From NCBI RefSeq assembly GCF_010111755.1, contig NC_088959.1:930001-994000 (forward strand): a stretch of 64,000 bases of DNA, given 5' to 3'. Positions 1 to 64,000 of the stretch are shown here, piece by piece (position 1 is the first letter of the stretch; each line of letters starts with the position of its first letter). Source of the stretch: Nakaseomyces glabratus (lineage: Eukaryota > Ascomycota > Saccharomycetes > Saccharomycetales > Saccharomycetaceae). The notes under the pieces were generated by a model that saw only the letters and a program-made list of their open reading frames with translations, did not search any database and was not told where the DNA came from. The translations under genes were made by a program, and so were the position numbers.

Positions 1-66
1 ATTGTAATAAAAGAATAGCGAAGTAAAGAAAAAAAAATTGAAATTACTGAGAAATGAAATGAAAGG

Positions 67-1689
67 TTAGAATTTCACCAGTTTGAAGCCGACACAGTAG
101 TATCTTGAGATGACAAAGCTGACGGCGCAAAGCAAAGTGGTAACACCGCAGAAGATGACGTAGTGTTGGTAGCTTTGTAGGGATTCGTTACCGATAATGG
201 CACCTGTGACTGGGACAGCGATCAATGTTCCGAATGCGACGACGAAGTACATGGTGGAGTAACGTCTACCGAACTCTTCGGTCTTTGAGATTTGACCACA
301 GCATACTGGTAGCAATGAGAAGATACTTCCCGAGAAAAATCCGTAAAGGGCACTGATAACGTACATGTTTTTCAAGTTGGTTCCAAATGGGAGCCATCCG
401 ACCAGCATGACGATACCAAGACCACAGATAGTGATGATTGCCACGTTGAATCTTCCAATAACATCACTCAAGTAACCTGGGATGTATCTACCAAGGATAC
501 CAACAAGGTTGACAACCATGATCAGCATATAAGCATCTGATTCGGAGATACCGTGTGCTGTACTGTATGAGGCGAAGTATGTGATGGTAGCACATAGAGA
601 GAATTCACCAATCACAGTTCCGATAACACAGAATAAGTACTTCATGTCTAGGAAAGCCTTGGCATCGAAACTTTCCATAAAGTAAATCTTTAGCACACGT
701 TTCCATGTTGGTACACTTTTTTCCTCCTCCGTGAGCACAACGTTTGGAAGTCTTTCCTTTGCCATGAGCACCGCAATGACCAATAGGAAGAGGTCAATTA
801 GACCCCAGGCCCTTAGACCCCAAACGAATCCGTAGTTTGGGTCTGAAGTAGATTTCATGGTGAAGAATTTTCTTAGAATGACAGGGAAGATTACACCACC
901 CACAGAGCCACCTACGGTAGCGCAGGCCAAAGCAGTACCACGTCTCTTGTTGAAATAGTGAGCGGGAACTGAGACTAAAGGTGCGATTAGGATACCATTA
1001 CCGAAACCACAAACGATAGAGAACGCTAGGATGAAATGCCACACTTTTGTACAATTGGCTGTAGCAATCAAACCAGCAACGTGCAGGATACCACCTAGGA
1101 TGACGGGGTTTCTGAAGCCGTTTCTGTCGAAGTAAGTACCTGAAAAGATACATGAACTGAAGTTGATAAACAAGAACACAGAGAAGATCCAGCCGATAGT
1201 GGATGGGTTCTCGTTAGCCAATTGGTATTGTTGGACGTGGTCTTCGACAACACCGGAAGCGTTTAGAAGACCGAAACAAGCGACTAGGCCACAGAAACAG
1301 CCAATGACAGTGGTCCAAGCTCTCAGGCCACCTTCTGGGAAATCATCAACGTCGGAGTAATTCAAAGGTTTCTCCTCGTAGTTACTCTCGACATCACTCG
1401 AGTCATTAGAGCGAACCACGGTAGCGATGTCTTCAGAGTCAGATTCAGAATCAGTCTCGTTGTCCTTCTGATGAGTACGCTCACGGGTCAAGTAGTTGCC
1501 CTCGCTGGAGGACCCTTTCGCCTTCTTGTCAACGGAGATGACATCAGAGTCAAAGGCCATCGGACCCGCGGAGTCTCCAGTCACAGAAGACGAAATAGAC
1601 ACAGCATCAGCATGTGTATTTTCATTAGCATCAGTGTTATATGTGCGGTATGCATAGTCAGCTTGTGTCACGCCATTTTCATGTACCAT
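67..1689 (-). CDS. MCH5: Mch5-like major facilitator transporter (riboflavin uptake)
   Basis: 540 residues, ATG to TAA. The first ~115 residues are hydrophilic, rich in Ser and acidic residues. A motif typical of the fungal monocarboxylate-porter-like MFS family (DDFPEGGLRAW) then precedes about 12 hydrophobic segments; a basic loop (HYFNKRRGTALA) and a GRY/GYLSD-type loop are also visible. Known: S. cerevisiae Mch5 (521 aa) is a plasma-membrane riboflavin transporter, and this family does not carry monocarboxylates despite its name. The paralogue Mch4 is similar, so MCH5 is chosen over MCH4 because the next gene is SLY41, as in S. cerevisiae YOR306C-YOR307C. The substrate is inferred from that orthology. 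Its promoter is the 1.26 kb to SLY41. Confidence 0.82.
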   Translation of the reverse strand: MVHENGVTQADYAYRTYNTDANENTHADAVSISSSVTGDSAGPMAFDSDVISVDKKAKGSSSEGNYLTRERTHQKDNETDSESDSEDIATVVRSNDSSDVESNYEEKPLNYSDVDDFPEGGLRAWTTVIGCFCGLVACFGLLNASGVVEDHVQQYQLANENPSTIGWIFSVFLFINFSSCIFSGTYFDRNGFRNPVILGGILHVAGLIATANCTKVWHFILAFSIVCGFGNGILIAPLVSVPAHYFNKRRGTALACATVGGSVGGVIFPVILRKFFTMKSTSDPNYGFVWGLRAWGLIDLFLLVIAVLMAKERLPNVVLTEEEKSVPTWKRVLKIYFMESFDAKAFLDMKYLFCVIGTVIGEFSLCATITYFASYSTAHGISESDAYMLIMVVNLVGILGRYIPGYLSDVIGRFNVAIITICGLGIVMLVGWLPFGTNLKNMYVISALYGFFSGSIFSLLPVCCGQISKTEEFGRRYSTMYFVVAFGTLIAVPVTGAIIGNESLQSYQHYVIFCGVTTLLCAVSFVISRYYCVGFKLVKF

Positions 1690-2953
1690 AACTGTGTTAT
1701 GAGTGTTTGTGTGTATTTGTGTGTGTGTGGGTTAAGTGCTTTAAGTGTTGATTTGATTTTAATATCTTCAACTAGTTATCCGTTATTCTTAAATTGGAAA
1801 TCTTTCTTTTTTTAATTTTGATATTTTAGTTCACCACAGTTATAAGGTGTATTTTGTATTGTTCAGCGATGCTCTTTTATGAGTCTCAAAATAACTTCAG
1901 CATCGAGTATTGCCTACTTTATATAGTTTTTTTTTTTCAATTTTTGGTTTTGTCGGGCAGGTTTTTACCCACTAGAATTGGCCGCCACTGTGATTCCTCC
2001 CATCACAAAATGAGTCCTTTTCTTTCCTCCATTCCAAAAGTGACACAATATGAAAAAAATTTTCTTCTCTGCCGCTTCTCTGCCGCTTCTCAATGGCGTT
2101 TGCACTGCCACACTTGAGATTTTTGGTTTTTGATCACCGCCTTTTTAGAATTTCTTTTTGCCTAGCAATAAGCTTTCTGCACAGATTTCTAACACATTTT
2201 ATGCCCTGGATTTCCATTTCCTAGGTTTCCCACATTTCTTTCTTTTTCTCTCTCTTGCCATCGCTCCTTGTTACATAACCTGTCCGTGATGTTCTAAGGG
2301 TTGAGTCATCAAGCATTTGGTCTTTCTTTTTCTGTCCGGTGCGTGTGCGTTGGTTTCTGAGGAGGGGGGAGCCCATTCCGCTTTTGTCCTCTTGCCCTAG
2401 TTTTCCTTCTACTATTTTTGGGAGGGTTGAAAGGGTTGGGAGGGTTGGGAGGTTTTCTTCCTTTTTTTTGCTCACACGGAGAAAGATGCGTACATCCCCG
2501 AGAAAGCAGTTACTTTTCCCGGTGGTATTCCAATCCCCTAGCACTCAAAATATGTCGCAGCATTTTCTGTTCTAGGTCCTTTGTCTAGTTTGTCGAGAGT
2601 AAATGTGCGCTCGGGGAGTATCTTGCCGGAGGGGGGAGGGAGATCTAGATCCGAGAAAAAGGGCGGAGTCGGCCTGCGTTGCGTTCAACACTGCATTTCC
2701 ACTCCCCCATTGTTCTCTTCTACGTGCAGGTCACAGAGAAGTGACTTCTTCTATGGTGGGCGGTACCGCCCACCATAACAGAAAAAGATAGTTGGGGGCG
2801 AAACGGGGGGGGAGAAGGAAAGGGGCTAGAAAGAAGTACGTCCTTGCGATACACACCCCTATTCACGAAATGTGCGTACAAATGAATGGGACAAATACTA
2901 TTATTTTGTGTGTTCTATGTTCTATGTTCTATGTTCTATGTACTGTGTTCTAC
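1690..2953. promoter_or_regulatory. MCH5 upstream region, no gene seen
   Basis: This lies between the MCH5 start and the SLY41 stop, both genes on the minus strand, so it is the MCH5 promoter plus the SLY41 3' flank. Open frames here are short and unlike any family I know. It contains long T tracts near the MCH5 start, G-rich stretches around 2362-2460 and 2625-2645, and a perfect palindrome (separate entry). A short repeat of GTTCTAT units lies at about 2911-2950. Confidence 0.6.
2752..2777. repeat. perfect 26-bp palindrome
   Basis: The half-site TATGGTGGGCGGT is followed directly by its exact reverse complement with no spacer. It sits about 1.06 kb upstream of the MCH5 ATG and 175 bp past the SLY41 stop. 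The centre reads CGG-TA-CCG, like an inverted zinc-cluster half-site pair, inside GTGGGCGG arms. It could be a dimeric transcription-factor site, or part of a SLY41 3'-UTR hairpin. Function is inferred only. Confidence 0.75.
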
Positions 2954-4345
2954 TTATGTGGCTGTATACTTGTTCTGTGGCGGGTGGCGAAGCCCTGGGG
3001 TCTCTGATCTGGCCCGGTCGTAGCCGTAGAGGCCAGCCATGGTTACCGCTACGCCGAGCAGGCCCGCGGGGGAGTGCTTGCTCTCCCACAGCAGTGCCAC
3101 GCAGATGACCACTATGCGCTTGGCGATGTTGGCCACTGAGTAGTTGACTGGTGAGAGCAGGCCGATGAGCTGGAACGCCAGCATGGCCTGCAGGAAGTGG
3201 GCCACGTTGTGCAACAGCAGCAGCGCTACCAGCTTGAAGAACGGGTGGTACGTAGTGGTGACCGCGGAGGAGAACAGCATCGAGCTCAGCAGCACCGGAA
3301 GCGTTAGCACGAACCCGATGCACGAGCAGTACAGCAGGATGGTTATCTTGTCCAGCTGCCCCTTGTCCGGCTTGGAATTGGCACCTCTGGCACCCCTGAC
3401 GCTCTTGGCGCTCTTGGAGCTCTTATGAGTCAGCACACCCTTTGCGAAGATGTTCTGCGCAACAAAGATGGCCATCGACAGCAACGCGAAGAGCAGGCCC
3501 TGGTAGTAGTGGGGCTCGCGGTTGCTCTTGCTCTTGCCGCTGAAACACGTACAGATCACCCCCGCGACGATGGCGCACAGGCTGGTGTACGTGGCCCGCG
3601 TGTACTGTTTCTGCTCCACGAGTCTGTAGTAGCCCACAGTGACGATCGGCGACAGCGCCTTCATGGAGTGCACTAGGGACACGGGGATCATTGAGGTCGC
3701 CTTGTGTGTGCTGATGTGGCCCACGAACTGGAATATGCCGAGCGGCAAGCAGCACTGCATCGCCAGAGCGCTCGGTTTCAGGAACTTGTTAACTATGCTG
3801 TTGTGGAAGTCGCCGTCTAGGTACTCCGGGAACGTCCCCTCGGGGAACATCCTCACCCAGTGCGAGAGCCCGGAGTGGTGTCTCCTGGGCCTCTCATAGT
3901 AATTGATCAGACTGATGAAACTCGTGCACAGGATCGCAGTGAACAGAAACTGTATCTCGGTGAGAGCCACTGGGTGCGGGAACCCCTTCAGGATCGTCCG
4001 GCACAGATTGCTCGATATACTAGAGACTACATACCATACTAGACATAGCAACGGTATTTGCAGCTTGCTTCTAGAGGATAGTGTTTGTTGTATATATGCT
4101 AGCCCACTGGTGAAACTCTCATGTAGGTATTCCCATTGTTCCTCGCCTATTAGCGACGACAGAAACTGTTCCCGGGGGTTGATTGTGTACAGAAGTCCAT
4201 TGCGTGCAGAACTGCCTCGGTACTCCCGCTTGCCGGCGTAGTTGTAACTTTTCGGGCTCGGTATGTTGACCACTTCTGGGTCAAATAGATTCTTGTGTAA
4301 CGACCCTCGTCTCTTGGTGGTGGTGATATGTTGTGTTTGTATCAT
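2954..4345 (-). CDS. SLY41: Sly41-like ER/Golgi triose-phosphate-translocator family protein
   Basis: 463 residues from ATG 4345. The N-terminal ~100 residues are soluble; about 8-10 hydrophobic segments of the drug/metabolite (TPT/DMT) fold follow, with recognisable stretches such as GHISTHKATSMIPVSLVHSM and the C-terminal GLLSPVNYSVANIAKR, typical of TPT proteins. A hydrophilic basic loop (around residues 310-335) separates the two halves. Known: S. cerevisiae Sly41 (453 aa) was isolated as a multicopy suppressor of Ypt1 loss, acting in ER-Golgi transport. Position between MCH5 and SNU66 matches YOR307C. The coding sequence is clearly richer in G and C than most neighbours. Confidence 0.88.
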   Translation of the reverse strand: MIQTQHITTTKRRGSLHKNLFDPEVVNIPSPKSYNYAGKREYRGSSARNGLLYTINPREQFLSSLIGEEQWEYLHESFTSGLAYIQQTLSSRSKLQIPLLCLVWYVVSSISSNLCRTILKGFPHPVALTEIQFLFTAILCTSFISLINYYERPRRHHSGLSHWVRMFPEGTFPEYLDGDFHNSIVNKFLKPSALAMQCCLPLGIFQFVGHISTHKATSMIPVSLVHSMKALSPIVTVGYYRLVEQKQYTRATYTSLCAIVAGVICTCFSGKSKSNREPHYYQGLLFALLSMAIFVAQNIFAKGVLTHKSSKSAKSVRGARGANSKPDKGQLDKITILLYCSCIGFVLTLPVLLSSMLFSSAVTTTYHPFFKLVALLLLHNVAHFLQAMLAFQLIGLLSPVNYSVANIAKRIVVICVALLWESKHSPAGLLGVAVTMAGLYGYDRARSETPGLRHPPQNKYTAT

Positions 4346-4427
4346 TGATGTATGTGCCTTGCTTCGCAGCTATACTTTACAGATAGGTTTCATCGACACA
4401 CTTACAAATACCTTTTTCTATATACAG

Positions 4428-4468
<41 letters not shown>

Positions 4469-5035
4469 CCCGCAAAGTTCCAAGATAGGTAACTCAATGA
4501 CTTTGGATCCAATGTAAAAATAAAAAAAATTTGTTTACAATACAAGTAAATTGCCTAGATCTCATCTGCAACAATACTTTCTGACACTTTCATTAGCTCC
4601 TTAAACCATATCCCCCCCCCCACTGCAAGTGCTGGTTATTACTGTGCTCGAGAAGCTGGTATCAATAAATTTATTTTCAAAATTTTTCAAAATTTTCCTT
4701 GTTTTTTTGAAGCTGTGCGCAGTTTTCTTAGATGAATTTTTATTTCTTTCTTTTTTGGATTCCCATATTATTTATTTTTGTCAACACTAGAAGCAGAACA
4801 CGAAATACTTTGCTCTAATATATTTGGCGACTTGTGCAACGGATTTCTCCTTGCAAGGAGTGGTTAATTACATATATTCTTTTGCAGCATGGAACAGAAA
4901 CGGATATTAGGTATTCTTAGCATACATGCAAATGTGTAAGGAACCTATATTAATTCTTTCCCCCTTCCATTTATTTATTGAGACTATTGGTTGCAAAAAA
5001 TGCAAAAATACACTTTATAATTTCATATGTAAACC
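4346..5035. promoter_or_regulatory. SLY41 upstream region / SNU66 3' flank
   Basis: 690 bp between two minus-strand genes. It contains an alternating T-A tract (about 4419-4466), a C run near 4613-4622, and repeated AAAATTTTT elements at about 4677-4697. No coding or RNA gene is recognised. Confidence 0.5.
4419..4466. repeat. (TA)n microsatellite
   Basis: Nearly uninterrupted alternating TA about 75-120 bp upstream of the SLY41 ATG; the cleanest part (4441-4465) is about 12 dinucleotides. It may serve as a TATA-rich promoter stretch. Confidence 0.85.
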
Positions 5036-6562
5036 TTATACATGAAAGTCAGTGTAGTCAGTAGAAGTGTCATTGTTCCTAGCCCTAATCTTAGCCTTGG
5101 CCTTTGCTGCTTTTTGTTTATTACTCTTGGTACCATGGAACTTTTGAGAAAGTTGCTTATATGCCTCTTTCGTGGTGAGCAAGTTGCCTTCATCGTCTCT
5201 ATATTCTAGTCTTGTGGAATCCTTTCTCTTGGTGCCTGTTGATTTACTATTGCGTTCCTTTGGTAGCACATTATGAGACTTTAAAAAGGATAGAGTCGAT
5301 GCCAGGCCATTGTAGAAATCAGGTTTGTCTTCTTCCTGTACGGGCTCTGCTGTGTGCACTTCACTTGTGGCAATTTCTTCACTTGGAGATGTTCCGTTTT
5401 CTTGAACTATATGTTCCTCTTCTTTGTCTTGACTTGTCTCATCAGTGTGTGACGGTAGTTCAGATGTTTCTGGTTCTGTTAATATATTGTCTTTCAGAGT
5501 GTCAAAAAAGTCGGCGGTTTCACTAATTGTTAAAGTCCTTTCATTTTGGCCTTGCAGCCGACGGATCTCTTCTTCTCTTCTTTCTCGCTCTATTTTAGCC
5601 CTTCTTATCTCCTCCGCTATCTCGTCGGCTGATTTCATCACAGCAGGCTTAACAATAGGTGTTATTGTGATATCTTCATCCAGCTCTTCCATATTAATAT
5701 TGGTATCAAGCGTGAAATCAATGCTACTAAGTTCAACTTCATGATCTCTGTTCATTCGCTTTCTAGATAGTGTGGTGTCTTGCTTCCTCTTCCGCTTTTT
5801 AATCCTAGGTCTTTTGAAGTCGCTACTCTCCGTCTGATCATCATCACTATCGAATGTGACTTTAACTTTGTTACTTGTATCTATTGAAATACTTTCTTTA
5901 TTGATATCATTTTCCGTGTCATTATCAATCCTATTGAGTGCACCTACAGATATTAACTTCCCAGGCTTGTCTATATCTGTACCTTGCTCTTCTAGAGCAG
6001 TGATTGAACGCAAAGGTTTTTTTTTGTCATGTCTCTGTTTCAGGTTTGTAGCATTTTGTTCTTCATCATGTTTATGGTCCACTTGTAAGGTATCTATGTC
6101 ATCTTCCTCGGTTATTGAGCTCTCCTTTAAGGTTAATGTAATGCTCTGCCCCGATTTGAGCTCCTCTAAATTATTTGCTACTTGTACAATCGGGAGGTCA
6201 TCTTGTACTTCATCCACATCGTAATTAATTTGAACTTTCGGCAGCTTGACTTCGCTCTTGGTATTGCCTTTGTTTATGTTGGTGAGCCAATCATCATTGG
6301 TACTTGTCGAAGATTTTGGGTTGTGAGATACACTTGCAATTCTATTGCGAAGTTTATTGAGTAGTCTTTCGTCCACAAATCGGTATTTCTTTGACCCAGA
6401 ATTGTTATTTTTAACTTGAGACTGCGTTTCTGGGCTCTTATGTACGTATTCAGACGGTTGGATCGACTGTTTATTATCCTCTGTCTTAGGTATAGGTTTT
6501 AGGCCTAACTTAATTCTTAACGCATTTGTTTCTTCTAAAGATAAACTTATCTCTTCAGCCAT
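5036..6562 (-). CDS. SNU66: Snu66-like U4/U6.U5 tri-snRNP protein (SART-1 family)
   Basis: 508 residues from ATG 6562. Residues ~4-23 (SLSLEETNALRIKLGLKPI) match the HIND element, the docking site for the ubiquitin-like splicing modifier Hub1. The middle is hydrophilic and strongly charged, with a basic stretch PRIKKRKRKQ and an Arg/Glu-rich helix (IAEEIRRAKIERERREEEIRR) likely to form a coiled coil. The C-terminus (residues ~465-508) has the SART-1-type ending with LEYRDDEGNLLTTKEAYKQL and a Lys/Ala-rich tail. Known: Snu66 belongs to the tri-snRNP and acts in pre-mRNA splicing in the nucleus; the S. cerevisiae protein is 587 aa. Synteny with YOR308C supports the call. Only one HIND copy is visible. 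Confidence 0.87.
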   Translation of the reverse strand: MAEEISLSLEETNALRIKLGLKPIPKTEDNKQSIQPSEYVHKSPETQSQVKNNNSGSKKYRFVDERLLNKLRNRIASVSHNPKSSTSTNDDWLTNINKGNTKSEVKLPKVQINYDVDEVQDDLPIVQVANNLEELKSGQSITLTLKESSITEEDDIDTLQVDHKHDEEQNATNLKQRHDKKKPLRSITALEEQGTDIDKPGKLISVGALNRIDNDTENDINKESISIDTSNKVKVTFDSDDDQTESSDFKRPRIKKRKRKQDTTLSRKRMNRDHEVELSSIDFTLDTNINMEELDEDITITPIVKPAVMKSADEIAEEIRRAKIERERREEEIRRLQGQNERTLTISETADFFDTLKDNILTEPETSELPSHTDETSQDKEEEHIVQENGTSPSEEIATSEVHTAEPVQEEDKPDFYNGLASTLSFLKSHNVLPKERNSKSTGTKRKDSTRLEYRDDEGNLLTTKEAYKQLSQKFHGTKSNKQKAAKAKAKIRARNNDTSTDYTDFHV

Positions 6563-6969
6563 TAGTCGTTAGTTCTAACGCTTTAGATTGATAGATTGAT
6601 AAAAAGCTATTCCAAAATGAGCCTCACAAAATATGGTTGTTAAGCACAGTTAGATGCCTTATGCGCTATCTATGTAGTTACATAGATTTTAAACTTTGCG
6701 ATGCCCTCGATCATAGTGAACGAGTAAACGATGGGAATTTCTTCGCATTCATACCGGCAGAGTTTTTACGTATAAGCTGTACTAATGATGTTTCAATTTC
6801 AAAATAATAATATTAAAACAAATATATATACTTTGATAAATATATATTGCTAAATGAGTCTCTAATTTACAGTTGATTTTTCAATCAAAATAAAGAAATA
6901 AATCATGATCCAAAAATGTTAGAACAGCTTTCTGTGTAGAAAAGCCAATATCTATAATTGTTCATATGC
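6563..6969. promoter_or_regulatory. SNU66 upstream region / NOP58 3' flank
   Basis: 407 bp between two minus-strand genes, AT-rich in the part nearer NOP58. No gene or clear regulatory site is recognised. Confidence 0.4.
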
Positions 6970-8511
6970 TTATTTTTTGCTCTTTTTCTCCTTCTTCTCC
7001 TTCTTCTCCTTCTTTTCCTTCTTATCCTTCTTTTCCTTCTTCTCTTTCTTTTCCTTCTTATCCTTCTTCTCCTTCTTTTCCTTCTTCTCCTTCTTAGACT
7101 TTTTGGATTCGGTTTCTTCTTCTTCTTCTTCTTCTTCAGTATCTCTCTTTCTCTTCTTGTCGGCCTTTTCTTCAGTTTCTTCGTCTTCATCGTCAGAGTC
7201 GGCAGCTGCGGCAGTGTCAGCATCAGCGTTGTAAGCTCTGGCTTCGGTCATCTCAACCTTCTTGGCTTCACGTACAACCTTTGGAGTGGTTCTTAGATCT
7301 CTACCTTCAATTTGAGACAATCTGTTCTCAACCTTAGCTCTAACCTCTAGACCAATGTCACCTGAGTCATCTCTATCTTCCGCAAGAGCATCGTATCTCA
7401 AAGCAACAGCAGCCTTAGCAGCCAGCACTCTAGCAATCTTACCCTTATTTCTACCACTGGCTTGACCAACCAAGGAAGCATGGTATAAAAGACCGTACTT
7501 TGGTGTGTCGTGCTTGGTTTTTAGAGCTCTGAATAAAGCCTTTTCGGCACCCAAGATTTGGATGGTAGAAGCTGGGGACTTAGCCAAAGAGATTAGAGAA
7601 CCGGCGTGGGCAATTAGTCTAGCACCAACTAGTTCACCAACCAATTGAGTCAAATTTGGAGCAATAGCCTTCATTCTGGAAGACAAGTAGTTGGATAGTT
7701 GTTCTCTGTAGGCAGCAAATTCAACAATTTGGTCAGCCAATGCTCTGATATTAATCAAATCAACATCGGTGATTTCAGTACCCATAGAAACTTCAGCAGC
7801 AGCCTTGACACGTTCTTCAATTTCTTCTGGCAAGATTTCGCTCATGTCAGTTTCAGCAGCCTTAGATCTAACACCCATGGTCAAGATTAATCTGGCGTAA
7901 GCAACAGAGTCTGTAACAATCTTGGCCAATTCAGGGAAATGCCAGCCGTACCATTCCTTACATCTCATGGAGTATGTGTTAACTTCCTTGTCAAGATCGT
8001 CCAATAGCGCAATGGCTTGAATGATCATAACGTCGACCTTGTCGGCAGAGAACTTCAACTTATGACGACCGATAGAGTGAGCCAAACCTAGAGACATTTT
8101 GCTCAAGTCAGAGTCAGACATACCTGGCAAAAGGTCTGGCAAATATTCCTTAACAGCTCTGTAGATATCCAAAGTAACAGCGTCGGAGACAACATTGAAG
8201 TTCAAGCCTAGCTTGTTAATGGCGTTGGCCAGCTTGGTTTCACTGACAATAAGAGTGGCCTTCTTCTCCTTCTTGATCTCGTCCAATAGCTTCTCCAGTT
8301 GTGGGGAAACCTTACCTTCAATAATAGCACTGGCTTCTTCTAGAGCATTGGCAGCGGAGTTAAACTTGGAGAATGCAGCAATCTTGAACTCTTTCAAAAC
8401 TTTCTCAGAACTGTCCAAGTCCATGATTAGACTGGAAGATTTGTAAATCTTCTTGTCAGAGGCTTTCAACAAAGCATAACCAGCAGAAGTTTCAGTCAGA
8501 ACGTAAGACAT
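6970..8511 (-). CDS. NOP58: Nop58, core protein of box C/D snoRNPs
   Basis: 513 residues from ATG 8511, matching the ~511 aa of S. cerevisiae Nop58. Order of parts: NOP5 N-terminal domain (start [19 protein letters not shown]), coiled-coil/NOSIC region around 160-250, Nop RNA-binding domain around 255-400 ([20 protein letters not shown] and the [16 protein letters not shown] stretch), then an acidic segment and a long C-terminal tail of KKE/KKD repeats. Known: with Nop56, Nop1 and Snu13 it forms the C/D snoRNP that guides 2'-O-methylation and pre-rRNA processing in the nucleolus; KKE/D tails are typical of Nop56, Nop58 and Cbf5. The tail is encoded by CTTCTT/TCCTTC-type low-complexity DNA (about 6975-7105). 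Confidence 0.96.
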
Positions 8512-8804
8512 CTCTTCAAATTTATTATTATAGTTGTGTGGTTTTGGTTGTAGTGTTAAATTGGAAATTCTATGTCAAGCTATGTTTGGTAACTTTTTAT
8601 TATTATTTCAACTGATATTCCCAGTATTTCGGTTTAGTTGTTCTCCTAACTTGTTCAATATCTCAAATAATAAAACCTGAAGAAGTTTCACTTGTAGCAC
8701 TAACAGTATTCTATATTGTTTGCTTAACCAATTCAAACAAGAAAGTGTAAAAGACGCAGTTAACCACTATAACTTCAACAGCTCATCGATCCATTTACTA
8801 GCTA

Positions 8805-8881
8805 AAAAATTTTTTTTTCAAAATTTGCGATGAGGATGAAGAGAAGCTCATCTCGAAATTTTTTTTTTTTTCAAAAATTTT
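8805..8881 (-). promoter_or_regulatory. RRPE and PAC elements of the NOP58 promoter
   Basis: Two AAAAATTTT (RRPE) cores, at 8805-8814 and 8873-8881, bracket a perfect GCGATGAG (PAC) at 8827-8834; a further CTCATC core lies at about 8848. They sit ~295-370 bp upstream of the NOP58 ATG. Known: RRPE (bound by Stb3) and PAC (bound by Dot6/Tod6) together mark ribosome-biogenesis promoters in yeasts, which fits Nop58. Binding itself is inferred. Confidence 0.75.
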
Positions 8882-9062
8882 CAGTGTGTCATCGTTATGT
8901 ACGTTTGACACATTATTACACCGTATGTAGCTACTAATATATGCTTCTTCTGACTTTGAGATTTGCTGATTAGTATTTATGAATTATCTATGTGGTTCTA
9001 GGTTGTATATAAAAGTTATGTTATGCTTGTGATTATCATTCCTGGACAGTGCCATAGTCATT

Positions 9063-9143
9063 GTTTGCTCTTTTATGTTTTTAAATAGGGTATATGGAGT
9101 TGTTTTGCTCTTTTATGTTTTTAAATAGGGTATATGGAGTTGT
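9063..9143. repeat. 40-bp direct tandem duplication in the DGK1 3' flank
   Basis: A unit beginning TTGCTCTTTTATG and ending GGTATATGGAGTTGT occurs twice head to tail with a 40-bp period. It ends about 5 bp from the DGK1 stop codon, so it probably lies in the 3' UTR. The copies look identical apart from an edge base, which suggests a recent event. Confidence 0.85.
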
Positions 9144-9148
9144 GTTGC

Positions 9149-9994
9149 TCAGATTCTGAAGAATTTGATGACGGCGTTCATGAAAATGGAGGACAAAACT
9201 GGGATAGTGAAATTGTCGTCCCAGTTAAATATCTCAACACCTTCACTTAGTGAAGCTACAAAGCCACCTAGGAACGATATTTGGTATAGTCCCAATCTGC
9301 TTGTTTCTGGGGTCCACATGATCTCGCCTGACTTGTTGGCCCAGTTGTAGTGTGGTACAAAGAATCCGTAAAATGATAGGCAGGTCAGGAATCCAACCAC
9401 AAAAGCCGCAAGAGAACCGGCTAATGACTTGTTCTTGGTAATCTTAGGGGTCAGGTAACCGTATCTCCTGCCAATGGTCGAGGCGGCTGTATCAGACCAA
9501 CTTAGCAAGAACAAAGAGATCAGTATGACATCCTTTGAGAAGAAAGTGAAAGAGTAGATCAGTCCCAATAGGTACCATAAAACACCATTGTATGTATGAA
9601 TTTCTTTCTTCCTCATTAATGCGCCCACAACACGACAGTATAGAAAGTTGAAGAACGGCCAATTCAGTCTTATGCAGTCTAAAACGAACACAGTAACAAA
9701 ACCAACAATTAGAAATGGGTTGACAAGTCTGTAATCAACACCTTTGGTGTAGTAGTATAGCGTAATGAAACCAATCGAGGAATGAAACAGCTTTCTTGGA
9801 ATCTCATGCTTTGTGATGAAATCACCAAACCATTCGTGGGACTTCAAATGTATTTCTGTTACAGGCAAATGTATGTCCTCCGCATGTTTGTATTTTGGAT
9901 TCTTAGCATCATACATGGGATCCACTCGACTTCCTGTTCTTTTCCTGTTCTTTATATTTGAATCTGAGTTCGAATTGCTCTGAGAATGCGACAT
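9149..9994 (-). CDS. DGK1: Dgk1-like CTP-dependent diacylglycerol kinase
   Basis: 281 residues from ATG 9994. The open frame extends to 10060, but the codon there is TTG, so the ATG that starts MSHSQSNSNS is used; this also fits the ~290 aa of the S. cerevisiae protein. A hydrophilic N-terminus is followed by the conserved HEWFGDFITKHEIPRKLFHS segment and several membrane spans, including WSDTAASTIGRRYG, typical of the dolichol kinase/CTP-transferase family. Known: Dgk1 phosphorylates diacylglycerol to phosphatidate with CTP at the ER/nuclear membrane and opposes Pah1. Adjacent to NOP58 as in YOR310C-YOR311C. Confidence 0.9.
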   Translation of the reverse strand: MSHSQSNSNSDSNIKNRKRTGSRVDPMYDAKNPKYKHAEDIHLPVTEIHLKSHEWFGDFITKHEIPRKLFHSSIGFITLYYYTKGVDYRLVNPFLIVGFVTVFVLDCIRLNWPFFNFLYCRVVGALMRKKEIHTYNGVLWYLLGLIYSFTFFSKDVILISLFLLSWSDTAASTIGRRYGYLTPKITKNKSLAGSLAAFVVGFLTCLSFYGFFVPHYNWANKSGEIMWTPETSRLGLYQISFLGGFVASLSEGVEIFNWDDNFTIPVLSSIFMNAVIKFFRI

Positions 9995-10601
9995 ATTATC
10001 TCTCGATTTTAATCGTTTCCTTGTCCTTGATGGGTAATAGTGATCCAGGATTGAATACAAGTGTCAAATTCTCCTATATGGTATTCAATAAATAATATAA
10101 TGGAGTATGGTTAATATACAAAGACTATGAGACAATCAAAAATAGTGACTATTTAATAATATGTATCCCAACTAGCTTTATAATTCACATGTACAAAGTT
10201 TGTTCTGTTTGGTGATGGTAGGAATATTTTAGTCGTCTTCTACGGATAAGTTATTTGATCTCGTAGTGGCTATAGATAAATATGCATCGCACAGTGTTAT
10301 TATTATTAAGTATAAAATATTATTATATTTATTAAAAGAGGGGTTTTTATATAAGTTATTTATATAATGAAAAATTATTTGTATTTGATAAAATTGGCTT
10401 GGACAACTAATACTTGTAATTTTCCTACCTGCAGGGTTTTTTGTTACAATATTTCCAAAAACACAATAAAACCATCCAATTCTTAAACATTCATTGTAGG
10501 ACTTTGTGTTGTTGATGTATATCCCAATCCGCCGGAATTCTGATAGATACAAGAGAAAAAAATAAGATCTATACTTGTTAGCTGCTCAAAGGTGCAAAGT
10601 C
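9995..10601. other. DGK1 upstream region; RPL20B position is empty
   Basis: 607 bp, very AT-rich, between DGK1 and SPS4 on the minus strand. S. cerevisiae has the ribosomal protein gene RPL20B here. The only frame of note (10229-10552) has low-complexity, non-ribosomal content and looks spurious. I see neither an RPL20-like exon nor a clear intron. Confidence 0.5.
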
Positions 10602-11705
10602 TTATTCAATTGGTCTTAATGGTTGTTGTGGGATGTTACCTTCGATATCTTCATTGTTCCCATTTCCTCCATCAACAGGTGGGATAGTTATGACTGGGTG
10701 AATGGCTTCGGGTTCATCCAATGGTTTGTTCAAAATGTTCATTATACATTTCTTCAAAGGATATAGCTTACCTTCAATAACACTTGTAATATCTGTCATC
10801 CTGCCAATGACAGCTGCATATATCAAGGATTGACTGTCAATGAAAGTCATTAGAATTTCATTAGTACTATTAATTAAGAAATATATCACTTCAAAACAAC
10901 GTAGAGATTCATCCTCGGCAATAACGACATTACCGCCATCAAAATTACTGATTCTGACCAGGTTTTGGTTGTTGTCAACACCAGGAATAACTGTTGAGTT
11001 TGTAATCATTGAGATAATTTTATCGGTTTGTTCAGTACGACCTAGTTGTCTGATTTTAATCTTGTCCTTTTTGGCGTTGGCATTTGTTCTGATTAGTATA
11101 CACGCTTTCCTACCACCAAGTTTTCTTACATTTTTTGGTGCCACGATAGATTGACCTTCTGGAACTACACTAGCAACAATAAAATTATGACCGTTTCGAT
11201 TACGCTCAGTGTCTTCATCAAGAGGTGGTCGTGGGAACTCTACTTCTTCATCTGGTCTTAGGCATGGAATGAGGGACTCAGTGATGGTCATCAATTTATC
11301 GATAAGTCTATCAATCTTCGTTGTAATTGGTGCCAGATTGATCATCACTCTTGAATTTAAAAACCTTTCAGCACATTCCTCAAATCTACCAGCCAAGCGA
11401 CCTTCGTCAAATCTGTTTATGAAGGGAATAGCGGTAATGTGTTGGACAGTTTTGTACTTCAGAGTGACATTGTTGATGGCGTTTACTGGGTCTGGCAGAA
11501 CAGCAGCGGCATCAACCTCATTTTGAGTAGCGTTGTTATCGTTACTAGGGTTTATGTTGCCGGGCAAGACAATATTTTGCTGTACAGCATGGCTCTTGGA
11601 CCTCAAGGAAAACCGCCTTTTTCTTCTTTCGGCGTTGCCATTATTACCATTAGCATCGATATTGATATTGTCATCAGGAGGAGCGGGGCAAAGTGAGCAA
11701 ATCAT
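10602..11705 (-). CDS. SPS4: Sps4-like lipid-droplet perilipin family protein
   Basis: 367 residues from ATG 11705. A hydrophilic, Asn-rich N-terminus (~80 residues with a basic stretch ERRKRRFSLRSKS) precedes a region that fits the yeast perilipin-like family (Pet10/Sps4): TLKYKTVQHITAIPFINRF, then amphipathic helices and LAPITTKIDRLIDKLMTI. No signal peptide or membrane span. Known: SPS4 (338 aa) is sporulation-induced in S. cerevisiae and its family binds lipid droplets. The identification rests on family pattern plus position (YOR313C follows DGK1 and RPL20B), so the precise role is inferred. Confidence 0.75.
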   Translation of the reverse strand: MICSLCPAPPDDNINIDANGNNGNAERRKRRFSLRSKSHAVQQNIVLPGNINPSNDNNATQNEVDAAAVLPDPVNAINNVTLKYKTVQHITAIPFINRFDEGRLAGRFEECAERFLNSRVMINLAPITTKIDRLIDKLMTITESLIPCLRPDEEVEFPRPPLDEDTERNRNGHNFIVASVVPEGQSIVAPKNVRKLGGRKACILIRTNANAKKDKIKIRQLGRTEQTDKIISMITNSTVIPGVDNNQNLVRISNFDGGNVVIAEDESLRCFEVIYFLINSTNEILMTFIDSQSLIYAAVIGRMTDITSVIEGKLYPLKKCIMNILNKPLDEPEAIHPVITIPPVDGGNGNNEDIEGNIPQQPLRPIE

Positions 11706-12876
11706 AGCGACTTAGAGCTGAAATATGATATTGATATTTGTTTGAATTTTTATTTCTAGGATATGAGAATTATTGCTTGGATAATATTTTTTTGTTTTTT
11801 GGAAATATTTCAGGAAAGCAATACTGAGATATTAGACGCGATAGCAAAGATATAATTGAACGTTTGACAAATAATTTTTAAAAAAAAAGCTAATATAGAT
11901 TTTTATGGAGTTTTGTTATATGATATGTCGAAAGCTTTTTCTTTTTGTTATTTGATCTTGTTGTATTGCGAAATAAGGAAAACTGTAATACAAAAGCTGC
12001 TGTTCATATAAGTACAAATTATTAAGGAAGTTCATGAAATATTGTGCCTTATATAGAACATGGATTAAGCCCAATAGTTCCAAGTGGTAATTGGAAATCA
12101 ACTTTTTATTTTTGTGGGCGTTAAGCCAGACACAATAACAGAAAGAGGAATACAGAGAACAAATAATTAGTCATGTGACTTTTTGTGTTTTCTTGTATCC
12201 AAACGATACTTTTAACTCCATAGGATGTAGCCAATCCCATATGGTAGCTGCTAAAGTTAAATGAACGCTCTGTATATGAATGTATGAAAACAATAGGCAT
12301 ATTTGTGAAGACTTTTTTACACTACTTAGAAATTTTTTATGTTTTGTCCCTGAAAACAAACTTAAAAAATATATAATAACACATAAAAATCAAGGAACAT
12401 AGTCGTCCTGTTTAGAATTATGTTTTTGTCTATTTTACATGCTGTCAGGTATGTTTAAAGAAATAGAATGTTGTGTCCTCGCACACTACCCTCTTTTATT
12501 CTTTCTTTGGCTCATTGGTATGTGGCGGTTATATCATTAGGTATGAATTTCACATATGAACTACATACTTGAAACTTGTTTCCGTCATCCGCAACGTGCT
12601 GTTTTGATCTACAACAAGAGTCTTATTATGAGACCTCACATAATCTTCCCATTTGTAATTAAGTTTGATTACATAGGAAAGGGTTTTTTTTCATGATTGA
12701 TAGTCACTAGAGCAAACTTCGCTATGACATGAAGCTAAACATACACAATGTTGTGAGGTATACCATTCATAACCTAGGTAATATAGAGCAATTCACAGCA
12801 TCCTTGCCTCGAGAGTAATGTCTTTAAGTGCCGCAGTAAACACTTGAACGACTTCAATACAACTATCAACTCTCTT

Positions 12877-12912
12877 ATAAACACGCATTCCTAATCGGGA
12901 AACTTATAAACA
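12877..12912 (+). promoter_or_regulatory. Mcm1-Fkh composite site 1 upstream of SFG1
   Basis: ATTCCTAATCGGGAAA (from 12887) fits the palindromic Mcm1 P-box with CC-N6-GG at 12890-12899. ATAAACA forkhead cores flank it at 12877-12883 and 12906-12912. The CC-to-forkhead offset is 16 bp. Known: Mcm1 with Fkh2 and Ndd1 drives G2/M (CLB2-cluster) genes in S. cerevisiae. Binding here is inferred. Confidence 0.6.
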
Positions 12913-13037
12913 TCTTATGTAATCTGGAGTTACCGTTCATCTCTATTTCATACGTTTCCGAAAGAAATCCCCGCACAAACAGAACGAAAAACGGAAAAAG
13001 AAAAGCGGGAATTATATACGCACCGGGAAAAACACCG

Positions 13038-13063
13038 ATTCCTAATCAGGAATTTGATAAACA
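13038..13063 (+). promoter_or_regulatory. Mcm1-Fkh composite site 2 upstream of SFG1
   Basis: ATTCCTAATCAGGAAT is a one-mismatch palindrome, with CC-N6-GG at 13041-13050, followed by the forkhead core ATAAACA at 13057-13063. The offset of 16 bp from CC to ATAAACA equals that of site 1. Located ~1.2 kb upstream of the SFG1 ATG. Confidence 0.6.
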
Positions 13064-14140
13064 TCGATGAACTTGTTTCATATGCTCGTGGAGGGGTGGG
13101 GGGGGGACAAGTTGCAGTGAGTAAACAAACTTTATAGTGAGATTACATACTAAAAGGACAGTCCATTTGTAGACTATTGCTTGGCGAGTTGCGATTATTA
13201 GCACAAGCCGTGCAGTCATACGCCCTATTGATAGGACTACTGAGCCACTCAGCCTCAACTCAGGTTTCATGTTTCTACCCCATCGTGTTTACCTGTGTTA
13301 TACTCTCGAATAGGAAATAGTTGCTTGGCACTCCCAGGGTCTTCCCATATCCATTCGTACTTTCATGTTCCAGTCAGATGGTGTACGTACAGCAGTTTCT
13401 TTCCTGATGACCCACCCCACCTCCTGCGTTATAACACCTGTGTAACATGTAAACAAATAGAAAAATGAAAAATAACAAAACTAGAGCACCTTTAAGGCAA
13501 GCAATGCCATGCGATGAGATCTGACATCAAAAGCGGAATTTAAACCCATCTGATATTTGCTTCAGCTATGAGCAATAACAAGTATTTTCTAAGATACGCA
13601 CCCACAACCACACTGCTGCAGTTAAAAGAGAACTTTAACTTCCTCCGTGATTTTTCATGTATGTTATACTGTGGAGGAGTGAAAGGAAATCTCCTGTTTG
13701 CCAAAGACAAGGTTAACAAGAGATGAGCTGTTTTTCGATTACTGCATTTCTTGCCATGATTTATTTATTTATTTTTATTCAACACTTTTTCTCCTTCTAT
13801 GCGCTCCTGCTGATAACTTGCTGACCATTTTGATTACTCGTTCCTTTGTTTTGTTTTTTTGTCCATGACATTCAACATTCTGGTTGCGAGAGCAGTTATT
13901 TATAGAGCGAGACAACTATAAAAGACAATCTAAAAATACATTTCTCAACTGGCTTTTTCCCTTAGTCTCTTTGATAATCATTGTGATTAAGTAACCTTTG
14001 ACTATATTTTTAGATATATATACCGATTTATTTTTCCCTTTAATTTTAAAATAGACATCCGTTGCCATACAACTTTATTACCGTTAATGTCACAGCAGAA
14101 ATAAGAGGCTCATAATCCACTATAGTTTTTGATCTACAAT

Positions 14141-14176
14141 TTTGATAAACACTTTGATAAACACTTTGATAAACAC
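14141..14176 (+). repeat. 3 x 12-bp TTTGATAAACAC repeat with forkhead cores
   Basis: Three identical tandem copies of TTTGATAAACAC end ~105 bp before the SFG1 ATG; each carries an ATAAACA core. It could be an amplified forkhead-factor binding cluster or 5'-leader sequence. Confidence 0.85.
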
Positions 14177-14280
14177 TCCGATACATTTACTCTTTGCTTC
14201 TACGCACACAGTTCGCTATAATCACCTTCATAGAAGACCGCTCGCTAATTATTCACCCCTCACAATTAACATAACAGATA

Positions 14281-15105
14281 ATGGAAGATATATGCCTTAC
14301 GCCCAACGGGAAGCTGGTGCGGGCCAGCGTATGCCCCGAGACGCCCAACAAGAAGCGTAAGCGGCTGCCGGACCCGTGCCCGGGCGCTCACGACCACATC
14401 ACCCCTTCCAAGAGCCAGCGCCAGCGCGGCAGGCTCACGTTCCAGCCGCTGTCCCCCGAGTACGAGGACGAGGACGAGGAGGAGCGCCACTTGCAAGAGG
14501 AACAGTTCCAACTTCGCATGCGCAGGCTGCGGTGCAACGGCAGCATCAGCCCTCTCAGCGAGCCTGAGCTCGATCAGGAGCTGGAGCTGGAGCTGGATCT
14601 TGGACTGCAAGGTCAAGGTTCAGTACCGCTGCATAAAGCACACACACAGGAGATAAACGCAAAGGTCCAGCAGGGCCTCACCCTACCGATGCACAAGAAG
14701 GCAACAGTACCACAAAAGCAAGTGCAAGTAAAAGTGCAGCAACAAATACAGATACACGGGAAGAAACACACGCCACGCCACAAGGTCATGAAACCCACGC
14801 GGTCTATCCTCAGGATAGCGCACGGGAGTCTGAACTACGTGGTGAGCTCAAGCCGGGGCTCTGTCGCGGACGCTACCATATACGCGACAGAGATCAACGC
14901 GACGACAACCACAGAGAAGATGCCCATGGTCACGCAGCCCTGGGAAAAGCTTACCATCCCCGTGAACACCGCCATCAAGGACAAGTACAGACGCATGAAG
15001 GCAGAGTACTTCCACGAGGAGACGCTGGACGCCCAGCTTCTCGAAGTCCCAGACGCCGCCATCATCCGCGGCCTGGCCTTCTCCCCGAGCACGAGCTCAG
15101 ACTGA
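14281..15105 (+). CDS. SFG1: Sfg1-like nuclear regulator of pseudohyphal growth/cell separation
   Basis: 274 residues from ATG 14281. No enzyme domain. The N-terminus (DICLTPNGKLVRASVCPETP) and C-terminal block (PWEKLTIPVNTAIKDKYRRM) are the recognisable parts. Between them lie a basic KKRKRLP stretch, an acidic run (YEDEDEEE), Glu/Leu-rich and Lys/Gln-rich stretches. Two full Cdk1 sites ([ST]-P-x-[KR]) are visible: TPNK (~residue 22) and TPSK (~41). Known: S. cerevisiae Sfg1 (346 aa, YOR315W) is a nuclear protein needed for superficial pseudohyphal growth and a Cdc28 substrate. The call rests on these blocks plus position just before FAA1. The gene is GC-rich: the line 14341-14400 has 41 G/C of 60. 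Confidence 0.75.
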   Translation: MEDICLTPNGKLVRASVCPETPNKKRKRLPDPCPGAHDHITPSKSQRQRGRLTFQPLSPEYEDEDEEERHLQEEQFQLRMRRLRCNGSISPLSEPELDQELELELDLGLQGQGSVPLHKAHTQEINAKVQQGLTLPMHKKATVPQKQVQVKVQQQIQIHGKKHTPRHKVMKPTRSILRIAHGSLNYVVSSSRGSVADATIYATEINATTTTEKMPMVTQPWEKLTIPVNTAIKDKYRRMKAEYFHEETLDAQLLEVPDAAIIRGLAFSPSTSSD

Positions 15106-15719
15106 GTAACGACATGTAACATTAATCTATGAACCATTCCAAAAGTGGACCCCAAAAAGAGAGGACCCCAATTACTGTTTTATTATATACATTCCCAACA
15201 ACCAGCCATATATATTATATACATACACTTACACGAATACACGCATGATACATAATGATAAACGGACATGGCGGGAATTTTTTCTTCTTTTCTCTTCTCC
15301 GTTTCGAATCCCACTACATTCGCGCAGGGAGGACGTGGAAGCACAGAAAGTACACCAGGAAAGTACACAGAAAACTCCGCACAGAGCAGTTGATGAGATC
15401 TAGCGTTTTGCTTTTTGGCATTTCTTTTCCAAAAACACCGTGCTGCGGGTGTTTCTGTGCTGCATGTGCTTTTTTTCTCTTCAGTTGTGTGTGTTTTTGT
15501 GTGTTTTTGTTGTGGTCGTGCGGGACTTTCTGTGGAGATTGACACAACGAAGCTGCAGAAAGAGGAAAATTGGGGTTTCGCTGCTCTTTAGGGTTTTTGG
15601 CCGCGTCATCCGGGGGAGTATAAATAGCGGGTACTTTTTTCTTCCCTGTTCATTGTTACCCGTGGCAGCGGCAAACACTCCATTGCGAAAGATCTGTTTA
15701 GGTTTAGGGACAAGTAAAT
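15106..15719. promoter_or_regulatory. FAA1 promoter; COT1 position is empty
   Basis: 614 bp between two plus-strand genes. S. cerevisiae has COT1 on the opposite strand here, and the space is too small for it. A TATA box (TATAAATA, 15619-15626) lies ~95 bp before the FAA1 ATG. T-rich and GTGTTTTT stretches lie at 15470-15520. Confidence 0.65.
15619..15626 (+). promoter_or_regulatory. TATA box of FAA1
   Basis: TATAAATA matches the yeast TATA consensus (TATAWAWR), is correctly oriented, and lies ~95 bp upstream of the ATG at 15720. Confidence 0.6.
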
Positions 15720-17810
15720 ATGGCTGTTACTGTAACTGTAGGAGAAGCGCGCCCTGGGGAGACTGCTCCGCGTCGGGCTGCCAAGGTTGCTGAGAAGGCG
15801 CTGGACAGGCCGCCTAACATGAAGTGTTCTACTGTGTATGAGTTTATTCTTGAGTGTTGTGAGAAGCACGGCGGGAAGAATGCTATTGGGTGGAGAGATA
15901 TTATTGACGTGCACGAGGAGACCAAGACTATTGAGAAGTTCAACAAGAAGAGCGGGCAGATGGAGAAAGTGGACAAGAACTGGCTGTACTACGAGCTTTC
16001 CGGGTACCACTACAACACCTTTACTGAGGTTATTGAGGTGATGCACTCGGTCGGGCGTGGTCTGGTTAAGCTGGGCATGGAGCCCAAGTCCGAGGACAAG
16101 CTGCACATATTTGCCGCCACCTCTCACAAGTGGATGAAGATGTTCTTGGGTGCGCAATCCCAGGGCATCCCTATTGTCACTGCTTATGACACCTTGGGTG
16201 AGAAAGGTCTGATCCACTCCTTGAAGCAGACCAGCTCTGCGGCGATATTCACAGACAACCAGCTTCTGGGTAAACTGATTAACCCATTGAAGGTCGCCGA
16301 GAAGATTAGATACGTGATATACTACGATAACATCTCCGCAGAGGACAAGAGACAAGGCGGGAAACTATATCGCGAGGCCCAGGAGGCTGTCGATAAGATC
16401 AAGGAGGTGAGACCAGATATCAAGCTGGTGAGCTTCGATGAATTACTGGAGTTGGGCCAAAAAGCAAAGGGCGAGATTGAACCACACCCTCCTACCAGAG
16501 ACGACATCTCCTGTATTATGTACACATCTGGTTCCACAGGTGATCCTAAGGGTGTTGTCTTGAAACACAGCAACGTGGTAGCTGGTGTAGGTGGTGCAAC
16601 CATAAATGTCTGCGACTACGTCGGTGACACTGACAAACTGATCTGCTTCTTGCCCCTGGCTCACATCTTTGAAATGGCTTTTGAGCTGTTGTCCTTCCAT
16701 TGGGGTTCCTGTATCGGTTATGCCAATGTCAAGACATTGACTAGCGCATCTGTAAGAAACTGTAAGAGTGACTTAGAGGAATTCCAACCAACTATTATGG
16801 TCGGTGTTGCTGCCGTATGGGAAACTGTTAAGAAAGGTATTTTGAACCAGATCAACGAATTGCCTCGTGTCACCAAGGGTATCTTCTGGGCTGCTTACCA
16901 TTCCAAATTGAAGATGCAAAAGATGGGTATTCCAGGTGGTGATACTATCGGTAATATCATATTCAAAAAGGTAAGAAAGGCCACTGGTGGCCATTTAAGA
17001 TACCTTTTGAATGGTGGTTCTCCAATCAGTGTCAATGCTCAGGAATTTATCTCAAACTTAATCTGCCCAATGCTAATTGGTTACGGTTTGACTGAAACAT
17101 GTGCTAGTTTGTGTATTTTGAACCCTGGCCATTTCGAGTATGGTGTTGTTGGTGATTTAACTGGTTGTGTCACTGTTAAGCTGGTCGACGTTGAAGAACT
17201 GGGTTACTTTGCCAAGGACAACAAAGGTGAAATATGGGTGAAAGGTGAAAACGTGCTCCCTGAATATTACAAGAATGAGGAAGAAACTAAGGAATCTTTA
17301 ACTGAGGATGGTTGGTTCAAGACCGGTGACATTGGTATGTGGACTGACACCGGTAGTCTAAAAATCATCGACAGAAAGAAAAACCTAGTCAAAACTATGA
17401 ACGGTGAATACATTGCATTGGAGAAATTGGAATCAGTTTATAGATCTAACTCCTACGTTCAAAACATCTGTGTTTATGCTGACCAAAACAAGGTTAAGCC
17501 TGTGGGTATCATCGTTCCTAACCACACACCATTGGTCAAATTGGCCAAGGAACTTGGAATAATGAAAAAGCAGGAAACAGACATCGAACCATACTTGCAC
17601 AATAAAAAACTTCAAAATGCAGTATTTGAAGACATGATCAAAACGGCTAAGAAGCAAGGCTTAGTTGGCATCGAATTGTTACAAGGTGCTGTGTTCTTCG
17701 ATGACGAATGGACACCTCAAAATGGGTTTGTCACCTCTGCTCAAAAACTTCAAAGAAAAAAGATTCTAAAGGCAGTTGAAAAGGACGTCGAAAGTGTGTA
17801 CGCCGATTAA
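15720..17810 (+). CDS. FAA1: long-chain fatty acyl-CoA synthetase (Faa1/Faa4 type)
   Basis: 696 residues from ATG 15720, like Faa1 (700) and Faa4 (694). The ATP/AMP-binding signature YTSGSTGDPKG starts at ~residue 268; the adenylate-forming motif YGLTETC is at ~455; the fatty-acyl-CoA-synthetase signature starting DGWFKTGDIG is at ~530, with the hinge IDRKKNLVKTMNGEYIALEKLES after it. Known: it activates imported C12-C18 fatty acids to CoA esters using ATP. FAA1 rather than FAA4 is chosen by synteny (YOR317W next to HSH49). Base composition shifts inside the gene: 15781-15840 has 32 G/C of 60, but 16921-16980 has 22 of 60. Confidence 0.93.
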   Translation: MAVTVTVGEARPGETAPRRAAKVAEKALDRPPNMKCSTVYEFILECCEKHGGKNAIGWRDIIDVHEETKTIEKFNKKSGQMEKVDKNWLYYELSGYHYNTFTEVIEVMHSVGRGLVKLGMEPKSEDKLHIFAATSHKWMKMFLGAQSQGIPIVTAYDTLGEKGLIHSLKQTSSAAIFTDNQLLGKLINPLKVAEKIRYVIYYDNISAEDKRQGGKLYREAQEAVDKIKEVRPDIKLVSFDELLELGQKAKGEIEPHPPTRDDISCIMYTSGSTGDPKGVVLKHSNVVAGVGGATINVCDYVGDTDKLICFLPLAHIFEMAFELLSFHWGSCIGYANVKTLTSASVRNCKSDLEEFQPTIMVGVAAVWETVKKGILNQINELPRVTKGIFWAAYHSKLKMQKMGIPGGDTIGNIIFKKVRKATGGHLRYLLNGGSPISVNAQEFISNLICPMLIGYGLTETCASLCILNPGHFEYGVVGDLTGCVTVKLVDVEELGYFAKDNKGEIWVKGENVLPEYYKNEEETKESLTEDGWFKTGDIGMWTDTGSLKIIDRKKNLVKTMNGEYIALEKLESVYRSNSYVQNICVYADQNKVKPVGIIVPNHTPLVKLAKELGIMKKQETDIEPYLHNKKLQNAVFEDMIKTAKKQGLVGIELLQGAVFFDDEWTPQNGFVTSAQKLQRKKILKAVEKDVESVYAD

Positions 17811-18940
17811 TAGTTACCATCCAGCAATTGATTGCTCTGTTTTTTTCACTTCAAAACTTGTTGTTAATAACCCATGAATGTTCTAGTTCGAATTATTCCA
17901 GGATTTAAGGCATGCACCGCTCGCATTATGTTTTCTTAATTTTTTTCTCTCATTGGTAATTCATTATTTTTTTTTTTTTTTGGATCCTGCTAGTAGCAGC
18001 GGCTTTTTGTGAAAGACTATTAGTCCTGCATTTCACATAATCTCCAGTGTTTGAGCTTAGAAAACTGTCTGTATTTAATTGATGAGACTTTAAGTTTTTA
18101 AAAGTAAATGCTCTCGTATTTGTATTTCTCATTTAAGTTAGCTTAATTGCCACTATCCATTCCATGTACTAGTTGTATAACTAATAAGACTTCACACTCA
18201 TTTCTTTTCAAATTGTGTTCAATACAACTGCCAGACATCAATGATACACACACACATTTTTATATAAATATATATATATATTTATATATATATACAAGTT
18301 TAATTACTTATCTATGGCCATATTCAAAAGAGCATATACGAAACTGGACACTTGAGTTCGACTGTAAAATCAAGGCATCTCCACTATTTTTTAACTTTCT
18401 CAGTAAGTATATTCAACAAAAAAATTGCTTATACAGATCAAATAATTACACTAACAATGGCAATAGAAGCAGTTCAAAAAAAATGAACTTTCTGCATGAT
18501 TATCTCAAAAATTTTGTTGAGTTTTTTAAATCACAATTCTTAAAACATATCAATCGGAAGTTCACTTGTTTATTTACATTGAGAGTTCAATGCATTTTCT
18601 TAGGAGTTACAAAAGAAATAGATCATCGAAGAAAGTGAAAAACTTTGAAAAAATCAAAAATTAGAACTCAATCCGATGACTTGGTAGTGCAAGAGTTCTA
18701 CTGTCTCTCAATTGTTACTTAAACGATTATAAGTGACACTGAGAGGCTTCTTATTGTAGACAGTGGTCAATCATTAGTCTTTTTTTAGCCCACCGAGATT
18801 CCTGATTTCGAACTTTTCCAGTAGAATTATCAAACATAAATATAATCCCTGCTGTGTGGAGAGGTACCTTAATTGTACTTAAATTAGCACAGGGGAAACT
18901 ATTGTGACTATATTATAATTATCAATAGTATCACGCTAAC
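17811..18940. promoter_or_regulatory. FAA1-HSH49 intergenic region
   Basis: 1.13 kb. A plus-strand frame at 18147-18638 has low-complexity, AT-driven content and no family resemblance, so I do not call it. An alternating T-A tract lies at 18261-18294 and a T run at ~17967-17980 is part of the FAA1 3' flank. No RNA gene is recognised. Confidence 0.5.
18261..18294. repeat. (TA)n-rich microsatellite
   Basis: Imperfect alternating TA with TAAATA/TTTATA interruptions, preceded by a short ACACAC run (18245-18255). Confidence 0.8.
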
Positions 18941-19576
18941 ATGAGTGATCCGGAAGCCACAATATATGTCGGTAATATAGATACAAAGGTTACAAAAGAG
19001 CTTTTGTATGAGTTGTTTACGCAAGTTGGACAAGTGAAAAAAGTTAAATATCCTAAGGATAAAATATCACAGGAGTACCAAGGGTTTGCCTTCATAGAGT
19101 TCTTTTCTACAGCAGATGCTGATTATGTGTTAAATGTCATGAACAATAATGTGAAGTTATATCAAAAGGTCTTAAAAATACGACGTTCCAACCAGGCAGT
19201 ACAGAAAGATGATGCCAACAAGAAACATGAGCTTGATGCTTCTCTACTACCAGTAGCAAAAGTCTTTGTGAAAGATATCGCCGATACAGTGGAAGTACGA
19301 CATTTGACACAGCTATTTAGCAAATTTGGTCCCCTGGCCAAGACTCCGGAAGTCTTCACTGTTTCTAATGGTGAAGTACGATGTGCATTTATCTATTTCA
19401 AATTTTATGATAACGCTGATCTTGCGATCCAAACGTTGAATGGCCAGTTCATTATGAATAAGAAAGCTAGTCTAGAGTATGCGTTTAAAGAGAATGGAAG
19501 GAAGAATCTGCGCTACGGTACTGAGGCGGATAGAATATTAAACAAAGAAGCCAGAAAAAATGGCATTCTGAAATAG
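18941..19576 (+). CDS. HSH49: Hsh49-like SF3b subunit of U2 snRNP
   Basis: 211 residues from ATG 18941, compared with 213 in S. cerevisiae. Two RNA-recognition motifs fill the protein. RRM1 has RNP2 IYVGNI (residues 8-13) and RNP1 YQGFAFIEF (~46-54). RRM2 begins at VAKVFVKDI (~105) and has a weaker RNP1. Known: Hsh49 (human SF3B4) binds Cus1 and contacts RNA near the branch point in the U2 snRNP. Synteny matches YOR319W, and it is convergent with GNT1 with only 159 bp between the stop codons. Confidence 0.93.
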   Translation: MSDPEATIYVGNIDTKVTKELLYELFTQVGQVKKVKYPKDKISQEYQGFAFIEFFSTADADYVLNVMNNNVKLYQKVLKIRRSNQAVQKDDANKKHELDASLLPVAKVFVKDIADTVEVRHLTQLFSKFGPLAKTPEVFTVSNGEVRCAFIYFKFYDNADLAIQTLNGQFIMNKKASLEYAFKENGRKNLRYGTEADRILNKEARKNGILK

Positions 19577-19735
19577 TCTTCATTACAAATACTATATTGT
19601 TTCATCCGGGAAGCAATTATTATTGCCTTGTATAGAAAAGAAACTGACCATTTTCAAGTATTGGAAGACTACAAATAAAATTTCATTACCTTAGCTATGT
19701 ACATAAATAGATACTCGTTCAATTATAGAAAGATT

Positions 19736-21241
19736 TCATGCGGCTTGAATCTCACTGGCTTTTGGGGAATCGTCCTTCGAACAGACCATTCTTTGTGTAA
19801 AGTATGACTCATAAATAGAATTCCATACATCACAATTCTTTTGATCCGCTGCGACATCCTTGGATGAAGCGGGGTCAACTCTACATTTCAGTTGATCAAA
19901 AGAGCTATACGCCCATGGTTTACCCAAAGGAAAATCAGAAAAGTGAATATACTTGTTGTTTAGAACCACTTCCTCAATGGACTTCTGTATCTCATTTCCC
20001 TCATCATCGATATTCTTGTAGCCCAGTATATCATTACGCATAATCATGTGTTCTTGTGGTTTTCTTATGGATCCAGTCAATATACCGTACGTGCCAAATG
20101 GTAATACAAGAATACTTGGCTTGAAGGCGGACCTCAGCTTTCTAAATAAAGTAACCTGTCTGGATACCACATGTCTCAAATTATACAGCTCCTCATTTAT
20201 TAGATCCATATCGTATTTCTCTTTTTTGTTAACAATTCTTGGAAGACAATCATTAATAATATAATCGTAAGTTTCTTGTGATGGCTTAATGACCATCAGA
20301 TTGGAGGCGAACTTCACTTTTCCAACTTTCTTCAATGAGTCTGCATCGAATAATGGAGATGCTGAAGATGTAGAGTCCAGAATTTCCTTGGCCACTCTAT
20401 CCGAGTTCAAATACAAAGATTGAGGAAGAGCTGGTAAATGGTTATAAATTTCCTTCCCGTTTCTTATTCTATTGGATAATTGTTTTGTGTATTTGTTCAA
20501 ATTAATACTCATTTTATCGTGTTGAACTTCCTTATAAGTCTTCTCCAAGTCTTTCTCTGACATGAACCAATATGTTAATGGCGCCGCAAATGTGATGTCA
20601 TTTGGCAAAAAGAACAGTTCATCCATTTTATCCTGTAGGATCGCGTCGTTATCCAAATATATAATTCTTTCATATTCTGTTAAACCAAACACTAATAGTT
20701 TGGTTAGACTCTCATTCCACGGAGATTGATCAGTAGGCTTCACAATATTCTGAACTTCTTTAATAACAATCTGTTCAGAGTCTAGTTCGCGTATCTTCTT
20801 CAAGATCCTTTGAACTTGCTCATTTCTGGACTGAATCTCTGACTTGAACAACTCATTGGAGATCAATAACTCCAACTTAGCCTTTGTTCCAAACTTCTTG
20901 ATCAACGCGTGAAACATAATTAAAGTGTTACAGAGGTAGTTTGGCTCAGTCACATAATTCACGTATGCATACTTGGACCAATCAATAGGTTTTGACGCAC
21001 TCACTGTCTCCATTTTCGCCCGGTATAAATCATCGATGGTTTGTTTTGGTATCTGCTTAATATCAATAGGGTTGTACACGCCATGCAACCCATCTTTCTT
21101 CAACCTGAAGAACTTCTTGTAGAAACTAACTTCTCTTTCCAACTGAAATTCCATCAATATTCTGACAAAAATGGTTATACCAATCAAGGCAAATGCAACC
21201 AGGGCAAGCCCTTTCAAACGTCTTCTCGACACAAGTCTCAT
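19736..21241 (-). CDS. GNT1: Gnt1-like Golgi N-acetylglucosaminyltransferase
   Basis: 501 residues from ATG 21241 (S. cerevisiae Gnt1 has 491). Type II membrane topology: a short basic cytosolic end (MRLVSRRRLKG), one span at ~10-28 (LALVAFALIGITIFVRIL), then a lumenal catalytic domain. The glycosyltransferase-8-like stretch ERIIYLDNDAIL (~190-202) supplies an Asp-x-Asp metal/nucleotide-sugar motif (D-N-D). Known: Gnt1 adds N-acetylglucosamine to N-glycan outer chains in the medial Golgi. Position after HSH49 matches YOR320C, and conserved YOR synteny ends here. Confidence 0.9.
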   Translation of the reverse strand: MRLVSRRRLKGLALVAFALIGITIFVRILMEFQLEREVSFYKKFFRLKKDGLHGVYNPIDIKQIPKQTIDDLYRAKMETVSASKPIDWSKYAYVNYVTEPNYLCNTLIMFHALIKKFGTKAKLELLISNELFKSEIQSRNEQVQRILKKIRELDSEQIVIKEVQNIVKPTDQSPWNESLTKLLVFGLTEYERIIYLDNDAILQDKMDELFFLPNDITFAAPLTYWFMSEKDLEKTYKEVQHDKMSINLNKYTKQLSNRIRNGKEIYNHLPALPQSLYLNSDRVAKEILDSTSSASPLFDADSLKKVGKVKFASNLMVIKPSQETYDYIINDCLPRIVNKKEKYDMDLINEELYNLRHVVSRQVTLFRKLRSAFKPSILVLPFGTYGILTGSIRKPQEHMIMRNDILGYKNIDDEGNEIQKSIEEVVLNNKYIHFSDFPLGKPWAYSSFDQLKCRVDPASSKDVAADQKNCDVWNSIYESYFTQRMVCSKDDSPKASEIQAA

Positions 21242-21739
21242 TTTTCAACGTTACTTAAAAGATATGCCTTATTGAAATCGCTAGCAATCCATATATAGCT
21301 TTAAACAGAGACCAGACTCGCAAAAGCTTCCCACCAGTTTATTCCTACAGCTCAAAGAGAATGAAAAGATAGTCCACCGGCATCTGGTTTTTATATTAAC
21401 GGTACAAAAGTATGGACTCTAAGGTAAATAGGAAAATCCTTCAGGAACCAGTGACCCTGAATGAGTATGCTCATTGTCCACACTAATTCCCAAACTTACT
21501 AGAAAGTTGTTTTGGCAACTATGAAGAGATGGATTGGAATCCGGTGAAAGGTACGAATTCTTCTGAGCGAAAAAGGATGATTTACAAAAAATCATTAACT
21601 TCACTGCTTTGTAATTGTTCCCTGCTGATTTTTTCCAATTCTTCTGCTGGGCAAAAATTGGCTGAGAAAACCACGCAGAGCTCATAGTGTGATATAATCA
21701 CTTCGTGCGTTTCAATTGAAATGCCAAAAAAAAATTTAC
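21242..21739. promoter_or_regulatory. GNT1 upstream region
   Basis: 498 bp from the GNT1 start to the tRNA-Ala gene. No gene is seen; the short frames here are incidental. This is where the match to S. cerevisiae YOR gene order stops. Confidence 0.5.
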
Positions 21740-21812
21740 TGGACGAGTTGGGAATCGAACCCAAGACCTCTCCCATGCTAAGGGAGCGCGCTACCAACTA
21801 CGCCACACGCCC
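21740..21812 (-). tRNA. tA(AGC)1: tRNA-Ala(AGC), copy 1
   Basis: 73-nt intron-less cloverleaf on the minus strand beginning GGGCGTGTGGCGTAG. The anticodon stem CTCCC/GGGAG closes a TTAGCAT loop, giving anticodon AGC. The B box GGTTCGATTCC and acceptor end CTCGTCCA are present, and CCA is not encoded. A run of nine A on the plus strand just below the gene (T run on the minus strand) is the Pol III terminator. Identical to the copy at 30630-30702. Confidence 0.97.
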
Positions 21813-22048
21813 ATCGATTTTATACAAATATCTGGTGGATCCTGCGTTTATGTGGCATAAGTTCATTTATCACGTGATGCATTTCCTCTATTATTTTGTT
21901 CAAGTACTCTTACTTATAGTGTACCAAATTGTATATCCTGATGCTGAGGTTAAGTATTTCCAAAAGTTGATCGGTATGAAATGGGTATTCTTTACAGTAT
22001 TTTTTCACTGGATCTATTGCATTATATATTTACATTTGCTTAAACTAT

Positions 22049-23080
22049 TTACTTTTCGTCTTCCTCTTTAAATAAAATATAGCGAACTAGTTTCTTATTC
22101 TCAGTACGAAGTAAATCTATTCTCTCCAACTTAACGTCCACATGATATTTGCCTTTGTATATAACTGTTGTGTTTTCATCCAGTTTCATTTCTCCGAGGA
22201 AACAAATGTGTAATGAATGGTTGTCGCCTTGAATAGGATACTCATATTTGAATGACCCGTAAACTTTCTCCGGGGATATAACCTCAAACAAATCAGAAGT
22301 GGATACATTGATCCAGTTTAATACATCGTCAATAAAACTTGAGATGCTTATCGGTCTGTGAGTGATACGCCATTTAAATACATAGGGAATTCGGTACCAC
22401 GAATGTGAGCTCTGTCTATTGCTGTCGGGCTCAAATACTAAGCCAGTGACACAAGGATCTTGGTCTTCACACCACACAGAAAAATCACTCACGTGTGGTG
22501 CTTTGCCATTACTGTCTCTCAGTGGGACACCATACTCCTCCTGAATCATTTTATGCTGGGATAATCTCTCTAATACCCGCACTTCTGAAATGTCCTCAAT
22601 CTTTTTAACACTGACTCGTCTTAAATCTCTTGTACTCAATTTCCTCACCCTTGAGCAGGGATATAACGGTATAAAACTTTGCTCTTTCAGGTACCAAACT
22701 TTATAACCAATAGTATAACCAAGTACTGCTGTAACAAATGCGGAAAATATGGTAATAATGCTTCTCTTCAGTCTTTTTCTTTTCTGTTCAGCAATAGCAT
22801 TGGCGATTGATGACATTTCAGACTCACTGAGCCGACTATTGTTATGCAATGTACTGTTTTCGGTCCCATCGTTGACTGATGGAGTAAAGAAATGCTTCCC
22901 ATCACGACCCTCTTTGGATTGGTTTGGATCATTTGTGGGGGGTTTAGAAAAAACATACCGTGGATCCTGCAGTCTTCCACCTCCATAATGTATTCGTCTT
23001 ACTGCCACAGGTAATATAGTACTGCTTATCCTTGTACCAAGATATCGCTGCCACAACATTGTCCTTGATATATAGGTCAT
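22049..23080 (-). CDS. AIM39: Aim39-like mitochondrial membrane protein
   Basis: 343 residues from ATG 23080 (S. cerevisiae Aim39: 395). The N-terminus is basic and acid-free for ~35 residues (MTYISRTMLWQRYLGTRISS), typical of mitochondrial targeting. One membrane span lies at ~107-127 (SIITIFSAFVTAVLGYTIGY), followed by a soluble domain. An alternative start is Met8. Known: AIM39 mutants show altered mitochondrial inheritance; molecular function is unknown. The upstream neighbour on the same strand is PSH1, exactly as in YOL054W-YOL053W, which supports the call. Confidence 0.82.
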   Translation of the reverse strand: MTYISRTMLWQRYLGTRISSTILPVAVRRIHYGGGRLQDPRYVFSKPPTNDPNQSKEGRDGKHFFTPSVNDGTENSTLHNNSRLSESEMSSIANAIAEQKRKRLKRSIITIFSAFVTAVLGYTIGYKVWYLKEQSFIPLYPCSRVRKLSTRDLRRVSVKKIEDISEVRVLERLSQHKMIQEEYGVPLRDSNGKAPHVSDFSVWCEDQDPCVTGLVFEPDSNRQSSHSWYRIPYVFKWRITHRPISISSFIDDVLNWINVSTSDLFEVISPEKVYGSFKYEYPIQGDNHSLHICFLGEMKLDENTTVIYKGKYHVDVKLERIDLLRTENKKLVRYILFKEEDEK

Positions 23081-23591
23081 CCCAAATACCTTTTCTGTCG
23101 TGTTTCAATGTTCTGATTGGGGAGTATCAAATCGAATTTCTAAGCGATTGTTTGACTTTCTGAAGAGTTTCCTCGCTATCTTAAATACCACAGATAAGAG
23201 CAGTTCTGAGCTCTTTAGTAAACAAATGGTGTGATATTTCACAAGCTAAAACACTTTAACTTCTGCATTCCTGCCAAAAATCGATGCTTTGTTCCTTATA
23301 ATCAAACTTCCCTTTTTTTTTCCTGTGTTAGCACCGCTCCCGTTCCTTGAAATATAAGAAAGCATAATATAAAAAATGATAATAGAAAACATGGATACAA
23401 TTCGGACAAATGATCTAAGAATTTAGCTGCTAGTATATATATATACTTGAAAACTAACAAGGGAAAGTAATTCTTAAGAAAGAAAAAGAATGCAAAAATT
23501 AAAATTAAACAACCTAAAATAAGGCTTGAATGTAATAACTATTAATATAAAGGCATATTTTTTACATTATAATCTGACACATTTAAGGCAG
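23081..23591. promoter_or_regulatory. AIM39 upstream region / PSH1 3' flank
   Basis: 511 bp between two minus-strand genes, AT-rich. No gene or clear site is recognised. Confidence 0.4.
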
Positions 23592-24755
23592 CTATTCTTC
23601 ATCGTCACTCTCATCTAGTACTATTCGAAACCTTTTTTGTCTCTTTGGGCTTGTTCCATGCTCTTCAGCACTACTTTCATCGTCTAAACTATCTCCACTA
23701 ACAAAAGAATCAGGTTGCTTCTCATAAAAGTCTGAGTCATGATTATCGTCTTCAGCACTTGACCGTATTTCCTGAACCTCTTCAGGTTCTTCTTCTAGTA
23801 CTTCATCATCATCAGCAATGAAAGAGTCCAAATCAGAATCTCTCTCTTCGTTATCATAATCTCCAGCTTCTTCCTGTTCCGCTATAGAATGGCCGCTATC
23901 ATTATCATCATCATCTTCTTCTTCTGCTTCATCATCATGAAGGGATAACCTAGATCTCATATTTGCACTAGAAAATCTACTTGCTGCATGTTGTCTTCGA
24001 CTTCCAGATATTGGTGTGTCTTCATCTTCATCGTCATATGAAAAATCATCTTCCTCATACCCTTCTGGCAAATGGGCTGGTTCAATTCTTCCATTACTTA
24101 TAACTACTCCAGTATTTCTGAGTTCATCTTCAATCTCCTCGTACTCACCTTCACTATATTCATCTCTATTATACAAGTCTTCTCTTGTGCTTTCTGATGT
24201 ACCATTCCCTCTCGGTATGCCATTCCTTATGCGTGCGGAACAATTTGGACATTCATTGGTATCTTCATCAACATCCAGTTCCCATAGGCAGTTACTACAA
24301 CGTATAATACCATCATCTGATTCATCTGCGATTGCTTGGGCAGAGCTCTTGAATATATTTCCAAAAAGATCATCTGCTTTCTTATCATCCTGGTATGTTC
24401 TCACTTCTGCGGACTGTGCAGACATCAATTTCTTATACCTATCATCGTCATTCTTCTTAACACCCAAGATGTCTAATGTGTTGTTCAACCAGCTTTGCAA
24501 TGCAGTATTAACTATAGGTATTCTGTTTACAATAGCGCGACATTCCGGACAACTTAATCCACCACGGTTGGTATCGCTGCTGAACCATGTTTTAAGACAA
24601 GTATAACAATAAGAGTGCCCACATTCAGTGGTCATGGGAACAAACATGTAGTCATGACATATGGAGCATATCGTAGTATCCAGTAGCTTCGATAGTATCT
24701 TATTCTTGGTCTTTTCGCTTCTGTGAAGTACCAATGTATGCAGTGGATCACTCAT
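23592..24755 (-). CDS. PSH1: Psh1-like RING E3 ubiquitin ligase for centromeric histone Cse4
   Basis: 387 residues from ATG 24755. The frame reaches 24770, but that codon is GTG; the ATG product begins MSDPLH, as expected for the family. RING (C3HC4) at ~30-74: CSICHDYMFVPMTTECGHSY, then CPECRA. A second zinc-ribbon-like CxxC pair follows at ~152-172 (CSNC ... CPNC). The C-terminal half is very acidic, with Ser/Asp/Glu runs, and ends KRQKRFRIVLDESDDEE. Known: S. cerevisiae Psh1 (406 aa) ubiquitinates mislocalised Cse4 and limits it to centromeres. All zinc ligands seem intact. Confidence 0.92.
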   Translation of the reverse strand: MSDPLHTLVLHRSEKTKNKILSKLLDTTICSICHDYMFVPMTTECGHSYCYTCLKTWFSSDTNRGGLSCPECRAIVNRIPIVNTALQSWLNNTLDILGVKKNDDDRYKKLMSAQSAEVRTYQDDKKADDLFGNIFKSSAQAIADESDDGIIRCSNCLWELDVDEDTNECPNCSARIRNGIPRGNGTSESTREDLYNRDEYSEGEYEEIEDELRNTGVVISNGRIEPAHLPEGYEEDDFSYDDEDEDTPISGSRRQHAASRFSSANMRSRLSLHDDEAEEEDDDDNDSGHSIAEQEEAGDYDNEERDSDLDSFIADDDEVLEEEPEEVQEIRSSAEDDNHDSDFYEKQPDSFVSGDSLDDESSAEEHGTSPKRQKRFRIVLDESDDEE

Positions 24756-25112
24756 TATCTTCTTATACACTATTGATTGTGTTGTCAGGATCTAGAGTGT
24801 CTATTTGCTGCCCACCATCAAATTTAATTCTTAACTACTTGGGGTTATATAATACCAAATCAAATCGAATGATAAGGTTCGCACTATGCACGAGATAGGG
24901 TTCCACTAACTCATTACTATAGTAACAGTTATTTGAATTAAGTTTCTAAATATTCATCAATAGATGCTGAAAATCGTTTATTAACTAGTATATAAATCGT
25001 AACTAAGAGGTATTTGTAATAAATCATTAATATACACAGAATATTATATGGATGCATTTTAAAGAGAATATATTGCTAGCAGAGTGACGTTAAAATCTGC
25101 CATGCAAGCTTT
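24756..25112. promoter_or_regulatory. PSH1 upstream region / BTN2 3' flank
   Basis: 357 bp between two minus-strand genes from different ancestral neighbourhoods, so a rearrangement join lies here. Unlike the other joins, no tRNA is present. Confidence 0.4.
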
Positions 25113-26144
25113 TTACAAATCCTCAATGATAGCATATCCGCTTGGAGAGTGTTCAAATGACTTTCTATACCTGTCTATCTCTTCATCCTCCACATTTTCG
25201 AGTATTGGGGAGTATACTTTTGTGACAGACTCACCATAGTATGCACTGCTGTCGCTGTCAGATACGGCGTCAGACACAACATCAGAAGAATCGGACGTGT
25301 TACCGTCTGTGTTAGTATTGAGCTCATCATCGGTAGAGATATATGCTTCATCTTCTTCATTTTCTTCCTCGGAGCTCTGGTGAGATAGATCTGATCTTGG
25401 ATCTGGAAATACTTCATTGGCATGATTTACTGGTTGAGCGAAGACCGAATTATTTATATTATGTCCTTCAGATGCTATTAATTCAACACAAAGCACAGCC
25501 TCGGTGTTCTTGTTGTTAATAGTACAGTATTTCATTCTGATGTCTTCGAGATTCTCACCAAAATTAAATTCCTTCTCAATTTTATCTGATTTACTGAACA
25601 TAATAACTTCATCACCTCTGTGATTCAGTTCAAACTCGTAGTCATTGAACTGCTGGCGAGCAATCTTTCTCTTGATATCACCGATATCAATTTGAGACAT
25701 AACTTTTTGTCTTAATTCCTCTTCGTCAGTTTCCTCTTCAACGTAGTACTGTCTACCGAAGATGTCCCTGACCACACTATAGCTAGGGACGTAGTATTTC
25801 TCAGCGAGAACAGAAACTTGGTCATTGATGGCCTTAGCGACAACATTGTGTCCAATTTTCTTGGAGAGTTGCAACTCGTAGTTACCGTTACCTAGCTTCT
25901 CAATCTTGTAGTTCATTGAGTGCTGCTTCTTGTGGCTTCTAGCTCTTGAAGCATGTTTCTGAGTGTGCTCATTACCGCCAGTCTTATTGTAGTTCTTGTA
26001 GCAGCGTCTCTTACCGTGAGGAGCGTCGACCATCATGTCAGAGAAAATAGGCATGGCACTAAATATGTCATGTGGGAAAGCGGCATCGTTATTGTAAATG
26101 GAAGGCAATGTAGCCATACATGGACCGTTAAAAATATCTAGCAT
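25113..26144 (-). CDS. BTN2: Btn2/Cur1-type protein-sorting chaperone
   Basis: 343 residues from ATG 26144 (S. cerevisiae Btn2: 410; Cur1: 252). Recognised from MLDIFNGPC at the N-terminus, the central YYVPSYSVVRDIFGRQYYVE and FELNHRGDEV blocks, and the C-terminal SPILENVEDEEIDRYRKS...IIEDL ending, all close to Btn2. The region between is acidic and Ser/Asp/Thr-rich. Known: Btn2 is a stress-induced small-heat-shock-like sequestrase that gathers misfolded proteins and also cures [URE3] prions. Its partner in S. cerevisiae is SKN1, and KRE6/SKN1 is indeed next here, but in the opposite order. Confidence 0.85.
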   Translation of the reverse strand: MLDIFNGPCMATLPSIYNNDAAFPHDIFSAMPIFSDMMVDAPHGKRRCYKNYNKTGGNEHTQKHASRARSHKKQHSMNYKIEKLGNGNYELQLSKKIGHNVVAKAINDQVSVLAEKYYVPSYSVVRDIFGRQYYVEEETDEEELRQKVMSQIDIGDIKRKIARQQFNDYEFELNHRGDEVIMFSKSDKIEKEFNFGENLEDIRMKYCTINNKNTEAVLCVELIASEGHNINNSVFAQPVNHANEVFPDPRSDLSHQSSEEENEEDEAYISTDDELNTNTDGNTSDSSDVVSDAVSDSDSSAYYGESVTKVYSPILENVEDEEIDRYRKSFEHSPSGYAIIEDL

Positions 26145-26737
26145 TTTTTGAGTAGTATTAATATATGTTTCCTAAGGGTTTGTATATCTTAGTAAAAAAA
26201 CTTGGGTAAGTTTTAAGTGGTTGTCTTGTCTTGTATTAGTTGTATTCTACAATATTAATTTAATAAAATTAGGATGTCCTTAGAAATATACAAATTCAGG
26301 GTGTTTATATACTTTTTCTACTTTATGATTCGAGAACCATACAGTCAATAGCTATTAACAGTGGCAATGTAGTGGATCCTTCGAGAAGCCCACTATATTC
26401 CATTACATTCGATAATTAGCGTAAATCATCTCTATTAGTAACGCCATAATTAAATTAGAGATCTATATTTTGCTAACAAACGCTGTGGAAACATGCCAAG
26501 TAAAAATGATAAAATAGAAGCACTATGAATCTCATAGAAGGGATGGGAACTTCTATTTCTTCCAGATGATTCTCGCAGATTCGATTACACTAGGAGTGTG
26601 CCTCCCAGGTATTTGAGATAATGTCCACTACGGTAGTTTCTTCGTGGAAAAGTGTACCAGATATAAAGGGCAGGAAATGTTCTAGAAGGCTCCAGGGTTT
26701 TCTGGGGGAGTTGCACAGAGGCGGACCAAAAAAAATT
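26145..26737. promoter_or_regulatory. BTN2 promoter region
   Basis: 593 bp between the BTN2 ATG and tRNA-Asn. It contains heat-shock-element-like sequences (separate entry). No gene is seen. Confidence 0.5.
26560..26687 (-). promoter_or_regulatory. heat-shock-element-like sites of BTN2
   Basis: At 26560-26582 five 5-bp units are in register: TTC, GAT, TTC, GCA, TTC. The three TTC are perfect and the inverted GAA units are degenerate. At 26680-26687 TTCTAGAA is a perfect inverted pair. They lie ~415 and ~535 bp upstream of the ATG. Known: BTN2 is strongly Hsf1-induced in S. cerevisiae. Hsf1 binding here is inferred. Confidence 0.5.
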
Positions 26738-26811
26738 CGACCTCGGTGAGGATTGAACTCACGATCTTGCGATTAACAGTCGCACGCCTTAACCAGCTTG
26801 GCCACGAAGTC
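26738..26811 (-). tRNA. tN(GUU): tRNA-Asn(GTT)
   Basis: 74-nt intron-less cloverleaf on the minus strand beginning GACTTCGTGGCCAAG. The anticodon stem GCGA/TCGC closes a CTGTTAA loop, giving anticodon GTT. The B box GAGTTCAATCC and acceptor end CGAGGTC plus discriminator G are intact. A plus-strand run of eight A directly downstream on the minus strand is the terminator. Confidence 0.97.
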
Positions 26812-27498
26812 TTCTTGTTATATACTTTGAGAAGTGTAAATTTAAGTCTATACACCATTAACCAGGATTTTTGCTGTGCATTGTAGTCTCAGCCTCCGAA
26901 CCCACACACGGACATTTGCTGACAGCTAATATCACCGCCTGAAGATAGCCTAGTGCTAGGCCTGAACAATCCCTGTCTCTTGTAACATAAAGTATGTATT
27001 ATATATGATATTGTGATAAATATAATTTTTTAATACATTATATAACAGATTTTATATAAATATAACCTCAACATTATAACATATGAGCAGTACCTTAAGT
27101 AGGAACCGAACAAGGGAAAAAATATAGGAATAGAAAAACAAAGCTCATAGTTATAAAAGAGAAGGAAAAATGTTAACTAAATTTTTTTATAAAGTCCCAA
27201 AAATGTGAAATACTTTACTGAGTAAAGAAGTTACTCGCTTATAAAACAAAAGGAATTAAGGAAACAAATAAAAGAAAAAAAATAACCGAACTGGAAATAA
27301 AAAATGAAAAGAACTCAAATATTAACAGCTGTGGTAATATAACGTTTCCCTCCAGCATCAATTGGCTGGGAAGTCGGACATAAAACCAAGCCGTGTACAT
27401 GAAAGAAAGACGAAAAATAAGGTGATTCTATCGTAAACATAAAAGCAGTACTAAATTACTAGAGGATGTTAATTCAAAATATGGAGCACGAGAAAAGA
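26812..27498. other. intergenic, tRNA-Asn to KRE6/SKN1 stop
   Basis: 687 bp, AT-rich. No gene seen. The short plus-strand frame that begins at 27466 overlaps the KRE6/SKN1 end and is a shadow. Confidence 0.45.
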
Positions 27499-29730
27499 TC
27501 AATGCTTGAAATTGGAACTCTTACAGTTCCCAGTCAATTGATTTTTCGGGAATGTGTAGCCAGCCATCTTCCAGCTTGTCAAATTTGCATTATAATACGC
27601 ATTTTTGTGGGATTCAATGTAGTCATACGTTGGATAGTCTTCTGGGTCACAAGTCAATGACACGGCATTTTCTGGTTGATATAGTCTCACATAGTCTATT
27701 GACATAACCACGGGGAAATAAATCATCTGCCAGTCAATATACGCCCAATTTGGTGAAATACCCAAGTTCATAATAATAGACATTGGCTCTTGACTAATAT
27801 ACCTCCAATCAATATTACCATTAGGATGAAGAGCTGTCGAATACATGGTGAACGTTGGATTATCTCCTACAAACCATCTGATGTAACCTTTGTTCTTATC
27901 GTTTAGATATTCGATTGCAAATTTCTGGAATTTACCAGAGCCTTCTCCAAATTCATACCATGAGGCATTTAAAGTTGTCACAGCAGAGATCGCTTGTTGA
28001 AATGGCCCACCACAGTAAGTATTCATAGTGGTAGTGCTGAAGTTGTAGATTTCAACAAAATTATAATCAGGGATGTACCAAATGTCGAATGGCGCAATTT
28101 GTAACGATTGAGATGCCACACCTACACGAAGCTCAGTGCTTGCTTCTGCCTCCAGAATATCAAGTTCAGGAGCACCTCTACCAACACCTGGGTTAGGATG
28201 ATCTTCTCCATCACACGTACAAGCACTTAGCTTTTGGCCTGGCAAGTATGATAGTCCGTCTGGTGAACTCTGGTTGGGTGTGATGCCTGCATCACAGGAA
28301 GAATAAGAGTATGGCCAGACACCTTCAGTGGATGCTAGGTAACCTGGTCTGCCAAGGTTACCCATTGTCCATAAACCTGGCCACAAGCCACTGATTTTAC
28401 CATAATTGGGCAAGTTGGCAGAAATCTCCAAAGCTCCTTGAGTAAAGCATAATTTGTTCCAGCTCTGTACCATACCAGATCTGTAGTATAGATTGTGGTT
28501 TTTGAAAGCGTCCATTCTCAATTGCAAGGTACCGTTTCTTGTTGTGGTCGCATCTGGGGAGTACCATTCCAAGTCCTTTGTTGCATCGTAATGGATATCT
28601 GGGGCGGTCCAAAATTGATCATCTCCGTCGTAGAAAGTCCTTCCGGCAGCGTTAAATTCATCTGAGAAGACCAGCCTCCAATCACTGCCGTCCTTGGCTT
28701 TTCTAGTCAAGGCGCTCTGAGGGGTGTCGGGGTCCACCAGCGATGTTCTGATGGCCGACAGTTGAGGGTATTGGTACAGGGACAGCGGTACCGCGTTGTG
28801 GTTTGTGAAGTTTGTGGAGTTCGCAGGGTGTATGTTATTGTCGTGGTGGTCTACTGCGCCCGAGTATGTTAGCACTGGCAAGATGATGAACAAGGCGATG
28901 GCACCGAGGAACAAGAACAGCACGCCCAGTATACCACCGAAGGATTTCTTGTTCATGTGCTTCAAGTCCTCTGAGAACCTGTGTTTGTCCAGCCTAGCTT
29001 CTTCTTCTGGGTCCGGGTTGTGCAGGAAGTCGTCGTCCTCTTTCTCATCCATGGACAGAGGGAACGCCGATGCTGGGTAGCCACCGAACGGGGAGAAGTC
29101 CTGGTCATCCAGAAACATGACTGAGGAAGGCACTATCAATGAGCTCTCGCCGTCTGCGAGTTTCTCGTTTTTGAAAGGTGGCGGAGGTGAGTCGTTCTTT
29201 ATGAAGTTCTGTCTGTAGTTGCTGAGATGCAACCGCGAGCCCACTAGCGGGTACCTGTCGAAAGCAGGTGGCGCACGTATATCGTTGCTCGACAGGTCAG
29301 AGTAGTTGCCTATGTTCAGGGGCGGAGTTATAGAGCTGGAGTTCTTCCTAGAGTTTGCAGAGTAGAATCTGCTGGGGGACCCCTTGTTGTGCTTTGAGTA
29401 ATAGCCCTTGTAGTCGGCTGCCATCTTCTCATTCAAGGAGGCAGGGTTGCTATTACTGCCAGAACTGCTAGTGAAGTGGTGTTCGGGAGCGATTAGATCG
29501 GGGGTATGAGCCAGCTCATAGTTGTTATCGTGTGGTAGCAAGTTTTGGGAAGAAGAAGTAGAGTGCACATCCTCTTCACTAGTGGTAACGAAGGGGTTAC
29601 GTAAGTTTTTATCATTTGCCATTTGCTTATGTTCATTAGCGATTGAAGACGAGGAGCTGGATAGTGCTGAGCTGCCAGCATCCCTATTAGCGTCGTCTGG
29701 GTGGTTCCCAGTAAGGTCTCTATATGACAT
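27499..29730 (-). CDS. KRE6/SKN1: Kre6/Skn1 beta-1,6-glucan synthesis protein (GH16-like)
   Basis: 743 residues from ATG 29730 (Kre6 720, Skn1 771 in S. cerevisiae). Type II topology: a Ser/Asn-rich cytosolic N-terminus of ~260 residues containing DYKGYYSK and FDRYPLVGSR, one span at ~265-287 (GVLFLFLGAIALFIILPVL), then a lumenal GH16-like domain. The glycosidase active-site motif E-L-D-I-L-E lies at ~521-526. Several N-glycosylation sequons are present in the lumenal part. Known: Kre6 and Skn1 are ER/Golgi proteins needed for wall beta-1,6-glucan, the polymer to which GPI wall proteins become attached. Neighbour BTN2 suggests the SKN1 side of the duplicate pair, but the sequence alone does not decide. 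Confidence 0.93.
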   Translation of the reverse strand: MSYRDLTGNHPDDANRDAGSSALSSSSSSIANEHKQMANDKNLRNPFVTTSEEDVHSTSSSQNLLPHDNNYELAHTPDLIAPEHHFTSSSGSNSNPASLNEKMAADYKGYYSKHNKGSPSRFYSANSRKNSSSITPPLNIGNYSDLSSNDIRAPPAFDRYPLVGSRLHLSNYRQNFIKNDSPPPPFKNEKLADGESSLIVPSSVMFLDDQDFSPFGGYPASAFPLSMDEKEDDDFLHNPDPEEEARLDKHRFSEDLKHMNKKSFGGILGVLFLFLGAIALFIILPVLTYSGAVDHHDNNIHPANSTNFTNHNAVPLSLYQYPQLSAIRTSLVDPDTPQSALTRKAKDGSDWRLVFSDEFNAAGRTFYDGDDQFWTAPDIHYDATKDLEWYSPDATTTRNGTLQLRMDAFKNHNLYYRSGMVQSWNKLCFTQGALEISANLPNYGKISGLWPGLWTMGNLGRPGYLASTEGVWPYSYSSCDAGITPNQSSPDGLSYLPGQKLSACTCDGEDHPNPGVGRGAPELDILEAEASTELRVGVASQSLQIAPFDIWYIPDYNFVEIYNFSTTTMNTYCGGPFQQAISAVTTLNASWYEFGEGSGKFQKFAIEYLNDKNKGYIRWFVGDNPTFTMYSTALHPNGNIDWRYISQEPMSIIMNLGISPNWAYIDWQMIYFPVVMSIDYVRLYQPENAVSLTCDPEDYPTYDYIESHKNAYYNANLTSWKMAGYTFPKNQLTGNCKSSNFKH

Positions 29731-30088
29731 TAGGAATTTTTTTTATCCTAGAAGTTGTAGAAGATATGGAATAAAACCGTTTCTTATTGTAAGTCTATGA
29801 TATATTGTAGCGGTATTCTATTAGAAAATAGAGAGAGTTGTTATTTTTAAGCTTTTCAATTCAATTATAGTAGTTATTTTATTTTATTTTAATTTTTTTT
29901 TTTCAGTGTGAAGAAAAGGAGATAACTTCTAATTTTAAGGATTGACGTTTTAAGAATAGGAAAGCCAAAAAGGATGAGTATCCCACTGAGAGAAATGAAA
30001 AGGTTGTTGTATTCGTTAGCACAATAAAGTCTTTGACAATGAATTTAATCCGTATCCAATCCCTACATTACGAAGTTGTGAAAGGTAT

Positions 30089-30145
30089 GATGAACTTGTT
30101 AGTGAACTTGTTGGTGAGCTTGTTGATGAGCTTAATGAACTTGTT
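30089..30145 (+). repeat. imperfect 12-bp GATGAACTTGTT repeat
   Basis: Five units, of lengths 12, 12, 12, 9 and 12 bp, built on GATGAACTTGTT with A/G changes. Located ~360-415 bp upstream of the KRE6/SKN1 ATG. Confidence 0.8.
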
Positions 30146-30387
30146 AAGGAAATTTAGAAGGTTCGAAATGACAGAGCTACTACTGGCTTATCTGTGGAAA
30201 ATGGGTAAAAAATACAAGAATCATTAGCAGTAAGATGGGATTCCATGGCATTTGGGCAAAATGAAGGACGTTCGAATTACCCGATTGGGACATGTTATTG
30301 AGTATTGCACAGAGAGAATCTGTAATTCTGTGAATATCAAGATTCCTGCTGCATTTCTCTCTCCCTCTATGAGCGAATATAAAGTGC

Positions 30388-30428
30388 GTGGGGGGGGGGA
30401 TAAGAAGGGAGGAGGGAGGGAGGGAGGT
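30388..30428 (+). other. G-rich tract with quadruplex motif
   Basis: A run of ten or more G is followed by GGGAGGAGGGAGGGAGGGAG. Four GGG tracts separated by 1-4 bases satisfy the usual G-quadruplex pattern. It lies ~660-700 bp upstream of the KRE6/SKN1 ATG, with the G strand opposite to the coding strand. Confidence 0.7.
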
Positions 30429-30629
30429 CAAATAGTATGAATGGGGTGATTCATTGCCTAATGCGGTAATCATCAAAACAAGTTTATCCGACATGGTCTT
30501 GAGAAAGAGAGGAGCACTTGTTGTACGGCGATACTTGTAACCACCCACGGACGTACTGACAGAGTATTCCCCTCCCCCGTACCAAATGGTTAATACTTAG
30601 CATAAAAAGAAGAAAGAATAAAAAATTAC

Positions 30630-30702
30630 TGGACGAGTTGGGAATCGAACCCAAGACCTCTCCCATGCTAAGGGAGCGCGCTACCAACTACGCCACACGC
30701 CC
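30630..30702 (-). tRNA. tA(AGC)2: tRNA-Ala(AGC), copy 2
   Basis: Identical over all 73 nt to the gene at 21740-21812, same strand, 8.9 kb away. The plus-strand sequence just below it, ATAAAAAATTAC, supplies a short minus-strand T run as terminator. The flanks otherwise differ, which argues against a large duplication. Confidence 0.97.
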
Positions 30703-31171
30703 AATTAATCAGTTATTCTTCCAAAGTGCTAACATGCATTATATATTATAGAAAAAGCAGTTGTCACTTTTCTTTTTATTTGTGTATGTGAACATTGAAA
30801 AGATACAAATAGTGCATCTAATACAATCTCTCTAAATAGATTTGACGAACTGCATTGATGGTTTTTTTCTCTGTTCCTTTCTAGTTTATTTCCTTGTTCC
30901 TGCGTTTTCAGCATTGAATGAGAAATTTCATATTGATCAGCCTTCACAAATTGAATATTGAAAACGACACACCAAGAATAAGTCATGATAAGAGGCAGTA
31001 ATGGCACTGACACACAAAATAACAGTAACATGAAATAAGAATAAGGCAATAATAATAAAAAAAGAACATATTAATTTTTTTACTTAATTTTGTTAAATGT
31101 AGACGAACTATAGCTTATTATATAATCCCTATAGGATTATTTTACTTTCATGGGTAGAGAAGAATATTTAG
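30703..31171. other. intergenic, tRNA-Ala to PA14 gene stop
   Basis: 469 bp, AT-rich. It holds the 3' flank of the PA14 wall-protein gene and the 5' side of the tRNA. No gene is recognised. Confidence 0.45.
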
Positions 31172-34100
31172 TTAAAACAAAGTGAACAACAATATGGTCA
31201 AAACTGTAGTGACACCGATCTTAGTTTGCTTCATGGATGATGCAGCATTCTTGTTTATTTGTTGTATTGTTGGGGCAGCGGAAGCACCAGGATTTCTGCC
31301 ACTAGCACTGGATTGTTGCTGAACAGCAGCCGAGTTACTTGCGGAAGCCTTTGGTGCAACAGCTGATCCAGCGTTGGCTGCTGGGGAAGCACCGTTGGAG
31401 CCAGCATTGGCTGCTGGGGAAGCACCGTTGGAGCCAGCATTGGCTGCTGGGGAAGCACCGTTGGAGCCAGCATTGGCTGCTGGGGAGGCACCGTTGGAGC
31501 CAGCATTGGCTGCTGGGGAGGCACCGTTGGAGCCAGCATTGGCTGCTGGGGAGGCACCGTTGGAGCCAGCATTGGCTGCTGGGGAGGCACCGTTGGAGCC
31601 AGCATTGGCTGCTGGGGAGGCACCGTTGGAGCCAGCATTAGCTGTTGGTTTGGTTTGTGGCTTGTTAGTTCCTGAAGGATTGTTTCCCGCAGCACCCTTT
31701 GTTCCAGCAACAGTTCCGACGTTACTGTTAGAGTGGGAGTCAGCCTTTGGAGTGTAAGTTATTGAGGTAATTACTGGTTGGCCGAATTGATTAGTTGTAG
31801 TAACGCCAACCACTGTCTTGGTGTCAACACTGCCATCCTTGTTAGTTAAGGTTGTTGTATGAGCGTTGTTCAACTTGGTGGTAGTTGTTGTGATAGTAGT
31901 TGGCTTACCATTAGAGTCTGTAGTAGTAATATGAGATATCACATTGGTTTCAATAACACCGTTACTGTGGGTGACAGTAGTTGTTCTGTCTTTGCCTGCA
32001 CTAACATCACATGGAACAGTAGTTGTAATAGTAGTTGGCTTACCATTAACGGTTGTAGTGATATGTGATACTACATTGGTTTCAATAACACCGTTACTGT
32101 GGGTGACAGTAGTTGTTCTGTCTTTGCCTGTACTAACATCACATGGAACAGTAGTTGTAATAGTAGTTGGCTTACCATTAACGGTTGTAGTGATGTGTGA
32201 TACAATATCAGTTTCAATTTTGCCATCTGAACCTGTGGTAGTAATTGTGTAATCTTGGCCGGATGGTGTAGAAATGGCGGAAGAGATTGAACTGGAAATA
32301 ATGCTAGAAGATGATGAGGACATGCTGGATGAAGAAGATGAGGACATGCTAGATGAAGAAGATGAGGACATGCTAGATGAAGAAGGTACGATTGGTACGG
32401 CATTTCCATTGTTATCTATGGTATACGTGGTTGTAATAGTAGTTGTGTGACCTTCAGCATCAGTGGTTGTGATAGTTTGAGTAGTTTCGCTCACATATTG
32501 AGGTTCAGCATCAATTAATGTCTTGAACATTTCAGTATAAGTACTTGTAATGGTATGGCCATCGCTGTCGGTATAAGTAGTAATATGCACAACTTCAATT
32601 ATTTCTTCTCCATCAACGGTAATGGTCTTACTAGTACCATCTTGTGCAGCTGTTGGAGACTGGTATTGAGTCAAAATGACAGTTGGCTTACCATCTTTGT
32701 CGGTAGTAGTGATGTGGGAAATGATATCGGTGTGCACATGGCCATCCTTGTCAGTGACAACTGTAGTCTTATCCTTACCATCGTCAACTGGGTTGGAACC
32801 ACCAGAGCCACCCTCACCAGAACCACCTTCAGAACCAGAACCACCTTCACCAGTACCTGGGTTAGAGCCAGAACCACCTTCACCAGTACCTGGGTTGGAG
32901 CCAGAGCCACCCTCACCAGTACCTGGGTTGGAGCCAGAGCCACCTTCACCAGTACCTGGGTTGGAACCAGAACCACCTTCACCAGTACCTGGGTTGGAAC
33001 CAGAACCACCCTCAGAGCCAGATCCACCTTCACCAGGAGATGGGGTTGGAGACTGGTATTGAGTCAAAATGACAGTTGGCTTACCATCTTTGTCGGTAGT
33101 AGTGATGTGGGAAATGATATCGGTGTGCACATGGCCATCCTTGTCAGTGACAACTGTAGTCTTATCCTTACCATCGTCAACTGGGTTGGAACCACCAGAG
33201 CCACCCTCACCAGAACCACCTTCAGAACCAGAACCACCTTCACCAGTACCTGGGTTAGAGCCAGAACCACCTTCACCAGTACCTGGGTTGGAGCCAGAGC
33301 CACCCTCACCAGAACCACCTTCAGAACCAGAACCACCTTCACCAGTACCTGGGTTGGAACCAGAACCACCTTCACCAGTACCTGGGTTGGAACCAGAACC
33401 ACCTTCACCAGTACCTGGGTTAGAGCCAGAGCCACCCTCACCAGTACCTGGGTTAGAGCCAGAACCACCTTCACCAGTACCTGGGTTAGAGCCAGAACCA
33501 CCTTCACCAGTACCTGGGTTGGAACCAGAACCACCCTCAGAGCCAGATCCACCTTCACCAGGAGATGGGGTTGGAGACTGGTATTGAGTCAAAATGACAG
33601 TTGGCTTACCATCTTTGTCGGTAGTAGTGATGTGGGAAATGATATCGGTGTGCACATGGCCATCCTTGTCAGTGACAACTGTAGTCTTATCCTTACCATC
33701 GTCAACTGGGTTGGAACCACCAGAGCCACCCTCACCAGAACCACCTTCAGAACCAGAACCACCTTCACCAGTACCTGGGTTAGAGCCAGAACCACCTTCA
33801 CCAGTACCTGGGTTGGAACCAGAACCACCTTCACCAGTACCTGGGTTGGAACCAGAACCACCTTCACCAGTACCTGGGTTAGAGCCAGAACCACCTTCAC
33901 CAGTACCTGGGTTGGAACCAGAACCACCTTCACCAGTACCTGGGTTGGAACCAGAACCACCTTCACCAGTACCTGGGTTAGAGCCAGAGCCACCCTCACC
34001 AGTACCTGGGTTAGAGCCAGAACCACCTTCACCAGTACCTGGGTTAGAGCCAGAACCACCTTCACCAGTACCTGGGTTGGAACCAGAACCACCTTCACCA

Positions 34101-36586
34101 GTACCTGGGTTGGAACCAGAACCACCCTCAGAGCCAGATCCACCTTCACCAGGAGATGGGGTTGGAGACTGGTATTGAGTCAAAATGACAGTTGGCTTAC
34201 CATCTTTGTCGGTAGTAGTGATGTGGGAAATGATATCGGTGTGCACATGGCCATCCTTGTCAGTGACAACTGTAGTCTTATCCTTACCATCGTCAACTGG
34301 GTTGGAACCACCAGAGCCACCCTCACCAGAACCACCTTCAGAACCAGAACCACCTTCACCAGTACCTGGGTTAGAGCCAGAACCACCTTCACCAGTACCT
34401 GGGTTGGAGCCAGAGCCACCCTCACCAGAACCACCTTCAGAACCAGAACCACCTTCACCAGTACCTGGGTTGGAACCAGAACCACCTTCACCAGTACCTG
34501 GGTTGGAACCAGAACCACCTTCACCAGTACCTGGGTTAGAGCCAGAGCCACCCTCACCAGTACCTGGGTTAGAGCCAGAACCACCTTCACCAGTACCTGG
34601 GTTAGAGCCAGAACCACCTTCACCAGTACCTGGGTTGGAACCAGAACCACCTTCACCAGTACCTGGGTTGGAACCAGAACCACCCTCAGAGCCAGATCCA
34701 CCTTCACCAGGAGATGGGGTTGGAGACTGGTATTGAGTCAAAATGACAGTTGGCTTACCATCTTTGTCGGTAGTAGTGATGTGGGAAATGATATCGGTGT
34801 GCACATGGCCATCCTTGTCAGTGACAACTGTAGTCTTATCCTTACCATCGTCAACTGGGTTGGAACCACCAGAGCCACCCTCACCAGAACCACCTTCAGA
34901 ACCAGAACCACCTTCACCAGTACCTGGGTTAGAGCCAGAACCACCTTCACCAGTACCTGGGTTGGAGCCAGAGCCACCTTCACCAGTACCTGGGTTGGAA
35001 CCAGAACCACCTTCACCAGTACCTGGGTTGGAACCAGAACCACCCTCAGAGCCAGATCCACCTTCACCAGGAGATGGGGTTGGAGACTGGTATTGAGTCA
35101 AAATGACAGTTGGCTTACCATCTTTGTCGGTAGTAGTGATGTGGGAAATGATATCGGTGTGCACATGGCCATCCTTGTCAGTGACAACTGTAGTCTTATC
35201 CTTACCATCGTCAACTGGGTTGGAACCACCAGAGCCACCCTCACCAGAACCACCTTCAGAACCAGAACCACCTTCACCAGTACCTGGGTTAGAGCCAGAA
35301 CCACCTTCACCAGTACCTGGGTTGGAGCCAGAGCCACCCTCACCAGTACCTGGGTTGGAGCCAGAACCACCTTCACCAGTACCTGGGTTAGAGCCAGAGC
35401 CACCTTCACCAGTACCTGGGTTGGAACCAGAACCACCTTCACCAGTACCTGGGTTGGAACCAGAGCCACCTTCACCTGGACCAGGGGCAGGGGCAGGGGC
35501 AGGATATCTTGTTAGTATAACTACTGGCATACCATTTTCGTCTAACTTGGTTATGTGGGAAATGATATCAGTGTGAATACTTCCATCCTTATCTTTATAA
35601 GTAGTTGTTTTATCCCTACCATCATCTATAGTGATGGTCGTGGAACCTGTGATTGGTTTACCAATAGAGTTGGTTGTTGAGAAGAATGAAATAACATCTT
35701 GTTCTACTAATTGTTGGCCATCTACATTTTTTGTGGTTGTGATAGTAGTTGGCGAAGGAACGACAATGTATTCAGTGACTGTTGGGACAATGACTTTGAC
35801 CAACGTATGTGGGGTAGGTTCACCGTCAACACCAGTATAAATGGAAAATATGGTAGAGGTTGTCTTTTCTAGCACATAAGCTGAACTCGTAGTTGTTGTC
35901 TCCATTGGAGGTGGCGAATATTTACAGTTGTCACAGCTTGGTAGAGTCCAGATATATCCATTCCAATCAGAATGTGTTAACCCATCTGGGTCAACAAAGG
36001 AAGCAGTAAGACTACCACCCTTCTCTCTGTTGTAGTATGCAATTCTTAATGGGTATGCAACACCTGCGACCATATAAACCGTTAAAGTTTTCTTTTTTGG
36101 ATCATAGTCTGAAACTGAGACCTGATCATTAGTAGGGTTAGACCAAGAAGTAATATTACCACAAGGAAATGCAGCATCATTACCTAAAAACATGGCACTA
36201 CCGTCATCGGTCAAATATAAAGCAAAGGTGTAAGTACCACTCTTTGGTGGGATGAAGTAACCACGGAATTCGATTAAAATATTTTGTGTTGGAATACTAA
36301 CACCAAAAAGAGTGGTATCAGAGGCTGGTAGTTTGAAATTAGTTTGGGTAGTAATAGCTCTACCGATGGTCTTATGCCATTCCTTTGGGAATTGAAGAAT
36401 AGGCCACAAACTAAAATTGATTAAAATACTTGGGTCAGCATTGTAGATTTCGGTATCAAAACCTGCGACTGCACCGTCCAAATTTGGGTACTGACATAAA
36501 TTGGGAAAGTCTACCGGATTCTTGGCAGTACCAACTGTCAGGAACAGTGTCAGCCAAAAACAAAAGTTAATGACGTTTGAAAACAT
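31172..36586 (-). CDS. PA14-domain GPI-anchored wall protein with SHITT repeats (Pwp-like adhesin)
   Basis: 1,804 residues from ATG 36586; the frame runs to 36613, but that codon is TTG and no ATG precedes it. A signal peptide (~1-21, hydrophobic [11 protein letters not shown]) is followed by a PA14-type lectin-like domain (~45-215) with [20 protein letters not shown]; the Asp-Asp pair (~125) fits the calcium-binding site of Flo/Epa/Pwp adhesins. Next come SHITT repeats with 43 copies of [11 protein letters not shown], a poly-Ser stretch, three diverged SHITT units, eight [11 protein letters not shown] units, and a C-terminal hydrophobic GPI signal ([13 protein letters not shown]). Known: such proteins are exported, GPI-processed and linked to beta-1,6-glucan. 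Ligand unknown. The C. glabrata PWP family is the closest match; which member cannot be told here. Confidence 0.9.
31372..31640 (-). repeat. 8 x 33-bp repeat encoding [11 protein letters not shown]
   Basis: Eight tandem 33-bp units near the C-terminus of the PA14 protein. They differ mainly by one silent change: the three low-coordinate units read GGGGAAGC and the five others GGGGAGGC on the plus strand. Non-homologous to the [11 protein letters not shown] units but with the same period. Confidence 0.95.
32301..32386 (-). repeat. 24-bp repeat encoding the poly-Ser/Met stretch
   Basis: Plus-strand units of GACATGCTAGATGAAGAAG...GATGAG with a 24-bp period give [12 protein letters not shown] octapeptides, three to four copies. 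The stretch separates the GEGGSG array from the diverged SHITT units. Confidence 0.85.
32640..35590 (-). repeat. compound SHITT megasatellite with nested 33-bp units
   Basis: Six near-identical SHITT blocks ([20 protein letters not shown], plus flanks) begin at plus-strand positions ~32670, 33063, 33588, 34179, 34737 and 35097, with a diverged seventh at ~35510-35600. Between them lie runs of the 33-bp [11 protein letters not shown] unit: 5, 8, 11, 9, 4 and 6 copies from low to high coordinate. Block spacings (393, 525, 591, 558, 360) differ by whole multiples of 33. Confidence 0.95.
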
Positions 36587-39490
36587 TTTTTCAAATATAT
36601 TTGTGATGAACAAACGCTTGACTTCTAGTAAGTACTAATTTTGTTTAGTCCTTAGATTTAATGGTTGATAAACGCCCTTGTTTTGTTGATGTACTTTTAG
36701 TTTTGAAAAATATGAAAGGGAGGGAAATTATTTCAAATGGTGAAACAAGAAGCCTTTATATATTTGAAGAAAATGAACAAAACTTTTAGTAATCGGTTAG
36801 ACCCCTTTCATAGTTTACAGGTCAGAGTAAGAGTCACTTTTTTGAGAGTGCGATGCGACTAATCATTGATGATTTCTTAGGGAGTACCAAATTTGCCTTA
36901 GCTCGAAAGGCGAATTCTATTCTTTGCATTTCCATCAATTCAAACCAAATTGTTCTACTTGATCCAGTATTTCTTAGATAATTCCTTACTTTTTGGGCTT
37001 TGAGAGAGAATCTTTTCCGAGATCATATTCGAAATGTGTATGCAATTCGTCCTGGTAAGGCAAAATCTTTAATGTATGGAAGTCGAGTTAAGTTGAGGAA
37101 TACAGTAATAATCTAAATAGGGATGGGGGAGTTTTTGAAAGGCACAGATATTGGGTAGCATCGAAGCGTATTATTTAACATCTTCATTTGTTATGGATAT
37201 CAAAAATAAAAGAAATAATTTAATATGTTAATAGCTCCTAATAACCTTCAGTTCTATAATTAGAAAAGCAACTGGGTAATTATCCGTTTTATTCTATCTA
37301 CTTGGAATTAGTAGATCAAATCATGATTTATGTAAATTAATAAACCCTGCGAAGTATCAGCATGAGAACATGTGAGGGCACACCCGTGTTTTTCGAAAAG
37401 TCGACATTTACGTAATTATCGTATTTCCCGCTATATGTCTCATTCGCATGTCTATCTTCTAATTCAGGAATTTCGGGAAGTAAAGCTACCCAGCGCTGGT
37501 TATTAATTTGGGAGTAGTTTCAAAATTTCACATGGACCGCGGGAAAAAGGGAGCTTTGTAATTTACCGAGGGTTAAGTAAAAGTGTGCTAATGGTTGTTT
37601 GTAGATTACTTGCTTATTAAGAAACAGAAACTGTGAAAATATCCCGTAGAGCATAGAAAAAGAATGAGGATTGAAAAAGGAAGAGACAGAATCGAAATAT
37701 CAAAACTTGGCAGTGCAGAAAGAGTGGACGGTAGTTATTGTGTGGTGAATCAGTATGCAATAAACAGAATGATTATGTGTTGATGGGGTCCATCAAACTG
37801 TGTACTCTCATATGAGTGTATGAATTACTGAAGGGATATAACGGAACATTTTTGGTAGTCATAGACCAATAATTTTTGTGAAAAAAAATTATTAGGAAAG
37901 ATCAAATACGGGTTTCTGTTTTGATAATCCTTCCAAGAATTCATCTCAATAAAAAATATCATAAACCAGAATCATAAGAAAAGATACCCTTAACGGATGG
38001 AGGGGCAAAATAAACAAGTAAAACAAGAAAAGCAATAGGACGCTATACTAGTTAGAGAGAAAACACTTAGAATTTAGCGCAATTGTCTTCTTAACGGCTG
38101 TTTGTATGTTTTGTATGTTTTTTTCTTTTGATTATTTATTTCTTTGATCTAAATGTCAATATTGGATATAATAAATTTGTAATTTTCGGTTTTAATCCGA
38201 AACCTGATCATTAGCCTTCTAAAATTGAGTTACACTCTCAATTTTTGTTTAACACTTTTCTAATAATTAATTTTTCAAGTACAGCTTTACTTCGCGAGTT
38301 TCTTTACCACCAAAGTGGTAGTACCAGCTTATTTGATTTTCAAAGGATAAACAGATATACGATGATTCCTTTTTAAATGTAGATTAAAGTGACTAAATAG
38401 CACAAACGTTTCTAGGTTAACCTCTTATCATTGGGGTATTTTCAAATAACTTTTTTGTCGTATTTTACCGCATTCGGATTGTTAGCAACGGAAGATCCAA
38501 CCTAACTCGAATATCGACAGAAAGGATTCGGTTCTATCATTGCTTGTTTGTGATGGATATTTGGTTTTCTTTTTTTTTTCAGTTTTGTTTCATTTTTGCA
38601 TTTGACTTAGCTAAGATCGTGATCACACTCTTGTAAAGGGTAGAGAAGAGTTATCACTTGGTGTCTCTCTTGCTGTAATCATTGTAGAAAGATTGTAGAG
38701 ACGTGGGAAGGAGCGAAGTTAGAAAGGGCATATCTGAACCATTAGTCCATGGCTCGAGGAAGGCATGCGAGAAATACAGCTGCCAAATTAACGTGTGGCT
38801 ACTATGCTGGAGAAAGAATCGGAGGGAAAGGCTTATTGTTTTTTTGTCACAAAACTTAATCAACGTTAAAGGGCTAGAAATTGCAGTACATTGCCGGGCA
38901 ACAGTTGTGTAGCAAAGCTAAGACAATCCCATTGTAATGCAATCAGTAGGAATATGTCTTTTGTTAGTAATAATTCTTTAAAAGAAAAAATAGAAGTTTT
39001 TCAATTTTTATTGACAATTGCAATTTCCAAATAGTAGGAAGACAGAATTCGAAGGTAAAATATGAGAAACATCAAAATGATAGATCTCTTTGAATTATCT
39101 TCAATTTCAACGACTTGACTGTGGCAAAAGAAGCAAATTTTTGTAGTAGAAAATGAACTTCCATTATAGTAACGGATCATCTAAGTTCAAACCTGGATTA
39201 CAAATTCTTGTGTGGGTAATCAATGGGGGGGGTAAAGGGGAAGGTATTAAAGAAATCGTAATAACTTGAGTAAAAGTGAACAACTTCTTTCGATCCATTT
39301 ACATTCAATAATCACAGACAAGGGCTGTATTCATTGTGGCTCTTGTGTAGGAACCGTCTTTCACTAATTCCGGTATAGGGGGGGGAAAGAAAAACATGAC
39401 AGATATTTGGCATTCCGAGATATTTTCTAATTTTCTGTGATCCAATTCCTTTCTACTGTGATTAAGATAAGAGTCTGTTCTGAAATTTGG

Positions 39491-39521
39491 TCTCCCTCTC
39501 TCTCTTTCTCTCTCTCTCTCT
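39491..39521. repeat. CT-rich microsatellite
   Basis: TCTCCCTCTCTCTCTTTC followed by CTCTCTCTCTCTG: an almost pure CT tract of ~31 bp. Confidence 0.9.
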
Positions 39522-40890
39522 GAGGTCAGTGTAAACTTTAGAAGGTCGGTGTTATAAAAAATCGAATGGCTCCTTTTCTCAGGATCACCTTATGGTGCGT
39601 CAGTCTCCTTCTGCGATTAGTCTACACACGCGTTTCTCAGCCAACCGGCAAAAAAGTAGATCTTGTATATTTCATAATATTCAATTCTCTGTGTTGATCT
39701 TTACTGGCAAAGAAAAAAAGAAATAATGACCACAGATACATAGCTAGAGTCCTTACTTTCATCCCCTCCCCTCCGTGAAATCGGTAAGGGCGGTGTTATA
39801 ACAGAAAAAAAGAAACTAAAGCTTCTCTATGAAAGCACGAAGGTGGAGAAGGGAGGGGGGGCAAAATTCCAAAAAACTTTAACCATGACGAAATAGTTAC
39901 GTCACCACCCAAGAGATTCAAGACATTTCACAATAGTTTTCCCGTGCAGTTCTTATAAACCGGGGAAGGAACCGGAAGAAGAAAAAGAAAGCTGACTGGG
40001 GAGACGGCAAAAAAATATGGGTTTGTCTACACAGTTTTACTGGGTCTCTCTCCACTGGTCTTTCATTTGAGATCTAAGAGTCAGCTTGATAGGTAGTCTA
40101 AGAAGGAGCGAGGGGTTAGCAAAAGGTCTCTCATATAAATTTTGTCTTGCCTCCATGTCTACGCCAATACTAATAACATTTTAGCACTGCTATATTTAGG
40201 ACTAATATTTTTCATTTAATTACCATTTAAATTAAGAAAAAAGTAAGAAACAATTGTTTAGATAAGCTTCCAATAATCTCTACTAAAATTGTGCGCGGCG
40301 CAACGGGATATATATACAAAGGCTTACCCCCCCCCCTTCCAATGAAAAAAGAAAGAAACAATAGAATTAAATTTTGACTTATACTAATTGGAATGGGGTA
40401 GAAGAAGGAAACTCATTCTTTAGTAACTAGGATGTTAGAAGACAAGATCTCTCTCATATTTTCACCTTATTCCTCAATGGTACCATAGCTGGGGGGGAGG
40501 TGTTGCATAGTCCTTTCCCCTTCCCCCTTCCCTCCAACACAGTTTGAGATGGATGAGAAATATCATCCTGTTCAACTAGACATTTTTTCTAACTCTACGT
40601 CCCATAGAAATGGTGAGAAAACTTTCTTTTTCTATTACACAATGTAGTTATAATACGCTATATGACAGAGATGGTGCTTTTCTTTTCCAATAGTTTTATA
40701 GCCCAAAGTAGTAAAAACAATTGTAACTTCAGTATAATTCTTCCGGAATAGCCCAGTCGTAGTAAAAAAAACCCTGCCAACTACACTGTAAAAGCAACTA
40801 GAATCGCTTAACTTAGACTGTATTCAATACGAACAGATTACCCACATACAATATGCTATTACCATACCACCCGCGAGCACTGGTGGTAAG

Positions 40891-40914
40891 CACACACACA
40901 CACACACACACACA
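40891..40914. repeat. (CA)12 microsatellite
   Basis: Twelve uninterrupted CA dinucleotides. Confidence 0.95.
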
Positions 40915-42021
40915 GCCTGATTTTGGAAAGGCTTTTGTACGATAGTTCCTGTTAATTCTGACAGACATGTACGAATAAACGGAAGGAGCAATACTACCAA
41001 TGGTTTAATGGCCCCGTGGAACTGCCAAAAATAGTTTTTCACACTGCCCCCCCCCCTCCCCGCGGACCGCTTTCTTAATTTCCTGCCAAAAATGGAATTG
41101 GAAGTGATACGCGAACGGAACAAACCAACTAGCCTTGGTCTATCCCTTGCGGTGCTCGTATTCACTGAGGAGCTTTTCCCTCCGTGCGCAATTGCTGTGA
41201 CTTTGCCTTTGCTTTTTCGAGTTGTATTGTCCTTGTTTTCGTCCAGTGCTTTCATCCACTCTGGTGGATGTCAGTTGCTTGACAAATACTTACCCGCATT
41301 GGTTCGTTGGTTCTGGGTTTAGGAGTGTTTAGTAGACTGCTAAAGCCGATGGACACCCCTCCACACACACACACTACTCTTTACTACACACAACCTACTT
41401 TAATCAGATCGAGTTATTAGAGTCACTTCAAAGCAACGGCGACTATTTAATTGATATGGCGCTATGCACTACACCCAACTTGTGTATGGATGTTTGTCGG
41501 GGTTGTGGTGCATGTGCGTTGGTACACTATACACCGAGAACCTACTTTCACTAACACATCATATTGAAAACATCATGTATTCATCCGGTATAGCTTTACT
41601 CTACCTCGCTTATCTGTAATATACACTCTACGTTTTGTTCCCTCCCCTAATCATCGGAAGCACAACTACAGCATTATTTCATATTAGGAGCTGCTAGAAT
41701 ATGGTTTGGGATGCTTGTTTCAATTCTCCGACAAGGCATCATTGAAAATATTTCTTAATATGAATTCTTGACAGTAACGAGAAGATTACTTGCTCAGGAG
41801 AGTAATTAAGAAATTTAATTAAGAGTTTTTAATTAATAAAAGAATTCGATTCTATTTATAAATAATAGCAATTAATGCCCTTCCTTGGCAGTTTTCTTAT
41901 TCAAATAGTGATGTTCATAGTTGATATCTTGTTTGCAATATTCATATTTTTGATACCATCCGAGGCTTCAGTTTCCCTTTATTGCTGGAGAGATCCTACG
42001 GTGAAAATGATTCGTAAGGCA

Positions 42022-42285
42022 CTAAACAATACCAAAACATAAAGAACAATTAAAAAAAACTGATTGTGTGATCTTTTGGAAATGCCTACCTACTTGGTAA
42101 AATAAGAATCTCAAAGTCCAATTTAGTTTGTTTTTTGCCATTTTCAGTAGCCTTATTGCCAATAAAAAAGCAAAGATGAACTTATATGGTATATGGCCAA
42201 TGTACTGTTTATATTTCAGCTTCGGATGATAAATAATACATACTGCGTCATCTGGTCCTATTAAAGAGTCTAAATCAAATTCCAT
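42022..42285 (-). CDS. doubtful small ORF, 87 codons
   Basis: ATG 42285 to a stop at 42022. The acidic N-terminus (MEFDLDSLIGPDDAVCIIYH) is followed by a hydrophobic segment (FIFAFLLAIRLL) and a basic part. No family is recognised. It lies alone in the long intergenic region and may be a chance frame or the remnant of a gene. Confidence 0.15.
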   Translation of the reverse strand: MEFDLDSLIGPDDAVCIIYHPKLKYKQYIGHIPYKFIFAFLLAIRLLKMAKNKLNWTLRFLFYQVGRHFQKITQSVFFNCSLCFGIV

Positions 42286-43242
42286 TTAGTTATTGTATCT
42301 TTATTTGTGAAATTAGGCAATAGAAGTACCATATCTGAATTTCCCCAAGTAAATCAGAAAGATTCACAATATTGTGGACCACAGAGTGCACTTATTCTCT
42401 CTTTAATATATATATGAGTGCTATAGTGACCTTTTTTTTATTTTGTATTAGTGCAAGCAACAGACCGATTCACTACATAACTGGAAGGACATTAGATTCC
42501 TACATTGAGATTGATTAAATTAATAACGGATTGAGAAAGCAGACAAAGAAAGCCAATTATCTTTTTTTGAAGTGAATTGTAAGATGTTTTGTCATAACTA
42601 AGATTTTTACTAAGGTAATGCTTGCTGATAAATCCAATAAATTATAAAACATTTGAAAGCAAATACCAGAACAAAAATAATTTGGACGTTGGATTAGGTA
42701 CTGTTTGCTATAAGAATAGGTAACACCTATTCGGCTCCTTAATCGAAAGTCCATACTTTTGAATAGAAGTATTCCAAATATAACCAAAAGGATAAATTAC
42801 GTAGTCTTGACTTCAGAAACAATACTACTAGGTGTAATGCTGAAATCCATTTTACTTGGTTTCCTTCTCTATTCTAATGCTTTATGTAAAATACTCCTTT
42901 ATTGAACAAGTAGATCTCATAATCCAAGCAACAATGTTTGAGAGTTTTCTTGCTGTCATTTGTACAGCTCACTCATGAATACGCTTATCAGCAAATATTG
43001 CACTTATTTACACTACAACTCATGAAATTATTAGGCGGATGTTGTATTTGTTCGAGAAGTACATATACTGAATCGCATTAGCATATTAATCAAATTCCAA
43101 CTGTTAGAAGCCTAACATACTAACCGAAAACAAACTTTAATCTACTAAAACAAAAACAATATTTTATTATCTATTTTACATTATTTTATACTCAATGTTT
43201 CTGGTCTATAGCACTATGATGTGTTCTGCATCTTTAAATTAT

Positions 43243-46200
43243 CTAAGCAATAGAAACAACTACTATAATCAAAAGAATAATACACTTTTTGATTCCCAAA
43301 AATGTAATCGATGATGCAGATCCAGTTAAATCATGTGAATCTGATAGCTCTGAAATTAAATTTGATGCTGACGTCGAATTAGACCCACCAGATGCTCTTG
43401 TGTCCGTTGACGACAATGTTACTCTCGTTCTGCTTCTAGATTGGATTGTATTGGTTGGGACACTGGAATAGTTTGGTTTATTATTTGACGATACGTCTGC
43501 AGCACTACCTTCTCTATGAGTATTGGTGTTGCTAGAGACTGGAACTGAGCCTCCATTTACTGTCGAAGGACTTATTCCTTCATTGTCTTTTGAATTTTTA
43601 ATGGCAGAACCACTAGCATGACCATGGACTTCACTATGACTTGAGCCTGTATCGATGGAGCTAATAACAGGCCTTGAAGAAGACAATGGTAAAGATTCAG
43701 CAATTTTTGAGGGAACTAACAGGGTACGGCTATTACTAATCTGGTATTCACTGTTGTGGCTGCCAGTATTTCTCGAAGTAGACTGGGTAGTTTCTTCAGA
43801 TATCGTACCACTACCAACCTCATTACCAACCTCATTAGATTTTACGCTAGTAGGTAAGCTGTGTTCCCTTGACTGTGATATATCTGTCCAAACAGCCTCG
43901 GGCTTTTCAGATATTCCTTCTTTGGTTTGTGATGCTAGATCAGATGATTTTCCTTTGCTACTGGATTGATGACCTTGATTCAATCTTGTTTCACCAGTAC
44001 TTATTTTGCCATCTGAATCAGTAGTAATGAAATAAGAGATATACTCTGTGCCATGAGAACCATCTGTCTCAATTGCAATAGTAGAAACTGTAGGTGGACT
44101 GTGAGTAGTTGTTGTACTTGTAGTTATAACACCACCATATTCATTTGTGGTAGTGTAGTATGACACAACAACATATTCAGTTACTCCTTCAGTAACCTCA
44201 ATTGTACTAGTCACTGGCAAAGGAGGTGTGCCAAATGTAGGGTGCTGTGCTTCCGCATCAATGTAGTCACGCGTAGCATTGAACAGAGTGCTGCTGGTAA
44301 CAATCTCTCCCTTCTCATCAACAGTGATGAAGAACGAGATCCAGTCGCTCTCAACATAGTCCTCACCAGTAGTAGCCGTCACCGTCAAAGGTGGAGCACT
44401 GTACGTCCTGGTGCTGCTCGTGGTGATCAAACCACCAAACTCGTTTGTAGTGGTCCAGAATGACACAACTTCATAATTAGTTCTGTCGTCTTCGGCGTTT
44501 ACTTTATTGGTTACAGGAGAAGGAGCTGGTTTAGCTGAGGTATGTGGGGCAGCTTGTTCATTAGAATATAGTGCTGTACGTGTCTTCCAAATGGAGCTAC
44601 CAGTGCTGATGTTACCATCAGAATCAGTTGTGATATAATATGATATGTAATCAATTTCATGATAACCAATTGTCTCAATTTCAATAGTGGAAATTGCAGG
44701 TGGACTGTGAGTAGTAGTTGTACTTGTAGTTATAACACCACCATATTCATTTGTGGTAGTGTAGTATGACACAACAACATATTCAGTTACTCCTTCAGTA
44801 ACCTCAATTGTACTAGTCACTGGCAAAGGAGGTGTGCCAAATGTAGGGTGCTGTGCTTCCGCATCAATGTAGTCACGCGTAGCATTGAACAGAGTGCTGC
44901 TGGTAACAATCTCTCCCTTCTCATCAACAGTGATGAAGAACGAGATCCAGTCGCTCTCAACATAGTCCTCACCAGTAGTAGCCGTCACCGTCAAAGGTGG
45001 AGCACTGTACGTCCTGGTGCTGCTCGTGGTGATCACACCGCCAAACTCGTTCGTAGTGGTCCAGAATGACAAAACCTCATAGTTCGTCATATTGTTCTCA
45101 AGAACAACTGTGTGAGTCTCCACTGGAGGTGCAGGGCCAAATGAAGTGTGCTGTGCTTCCGCATCAATGTAGTCACGCGTAGCATTGAACAGAGTGCTGC
45201 TGGTAACAATCTCTCCCTTCTCATCAACAGTGATGAAGAACGAGATCCAGTCGCTCTCAACATAGTCCTCACCAGTAGTAGCCGTCACCGTCAAAGGTGG
45301 AGCACTGTACGTCCTGGTGCTGCTCGTGGTGATCACACCGCCAAACTCGTTCGTAGTGGTCCAGAATGACACAACCTCATAGTTCGTCATATTGTTCTCA
45401 AGAACAACTGTGTGCGTCTCCACTGGAGGTGCAGGGCCAAATGAAGTGTGTGGTGCATTCGCATCAATGTAGTCACGCGTAGCATTGAACAGAGTGCTGC
45501 TGGTAACAATCTCTCCCTTCTCATCAACAGTGATGAAGAACGAGATCCAGTCGCTCTCAACATAGTCCTCACCAGTAGTAGCCGTCACCGTCAAAGGTGG
45601 AGCACTGTACGTCCTGGTGCTGCTCGTGGTGATCACACCGCCAAACTCGTTCGTAGTGGTCCAGAATGACACAACCTCATAGTTCGTCATATTGTTCTCA
45701 AGAACAACTGTGTGCGTCTCCACTGGAGGTGCAGGGCCAAATGAAGTGTGTGGTGCATTCGCATCAATGTAGTCACGCGTAGCATTGAACAGAGTGCTGC
45801 TGGTAACAATCTCTCCCTTCTCATCAACAGTGATGAAGAACGAGATCCAGTCGCTCTCAACATAGTCCTCACCAGTAGTAGCCGTCACCGTCAAAGGTGG
45901 AGCACTGTACGTCCTGGTGCTGCTCGTGGTGATCACACCGCCAAACTCGTTCGTAGTGGTCCAGAATGACACAACCTCATAGTTCGTCATATTGTTCTCA
46001 AGAACAACTGTGTGCGTCTCCACTGGAGGTGCAGGGCCAAATGAAGTGTGTGGTGCATTCGCATCAATGTAGTCACGCGTAGCATTGAACAGAGTGCTGC
46101 TGGTAACAATCTCTCCCTTCTCATCAACAGTGATGAAGAACGAGATCCAGTCGCTCTCAACATAGTCCTCACCAGTAGTAGCCGTCACCGTCAAAGGTGG

Positions 46201-49200
46201 AGCACTGTACGTCCTGGTGCTGCTCGTGGTGATCACACCGCCAAACTCGTTCGTAGTGGTCCAGAATGACACAACCTCATAGTTCGTCATATTGTTCTCA
46301 AGAACAACTGTGTGCGTCTCCACTGGAGGTGCAGGGCCAAACGACGTGTGTGGTGCATTCGCATCAATGTAGTCACGCGTAGCATTGAACAGAGTGCTGC
46401 TGGTAACAATCTCTCCCTTCTCATCAACAGTGATGAAGAACGAGATCCAGTCGCTCTCAACATAGTCCTCACCAGTAGTAGCCGTCACCGTCAAAGGTGG
46501 AGCACTGTACGTCCTGGTGCTGCTCGTGGTGATCACACCGCCAAACTCGTTCGTAGTGGTCCAGAATGACACAACCTCATAGTTCGTCATATTGTTCTCA
46601 AGAACAACTGTGTGCGTCTCCACTGGAGGTGCAGGGCCAAATGAAGTGTGCTGTGCTTCCGCATCAATGTAGTCACGCGTAGCATTGAACAGAGTGCTGC
46701 TGGTAACAATCTCTCCCTTCTCATCAACAGTGATGAAGAACGAGATCCAGTCGCTCTCAACATAGTCCTCACCAGTAGTAGCCGTCACCGTCAAAGGTGG
46801 AGCACTGTACGTCCTGGTGCTGCTCGTGGTGATCACACCGCCAAACTCGTTCGTAGTGGTCCAGAATGACACAACCTCATAGTTCGTCATATTGTTCTCA
46901 AGAACAACTGTGTGCGTCTCCACTGGAGGTGCAGGGCCAAATGAAGTGTGCTGTGCTTCCGCATCAATGTAGTCACGCGTAGCATTGAACAGAGTGCTGC
47001 TGGTAACAATCTCTCCCTTCTCATCAACAGTGATGAAGAACGAGATCCAGTCGCTCTCAACATAGTCCTCACCAGTAGTAGCCGTCACCGTCAAAGGTGG
47101 AGCACTGTACGTCCTGGTGCTGCTCGTGGTGATCACACCGCCAAACTCGTTCGTAGTGGTCCAGAATGACACAACCTCATAGTTCGTCATATTGTTCTCA
47201 AGAACAACTGTGTGCGTCTCCACTGGAGGTGCAGGGCCAAATGAAGTGTGTGGTGCATTCGCATCAATGTAGTCACGCGTAGCATTGAACAGAGTGCTGC
47301 TGGTAACAATCTCTCCCTTCTCATCAACAGTGATGAAGAACGAGATCCAGTCGCTCTCAACATAGTCCTCACCAGTAGTAGCCGTCACCGTCAAAGGTGG
47401 AGCACTGTACGTCCTGGTGCTGCTCGTGGTGATCACACCGCCAAACTCGTTCGTAGTGGTCCAGAATGACACAACCTCATAGTTCGTCATATTGTTCTCA
47501 AGAACAACTGTGTGCGTCTCCACTGGAGGTGCAGGGCCAAATGAAGTGTGTGGTGCTTCCGCATCAATGTAGTCACGCGTAGCATTGAACAGAGTGCTGC
47601 TGGTAACAATCTCTCCCTTCTCATCAACAGTGATGAAGAACGAGATCCAGTCGCTCTCAACATAGTCCTCACCAGTAGTAGCCGTCACCGTCAAAGGTGG
47701 AGCACTGTACGTCCTGGTGCTGCTCGTGGTGATCACACCGCCAAACTCGTTCGTAGTGGTCCAGAATGACACAACCTCATAGTTCGTCATATTGTTCTCA
47801 AGAACAACTGTGTGCGTCTCCACTGGAGGTGCAGGGCCAAATGAAGTGTGTGGTGCATTCGCATCAATGTAGTCACGCGTAGCATTGAACAGAGTGCTGC
47901 TGGTAACAATCTCTCCCTTCTCATCAACAGTGATGAAGAACGAGATCCAGTCGCTCTCAACATAGTCCTCACCAGTAGTAGCCGTCACCGTCAAAGGTGG
48001 AGCACTGTACGTCCTGGTGCTGCTCGTGGTGATCACACCGCCAAACTCGTTCGTAGTGGTCCAGAATGACACAACCTCATAGTTCGTCATATTGTTCTCA
48101 AGAACAACTGTGTGCGTCTCCACTGGAGGTGCAGGGCCAAATGAAGTGTGTGGTGCATTCGCATCAATGTAGTCACGCGTAGCATTGAACAGAGTGCTGC
48201 TGGTAACAATCTCTCCCTTCTCATCAACAGTGATGAAGAACGAGATCCAGTCGCTCTCAACATAGTCCTCACCAGTAGTAGCCGTCACCGTCAAAGGTGG
48301 AGCACTGTACGTCCTGGTGCTGCTCGTGGTGATCACACCGCCAAACTCGTTCGTAGTGGTCCAGAATGACACAACCTCATAGTTCGTCATATTGTTCTCA
48401 AGAACAACTGTGTGCGTCTCCACTGGAGGTGCAGGGCCAAATGAAGTGTGTGGTGCTTCCGCATCAATGTAGTCACGCGTAGCATTGAACAGAGTGCTGC
48501 TGGTAACAATCTCTCCCTTCTCATCAACAGTGATGAAGAACGAGATCCAGTCGCTCTCAACATAGTCCTCACCAGTAGTAGCCGTCACCGTCAAAGGTGG
48601 AGCACTGTACGTCCTGGTGCTGCTCGTGGTGATCACACCGCCAAACTCGTTCGTAGTGGTCCAGAATGACACAACCTCATAGTTCGTCATATTGTTCTCA
48701 AGAACAACTGTGTGCGTCTCCACTGGAGGTGCAGGGCCAAATGAAGTGTGCTGTGCTTCCGCATCAATGTAGTCACGCGTAGCATTGAACAGAGTGCTGC
48801 TGGTAACAATCTCTCCCTTCTCATCAACAGTGATGAAGAACGAGATCCAGTCGCTCTCAACATAGTCCTCACCAGTAGTAGCCGTCACCGTCAAAGGTGG
48901 AGCACTGTACGTCCTGGTGCTGCTCGTGGTGATCACACCGCCAAACTCGTTCGTAGTGGTCCAGAATGACACAACCTCATAGTTCGTCATATTGTTCTCA
49001 AGAACAACTGTGTGCGTCTCCACTGGAGGTGCAGGGCCAAATGAAGTGTGCTGTGCTTCCGCATCAATGTAGTCACGCGTAGCATTGAACAGAGTGCTGC
49101 TGGTAACAATCTCTCCCTTCTCATCAACAGTGATGAAGAACGAGATCCAGTCGCTCTCAACATAGTCCTCACCAGTAGTAGCCGTCACCGTCAAAGGTGG

Positions 49201-52200
49201 AGCACTGTACGTCCTGGTGCTGCTCGTGGTGATCACACCGCCAAACTCGTTCGTAGTGGTCCAGAATGACACAACCTCATAGTTCGTCATATTGTTCTCA
49301 AGAACAACTGTGTGCGTCTCCACTGGAGGTGCAGGGCCAAATGAAGTGTGTGGTGCATTCGCATCAATGTAGTCACGCGTAGCATTGAACAGAGTGCTGC
49401 TGGTAACAATCTCTCCCTTCTCATCAACAGTGATGAAGAACGAGATCCAGTCGCTCTCAACATAGTCCTCACCAGTAGTAGCCGTCACCGTCAAAGGTGG
49501 AGCACTGTACGTCCTGGTGCTGCTCGTGGTGATCACACCGCCAAACTCGTTCGTAGTGGTCCAGAATGACACAACCTCATAGTTCGTCATATTGTTCTCA
49601 AGAACAACTGTGTGCGTCTCCACTGGAGGTGCAGGGCCAAATGAAGTGTGTGGTGCTTCCGCATCAATGTAGTCACGCGTAGCATTGAACAGAGTGCTGC
49701 TGGTAACAATCTCTCCCTTCTCATCAACAGTGATGAAGAACGAGATCCAGTCGCTCTCAACATAGTCCTCACCAGTAGTAGCCGTCACCGTCAAAGGTGG
49801 AGCACTGTACGTCCTGGTGCTGCTCGTGGTGATCACACCGCCAAACTCGTTCGTAGTGGTCCAGAATGACACAACCTCATAGTTCGTCATATTGTTCTCA
49901 AGAACAACTGTGTGCGTCTCCACTGGAGGTGCAGGGCCAAATGAAGTGTGTGGTGCATTCGCATCAATGTAGTCACGCGTAGCATTGAACAGAGTGCTGC
50001 TGGTAACAATCTCTCCCTTCTCATCAACAGTGATGAAGAACGAGATCCAGTCGCTCTCAACATAGTCCTCACCAGTAGTAGCCGTCACCGTCAAAGGTGG
50101 AGCACTGTACGTCCTGGTGCTGCTCGTGGTGATCACACCGCCAAACTCGTTCGTAGTGGTCCAGAATGACACAACCTCATAGTTCGTCATATTGTTCTCA
50201 AGAACAACTGTGTGCGTCTCCACTGGAGGTGCAGGGCCAAATGAAGTGTGTGGTGCATTCGCATCAATGTAGTCACGCGTAGCATTGAACAGAGTGCTGC
50301 TGGTAACAATCTCTCCCTTCTCATCAACAGTGATGAAGAACGAGATCCAGTCGCTCTCAACATAGTCCTCACCAGTAGTAGCCGTCACCGTCAAAGGTGG
50401 AGCACTGTACGTCCTGGTGCTGCTCGTGGTGATCACACCGCCAAACTCGTTCGTAGTGGTCCAGAATGACACAACCTCATAGTTCGTCATATTGTTCTCA
50501 AGAACAACTGTGTGCGTCTCCACTGGAGGTGCAGGGCCAAATGAAGTGTGTGGTGCTTCCGCATCAATGTAGTCACGCGTAGCATTGAACAGAGTGCTGC
50601 TGGTAACAATCTCTCCCTTCTCATCAACAGTGATGAAGAACGAGATCCAGTCGCTCTCAACATAGTCCTCACCAGTAGTAGCCGTCACCGTCAAAGGTGG
50701 AGCACTGTACGTCCTGGTGCTGCTCGTGGTGATCACACCGCCAAACTCGTTCGTAGTGGTCCAGAATGACACAACCTCATAGTTCGTCATATTGTTCTCA
50801 AGAACAACTGTGTGCGTCTCCACTGGAGGTGCAGGGCCAAATGAAGTGTGTGGTGCATTCGCATCAATGTAGTCACGCGTAGCATTGAACAGAGTGATGC
50901 TGGTAACAATCTCTCCCTTCTCATCAACAGTGATGAAGAACGAGATCCAGTCGCTCTCAACATAGTCCTCACCAGTAGTAGCCGTCACCGTCAAAGGTGG
51001 AGCACTGTACGTCCTGGTGCTGCTCGTGGTGATCACACCGCCAAACTCGTTCGTAGTGGTCCAGAATGACACAACCTCATAGTTCGTCATATTGTTCTCA
51101 AGAACAACTGTGTGCGTCTCCACTGGAGGTGCAGGGCCAAATGAAGTGTGTGGTGCATTCGCATCAATGTAGTCACGCGTAGCATTGAACAGAGTGCTGC
51201 TGGTAACAATCTCTCCCTTCTCATCAACAGTGATGAAGAACGAGATCCAGTCGCTCTCAACATAGTCCTCACCAGTAGTAGCCGTCACCGTCAAAGGTGG
51301 AGCACTGTACGTCCTGGTGCTGCTCGTGGTGATCACACCGCCAAACTCGTTCGTAGTGGTCCAGAATGACACAACCTCATAGTTCGTCATATTGTTCTCA
51401 AGAACAACTGTGTGCGTCTCCACTGGAGGTGCAGGGCCAAATGAAGTGTGTGGTGCTTCCGCATCAATGTAGTCACGCGTAGCATTGAACAGAGTGATGC
51501 TGGTAACAATCTCTCCCTTCTCATCAACAGTGATGAAGAACGAGATCCAGTCGCTCTCAACATAGTCCTCACCAGTAGTAGCCGTCACCGTCAAAGGTGG
51601 AGCACTGTACGTCCTGGTGCTGCTCGTGGTGATCACACCGCCAAACTCGTTCGTAGTGGTCCAGAATGACACAACCTCATAGTTCGTCATATTGTTCTCA
51701 AGAACAACTGTGTGCGTCTCCACTGGAGGTGCAGGGCCAAATGAAGTGTGTGGTGCATTCGCATCAATGTAGTCACGCGTAGCATTGAACAGAGTGCTGC
51801 TGGTAACAATCTCTCCCTTCTCATCAACAGTGATGAAGAACGAGATCCAGTCGCTCTCAACATAGTCCTCACCAGTAGTAGCCGTCACCGTCAAAGGTGG
51901 AGCACTGTACGTCCTGGTGCTGCTCGTGGTGATCACACCGCCAAACTCGTTCGTAGTGGTCCAGAATGACACAACCTCATAGTTCGTCATATTGTTCTCA
52001 AGAACAACTGTGTGCGTCTCCACTGGAGGTGCAGGGCCAAATGAAGTGTGTGGTGCTTCCGCATCAATGTAGTCACGCGTAGCATTGAACAGAGTGCTGC
52101 TGGTAACAATCTCTCCCTTCTCATCAACAGTGATGAAGAACGAGATCCAGTCGCTCTCAACATAGTCCTCACCAGTAGTAGCCGTCACCGTCAAAGGTGG

Positions 52201-55200
52201 AGCACTGTACGTCCTGGTGCTGCTCGTGGTGATCACACCGCCAAACTCGTTCGTAGTGGTCCAGAATGACACAACCTCATAGTTCGTCATATTGTTCTCA
52301 AGAACAACTGTGTGCGTCTCCACTGGAGGTGCAGGGCCAAATGAAGTGTGTGGTGCATTCGCATCAATGTAGTCACGCGTAGCATTGAACAGAGTGCTGC
52401 TGGTAACAATCTCTCCCTTCTCATCAACAGTGATGAAGAACGAGATCCAGTCGCTCTCAACATAGTCCTCACCAGTAGTAGCCGTCACCGTCAAAGGTGG
52501 AGCACTGTACGTCCTGGTGCTGCTCGTGGTGATCACACCGCCAAACTCGTTCGTAGTGGTCCAGAATGACACAACCTCATAGTTCGTCATATTGTTCTCA
52601 AGAACAACTGTGTGCGTCTCCACTGGAGGTGCAGGGCCAAACGACGTGTGTGGAGCCTCAGGCAACTTGTAGTCACGCGTAGCATTGAACAGAGTGCTGC
52701 TGGTAACAATCTCTCCCTTCTCATCAACAGTGATGAAGAACGAGATCCAGTCGCTCTCAACATAGTCCTCACCAGTAGTAGCCGTCACCGTCAAAGGTGG
52801 AGCACTGTACGTCCTGGTGCTGCTCGTGGTGATCACACCGCCAAACTCGTTCGTAGTGGTCCAGAATGACACAACCTCATAGTTCGTCATATTGTTCTCA
52901 AGAACAACTGTGTGCGTCTCCACTGGAGGTGCAGGGCCAAACGACGTGTGTGGTGCATTCGCATCAATGTAGTCACGCGTAGCATTGAACAGAGTGCTGC
53001 TGGTAACAATCTCTCCCTTCTCATCAACAGTGATGAAGAACGAGATCCAGTCGCTCTCAACATAGTCCTCACCAGTAGTAGCCGTCACCGTCAAAGGTGG
53101 AGCACTGTACGTCCTGGTGCTGCTCGTGGTGATCACACCGCCAAACTCGTTCGTAGTGGTCCAGAATGACACAACCTCATAGTTCGTCATATTGTTCTCA
53201 AGAACAACTGTGTGCGTCTCCACTGGAGGTGCAGGGCCAAATGAAGTGTGTGGTGCATTCGCATCAATGTAGTCACGCGTAGCATTGAACAGAGTGCTGC
53301 TGGTAACAATCTCTCCCTTCTCATCAACAGTGATGAAGAACGAGATCCAGTCGCTCTCAACATAGTCCTCACCAGTAGTAGCCGTCACCGTCAAAGGTGG
53401 AGCACTGTACGTCCTGGTGCTGCTCGTGGTGATCACACCGCCAAACTCGTTCGTAGTGGTCCAGAATGACACAACCTCATAGTTCGTCATATTGTTCTCA
53501 AGAACAACTGTGTGCGTCTCCACTGGAGGTGCAGGGCCAAATGAAGTGTGTGGTGCATTCGCATCAATGTAGTCACGCGTAGCATTGAACAGAGTGCTGC
53601 TGGTAACAATCTCTCCCTTCTCATCAACAGTGATGAAGAACGAGATCCAGTCGCTCTCAACATAGTCCTCACCAGTAGTAGCCGTCACCGTCAAAGGTGG
53701 AGCACTGTACGTCCTGGTGCTGCTCGTGGTGATCACACCGCCAAACTCGTTCGTAGTGGTCCAGAATGACACAACCTCATAGTTCGTCATATTGTTCTCA
53801 AGAACAACTGTGTGCGTCTCCACTGGAGGTGCAGGGCCAAATGAAGTGTGTGGTGCATTCGCATCAATGTAGTCACGCGTAGCATTGAACAGAGTGCTGC
53901 TGGTAACAATCTCTCCCTTCTCATCAACAGTGATGAAGAACGAGATCCAGTCGCTCTCAACATAGTCCTCACCAGTAGTAGCCGTCACCGTCAAAGGTGG
54001 AGCACTGTACGTCCTGGTGCTGCTCGTGGTGATCACACCGCCAAACTCGTTCGTAGTGGTCCAGAATGACACAACCTCATAGTTCGTCATATTGTTCTCA
54101 AGAACAACTGTGTGCGTCTCCACTGGAGGTGCAGGGCCAAATGAAGTGTGTGGTGCTTCCGCATCAATGTAGTCACGCGTAGCATTGAACAGAGTGCTGC
54201 TGGTAACAATCTCTCCCTTCTCATCAACAGTGATGAAGAACGAGATCCAGTCGCTCTCAACATAGTCCTCACCAGTAGTAGCCGTCACCGTCAAAGGTGG
54301 AGCACTGTACGTCCTGGTGCTGCTCGTGGTGATCACACCGCCAAACTCGTTCGTAGTGGTCCAGAATGACACAACCTCATAGTTCGTCATATTGTTCTCA
54401 AGAACAACTGTGTGCGTCTCCACTGGAGGTGCAGGGCCAAATGAAGTGTGTGGTGCATTCGCATCAATGTAGTCACGCGTAGCATTGAACAGAGTGATGC
54501 TGGTAACAATCTCTCCCTTCTCATCAACAGTGATGAAGAACGAGATCCAGTCGCTCTCAACATAGTCCTCACCAGTAGTAGCCGTCACCGTCAAAGGTGG
54601 AGCACTGTACGTCCTGGTGCTGCTCGTGGTGATCACACCGCCAAACTCGTTCGTAGTGGTCCAGAATGACACAACCTCATAGTTCGTCATATTGTTCTCA
54701 AGAACAACTGTGTGCGTCTCCACTGGAGGTGCAGGGCCAAATGAAGTGTGTGGTGCATTCGCATCAATGTAGTCACGCGTAGCATTGAACAGAGTGCTGC
54801 TGGTAACAATCTCTCCCTTCTCATCAACAGTGATGAAGAACGAGATCCAGTCGCTCTCAACATAGTCCTCACCAGTAGTAGCCGTCACCGTCAAAGGTGG
54901 AGCACTGTACGTCCTGGTGCTGCTCGTGGTGATCACACCGCCAAACTCGTTCGTAGTGGTCCAGAATGACACAACCTCATAGTTCGTCATATTGTTCTCA
55001 AGAACAACTGTGTGCGTCTCCACTGGAGGTGCAGGGCCAAATGAAGTGTGTGGTGCTTCCGCATCAATGTAGTCACGCGTAGCATTGAACAGAGTGCTGC
55101 TGGTAACAATCTCTCCCTTCTCATCAACAGTGATGAAGAACGAGATCCAGTCGCTCTCAACATAGTCCTCACCAGTAGTAGCCGTCACCGTCAAAGGTGG

Positions 55201-58200
55201 AGCACTGTACGTCCTGGTGCTGCTCGTGGTGATCACACCGCCAAACTCGTTCGTAGTGGTCCAGAATGACACAACCTCATAGTTCGTCATATTGTTCTCA
55301 AGAACAACTGTGTGCGTCTCCACTGGAGGTGCAGGGCCAAATGAAGTGTGTGGTGCATTCGCATCAATGTAGTCACGCGTAGCATTGAACAGAGTGCTGC
55401 TGGTAACAATCTCTCCCTTCTCATCAACAGTGATGAAGAACGAGATCCAGTCGCTCTCAACATAGTCCTCACCAGTAGTAGCCGTCACCGTCAAAGGTGG
55501 AGCACTGTACGTCCTGGTGCTGCTCGTGGTGATCACACCGCCAAACTCGTTCGTAGTGGTCCAGAATGACACAACCTCATAGTTCGTCATATTGTTCTCA
55601 AGAACAACTGTGTGCGTCTCCACTGGAGGTGCAGGGCCAAATGAAGTGTGTGGTGCATTCGCATCAATGTAGTCACGCGTAGCATTGAACAGAGTGCTGC
55701 TGGTAACAATCTCTCCCTTCTCATCAACAGTGATGAAGAACGAGATCCAGTCGCTCTCAACATAGTCCTCACCAGTAGTAGCCGTCACCGTCAAAGGTGG
55801 AGCACTGTACGTCCTGGTGCTGCTCGTGGTGATCACACCGCCAAACTCGTTCGTAGTGGTCCAGAATGACACAACCTCATAGTTCGTCATATTGTTCTCA
55901 AGAACAACTGTGTGCGTCTCCACTGGAGGTGCAGGGCCAAATGAAGTGTGTGGTGCTTCCGCATCAATGTAGTCACGCGTAGCATTGAACAGAGTGCTGC
56001 TGGTAACAATCTCTCCCTTCTCATCAACAGTGATGAAGAACGAGATCCAGTCGCTCTCAACATAGTCCTCACCAGTAGTAGCCGTCACCGTCAAAGGTGG
56101 AGCACTGTACGTCCTGGTGCTGCTCGTGGTGATCACACCGCCAAACTCGTTCGTAGTGGTCCAGAATGACACAACCTCATAGTTCGTCATATTGTTCTCA
56201 AGAACAACTGTGTGCGTCTCCACTGGAGGTGCAGGGCCAAATGAAGTGTGTGGTGCATTCGCATCAATGTAGTCACGCGTAGCATTGAACAGAGTGCTGC
56301 TGGTAACAATCTCTCCCTTCTCATCAACAGTGATGAAGAACGAGATCCAGTCGCTCTCAACATAGTCCTCACCAGTAGTAGCCGTCACCGTCAAAGGTGG
56401 AGCACTGTACGTCCTGGTGCTGCTCGTGGTGATCACACCGCCAAACTCGTTCGTAGTGGTCCAGAATGACACAACCTCATAGTTCGTCATATTGTTCTCA
56501 AGAACAACTGTGTGCGTCTCCACTGGAGGTGCAGGGCCAAACGACGTGTGTGGTGCATTCGCATCAATGTAGTCACGCGTAGCATTGAACAGAGTGCTGC
56601 TGGTAACAATCTCTCCCTTCTCATCAACAGTGATGAAGAACGAGATCCAGTCGCTCTCAACATAGTCCTCACCAGTAGTAGCCGTCACCGTCAAAGGTGG
56701 AGCACTGTACGTCCTGGTGCTGCTCGTGGTGATCACACCGCCAAACTCGTTCGTAGTGGTCCAGAATGACACAACCTCATAGTTCGTCATATTGTTCTCA
56801 AGAACAACTGTGTGCGTCTCCACTGGAGGTGCAGGGCCAAACGACGTGTGTGGAGCCTCAGGCAACTTGTAGTCACGCGTAGCATTGAACAGAGTGCTGC
56901 TGGTAACAATCTCTCCCTTCTCATCAACAGTGATGAAGAACGAGATCCAGTCGCTCTCAACATAGTCCTCACCAGTAGTAGCCGTCACCGTCAAAGGTGG
57001 AGCACTGTACGTCCTGGTGCTGCTCGTGGTGATCACACCGCCAAACTCGTTCGTAGTGGTCCAGAATGACACAACCTCATAGTTCGTCATATTGTTCTCA
57101 AGAACAACTGTGTGCGTCTCCACTGGAGGTGCAGGGCCAAATGAAGTGTGCTGTGCTTCCGCATCAATGTAGTCACGCGTAGCATTGAACAGAGTGCTGC
57201 TGGTAACAATCTCTCCCTTCTCATCAACAGTGATGAAGAACGAGATCCAGTCGCTCTCAACATAGTCCTCACCAGTAGTAGCCGTCACCGTCAAAGGTGG
57301 AGCACTGTACGTCCTGGTGCTGCTCGTGGTGATCACACCGCCAAACTCGTTCGTAGTGGTCCAGAATGACACAACCTCATAGTTCGTCATATTGTTCTCA
57401 AGAACAACTGTGTGCGTCTCCACTGGAGGTGCAGGGCCAAACGACGTGTGTGGAGCCTCAGGCAACTTGTAGTCACGCGTAGCATTGAACAGAGTGCTGC
57501 TGGTAACAATCTCTCCCTTCTCATCAACAGTGATGAAGAACGAGATCCAGTCGCTCTCAACATAGTCCTCACCAGTAGTAGCCGTCACCGTCAAAGGTGG
57601 AGCACTGTACGTCCTGGTGCTGCTCGTGGTGATCACACCGCCAAACTCGTTCGTAGTGGTCCAGAATGACACAACCTCATAGTTCGTCATATTGTTCTCA
57701 AGAACAACTGTGTGCGTCTCCACTGGAGGTGCAGGGCCAAACGACGTGTGTGGAGCCTCAGGCAACTTGTAGTCACGCGTAGCATTGAACAGAGTGCTGC
57801 TGGTAACAATCTCTCCCTTCTCATCAACAGTGATGAAGAACGAGATCCAGTCGCTCTCAACATAGTCCTCACCAGTAGTAGCCGTCACCGTCAAAGGTGG
57901 AGCACTGTACGTCCTGGTGCTGCTCGTGGTGATCACACCGCCAAACTCGTTCGTAGTGGTCCAGAATGACACAACCTCATAGTTCGTCATATTGTTCTCA
58001 AGAACAACTGTGTGCGTCTCCACTGGAGGTGCAGGGCCAAACGACGTGTGTGGAGCCTCAGGCAACTTGTAGTCACGCGTAGCATTGAACAGAGTGCTGC
58101 TGGTAACAATCTCTCCCTTCTCATCAACAGTGATGAAGAACGAGATCCAGTCGCTCTCAACATAGTCCTCACCAGTAGTAGCCGTCACCGTCAAAGGTGG

Positions 58201-61200
58201 AGCACTGTACGTCCTGGTGCTGCTCGTGGTGATCACACCGCCAAACTCGTTCGTAGTGGTCCAGAATGACACAACCTCATAGTTCGTCATATTGTTCTCA
58301 AGAACAACTGTGTGCGTCTCCACTGGAGGTGCAGGGCCAAACGACGTGTGTGGAGCCTCAGGCAACTTGTAGTCACGCGTAGCATTGAACAGAGTGCTGC
58401 TGGTAACAATCTCTCCCTTCTCATCAACAGTGATGAAGAACGAGATCCAGTCGCTCTCAACATAGTCCTCACCAGTAGTAGCCGTCACCGTCAAAGGTGG
58501 AGCACTGTACGTCCTGGTGCTGCTCGTGGTGATCACACCGCCAAACTCGTTCGTAGTGGTCCAGAATGACACAACCTCATAGTTCGTCATATTGTTCTCA
58601 AGAACAACTGTGTGCGTCTCCACTGGAGGTGCAGGGCCAAACGACGTGTGTGGAGCCTCAGGCAACTTGTAGTCACGCGTAGCATTGAACAGAGTGCTGC
58701 TGGTAACAATCTCTCCCTTCTCATCAACAGTGATGAAGAACGAGATCCAGTCGCTCTCAACATAGTCCTCACCAGTAGTAGCCGTCACCGTCAAAGGTGG
58801 AGCACTGTACGTCCTGGTGCTGCTCGTGGTGATCACACCGCCAAACTCGTTCGTAGTGGTCCAGAATGACACAACCTCATAGTTCGTCATATTGTTCTCA
58901 AGAACAACTGTGTGCGTCTCCACTGGAGGTGCAGGGCCAAACGACGTGTGTGGAGCCTCAGGCAACTTGTAGTCACGCGTAGCATTGAACAGAGTGCTGC
59001 TGGTAACAATCTCTCCCTTCTCATCAACAGTGATGAAGAACGAGATCCAGTCGCTCTCAACATAGTCCTCACCAGTAGTAGCCGTCACCGTCAAAGGTGG
59101 AGCACTGTACGTCCTGGTGCTGCTCGTGGTGATCACACCGCCAAACTCGTTCGTAGTGGTCCAGAATGACACAACCTCATAGTTCGTCATATTGTTCTCA
59201 AGAACAACTGTGTGCGTCTCCACTGGAGGTGCAGGGCCAAACGACGTGTGTGGAGCCTCAGGCAACTTGTAGTCACGCGTAGCATTGAACAGAGTGCTGC
59301 TGGTAACAATCTCTCCCTTCTCATCAACAGTGATGAAGAACGAGATCCAGTCGCTCTCAACATAGTCCTCACCAGTAGTAGCCGTCACCGTCAAAGGTGG
59401 AGCACTGTACGTCCTGGTGCTGCTCGTGGTGATCACACCGCCAAACTCGTTCGTAGTGGTCCAGAATGACACAACCTCATAGTTCGTCATATTGTTCTCA
59501 AGAACAACTGTGTGCGTCTCCACTGGAGGTGCAGGGCCAAACGACGTGTGTGGGGCCTCAGGCAACTTGTAGTCACGCGTAGCATTGAACAGAGTGCTGC
59601 TGGTAACAATCTCTCCCTTCTCATCAACAGTGATGAAGAACGAGATCCAGTCGCTCTCAACATAGTCCTCACCAGTAGTAGCCGTCACCGTCAAAGGTGG
59701 AGCACTGTACGTCCTGGTGCTGCTCGTGGTGATCACACCGCCAAACTCGTTCGTAGTGGTCCAGAATGACACAACCTCATAGTTCGTCATATTGTTCTCA
59801 AGAACAACTGTGTGCGTCTCCACTGGAGGTGCAGGGCCAAACGACGTGTGTGGAGCCTCAGGCAACTTGTAGTCACGCGTAGCATTGAACAGAGTGCTGC
59901 TGGTAACAATCTCTCCCTTCTCATCAACAGTGATGAAGAACGAGATCCAGTCGCTCTCAACATAGTCCTCACCAGTAGTAGCCGTCACCGTCAAAGGTGG
60001 AGCACTGTACGTCCTGGTGCTGCTCGTGGTGATCACACCGCCAAACTCGTTCGTAGTGGTCCAGAATGACACAACCTCATAGTTCGTCATATTGTTCTCA
60101 AGAACAACTGTGTGCGTCTCCACTGGAGGTGCAGGGCCAAACGACGTGTGTGGAGCCTCAGGCAACTTGTAGTCACGCGTAGCATTGAACAGAGTGCTGC
60201 TGGTAACAATCTCTCCCTTCTCATCAACAGTGATGAAGAACGAGATCCAGTCGCTCTCAACATAGTCCTCACCAGTAGTAGCCGTCACCGTCAAAGGTGG
60301 AGCACTGTACGTCCTGGTGCTGCTCGTGGTGATCACACCGCCAAACTCGTTCGTAGTGGTCCAGAATGACACAACCTCATAGTTCGTCATATTGTTCTCA
60401 AGAACAACTGTGTGCGTCTCCACTGGAGGTGCAGGGCCAAACGACGTGTGTGGGGCCTCAGGCAACTTGTAGTCACGCGTAGCATTGAACAGAGTGCTGC
60501 TGGTAACAATCTCTCCCTTCTCATCAACAGTGATGAAGAACGAGATCCAGTCGCTCTCAACATAGTCCTCACCAGTAGTAGCCGTCACCGTCAAAGGTGG
60601 AGCACTGTACGTCCTGGTGCTGCTCGTGGTGATCACACCGCCAAACTCGTTCGTAGTGGTCCAGAATGACACAACCTCATAGTTCGTCATATTGTTCTCA
60701 AGAACAACTGTGTGCGTCTCCACTGGAGGTGCAGGGCCAAACGACGTGTGTGGAGCCTCAGGCAACTTGTAGTCACGCGTAGCATTGAACAGAGTGCTGC
60801 TGGTAACAATCTCTCCCTTCTCATCAACAGTGATGAAGAACGAGATCCAGTCGCTCTCAACATAGTCCTCACCAGTAGTAGCCGTCACCGTCAAAGGTGG
60901 AGCACTGTACGTCCTGGTGCTGCTCGTGGTGATCACACCGCCAAACTCGTTCGTAGTGGTCCAGAATGACACAACCTCATAGTTCGTCATATTGTTCTCA
61001 AGAACAACTGTGTGCGTCTCCACTGGAGGTGCAGGGCCAAACGACGTGTGTGGAGCCTCAGGCAACTTGTAGTCACGCGTAGCATTGAACAGAGTGCTGC
61101 TGGTAACAATCTCTCCCTTCTCATCAACAGTGATGAAGAACGAGATCCAGTCGCTCTCAACATAGTCCTCACCAGTAGTAGCCGTCACCGTCAAAGGTGG

Positions 61201-64000
61201 AGCACTGTACGTCCTGGTGCTGCTCGTGGTGATCACACCGCCAAACTCGTTCGTAGTGGTCCAGAATGACACAACCTCATAGTTCGTCATATTGTTCTCA
61301 AGAACAACTGTGTGCGTCTCCACTGGAGGTGCAGGGCCAAACGACGTGTGTGGGGCCTCAGGCAACTTGTAGTCACGCGTAGCATTGAACAGAGTGCTGC
61401 TGGTAACAATCTCTCCCTTCTCATCAACAGTGATGAAGAACGAGATCCAGTCGCTCTCAACATAGTCCTCACCAGTAGTAGCCGTCACCGTCAAAGGTGG
61501 AGCACTGTACGTCCTGGTGCTGCTCGTGGTGATCACACCGCCAAACTCGTTCGTAGTGGTCCAGAATGACACAACCTCATAGTTCGTCATATTGTTCTCA
61601 AGAACAACTGTGTGCGTCTCCACTGGAGGTGCAGGGCCAAACGACGTGTGTGGAGCCTCAGGCAACTTGTAGTCACGCGTAGCATTGAACAGAGTGCTGC
61701 TGGTAACAATCTCTCCCTTCTCATCAACAGTGATGAAGAACGAGATCCAGTCGCTCTCAACATAGTCCTCACCAGTAGTAGCCGTCACCGTCAAAGGTGG
61801 AGCACTGTACGTCCTGGTGCTGCTCGTGGTGATCACACCGCCAAACTCGTTCGTAGTGGTCCAGAATGACACAACCTCATAGTTCGTCATATTGTTCTCA
61901 AGAACAACTGTGTGCGTCTCCACTGGAGGTGCAGGGCCAAACGACGTGTGTGGGGCCTCAGGCAACTTGTAGTCACGCGTAGCATTGAACAGAGTGCTGC
62001 TGGTAACAATCTCTCCCTTCTCATCAACAGTGATGAAGAACGAGATCCAGTCGCTCTCAACATAGTCCTCACCAGTAGTAGCCGTCACCGTCAAAGGTGG
62101 AGCACTGTACGTCCTGGTGCTGCTCGTGGTGATCACACCGCCAAACTCGTTCGTAGTGGTCCAGAATGACACAACCTCATAGTTCGTCATATTGTTCTCA
62201 AGAACAACTGTGTGCGTCTCCACTGGAGGTGCAGGGCCAAACGACGTGTGTGGAGCCTCAGGCAACTTGTAGTCACGCGTAGCATTGAACAGAGTGCTGC
62301 TGGTAACAATCTCTCCCTTCTCATCAACAGTGATGAAGAACGAGATCCAGTCGCTCTCAACATAGTCCTCACCAGTAGTAGCCGTCACCGTCAAAGGTGG
62401 AGCACTGTACGTCCTGGTGCTGCTCGTGGTGATCACACCGCCAAACTCGTTCGTAGTGGTCCAGAATGACACAACCTCATAGTTCGTCATATTGTTCTCA
62501 AGAACAACTGTGTGCGTCTCCACTGGAGGTGCAGGGCCAAACGACGTGTGTGGAGCCTCAGGCAACTTGTAGTCACGCGTAGCATTGAACAGAGTGCTGC
62601 TGGTAACAATCTCTCCCTTCTCATCAACAGTGATGAAGAACGAGATCCAGTCGCTCTCAACATAGTCCTCACCAGTAGTAGCCGTCACCGTCAAAGGTGG
62701 AGCACTGTACGTCCTGGTGCTGCTCGTGGTGATCACACCGCCAAACTCGTTCGTAGTGGTCCAGAATGACACAACCTCATAGTTCGTCATATTGTTCTCA
62801 AGAACAACTGTGTGCGTCTCCACTGGAGGTGCAGGGCCAAACGACGTGTGTGGAGCCTCAGGCAACTTGTAGTCACGCGTAGCATTGAACAGAGTGCTGC
62901 TGGTAACAATCTCTCCCTTCTCATCAACAGTGATGAAGAACGAGATCCAGTCGCTCTCAACATAGTCCTCACCAGTAGTAGCCGTCACCGTCAAAGGTGG
63001 AGCACTGTACGTCCTGGTGCTGCTCGTGGTGATCACACCGCCAAACTCGTTCGTAGTGGTCCAGAATGACACAACCTCATAGTTCGTCATATTGTTCTCA
63101 AGAACAACTGTGTGCGTCTCCACTGGAGGTGCAGGGCCAAACGACGTGTGTGGAGCCTCAGGCAACTTGTAGTCACGCGTAGCATTGAACAGAGTGCTGC
63201 TGGTAACAATCTCTCCCTTCTCATCAACAGTGATGAAGAACGAGATCCAGTCGCTCTCAACATAGTCCTCACCAGTAGTAGCCGTCACAGTTAAAGGTGG
63301 TGGACTATATTTGGTGGTAGTACTTGTTGTAATAATTTTACCGTTTGCATCTAGTGTTGTGTAGTATGATATCACATCATATTCAGTGACCTCATTGCCA
63401 AGATCAATTATTTTGGTTTCAGGGCTTGGTGCGGGATCATAACTGGTAGATGCAGAAATTATGACGCTATCAGTAATTATTTGACCTTCTCCATTGACAG
63501 TAATAAAGTATGAATAAACGTCAACTACATGTTCATGGTTCTCATATATCGTGATAGTAGTGACTGGAGGAGGACTGTATTTGTCTACATGACTTGTAGT
63601 AATCAATTTACCATTTGCATCTAGAGTGGTATAATAAGATATCACGTCATACTCGGTCACCTGATTTCCCAAATCAATGATTTGTGTAGTTGGAGGAGGA
63701 GCCGGAAAATGCGAAATTGAGAGAGTCTTTGTCGTTGTCGCATACGTTGGCTTTCCGTCGGCAGCCACTGTTGGGACATATGAGATCTCCTCGATGATCT
63801 GCTCATAGTCGGAAGTGAATGTCGTCGTAAAAGCGGGGGGTAAACTTACACTCACAGATATTGTTCTTGTCTTTGTACCTGTAACTGGATGACCGTTTGC
63901 ATCTACTGTGCTGAAAAATGATAATTCGTCTTCTTCCACCCATCCTTGTTGAGTTATTGTCACAGTTTTCGGTGGAGGTATTATCAAGACCGTTCTAGTC
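43243..64000 (-). CDS. giant SFFIT-megasatellite GPI wall protein, 5' end outside window
   Basis: At least 6,918 codons, stop TAG at 43243-43245. The frame is open to the window edge: codons above 63987 read T-R-T-V, and the first nominal start there is TTG, so the real start and any signal peptide or ligand domain lie beyond. Visible order, N to C: diverged repeats of the TEYDVISYYTTLDANGK type (~63290-64000); the near-perfect 100-residue SFFIT array (44849-63288); two more diverged compound units (44000-44848); a Ser/Thr/Asn-rich stalk (43290-43980); and a hydrophobic C-terminus (CIILLIIVVVSIA) typical of GPI signals. Known: SFFIT megasatellites occur in C. glabrata wall proteins. An adhesin role is inferred; there is no evidence of a frameshift. 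Confidence 0.93.
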   Translation of the reverse strand, partial: TRTVLIIPPPKTVTITQQGWVEEDELSFFSTVDANGHPVTGTKTRTISVSVSLPPAFTTTFTSDYEQIIEEISYVPTVAADGKPTYATTTKTLSISHFPAPPPTTQIIDLGNQVTEYDVISYYTTLDANGKLITTSHVDKYSPPPVTTITIYENHEHVVDVYSYFITVNGEGQIITDSVIISASTSYDPAPSPETKIIDLGNEVTEYDVISYYTTLDANGKIITTSTTTKYSPPPLTVTATTGEDYVESDWISFFITVDEKGEIVTSSTLFNATRDYKLPEAPHTSFGPAPPVETHTVVLENNMTNYEVVSFWTTTNEFGGVITTSSTRTYSAPPLTVTATTGEDYVESDWISFFITVDEKGEIVTSSTLFNATRDYKLPEAPHTSFGPAPPVETHTVVLENNMTNYEVVSFWTTTNEFGGVITTSSTRTYSAPPLTVTATTGEDYVESDWISFFITVDEKGEIVTSSTLFNATRDYKLPEAPHTSFGPAPPVETHTVVLENNMTNYEVVSFWTTTNEFGGVITTSSTRTYSAPPLTVTATTGEDYVESDWISFFITVDEKGEIVTSSTLFNATRDYKLPEAPHTSFGPAPPVETHTVVLENNMTNYEVVSFWTTTNEFGGVITTSSTRTYSAPPLTVTATTGEDYVESDWISFFITVDEKGEIVTSSTLFNATRDYKLPEAPHTSFGPAPPVETHTVVLENNMTNYEVVSFWTTTNEFGGVITTSSTRTYSAPPLTVTATTGEDYVESDWISFFITVDEKGEIVTSSTLFNATRDYKLPEAPHTSFGPAPPVETHTVVLENNMTNYEVVSFWTTTNEFGGVITTSSTRTYSAPPLTVTATTGEDYVESDWISFFITVDEKGEIVTSSTLFNATRDYKLPEAPHTSFGPAPPVETHTVVLENNMTNYEVVSFWTTTNEFGGVITTSSTRTYSAPPLTVTATTGEDYVESDWISFFITVDEKGEIVTSSTLFNATRDYKLPEAPHTSFGPAPPVETHTVVLENNMTNYEVVSFWTTTNEFGGVITTSSTRTYSAPPLTVTATTGEDYVESDWISFFITVDEKGEIVTSSTLFNATRDYKLPEAPHTSFGPAPPVETHTVVLENNMTNYEVVSFWTTTNEFGGVITTSSTRTYSAPPLTVTATTGEDYVESDWISFFITVDEKGEIVTSSTLFNATRDYKLPEAPHTSFGPAPPVETHTVVLENNMTNYEVVSFWTTTNEFGGVITTSSTRTYSAPPLTVTATTGEDYVESDWISFFITVDEKGEIVTSSTLFNATRDYKLPEAPHTSFGPAPPVETHTVVLENNMTNYEVVSFWTTTNEFGGVITTSSTRTYSAPPLTVTATTGEDYVESDWISFFITVDEKGEIVTSSTLFNATRDYKLPEAPHTSFGPAPPVETHTVVLENNMTNYEVVSFWTTTNEFGGVITTSSTRTYSAPPLTVTATTGEDYVESDWISFFITVDEKGEIVTSSTLFNATRDYKLPEAPHTSFGPAPPVETHTVVLENNMTNYEVVSFWTTTNEFGGVITTSSTRTYSAPPLTVTATTGEDYVESDWISFFITVDEKGEIVTSSTLFNATRDYKLPEAPHTSFGPAPPVETHTVVLENNMTNYEVVSFWTTTNEFGGVITTSSTRTYSAPPLTVTATTGEDYVESDWISFFITVDEKGEIVTSSTLFNATRDYKLPEAPHTSFGPAPPVETHTVVLENNMTNYEVVSFWTTTNEFGGVITTSSTRTYSAPPLTVTATTGEDYVESDWISFFITVDEKGEIVTSSTLFNATRDYKLPEAPHTSFGPAPPVETHTVVLENNMTNYEVVSFWTTTNEFGGVITTSSTRTYSAPPLTVTATTGEDYVESDWISFFITVDEKGEIVTSSTLFNATRDYKLPEAPHTSFGPAPPVETHTVVLENNMTNYEVVSFWTTTNEFGGVITTSSTRTYSAPPLTVTATTGEDYVESDWISFFITVDEKGEIVTSSTLFNATRDYKLPEAPHTSFGPAPPVETHTVVLENNMTNYEVVSFWTTTNEFGGVITTSSTRTYSAPPLTVTATTGEDYVESDWISFFITVDEKGEIVTSSTLFNATRDYKLPEAPHTSFGPAPPVETHTVVLENNMTNYEVVSFWTTTNEFGGVITTSSTRTYSAPPLTVTATTGEDYVESDWISFFITVDEKGEIVTSSTLFNATRDYKLPEAPHTSFGPAPPVETHTVVLENNMTNYEVVSFWTTTNEFGGVITTSSTRTYSAPPLTVTATTGEDYVESDWISFFITVDEKGEIVTSSTLFNATRDYIDAEAQHTSFGPAPPVETHTVVLENNMTNYEVVSFWTTTNEFGGVITTSSTRTYSAPPLTVTATTGEDYVESDWISFFITVDEKGEIVTSSTLFNATRDYKLPEAPHTSFGPAPPVETHTVVLENNMTNYEVVSFWTTTNEFGGVITTSSTRTYSAPPLTVTATTGEDYVESDWISFFITVDEKGEIVTSSTLFNATRDYIDANAPHTSFGPAPPVETHTVVLENNMTNYEVVSFWTTTNEFGGVITTSSTRTYSAPPLTVTATTGEDYVESDWISFFITVDEKGEIVTSSTLFNATRDYIDANAPHTSFGPAPPVETHTVVLENNMTNYEVVSFWTTTNEFGGVITTSSTRTYSAPPLTVTATTGEDYVESDWISFFITVDEKGEIVTSSTLFNATRDYIDAEAPHTSFGPAPPVETHTVVLENNMTNYEVVSFWTTTNEFGGVITTSSTRTYSAPPLTVTATTGEDYVESDWISFFITVDEKGEIVTSSTLFNATRDYIDANAPHTSFGPAPPVETHTVVLENNMTNYEVVSFWTTTNEFGGVITTSSTRTYSAPPLTVTATTGEDYVESDWISFFITVDEKGEIVTSSTLFNATRDYIDANAPHTSFGPAPPVETHTVVLENNMTNYEVVSFWTTTNEFGGVITTSSTRTYSAPPLTVTATTGEDYVESDWISFFITVDEKGEIVTSSTLFNATRDYIDAEAPHTSFGPAPPVETHTVVLENNMTNYEVVSFWTTTNEFGGVITTSSTRTYSAPPLTVTATTGEDYVESDWISFFITVDEKGEIVTSSTLFNATRDYIDANAPHTSFGPAPPVETHTVVLENNMTNYEVVSFWTTTNEFGGVITTSSTRTYSAPPLTVTATTGEDYVESDWISFFITVDEKGEIVTSITLFNATRDYIDANAPHTSFGPAPPVETHTVVLENNMTNYEVVSFWTTTNEFGGVITTSSTRTYSAPPLTVTATTGEDYVESDWISFFITVDEKGEIVTSSTLFNATRDYIDAEAPHTSFGPAPPVETHTVVLENNMTNYEVVSFWTTTNEFGGVITTSSTRTYSAPPLTVTATTGEDYVESDWISFFITVDEKGEIVTSSTLFNATRDYIDANAPHTSFGPAPPVETHTVVLENNMTNYEVVSFWTTTNEFGGVITTSSTRTYSAPPLTVTATTGEDYVESDWISFFITVDEKGEIVTSSTLFNATRDYIDANAPHTSFGPAPPVETHTVVLENNMTNYEVVSFWTTTNEFGGVITTSSTRTYSAPPLTVTATTGEDYVESDWISFFITVDEKGEIVTSSTLFNATRDYIDANAPHTSFGPAPPVETHTVVLENNMTNYEVVSFWTTTNEFGGVITTSSTRTYSAPPLTVTATTGEDYVESDWISFFITVDEKGEIVTSSTLFNATRDYIDANAPHTSFGPAPPVETHTVVLENNMTNYEVVSFWTTTNEFGGVITTSSTRTYSAPPLTVTATTGEDYVESDWISFFITVDEKGEIVTSSTLFNATRDYKLPEAPHTSFGPAPPVETHTVVLENNMTNYEVVSFWTTTNEFGGVITTSSTRTYSAPPLTVTATTGEDYVESDWISFFITVDEKGEIVTSSTLFNATRDYIDANAPHTSFGPAPPVETHTVVLENNMTNYEVVSFWTTTNEFGGVITTSSTRTYSAPPLTVTATTGEDYVESDWISFFITVDEKGEIVTSSTLFNATRDYIDAEAPHTSFGPAPPVETHTVVLENNMTNYEVVSFWTTTNEFGGVITTSSTRTYSAPPLTVTATTGEDYVESDWISFFITVDEKGEIVTSSTLFNATRDYIDANAPHTSFGPAPPVETHTVVLENNMTNYEVVSFWTTTNEFGGVITTSSTRTYSAPPLTVTATTGEDYVESDWISFFITVDEKGEIVTSITLFNATRDYIDAEAPHTSFGPAPPVETHTVVLENNMTNYEVVSFWTTTNEFGGVITTSSTRTYSAPPLTVTATTGEDYVESDWISFFITVDEKGEIVTSSTLFNATRDYIDANAPHTSFGPAPPVETHTVVLENNMTNYEVVSFWTTTNEFGGVITTSSTRTYSAPPLTVTATTGEDYVESDWISFFITVDEKGEIVTSITLFNATRDYIDANAPHTSFGPAPPVETHTVVLENNMTNYEVVSFWTTTNEFGGVITTSSTRTYSAPPLTVTATTGEDYVESDWISFFITVDEKGEIVTSSTLFNATRDYIDAEAPHTSFGPAPPVETHTVVLENNMTNYEVVSFWTTTNEFGGVITTSSTRTYSAPPLTVTATTGEDYVESDWISFFITVDEKGEIVTSSTLFNATRDYIDANAPHTSFGPAPPVETHTVVLENNMTNYEVVSFWTTTNEFGGVITTSSTRTYSAPPLTVTATTGEDYVESDWISFFITVDEKGEIVTSSTLFNATRDYIDANAPHTSFGPAPPVETHTVVLENNMTNYEVVSFWTTTNEFGGVITTSSTRTYSAPPLTVTATTGEDYVESDWISFFITVDEKGEIVTSSTLFNATRDYIDAEAPHTSFGPAPPVETHTVVLENNMTNYEVVSFWTTTNEFGGVITTSSTRTYSAPPLTVTATTGEDYVESDWISFFITVDEKGEIVTSSTLFNATRDYIDANAPHTSFGPAPPVETHTVVLENNMTNYEVVSFWTTTNEFGGVITTSSTRTYSAPPLTVTATTGEDYVESDWISFFITVDEKGEIVTSSTLFNATRDYIDAEAQHTSFGPAPPVETHTVVLENNMTNYEVVSFWTTTNEFGGVITTSSTRTYSAPPLTVTATTGEDYVESDWISFFITVDEKGEIVTSSTLFNATRDYIDAEAQHTSFGPAPPVETHTVVLENNMTNYEVVSFWTTTNEFGGVITTSSTRTYSAPPLTVTATTGEDYVESDWISFFITVDEKGEIVTSSTLFNATRDYIDAEAPHTSFGPAPPVETHTVVLENNMTNYEVVSFWTTTNEFGGVITTSSTRTYSAPPLTVTATTGEDYVESDWISFFITVDEKGEIVTSSTLFNATRDYIDANAPHTSFGPAPPVETHTVVLENNMTNYEVVSFWTTTNEFGGVITTSSTRTYSAPPLTVTATTGEDYVESDWISFFITVDEKGEIVTSSTLFNATRDYIDANAPHTSFGPAPPVETHTVVLENNMTNYEVVSFWTTTNEFGGVITTSSTRTYSAPPLTVTATTGEDYVESDWISFFITVDEKGEIVTSSTLFNATRDYIDAEAPHTSFGPAPPVETHTVVLENNMTNYEVVSFWTTTNEFGGVITTSSTRTYSAPPLTVTATTGEDYVESDWISFFITVDEKGEIVTSSTLFNATRDYIDANAPHTSFGPAPPVETHTVVLENNMTNYEVVSFWTTTNEFGGVITTSSTRTYSAPPLTVTATTGEDYVESDWISFFITVDEKGEIVTSSTLFNATRDYIDAEAQHTSFGPAPPVETHTVVLENNMTNYEVVSFWTTTNEFGGVITTSSTRTYSAPPLTVTATTGEDYVESDWISFFITVDEKGEIVTSSTLFNATRDYIDAEAQHTSFGPAPPVETHTVVLENNMTNYEVVSFWTTTNEFGGVITTSSTRTYSAPPLTVTATTGEDYVESDWISFFITVDEKGEIVTSSTLFNATRDYIDANAPHTSFGPAPPVETHTVVLENNMTNYEVVSFWTTTNEFGGVITTSSTRTYSAPPLTVTATTGEDYVESDWISFFITVDEKGEIVTSSTLFNATRDYIDANAPHTSFGPAPPVETHTVVLENNMTNYEVVSFWTTTNEFGGVITTSSTRTYSAPPLTVTATTGEDYVESDWISFFITVDEKGEIVTSSTLFNATRDYIDANAPHTSFGPAPPVETHTVVLENNMTNYEVVSFWTTTNEFGGVITTSSTRTYSAPPLTVTATTGEDYVESDWISFFITVDEKGEIVTSSTLFNATRDYIDANAPHTSFGPAPPVETHTVVLENNMTNYEVVSFWTTTNEFGGVITTSSTRTYSAPPLTVTATTGEDYVESDWISFFITVDEKGEIVTSSTLFNATRDYIDAEAQHTSFGPAPPVETHTVVLENNMTNYEVLSFWTTTNEFGGVITTSSTRTYSAPPLTVTATTGEDYVESDWISFFITVDEKGEIVTSSTLFNATRDYIDAEAQHPTFGTPPLPVTSTIEVTEGVTEYVVVSYYTTTNEYGGVITTSTTTTHSPPAISTIEIETIGYHEIDYISYYITTDSDGNISTGSSIWKTRTALYSNEQAAPHTSAKPAPSPVTNKVNAEDDRTNYEVVSFWTTTNEFGGLITTSSTRTYSAPPLTVTATTGEDYVESDWISFFITVDEKGEIVTSSTLFNATRDYIDAEAQHPTFGTPPLPVTSTIEVTEGVTEYVVVSYYTTTNEYGGVITTSTTTTHSPPTVSTIAIETDGSHGTEYISYFITTDSDGKISTGETRLNQGHQSSSKGKSSDLASQTKEGISEKPEAVWTDISQSREHSLPTSVKSNEVGNEVGSGTISEETTQSTSRNTGSHNSEYQISNSRTLLVPSKIAESLPLSSSRPVISSIDTGSSHSEVHGHASGSAIKNSKDNEGISPSTVNGGSVPVSSNTNTHREGSAADVSSNNKPNYSSVPTNTIQSRSRTRVTLSSTDTRASGGSNSTSASNLISELSDSHDLTGSASSITFLGIKKCIILLIIVVVSIA
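44089..45076 (-). repeat. 606-bp direct duplication at the C-terminal edge of the array
   Basis: Sequence at ~44089-44470 recurs at ~44695-45076, offset by 606 bp (202 codons). Each copy joins part of an SFFIT unit to the VTSTIEVTEGVTEY...NEYGGVITTS unit. The two copies differ in scattered positions around 44470-44690, so this duplication is older than the main array. Confidence 0.85.
44849..63288 (-). repeat. SFFIT megasatellite, 300-bp unit, ~61.5 copies
   Basis: An exact 300-bp period holds without any length change for 18,440 bp. The unit contains ESDWISFFITVDEKGEIVTS and, half a unit later, NYEVVSFWTTTNEFGGVITT. Nearly all variation is in one 18-bp window: plus-strand GGAGCCTCAGGCAACTTG (Lys-Leu-Pro-Glu-Ala type, 22 junctions) versus GGTGCATTCGCATCAATG and close relatives (Ile-Asp-Ala type, 39 junctions). 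No cysteine; two N-glycosylation sequons per unit (NAT, NMT). Confidence 0.97.

Follow-up and report, generated by a model that had tools for sequence, protein, structure and literature searches.

A 7,236-residue predicted wall protein of Nakaseomyces glabratus, probably Pwp1, with 62 contiguous SFFIT megasatellite units

The window, meaning the whole 64,000-nt stretch of DNA that we analysed (C9:930001-994000, from a genome of 12.73 Mb in 13 contigs), carries on its minus strand most of a gene that, judged by its sequence, appears to be PWP1 (CAGL0I10147g, which we take to be the same gene), a cluster II (PA14-containing) adhesin gene that Candida glabrata (Nakaseomyces glabratus) carries on its chromosome I. 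Most of its length is an SFFIT megasatellite. The best explanation of this arrangement, to which we give a probability of roughly 0.6, is that the protein is a GPI-type wall adhesin whose array would serve as a stalk, carrying the PA14 domain outward for sugar-dependent binding.

The list of open reading frames (ORFs) gives a minus-strand frame of 6,918 codons that stays open between 43243 and the window edge, and no ORF of at least 150 aa in any other frame over 43243-64000. As the sequence-only reading had proposed, the frame runs on past the edge: in the adjoining 40 kb that we read, it continues for 953 bp to an ATG at window-equivalent 64953, and an in-frame stop lies upstream of that ATG at 64978. 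A stop or frameshift that might break the gene was sought before the ATG and none was found. The complete product translates as one intact frame of 7,236 aa with a single terminal stop (coding sequence 21.7 kb; ~792 kDa unglycosylated; pI 4.19), and the gene's distance to the contig's right end is ~148 kb. Mdn1 is shorter, at about 4,900 aa. A long open frame is an automatic consequence of a 300-bp unit that contains no stop codon. The parts of the gene are as follows.

43243..44043, minus strand: Ser/Thr-rich tail (aa 6971-7236; 33% Ser+Thr in the translation), hydrophobic GPI-type end and TAG stop
44044..44646, minus strand: post-array stalk (aa 6770-6970), with divergent modules and one SFFIT unit (anchor aa 6872)
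44647..63246, minus strand: SFFIT megasatellite, 62 contiguous 300-bp units (aa 570-6769), from Tandem Repeats Finder and a unit table
44947-63246, minus strand: units 1-61 of the array, near identical; unit 62 is divergent
63247..64000, minus strand: pre-array stalk within the window (aa 319-569), divergent repeat modules with Pfam Hpf1_C matches
64000-64953 in window-equivalent positions (L001:1000-1953), minus strand: remainder of the gene outside the window, with the ATG, a signal-peptide-like N-terminus, the GLEYA/PA14 domain (about aa 94-224) and the start of the stalk

By inspection, the first ~30 residues resemble a signal peptide, and the C-terminus has the typical appearance of a GPI-type end, with hydrophobic last residues; a near-identical C-terminus is present in a homologue from another isolate (P0018). 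Together with the intact frame, these ends, both assigned by eye, uphold the earlier description of a giant GPI-type wall protein, and the signal peptide and ligand domain that were looked for upstream have their counterparts outside the window in the signal-peptide-like start and the PA14/GLEYA domain.

The N-terminal domain matches the Pfam families GLEYA (4.4e-19; 69 bits against a cut-off of 26.2) and PA14 (4.9e-14; 52.8 bits against a cut-off of 24), and its sequence matches in the PDB include chains of Flo5, Flo1, KpFlo2, Cea1 and Epa1; the listing holds 30 chains, and the 10 that belong to PurE we took as chance. For a fold model we used a homologue, P0021, that is 96% identical over residues 1-330. 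Mean pLDDT for its N-terminal model was moderate, at 51 (alignment of 11 sequences), with values of 50-88 in 10-residue blocks between residues 81 and 220. The 28 best Foldseek matches of this model are yeast PA14 adhesin domains, KpFlo2 being the best (1.4e-12), and the matches include Cea1, Flo1, Flo5 and Epa1/6/9. The PWP1-type domain, as modelled for P0021, is therefore predicted to share its fold with the lectin domains of Flo5/Flo1, KpFlo2, Cea1 and Epa1/6/9, at 20-30% identity in the structural alignments. The Asp-Asp pair and Asn of the Flo proteins have a calcium-binding role; in a sequence comparison these residues align with the N-terminal domain, and they are kept in six of eight Pwp homologues, the exceptions being P0029 and P0030 (first Asp replaced by Asn). 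In comparisons of the PA14 domain with three neighbours, dS was saturated and gave no usable dN/dS ratio. The Pwp family is described, in the passages available from one review, as being without a known structure or ligand (PMC8746771).

Several observations point to PWP1 in particular. Over 97% of residues 1-330, the protein is 57% identical to a PWP5-named protein (P0029), as against 20-24% structural-alignment identity to Epa1/6/9; this places it with the Pwp proteins, by identities rather than by a tree, and rules out an Epa assignment. A 2025 study lists the PWP1 substitutions S6604T and N4199K (PMC12028409), and in the protein here residue 6604 is S and residue 4199 is N, in agreement with that numbering, the reference sequence of the study not being stated in the parts available; of 1,201 trial offsets, 18 give agreement at both residues. 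For CAGL0I10147g, a 303-bp insertion at Y3995 was described between two sequential isolates from one patient (PMC5555451). Residue 3995 is a Y in P0002, a homologue from another isolate, where it stands immediately before the linker patch of unit 35; unit 36 of P0002 has a one-residue insertion. As far as the passages available go, these two residue numberings independently support the equation of PWP1 with CAGL0I10147g (PMC12028409; PMC5555451). Nothing separates the gene here from PWP1 among the cluster II Pwp adhesins, since numbering, chromosome I, PA14 domain and GPI-type end all agree. The gene and its size are already known, residues 4199 and 6604 of PWP1 having been numbered in print (PMC12028409).

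Residues 4199 and 6604 fall in array units 37 and 61, at unit positions 30 and 35, in or at the edge of the variable linker described below. Because of this location, read mapping within the repeats may explain the two published substitutions, which come from short reads (PMC12028409).

Tandem Repeats Finder reports the array at 44836-63300 (period 300, 61.5 copies, 99% matches, 0% indels, score 35,017), as the sequence-only reading had it: about 61.5 copies in perfect period. In frame, this corresponds to 62 contiguous 100-codon units, of which 61 are near identical; unit 62 has 97 differences from the consensus in its 300 nt, and this unit and the further SFFIT unit at aa 6872 are excluded from the statistics on 61 units. 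The unit table shows no indel across the 61. Each unit consists of two related modules (none of 2,000 shuffles scores as high), and a relationship of each module to a VSHITT module has weak support (65 and 38 of 2,000 shuffles). Hpf1_C (PF20646) matches three array units at 39.2 bits (cut-off 25). We set aside the other Pfam rows (LpoB, Rhabdo_ncap, Ig_J and others) by judgement as composition matches, including LpoB, which is above the cut-off in both Pfam searches, and Rhabdo_ncap, which is above it in the search that found GLEYA and PA14. Searched against PDB sequences, the units had two matches, with E values of 0.4 and 0.88, taken as chance. Every unit has runs of beta-branched and aromatic residues and two N-glycosylation sequons (123 in the array); two motif-bearing stretches each occur in 60 exact copies; and the array is 28% Ser+Thr and lacks a KR/RR site. 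For three repeat units, AlphaFold2 gave a mean pLDDT of 34 from an alignment of 13 sequences, in which P0009, P0010 and P0014, with visibly broken ends, were kept and P0011-P0013 and P0015-P0017 were left out. At this pLDDT we claim neither a fold nor a stalk length.

SFFIT megasatellites of C. glabrata have in common the 300-bp period, the SFFIT core and a location in adhesin coding sequence. At least 13 others are among the matches listed in this genome, and we compared 12, leaving out the array at C12:1098 kb; nine were sampled by 900 bases each, with two complete units compared in each. Against these 12 arrays the unit backbone has a dN/dS of 0.11-0.28, several of the 12 being near copies of each other and so not independent tests. 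At such a ratio, the SFFIT repeat is kept as protein. Two features exceed what chance would give: a period that holds exactly through 61 units, with no indel, and the low backbone dN/dS. The array had been called exceptional for both length and purity. Its copy number is so within this genome, at about twice that of the next array found: 62 contiguous units, compared with at least 30, 22 and 21 (about) in the next arrays among those listed. Its purity is not unique, since units are nearly alike in 11 of the 12 sister arrays that we sampled; more variation is present in the neighbour at C9:1004 kb, where 6 of 10 units are distinct.

C. glabrata is already known to have giant wall proteins with repeats, and the class has been published. 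Megasatellites were earlier put at up to 32 copies (PMC4556013; PMC6407134). In the same reference strain, Awp14 of cluster III has 8,759 aa, a length obtained after its authors had corrected a frame error, with 114 VSHITT and 4 SFFIT cores (PMC8634165). According to the passages available, Awp14 resembles PWP1 in having a signal peptide, an A-domain, a megasatellite stalk and a GPI end; it is longer (8,759 against 7,236 aa), which rules out PWP1 as the longest such protein, and its array is dominated by VSHITT rather than SFFIT repeats.

Variation within the PWP1 array is concentrated in a short linker. The 61 units fall into 9 nucleotide haplotypes with 17 variable sites, 14 of which are in unit nt 80-105, a 26-bp linker between the modules (the others are at nt 50, 132 and 175); six representative units are identical outside the linker patch. 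Units 1-20, 22 and 36 have a KLPEA linker, and the other 39 have IDANA, IDAEA or IDAEAQ, the last of these at units 21, 48, 49, 55, 56 and 61. Over 33 nt, the KLPEA patch differs by 2-5 nt from 11 of the 12 sister arrays and by 10 from the neighbouring C9:1004 kb array, whereas the IDANA patch has 7 differences from the C9:1004 kb array and 11-14 from the other 11; the IDA type is thus closest to the neighbouring PA14-type gene. Units 43-49 are exactly duplicated as units 50-56. Among 20 lag tests of unit order, a 3-unit period was not significant (p 0.18 and 0.41), and lag 7 over units 23-61 gave an uncorrected p of 0.0054.

Comparison with another isolate, which the sequence-only reading had proposed for copy number, shows that unit order and linker proportions vary. 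The P0002 sequence contains at least 39 units in a different order and breaks off inside the repeats, with no GPI end. Leaving out the cut-off unit 39, it has 38 complete units, of which 36 are identical to its own consensus. KLPEA-type linkers make up 37 of its 39 units (one with an inserted residue), compared with 22 of 61 here, the remaining two being IDA-type, and its sole interior IDAEAQ is unit 4. Residues 1-569 differ from the protein here at only 14 positions, so the array turns over faster than its flank. Two linker types on one backbone suggest recent expansion with short-tract exchange. The simplest reading, we infer, is that the common patch entered the array by a short conversion tract, and that expansion followed. 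We did not meet linker-confined variation with a different spread in two isolates in the literature passages available, which came from searches on other subjects.

Under the explanation that we favour, the protein would be secreted and its C-terminus linked to wall glucan. The array would form an acidic, N-glycosylated, beta-rich stalk that holds the PA14 domain out of the wall, and the domain would bind in a sugar-dependent manner. Array length would change when near-identical units recombine unequally or slip against each other, and linker patches would be exchanged among units in short conversion tracts, probably also with dispersed sister arrays. This spacer model comes from family knowledge and reviews (PMC6023314; PMC8746771), and the proposal that copy number sets projection is a hypothesis of the field, stated in a review (PMC6023314). 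A link of PWP1 to biofilm is indirect: a strain that overproduces biofilm resulted from an insertion located between CAGL0I10147g and CAGL0I10200g (PMC6023314), and Pwp1 and Pwp3 are among the factors implicated in biofilm formation (PMC6407134). The term PWP is absent from the main text of the two wall-proteome papers searched for it, and the literature passages available yielded no Pwp1 expression, proteomic or binding data. The 28% Ser+Thr of the array is modest for a classic O-glycosylated stalk and counts against the stalk reading. Deletion of most of the A-domain of Awp14 slightly lowered chitin binding in one strain and left most assays unaffected (PMC8634165), which counts against a strong role of PWP1.

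A serious rival, to which we give a good deal less weight, is that array length is effectively neutral: recombination would change copy number, and selection would only keep the units readable and harmless. The small number of haplotypes and variable sites in 61 units, indicating very recent homogenisation, fits this idea, as do the differences in unit order and linker proportions between P0002 and the protein here beside the few differences in residues 1-569, the 303-bp indel between sequential isolates (PMC5555451), and the slight phenotype of the Awp14 deletion (PMC8634165). The low backbone dN/dS shows that the repeat is constrained in sequence, but not that it is constrained in number, and the cost of a 21.7-kb coding sequence also stands against neutrality. 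A form of the idea in which length is neutral but the unit is constrained is still to be taken seriously. It is unlikely that recombination, reshuffling only the linker, moves cassettes of ~30 bp between dispersed arrays, with a spread through the array that varies from isolate to isolate, so as to tune stalk flexibility or surface antigenicity adaptively. Somewhat more doubtful still is the possibility that the repeats are themselves the working part, with ~120 hydrophobic beta-strand motifs (ISFFITV and VVSFWTTT) zipping adhesins into clusters or cells to one another, such that length would provide avidity, not reach. The exact copies of each motif-bearing stretch and the beta-branched and aromatic runs would suit a zipper, and cross-beta bonding has been described for Als and Flo adhesins (PMC12389486); however, in the passages available from that paper C. 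glabrata is mentioned solely as the source of an Epa1 query, and the array sequons, if glycosylated, would hinder packing.

That part of the array length is an assembly artefact is very improbable. In its favour, the Xu et al. 2020 assembly, which is likely the one used here, has a reported frame error in the AWP14 repeat region (PMC8634165), earlier surveys found no more than 32 copies of any megasatellite (PMC4556013; PMC6407134), the neighbouring SFFIT gene is broken in frame, and short-read polishing could exaggerate the likeness of the units. Against it, no 3-kb window recurs within the array and at most 7 identical units stand in a row, such that multi-kilobase reads can be anchored; none of the 61 units has an indel; and P0002 is equally homogeneous with at least 39 units. 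The duplication of units 43-49 as 50-56 could be the place where 2.1 kb is most easily gained or lost in assembly.

The surroundings of PWP1 include other adhesin-type genes and three tRNA genes.

Window-equivalent 73646-78412: PA14-type gene (1,588 aa), divergent, beginning ~8.7 kb upstream of PWP1
31172-36586, minus strand: PA14/GLEYA adhesin gene (1,804 aa) with VSHITT-type and 33-bp repeats
21739-21813, minus strand: tRNA Ala(AGC)
26738-26811, minus strand: tRNA Asn(GTT)
30629-30703, minus strand: tRNA Ala(AGC)

The VSHITT-type gene also matches Hpf1_C. A 986-codon frame on the plus strand (32555-35515) runs antisense through its repeat region and is probably a by-product of repeat composition. 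Farther out, a PA14-type SFFIT gene (window-equivalent 82638-92763; L002/L003, C9:1012638-1022763) has its frame broken inside the repeats, where a 2,446-codon ORF overlaps a 956-codon ORF that carries the repeats on in another frame. In several public assemblies of other isolates, the repeat frame of P0010, P0012, P0016 and P0017 is broken right after the DEK codons of an SFFIT module; this shared break looks like a recurrent sequencing or assembly error.

PWP1 provides a clean case for the question of whether megasatellite length in C. glabrata has a function. Its array is in frame, unique at 3 kb and variable between isolates, and its linker variants form a countable map through which turnover can be traced.
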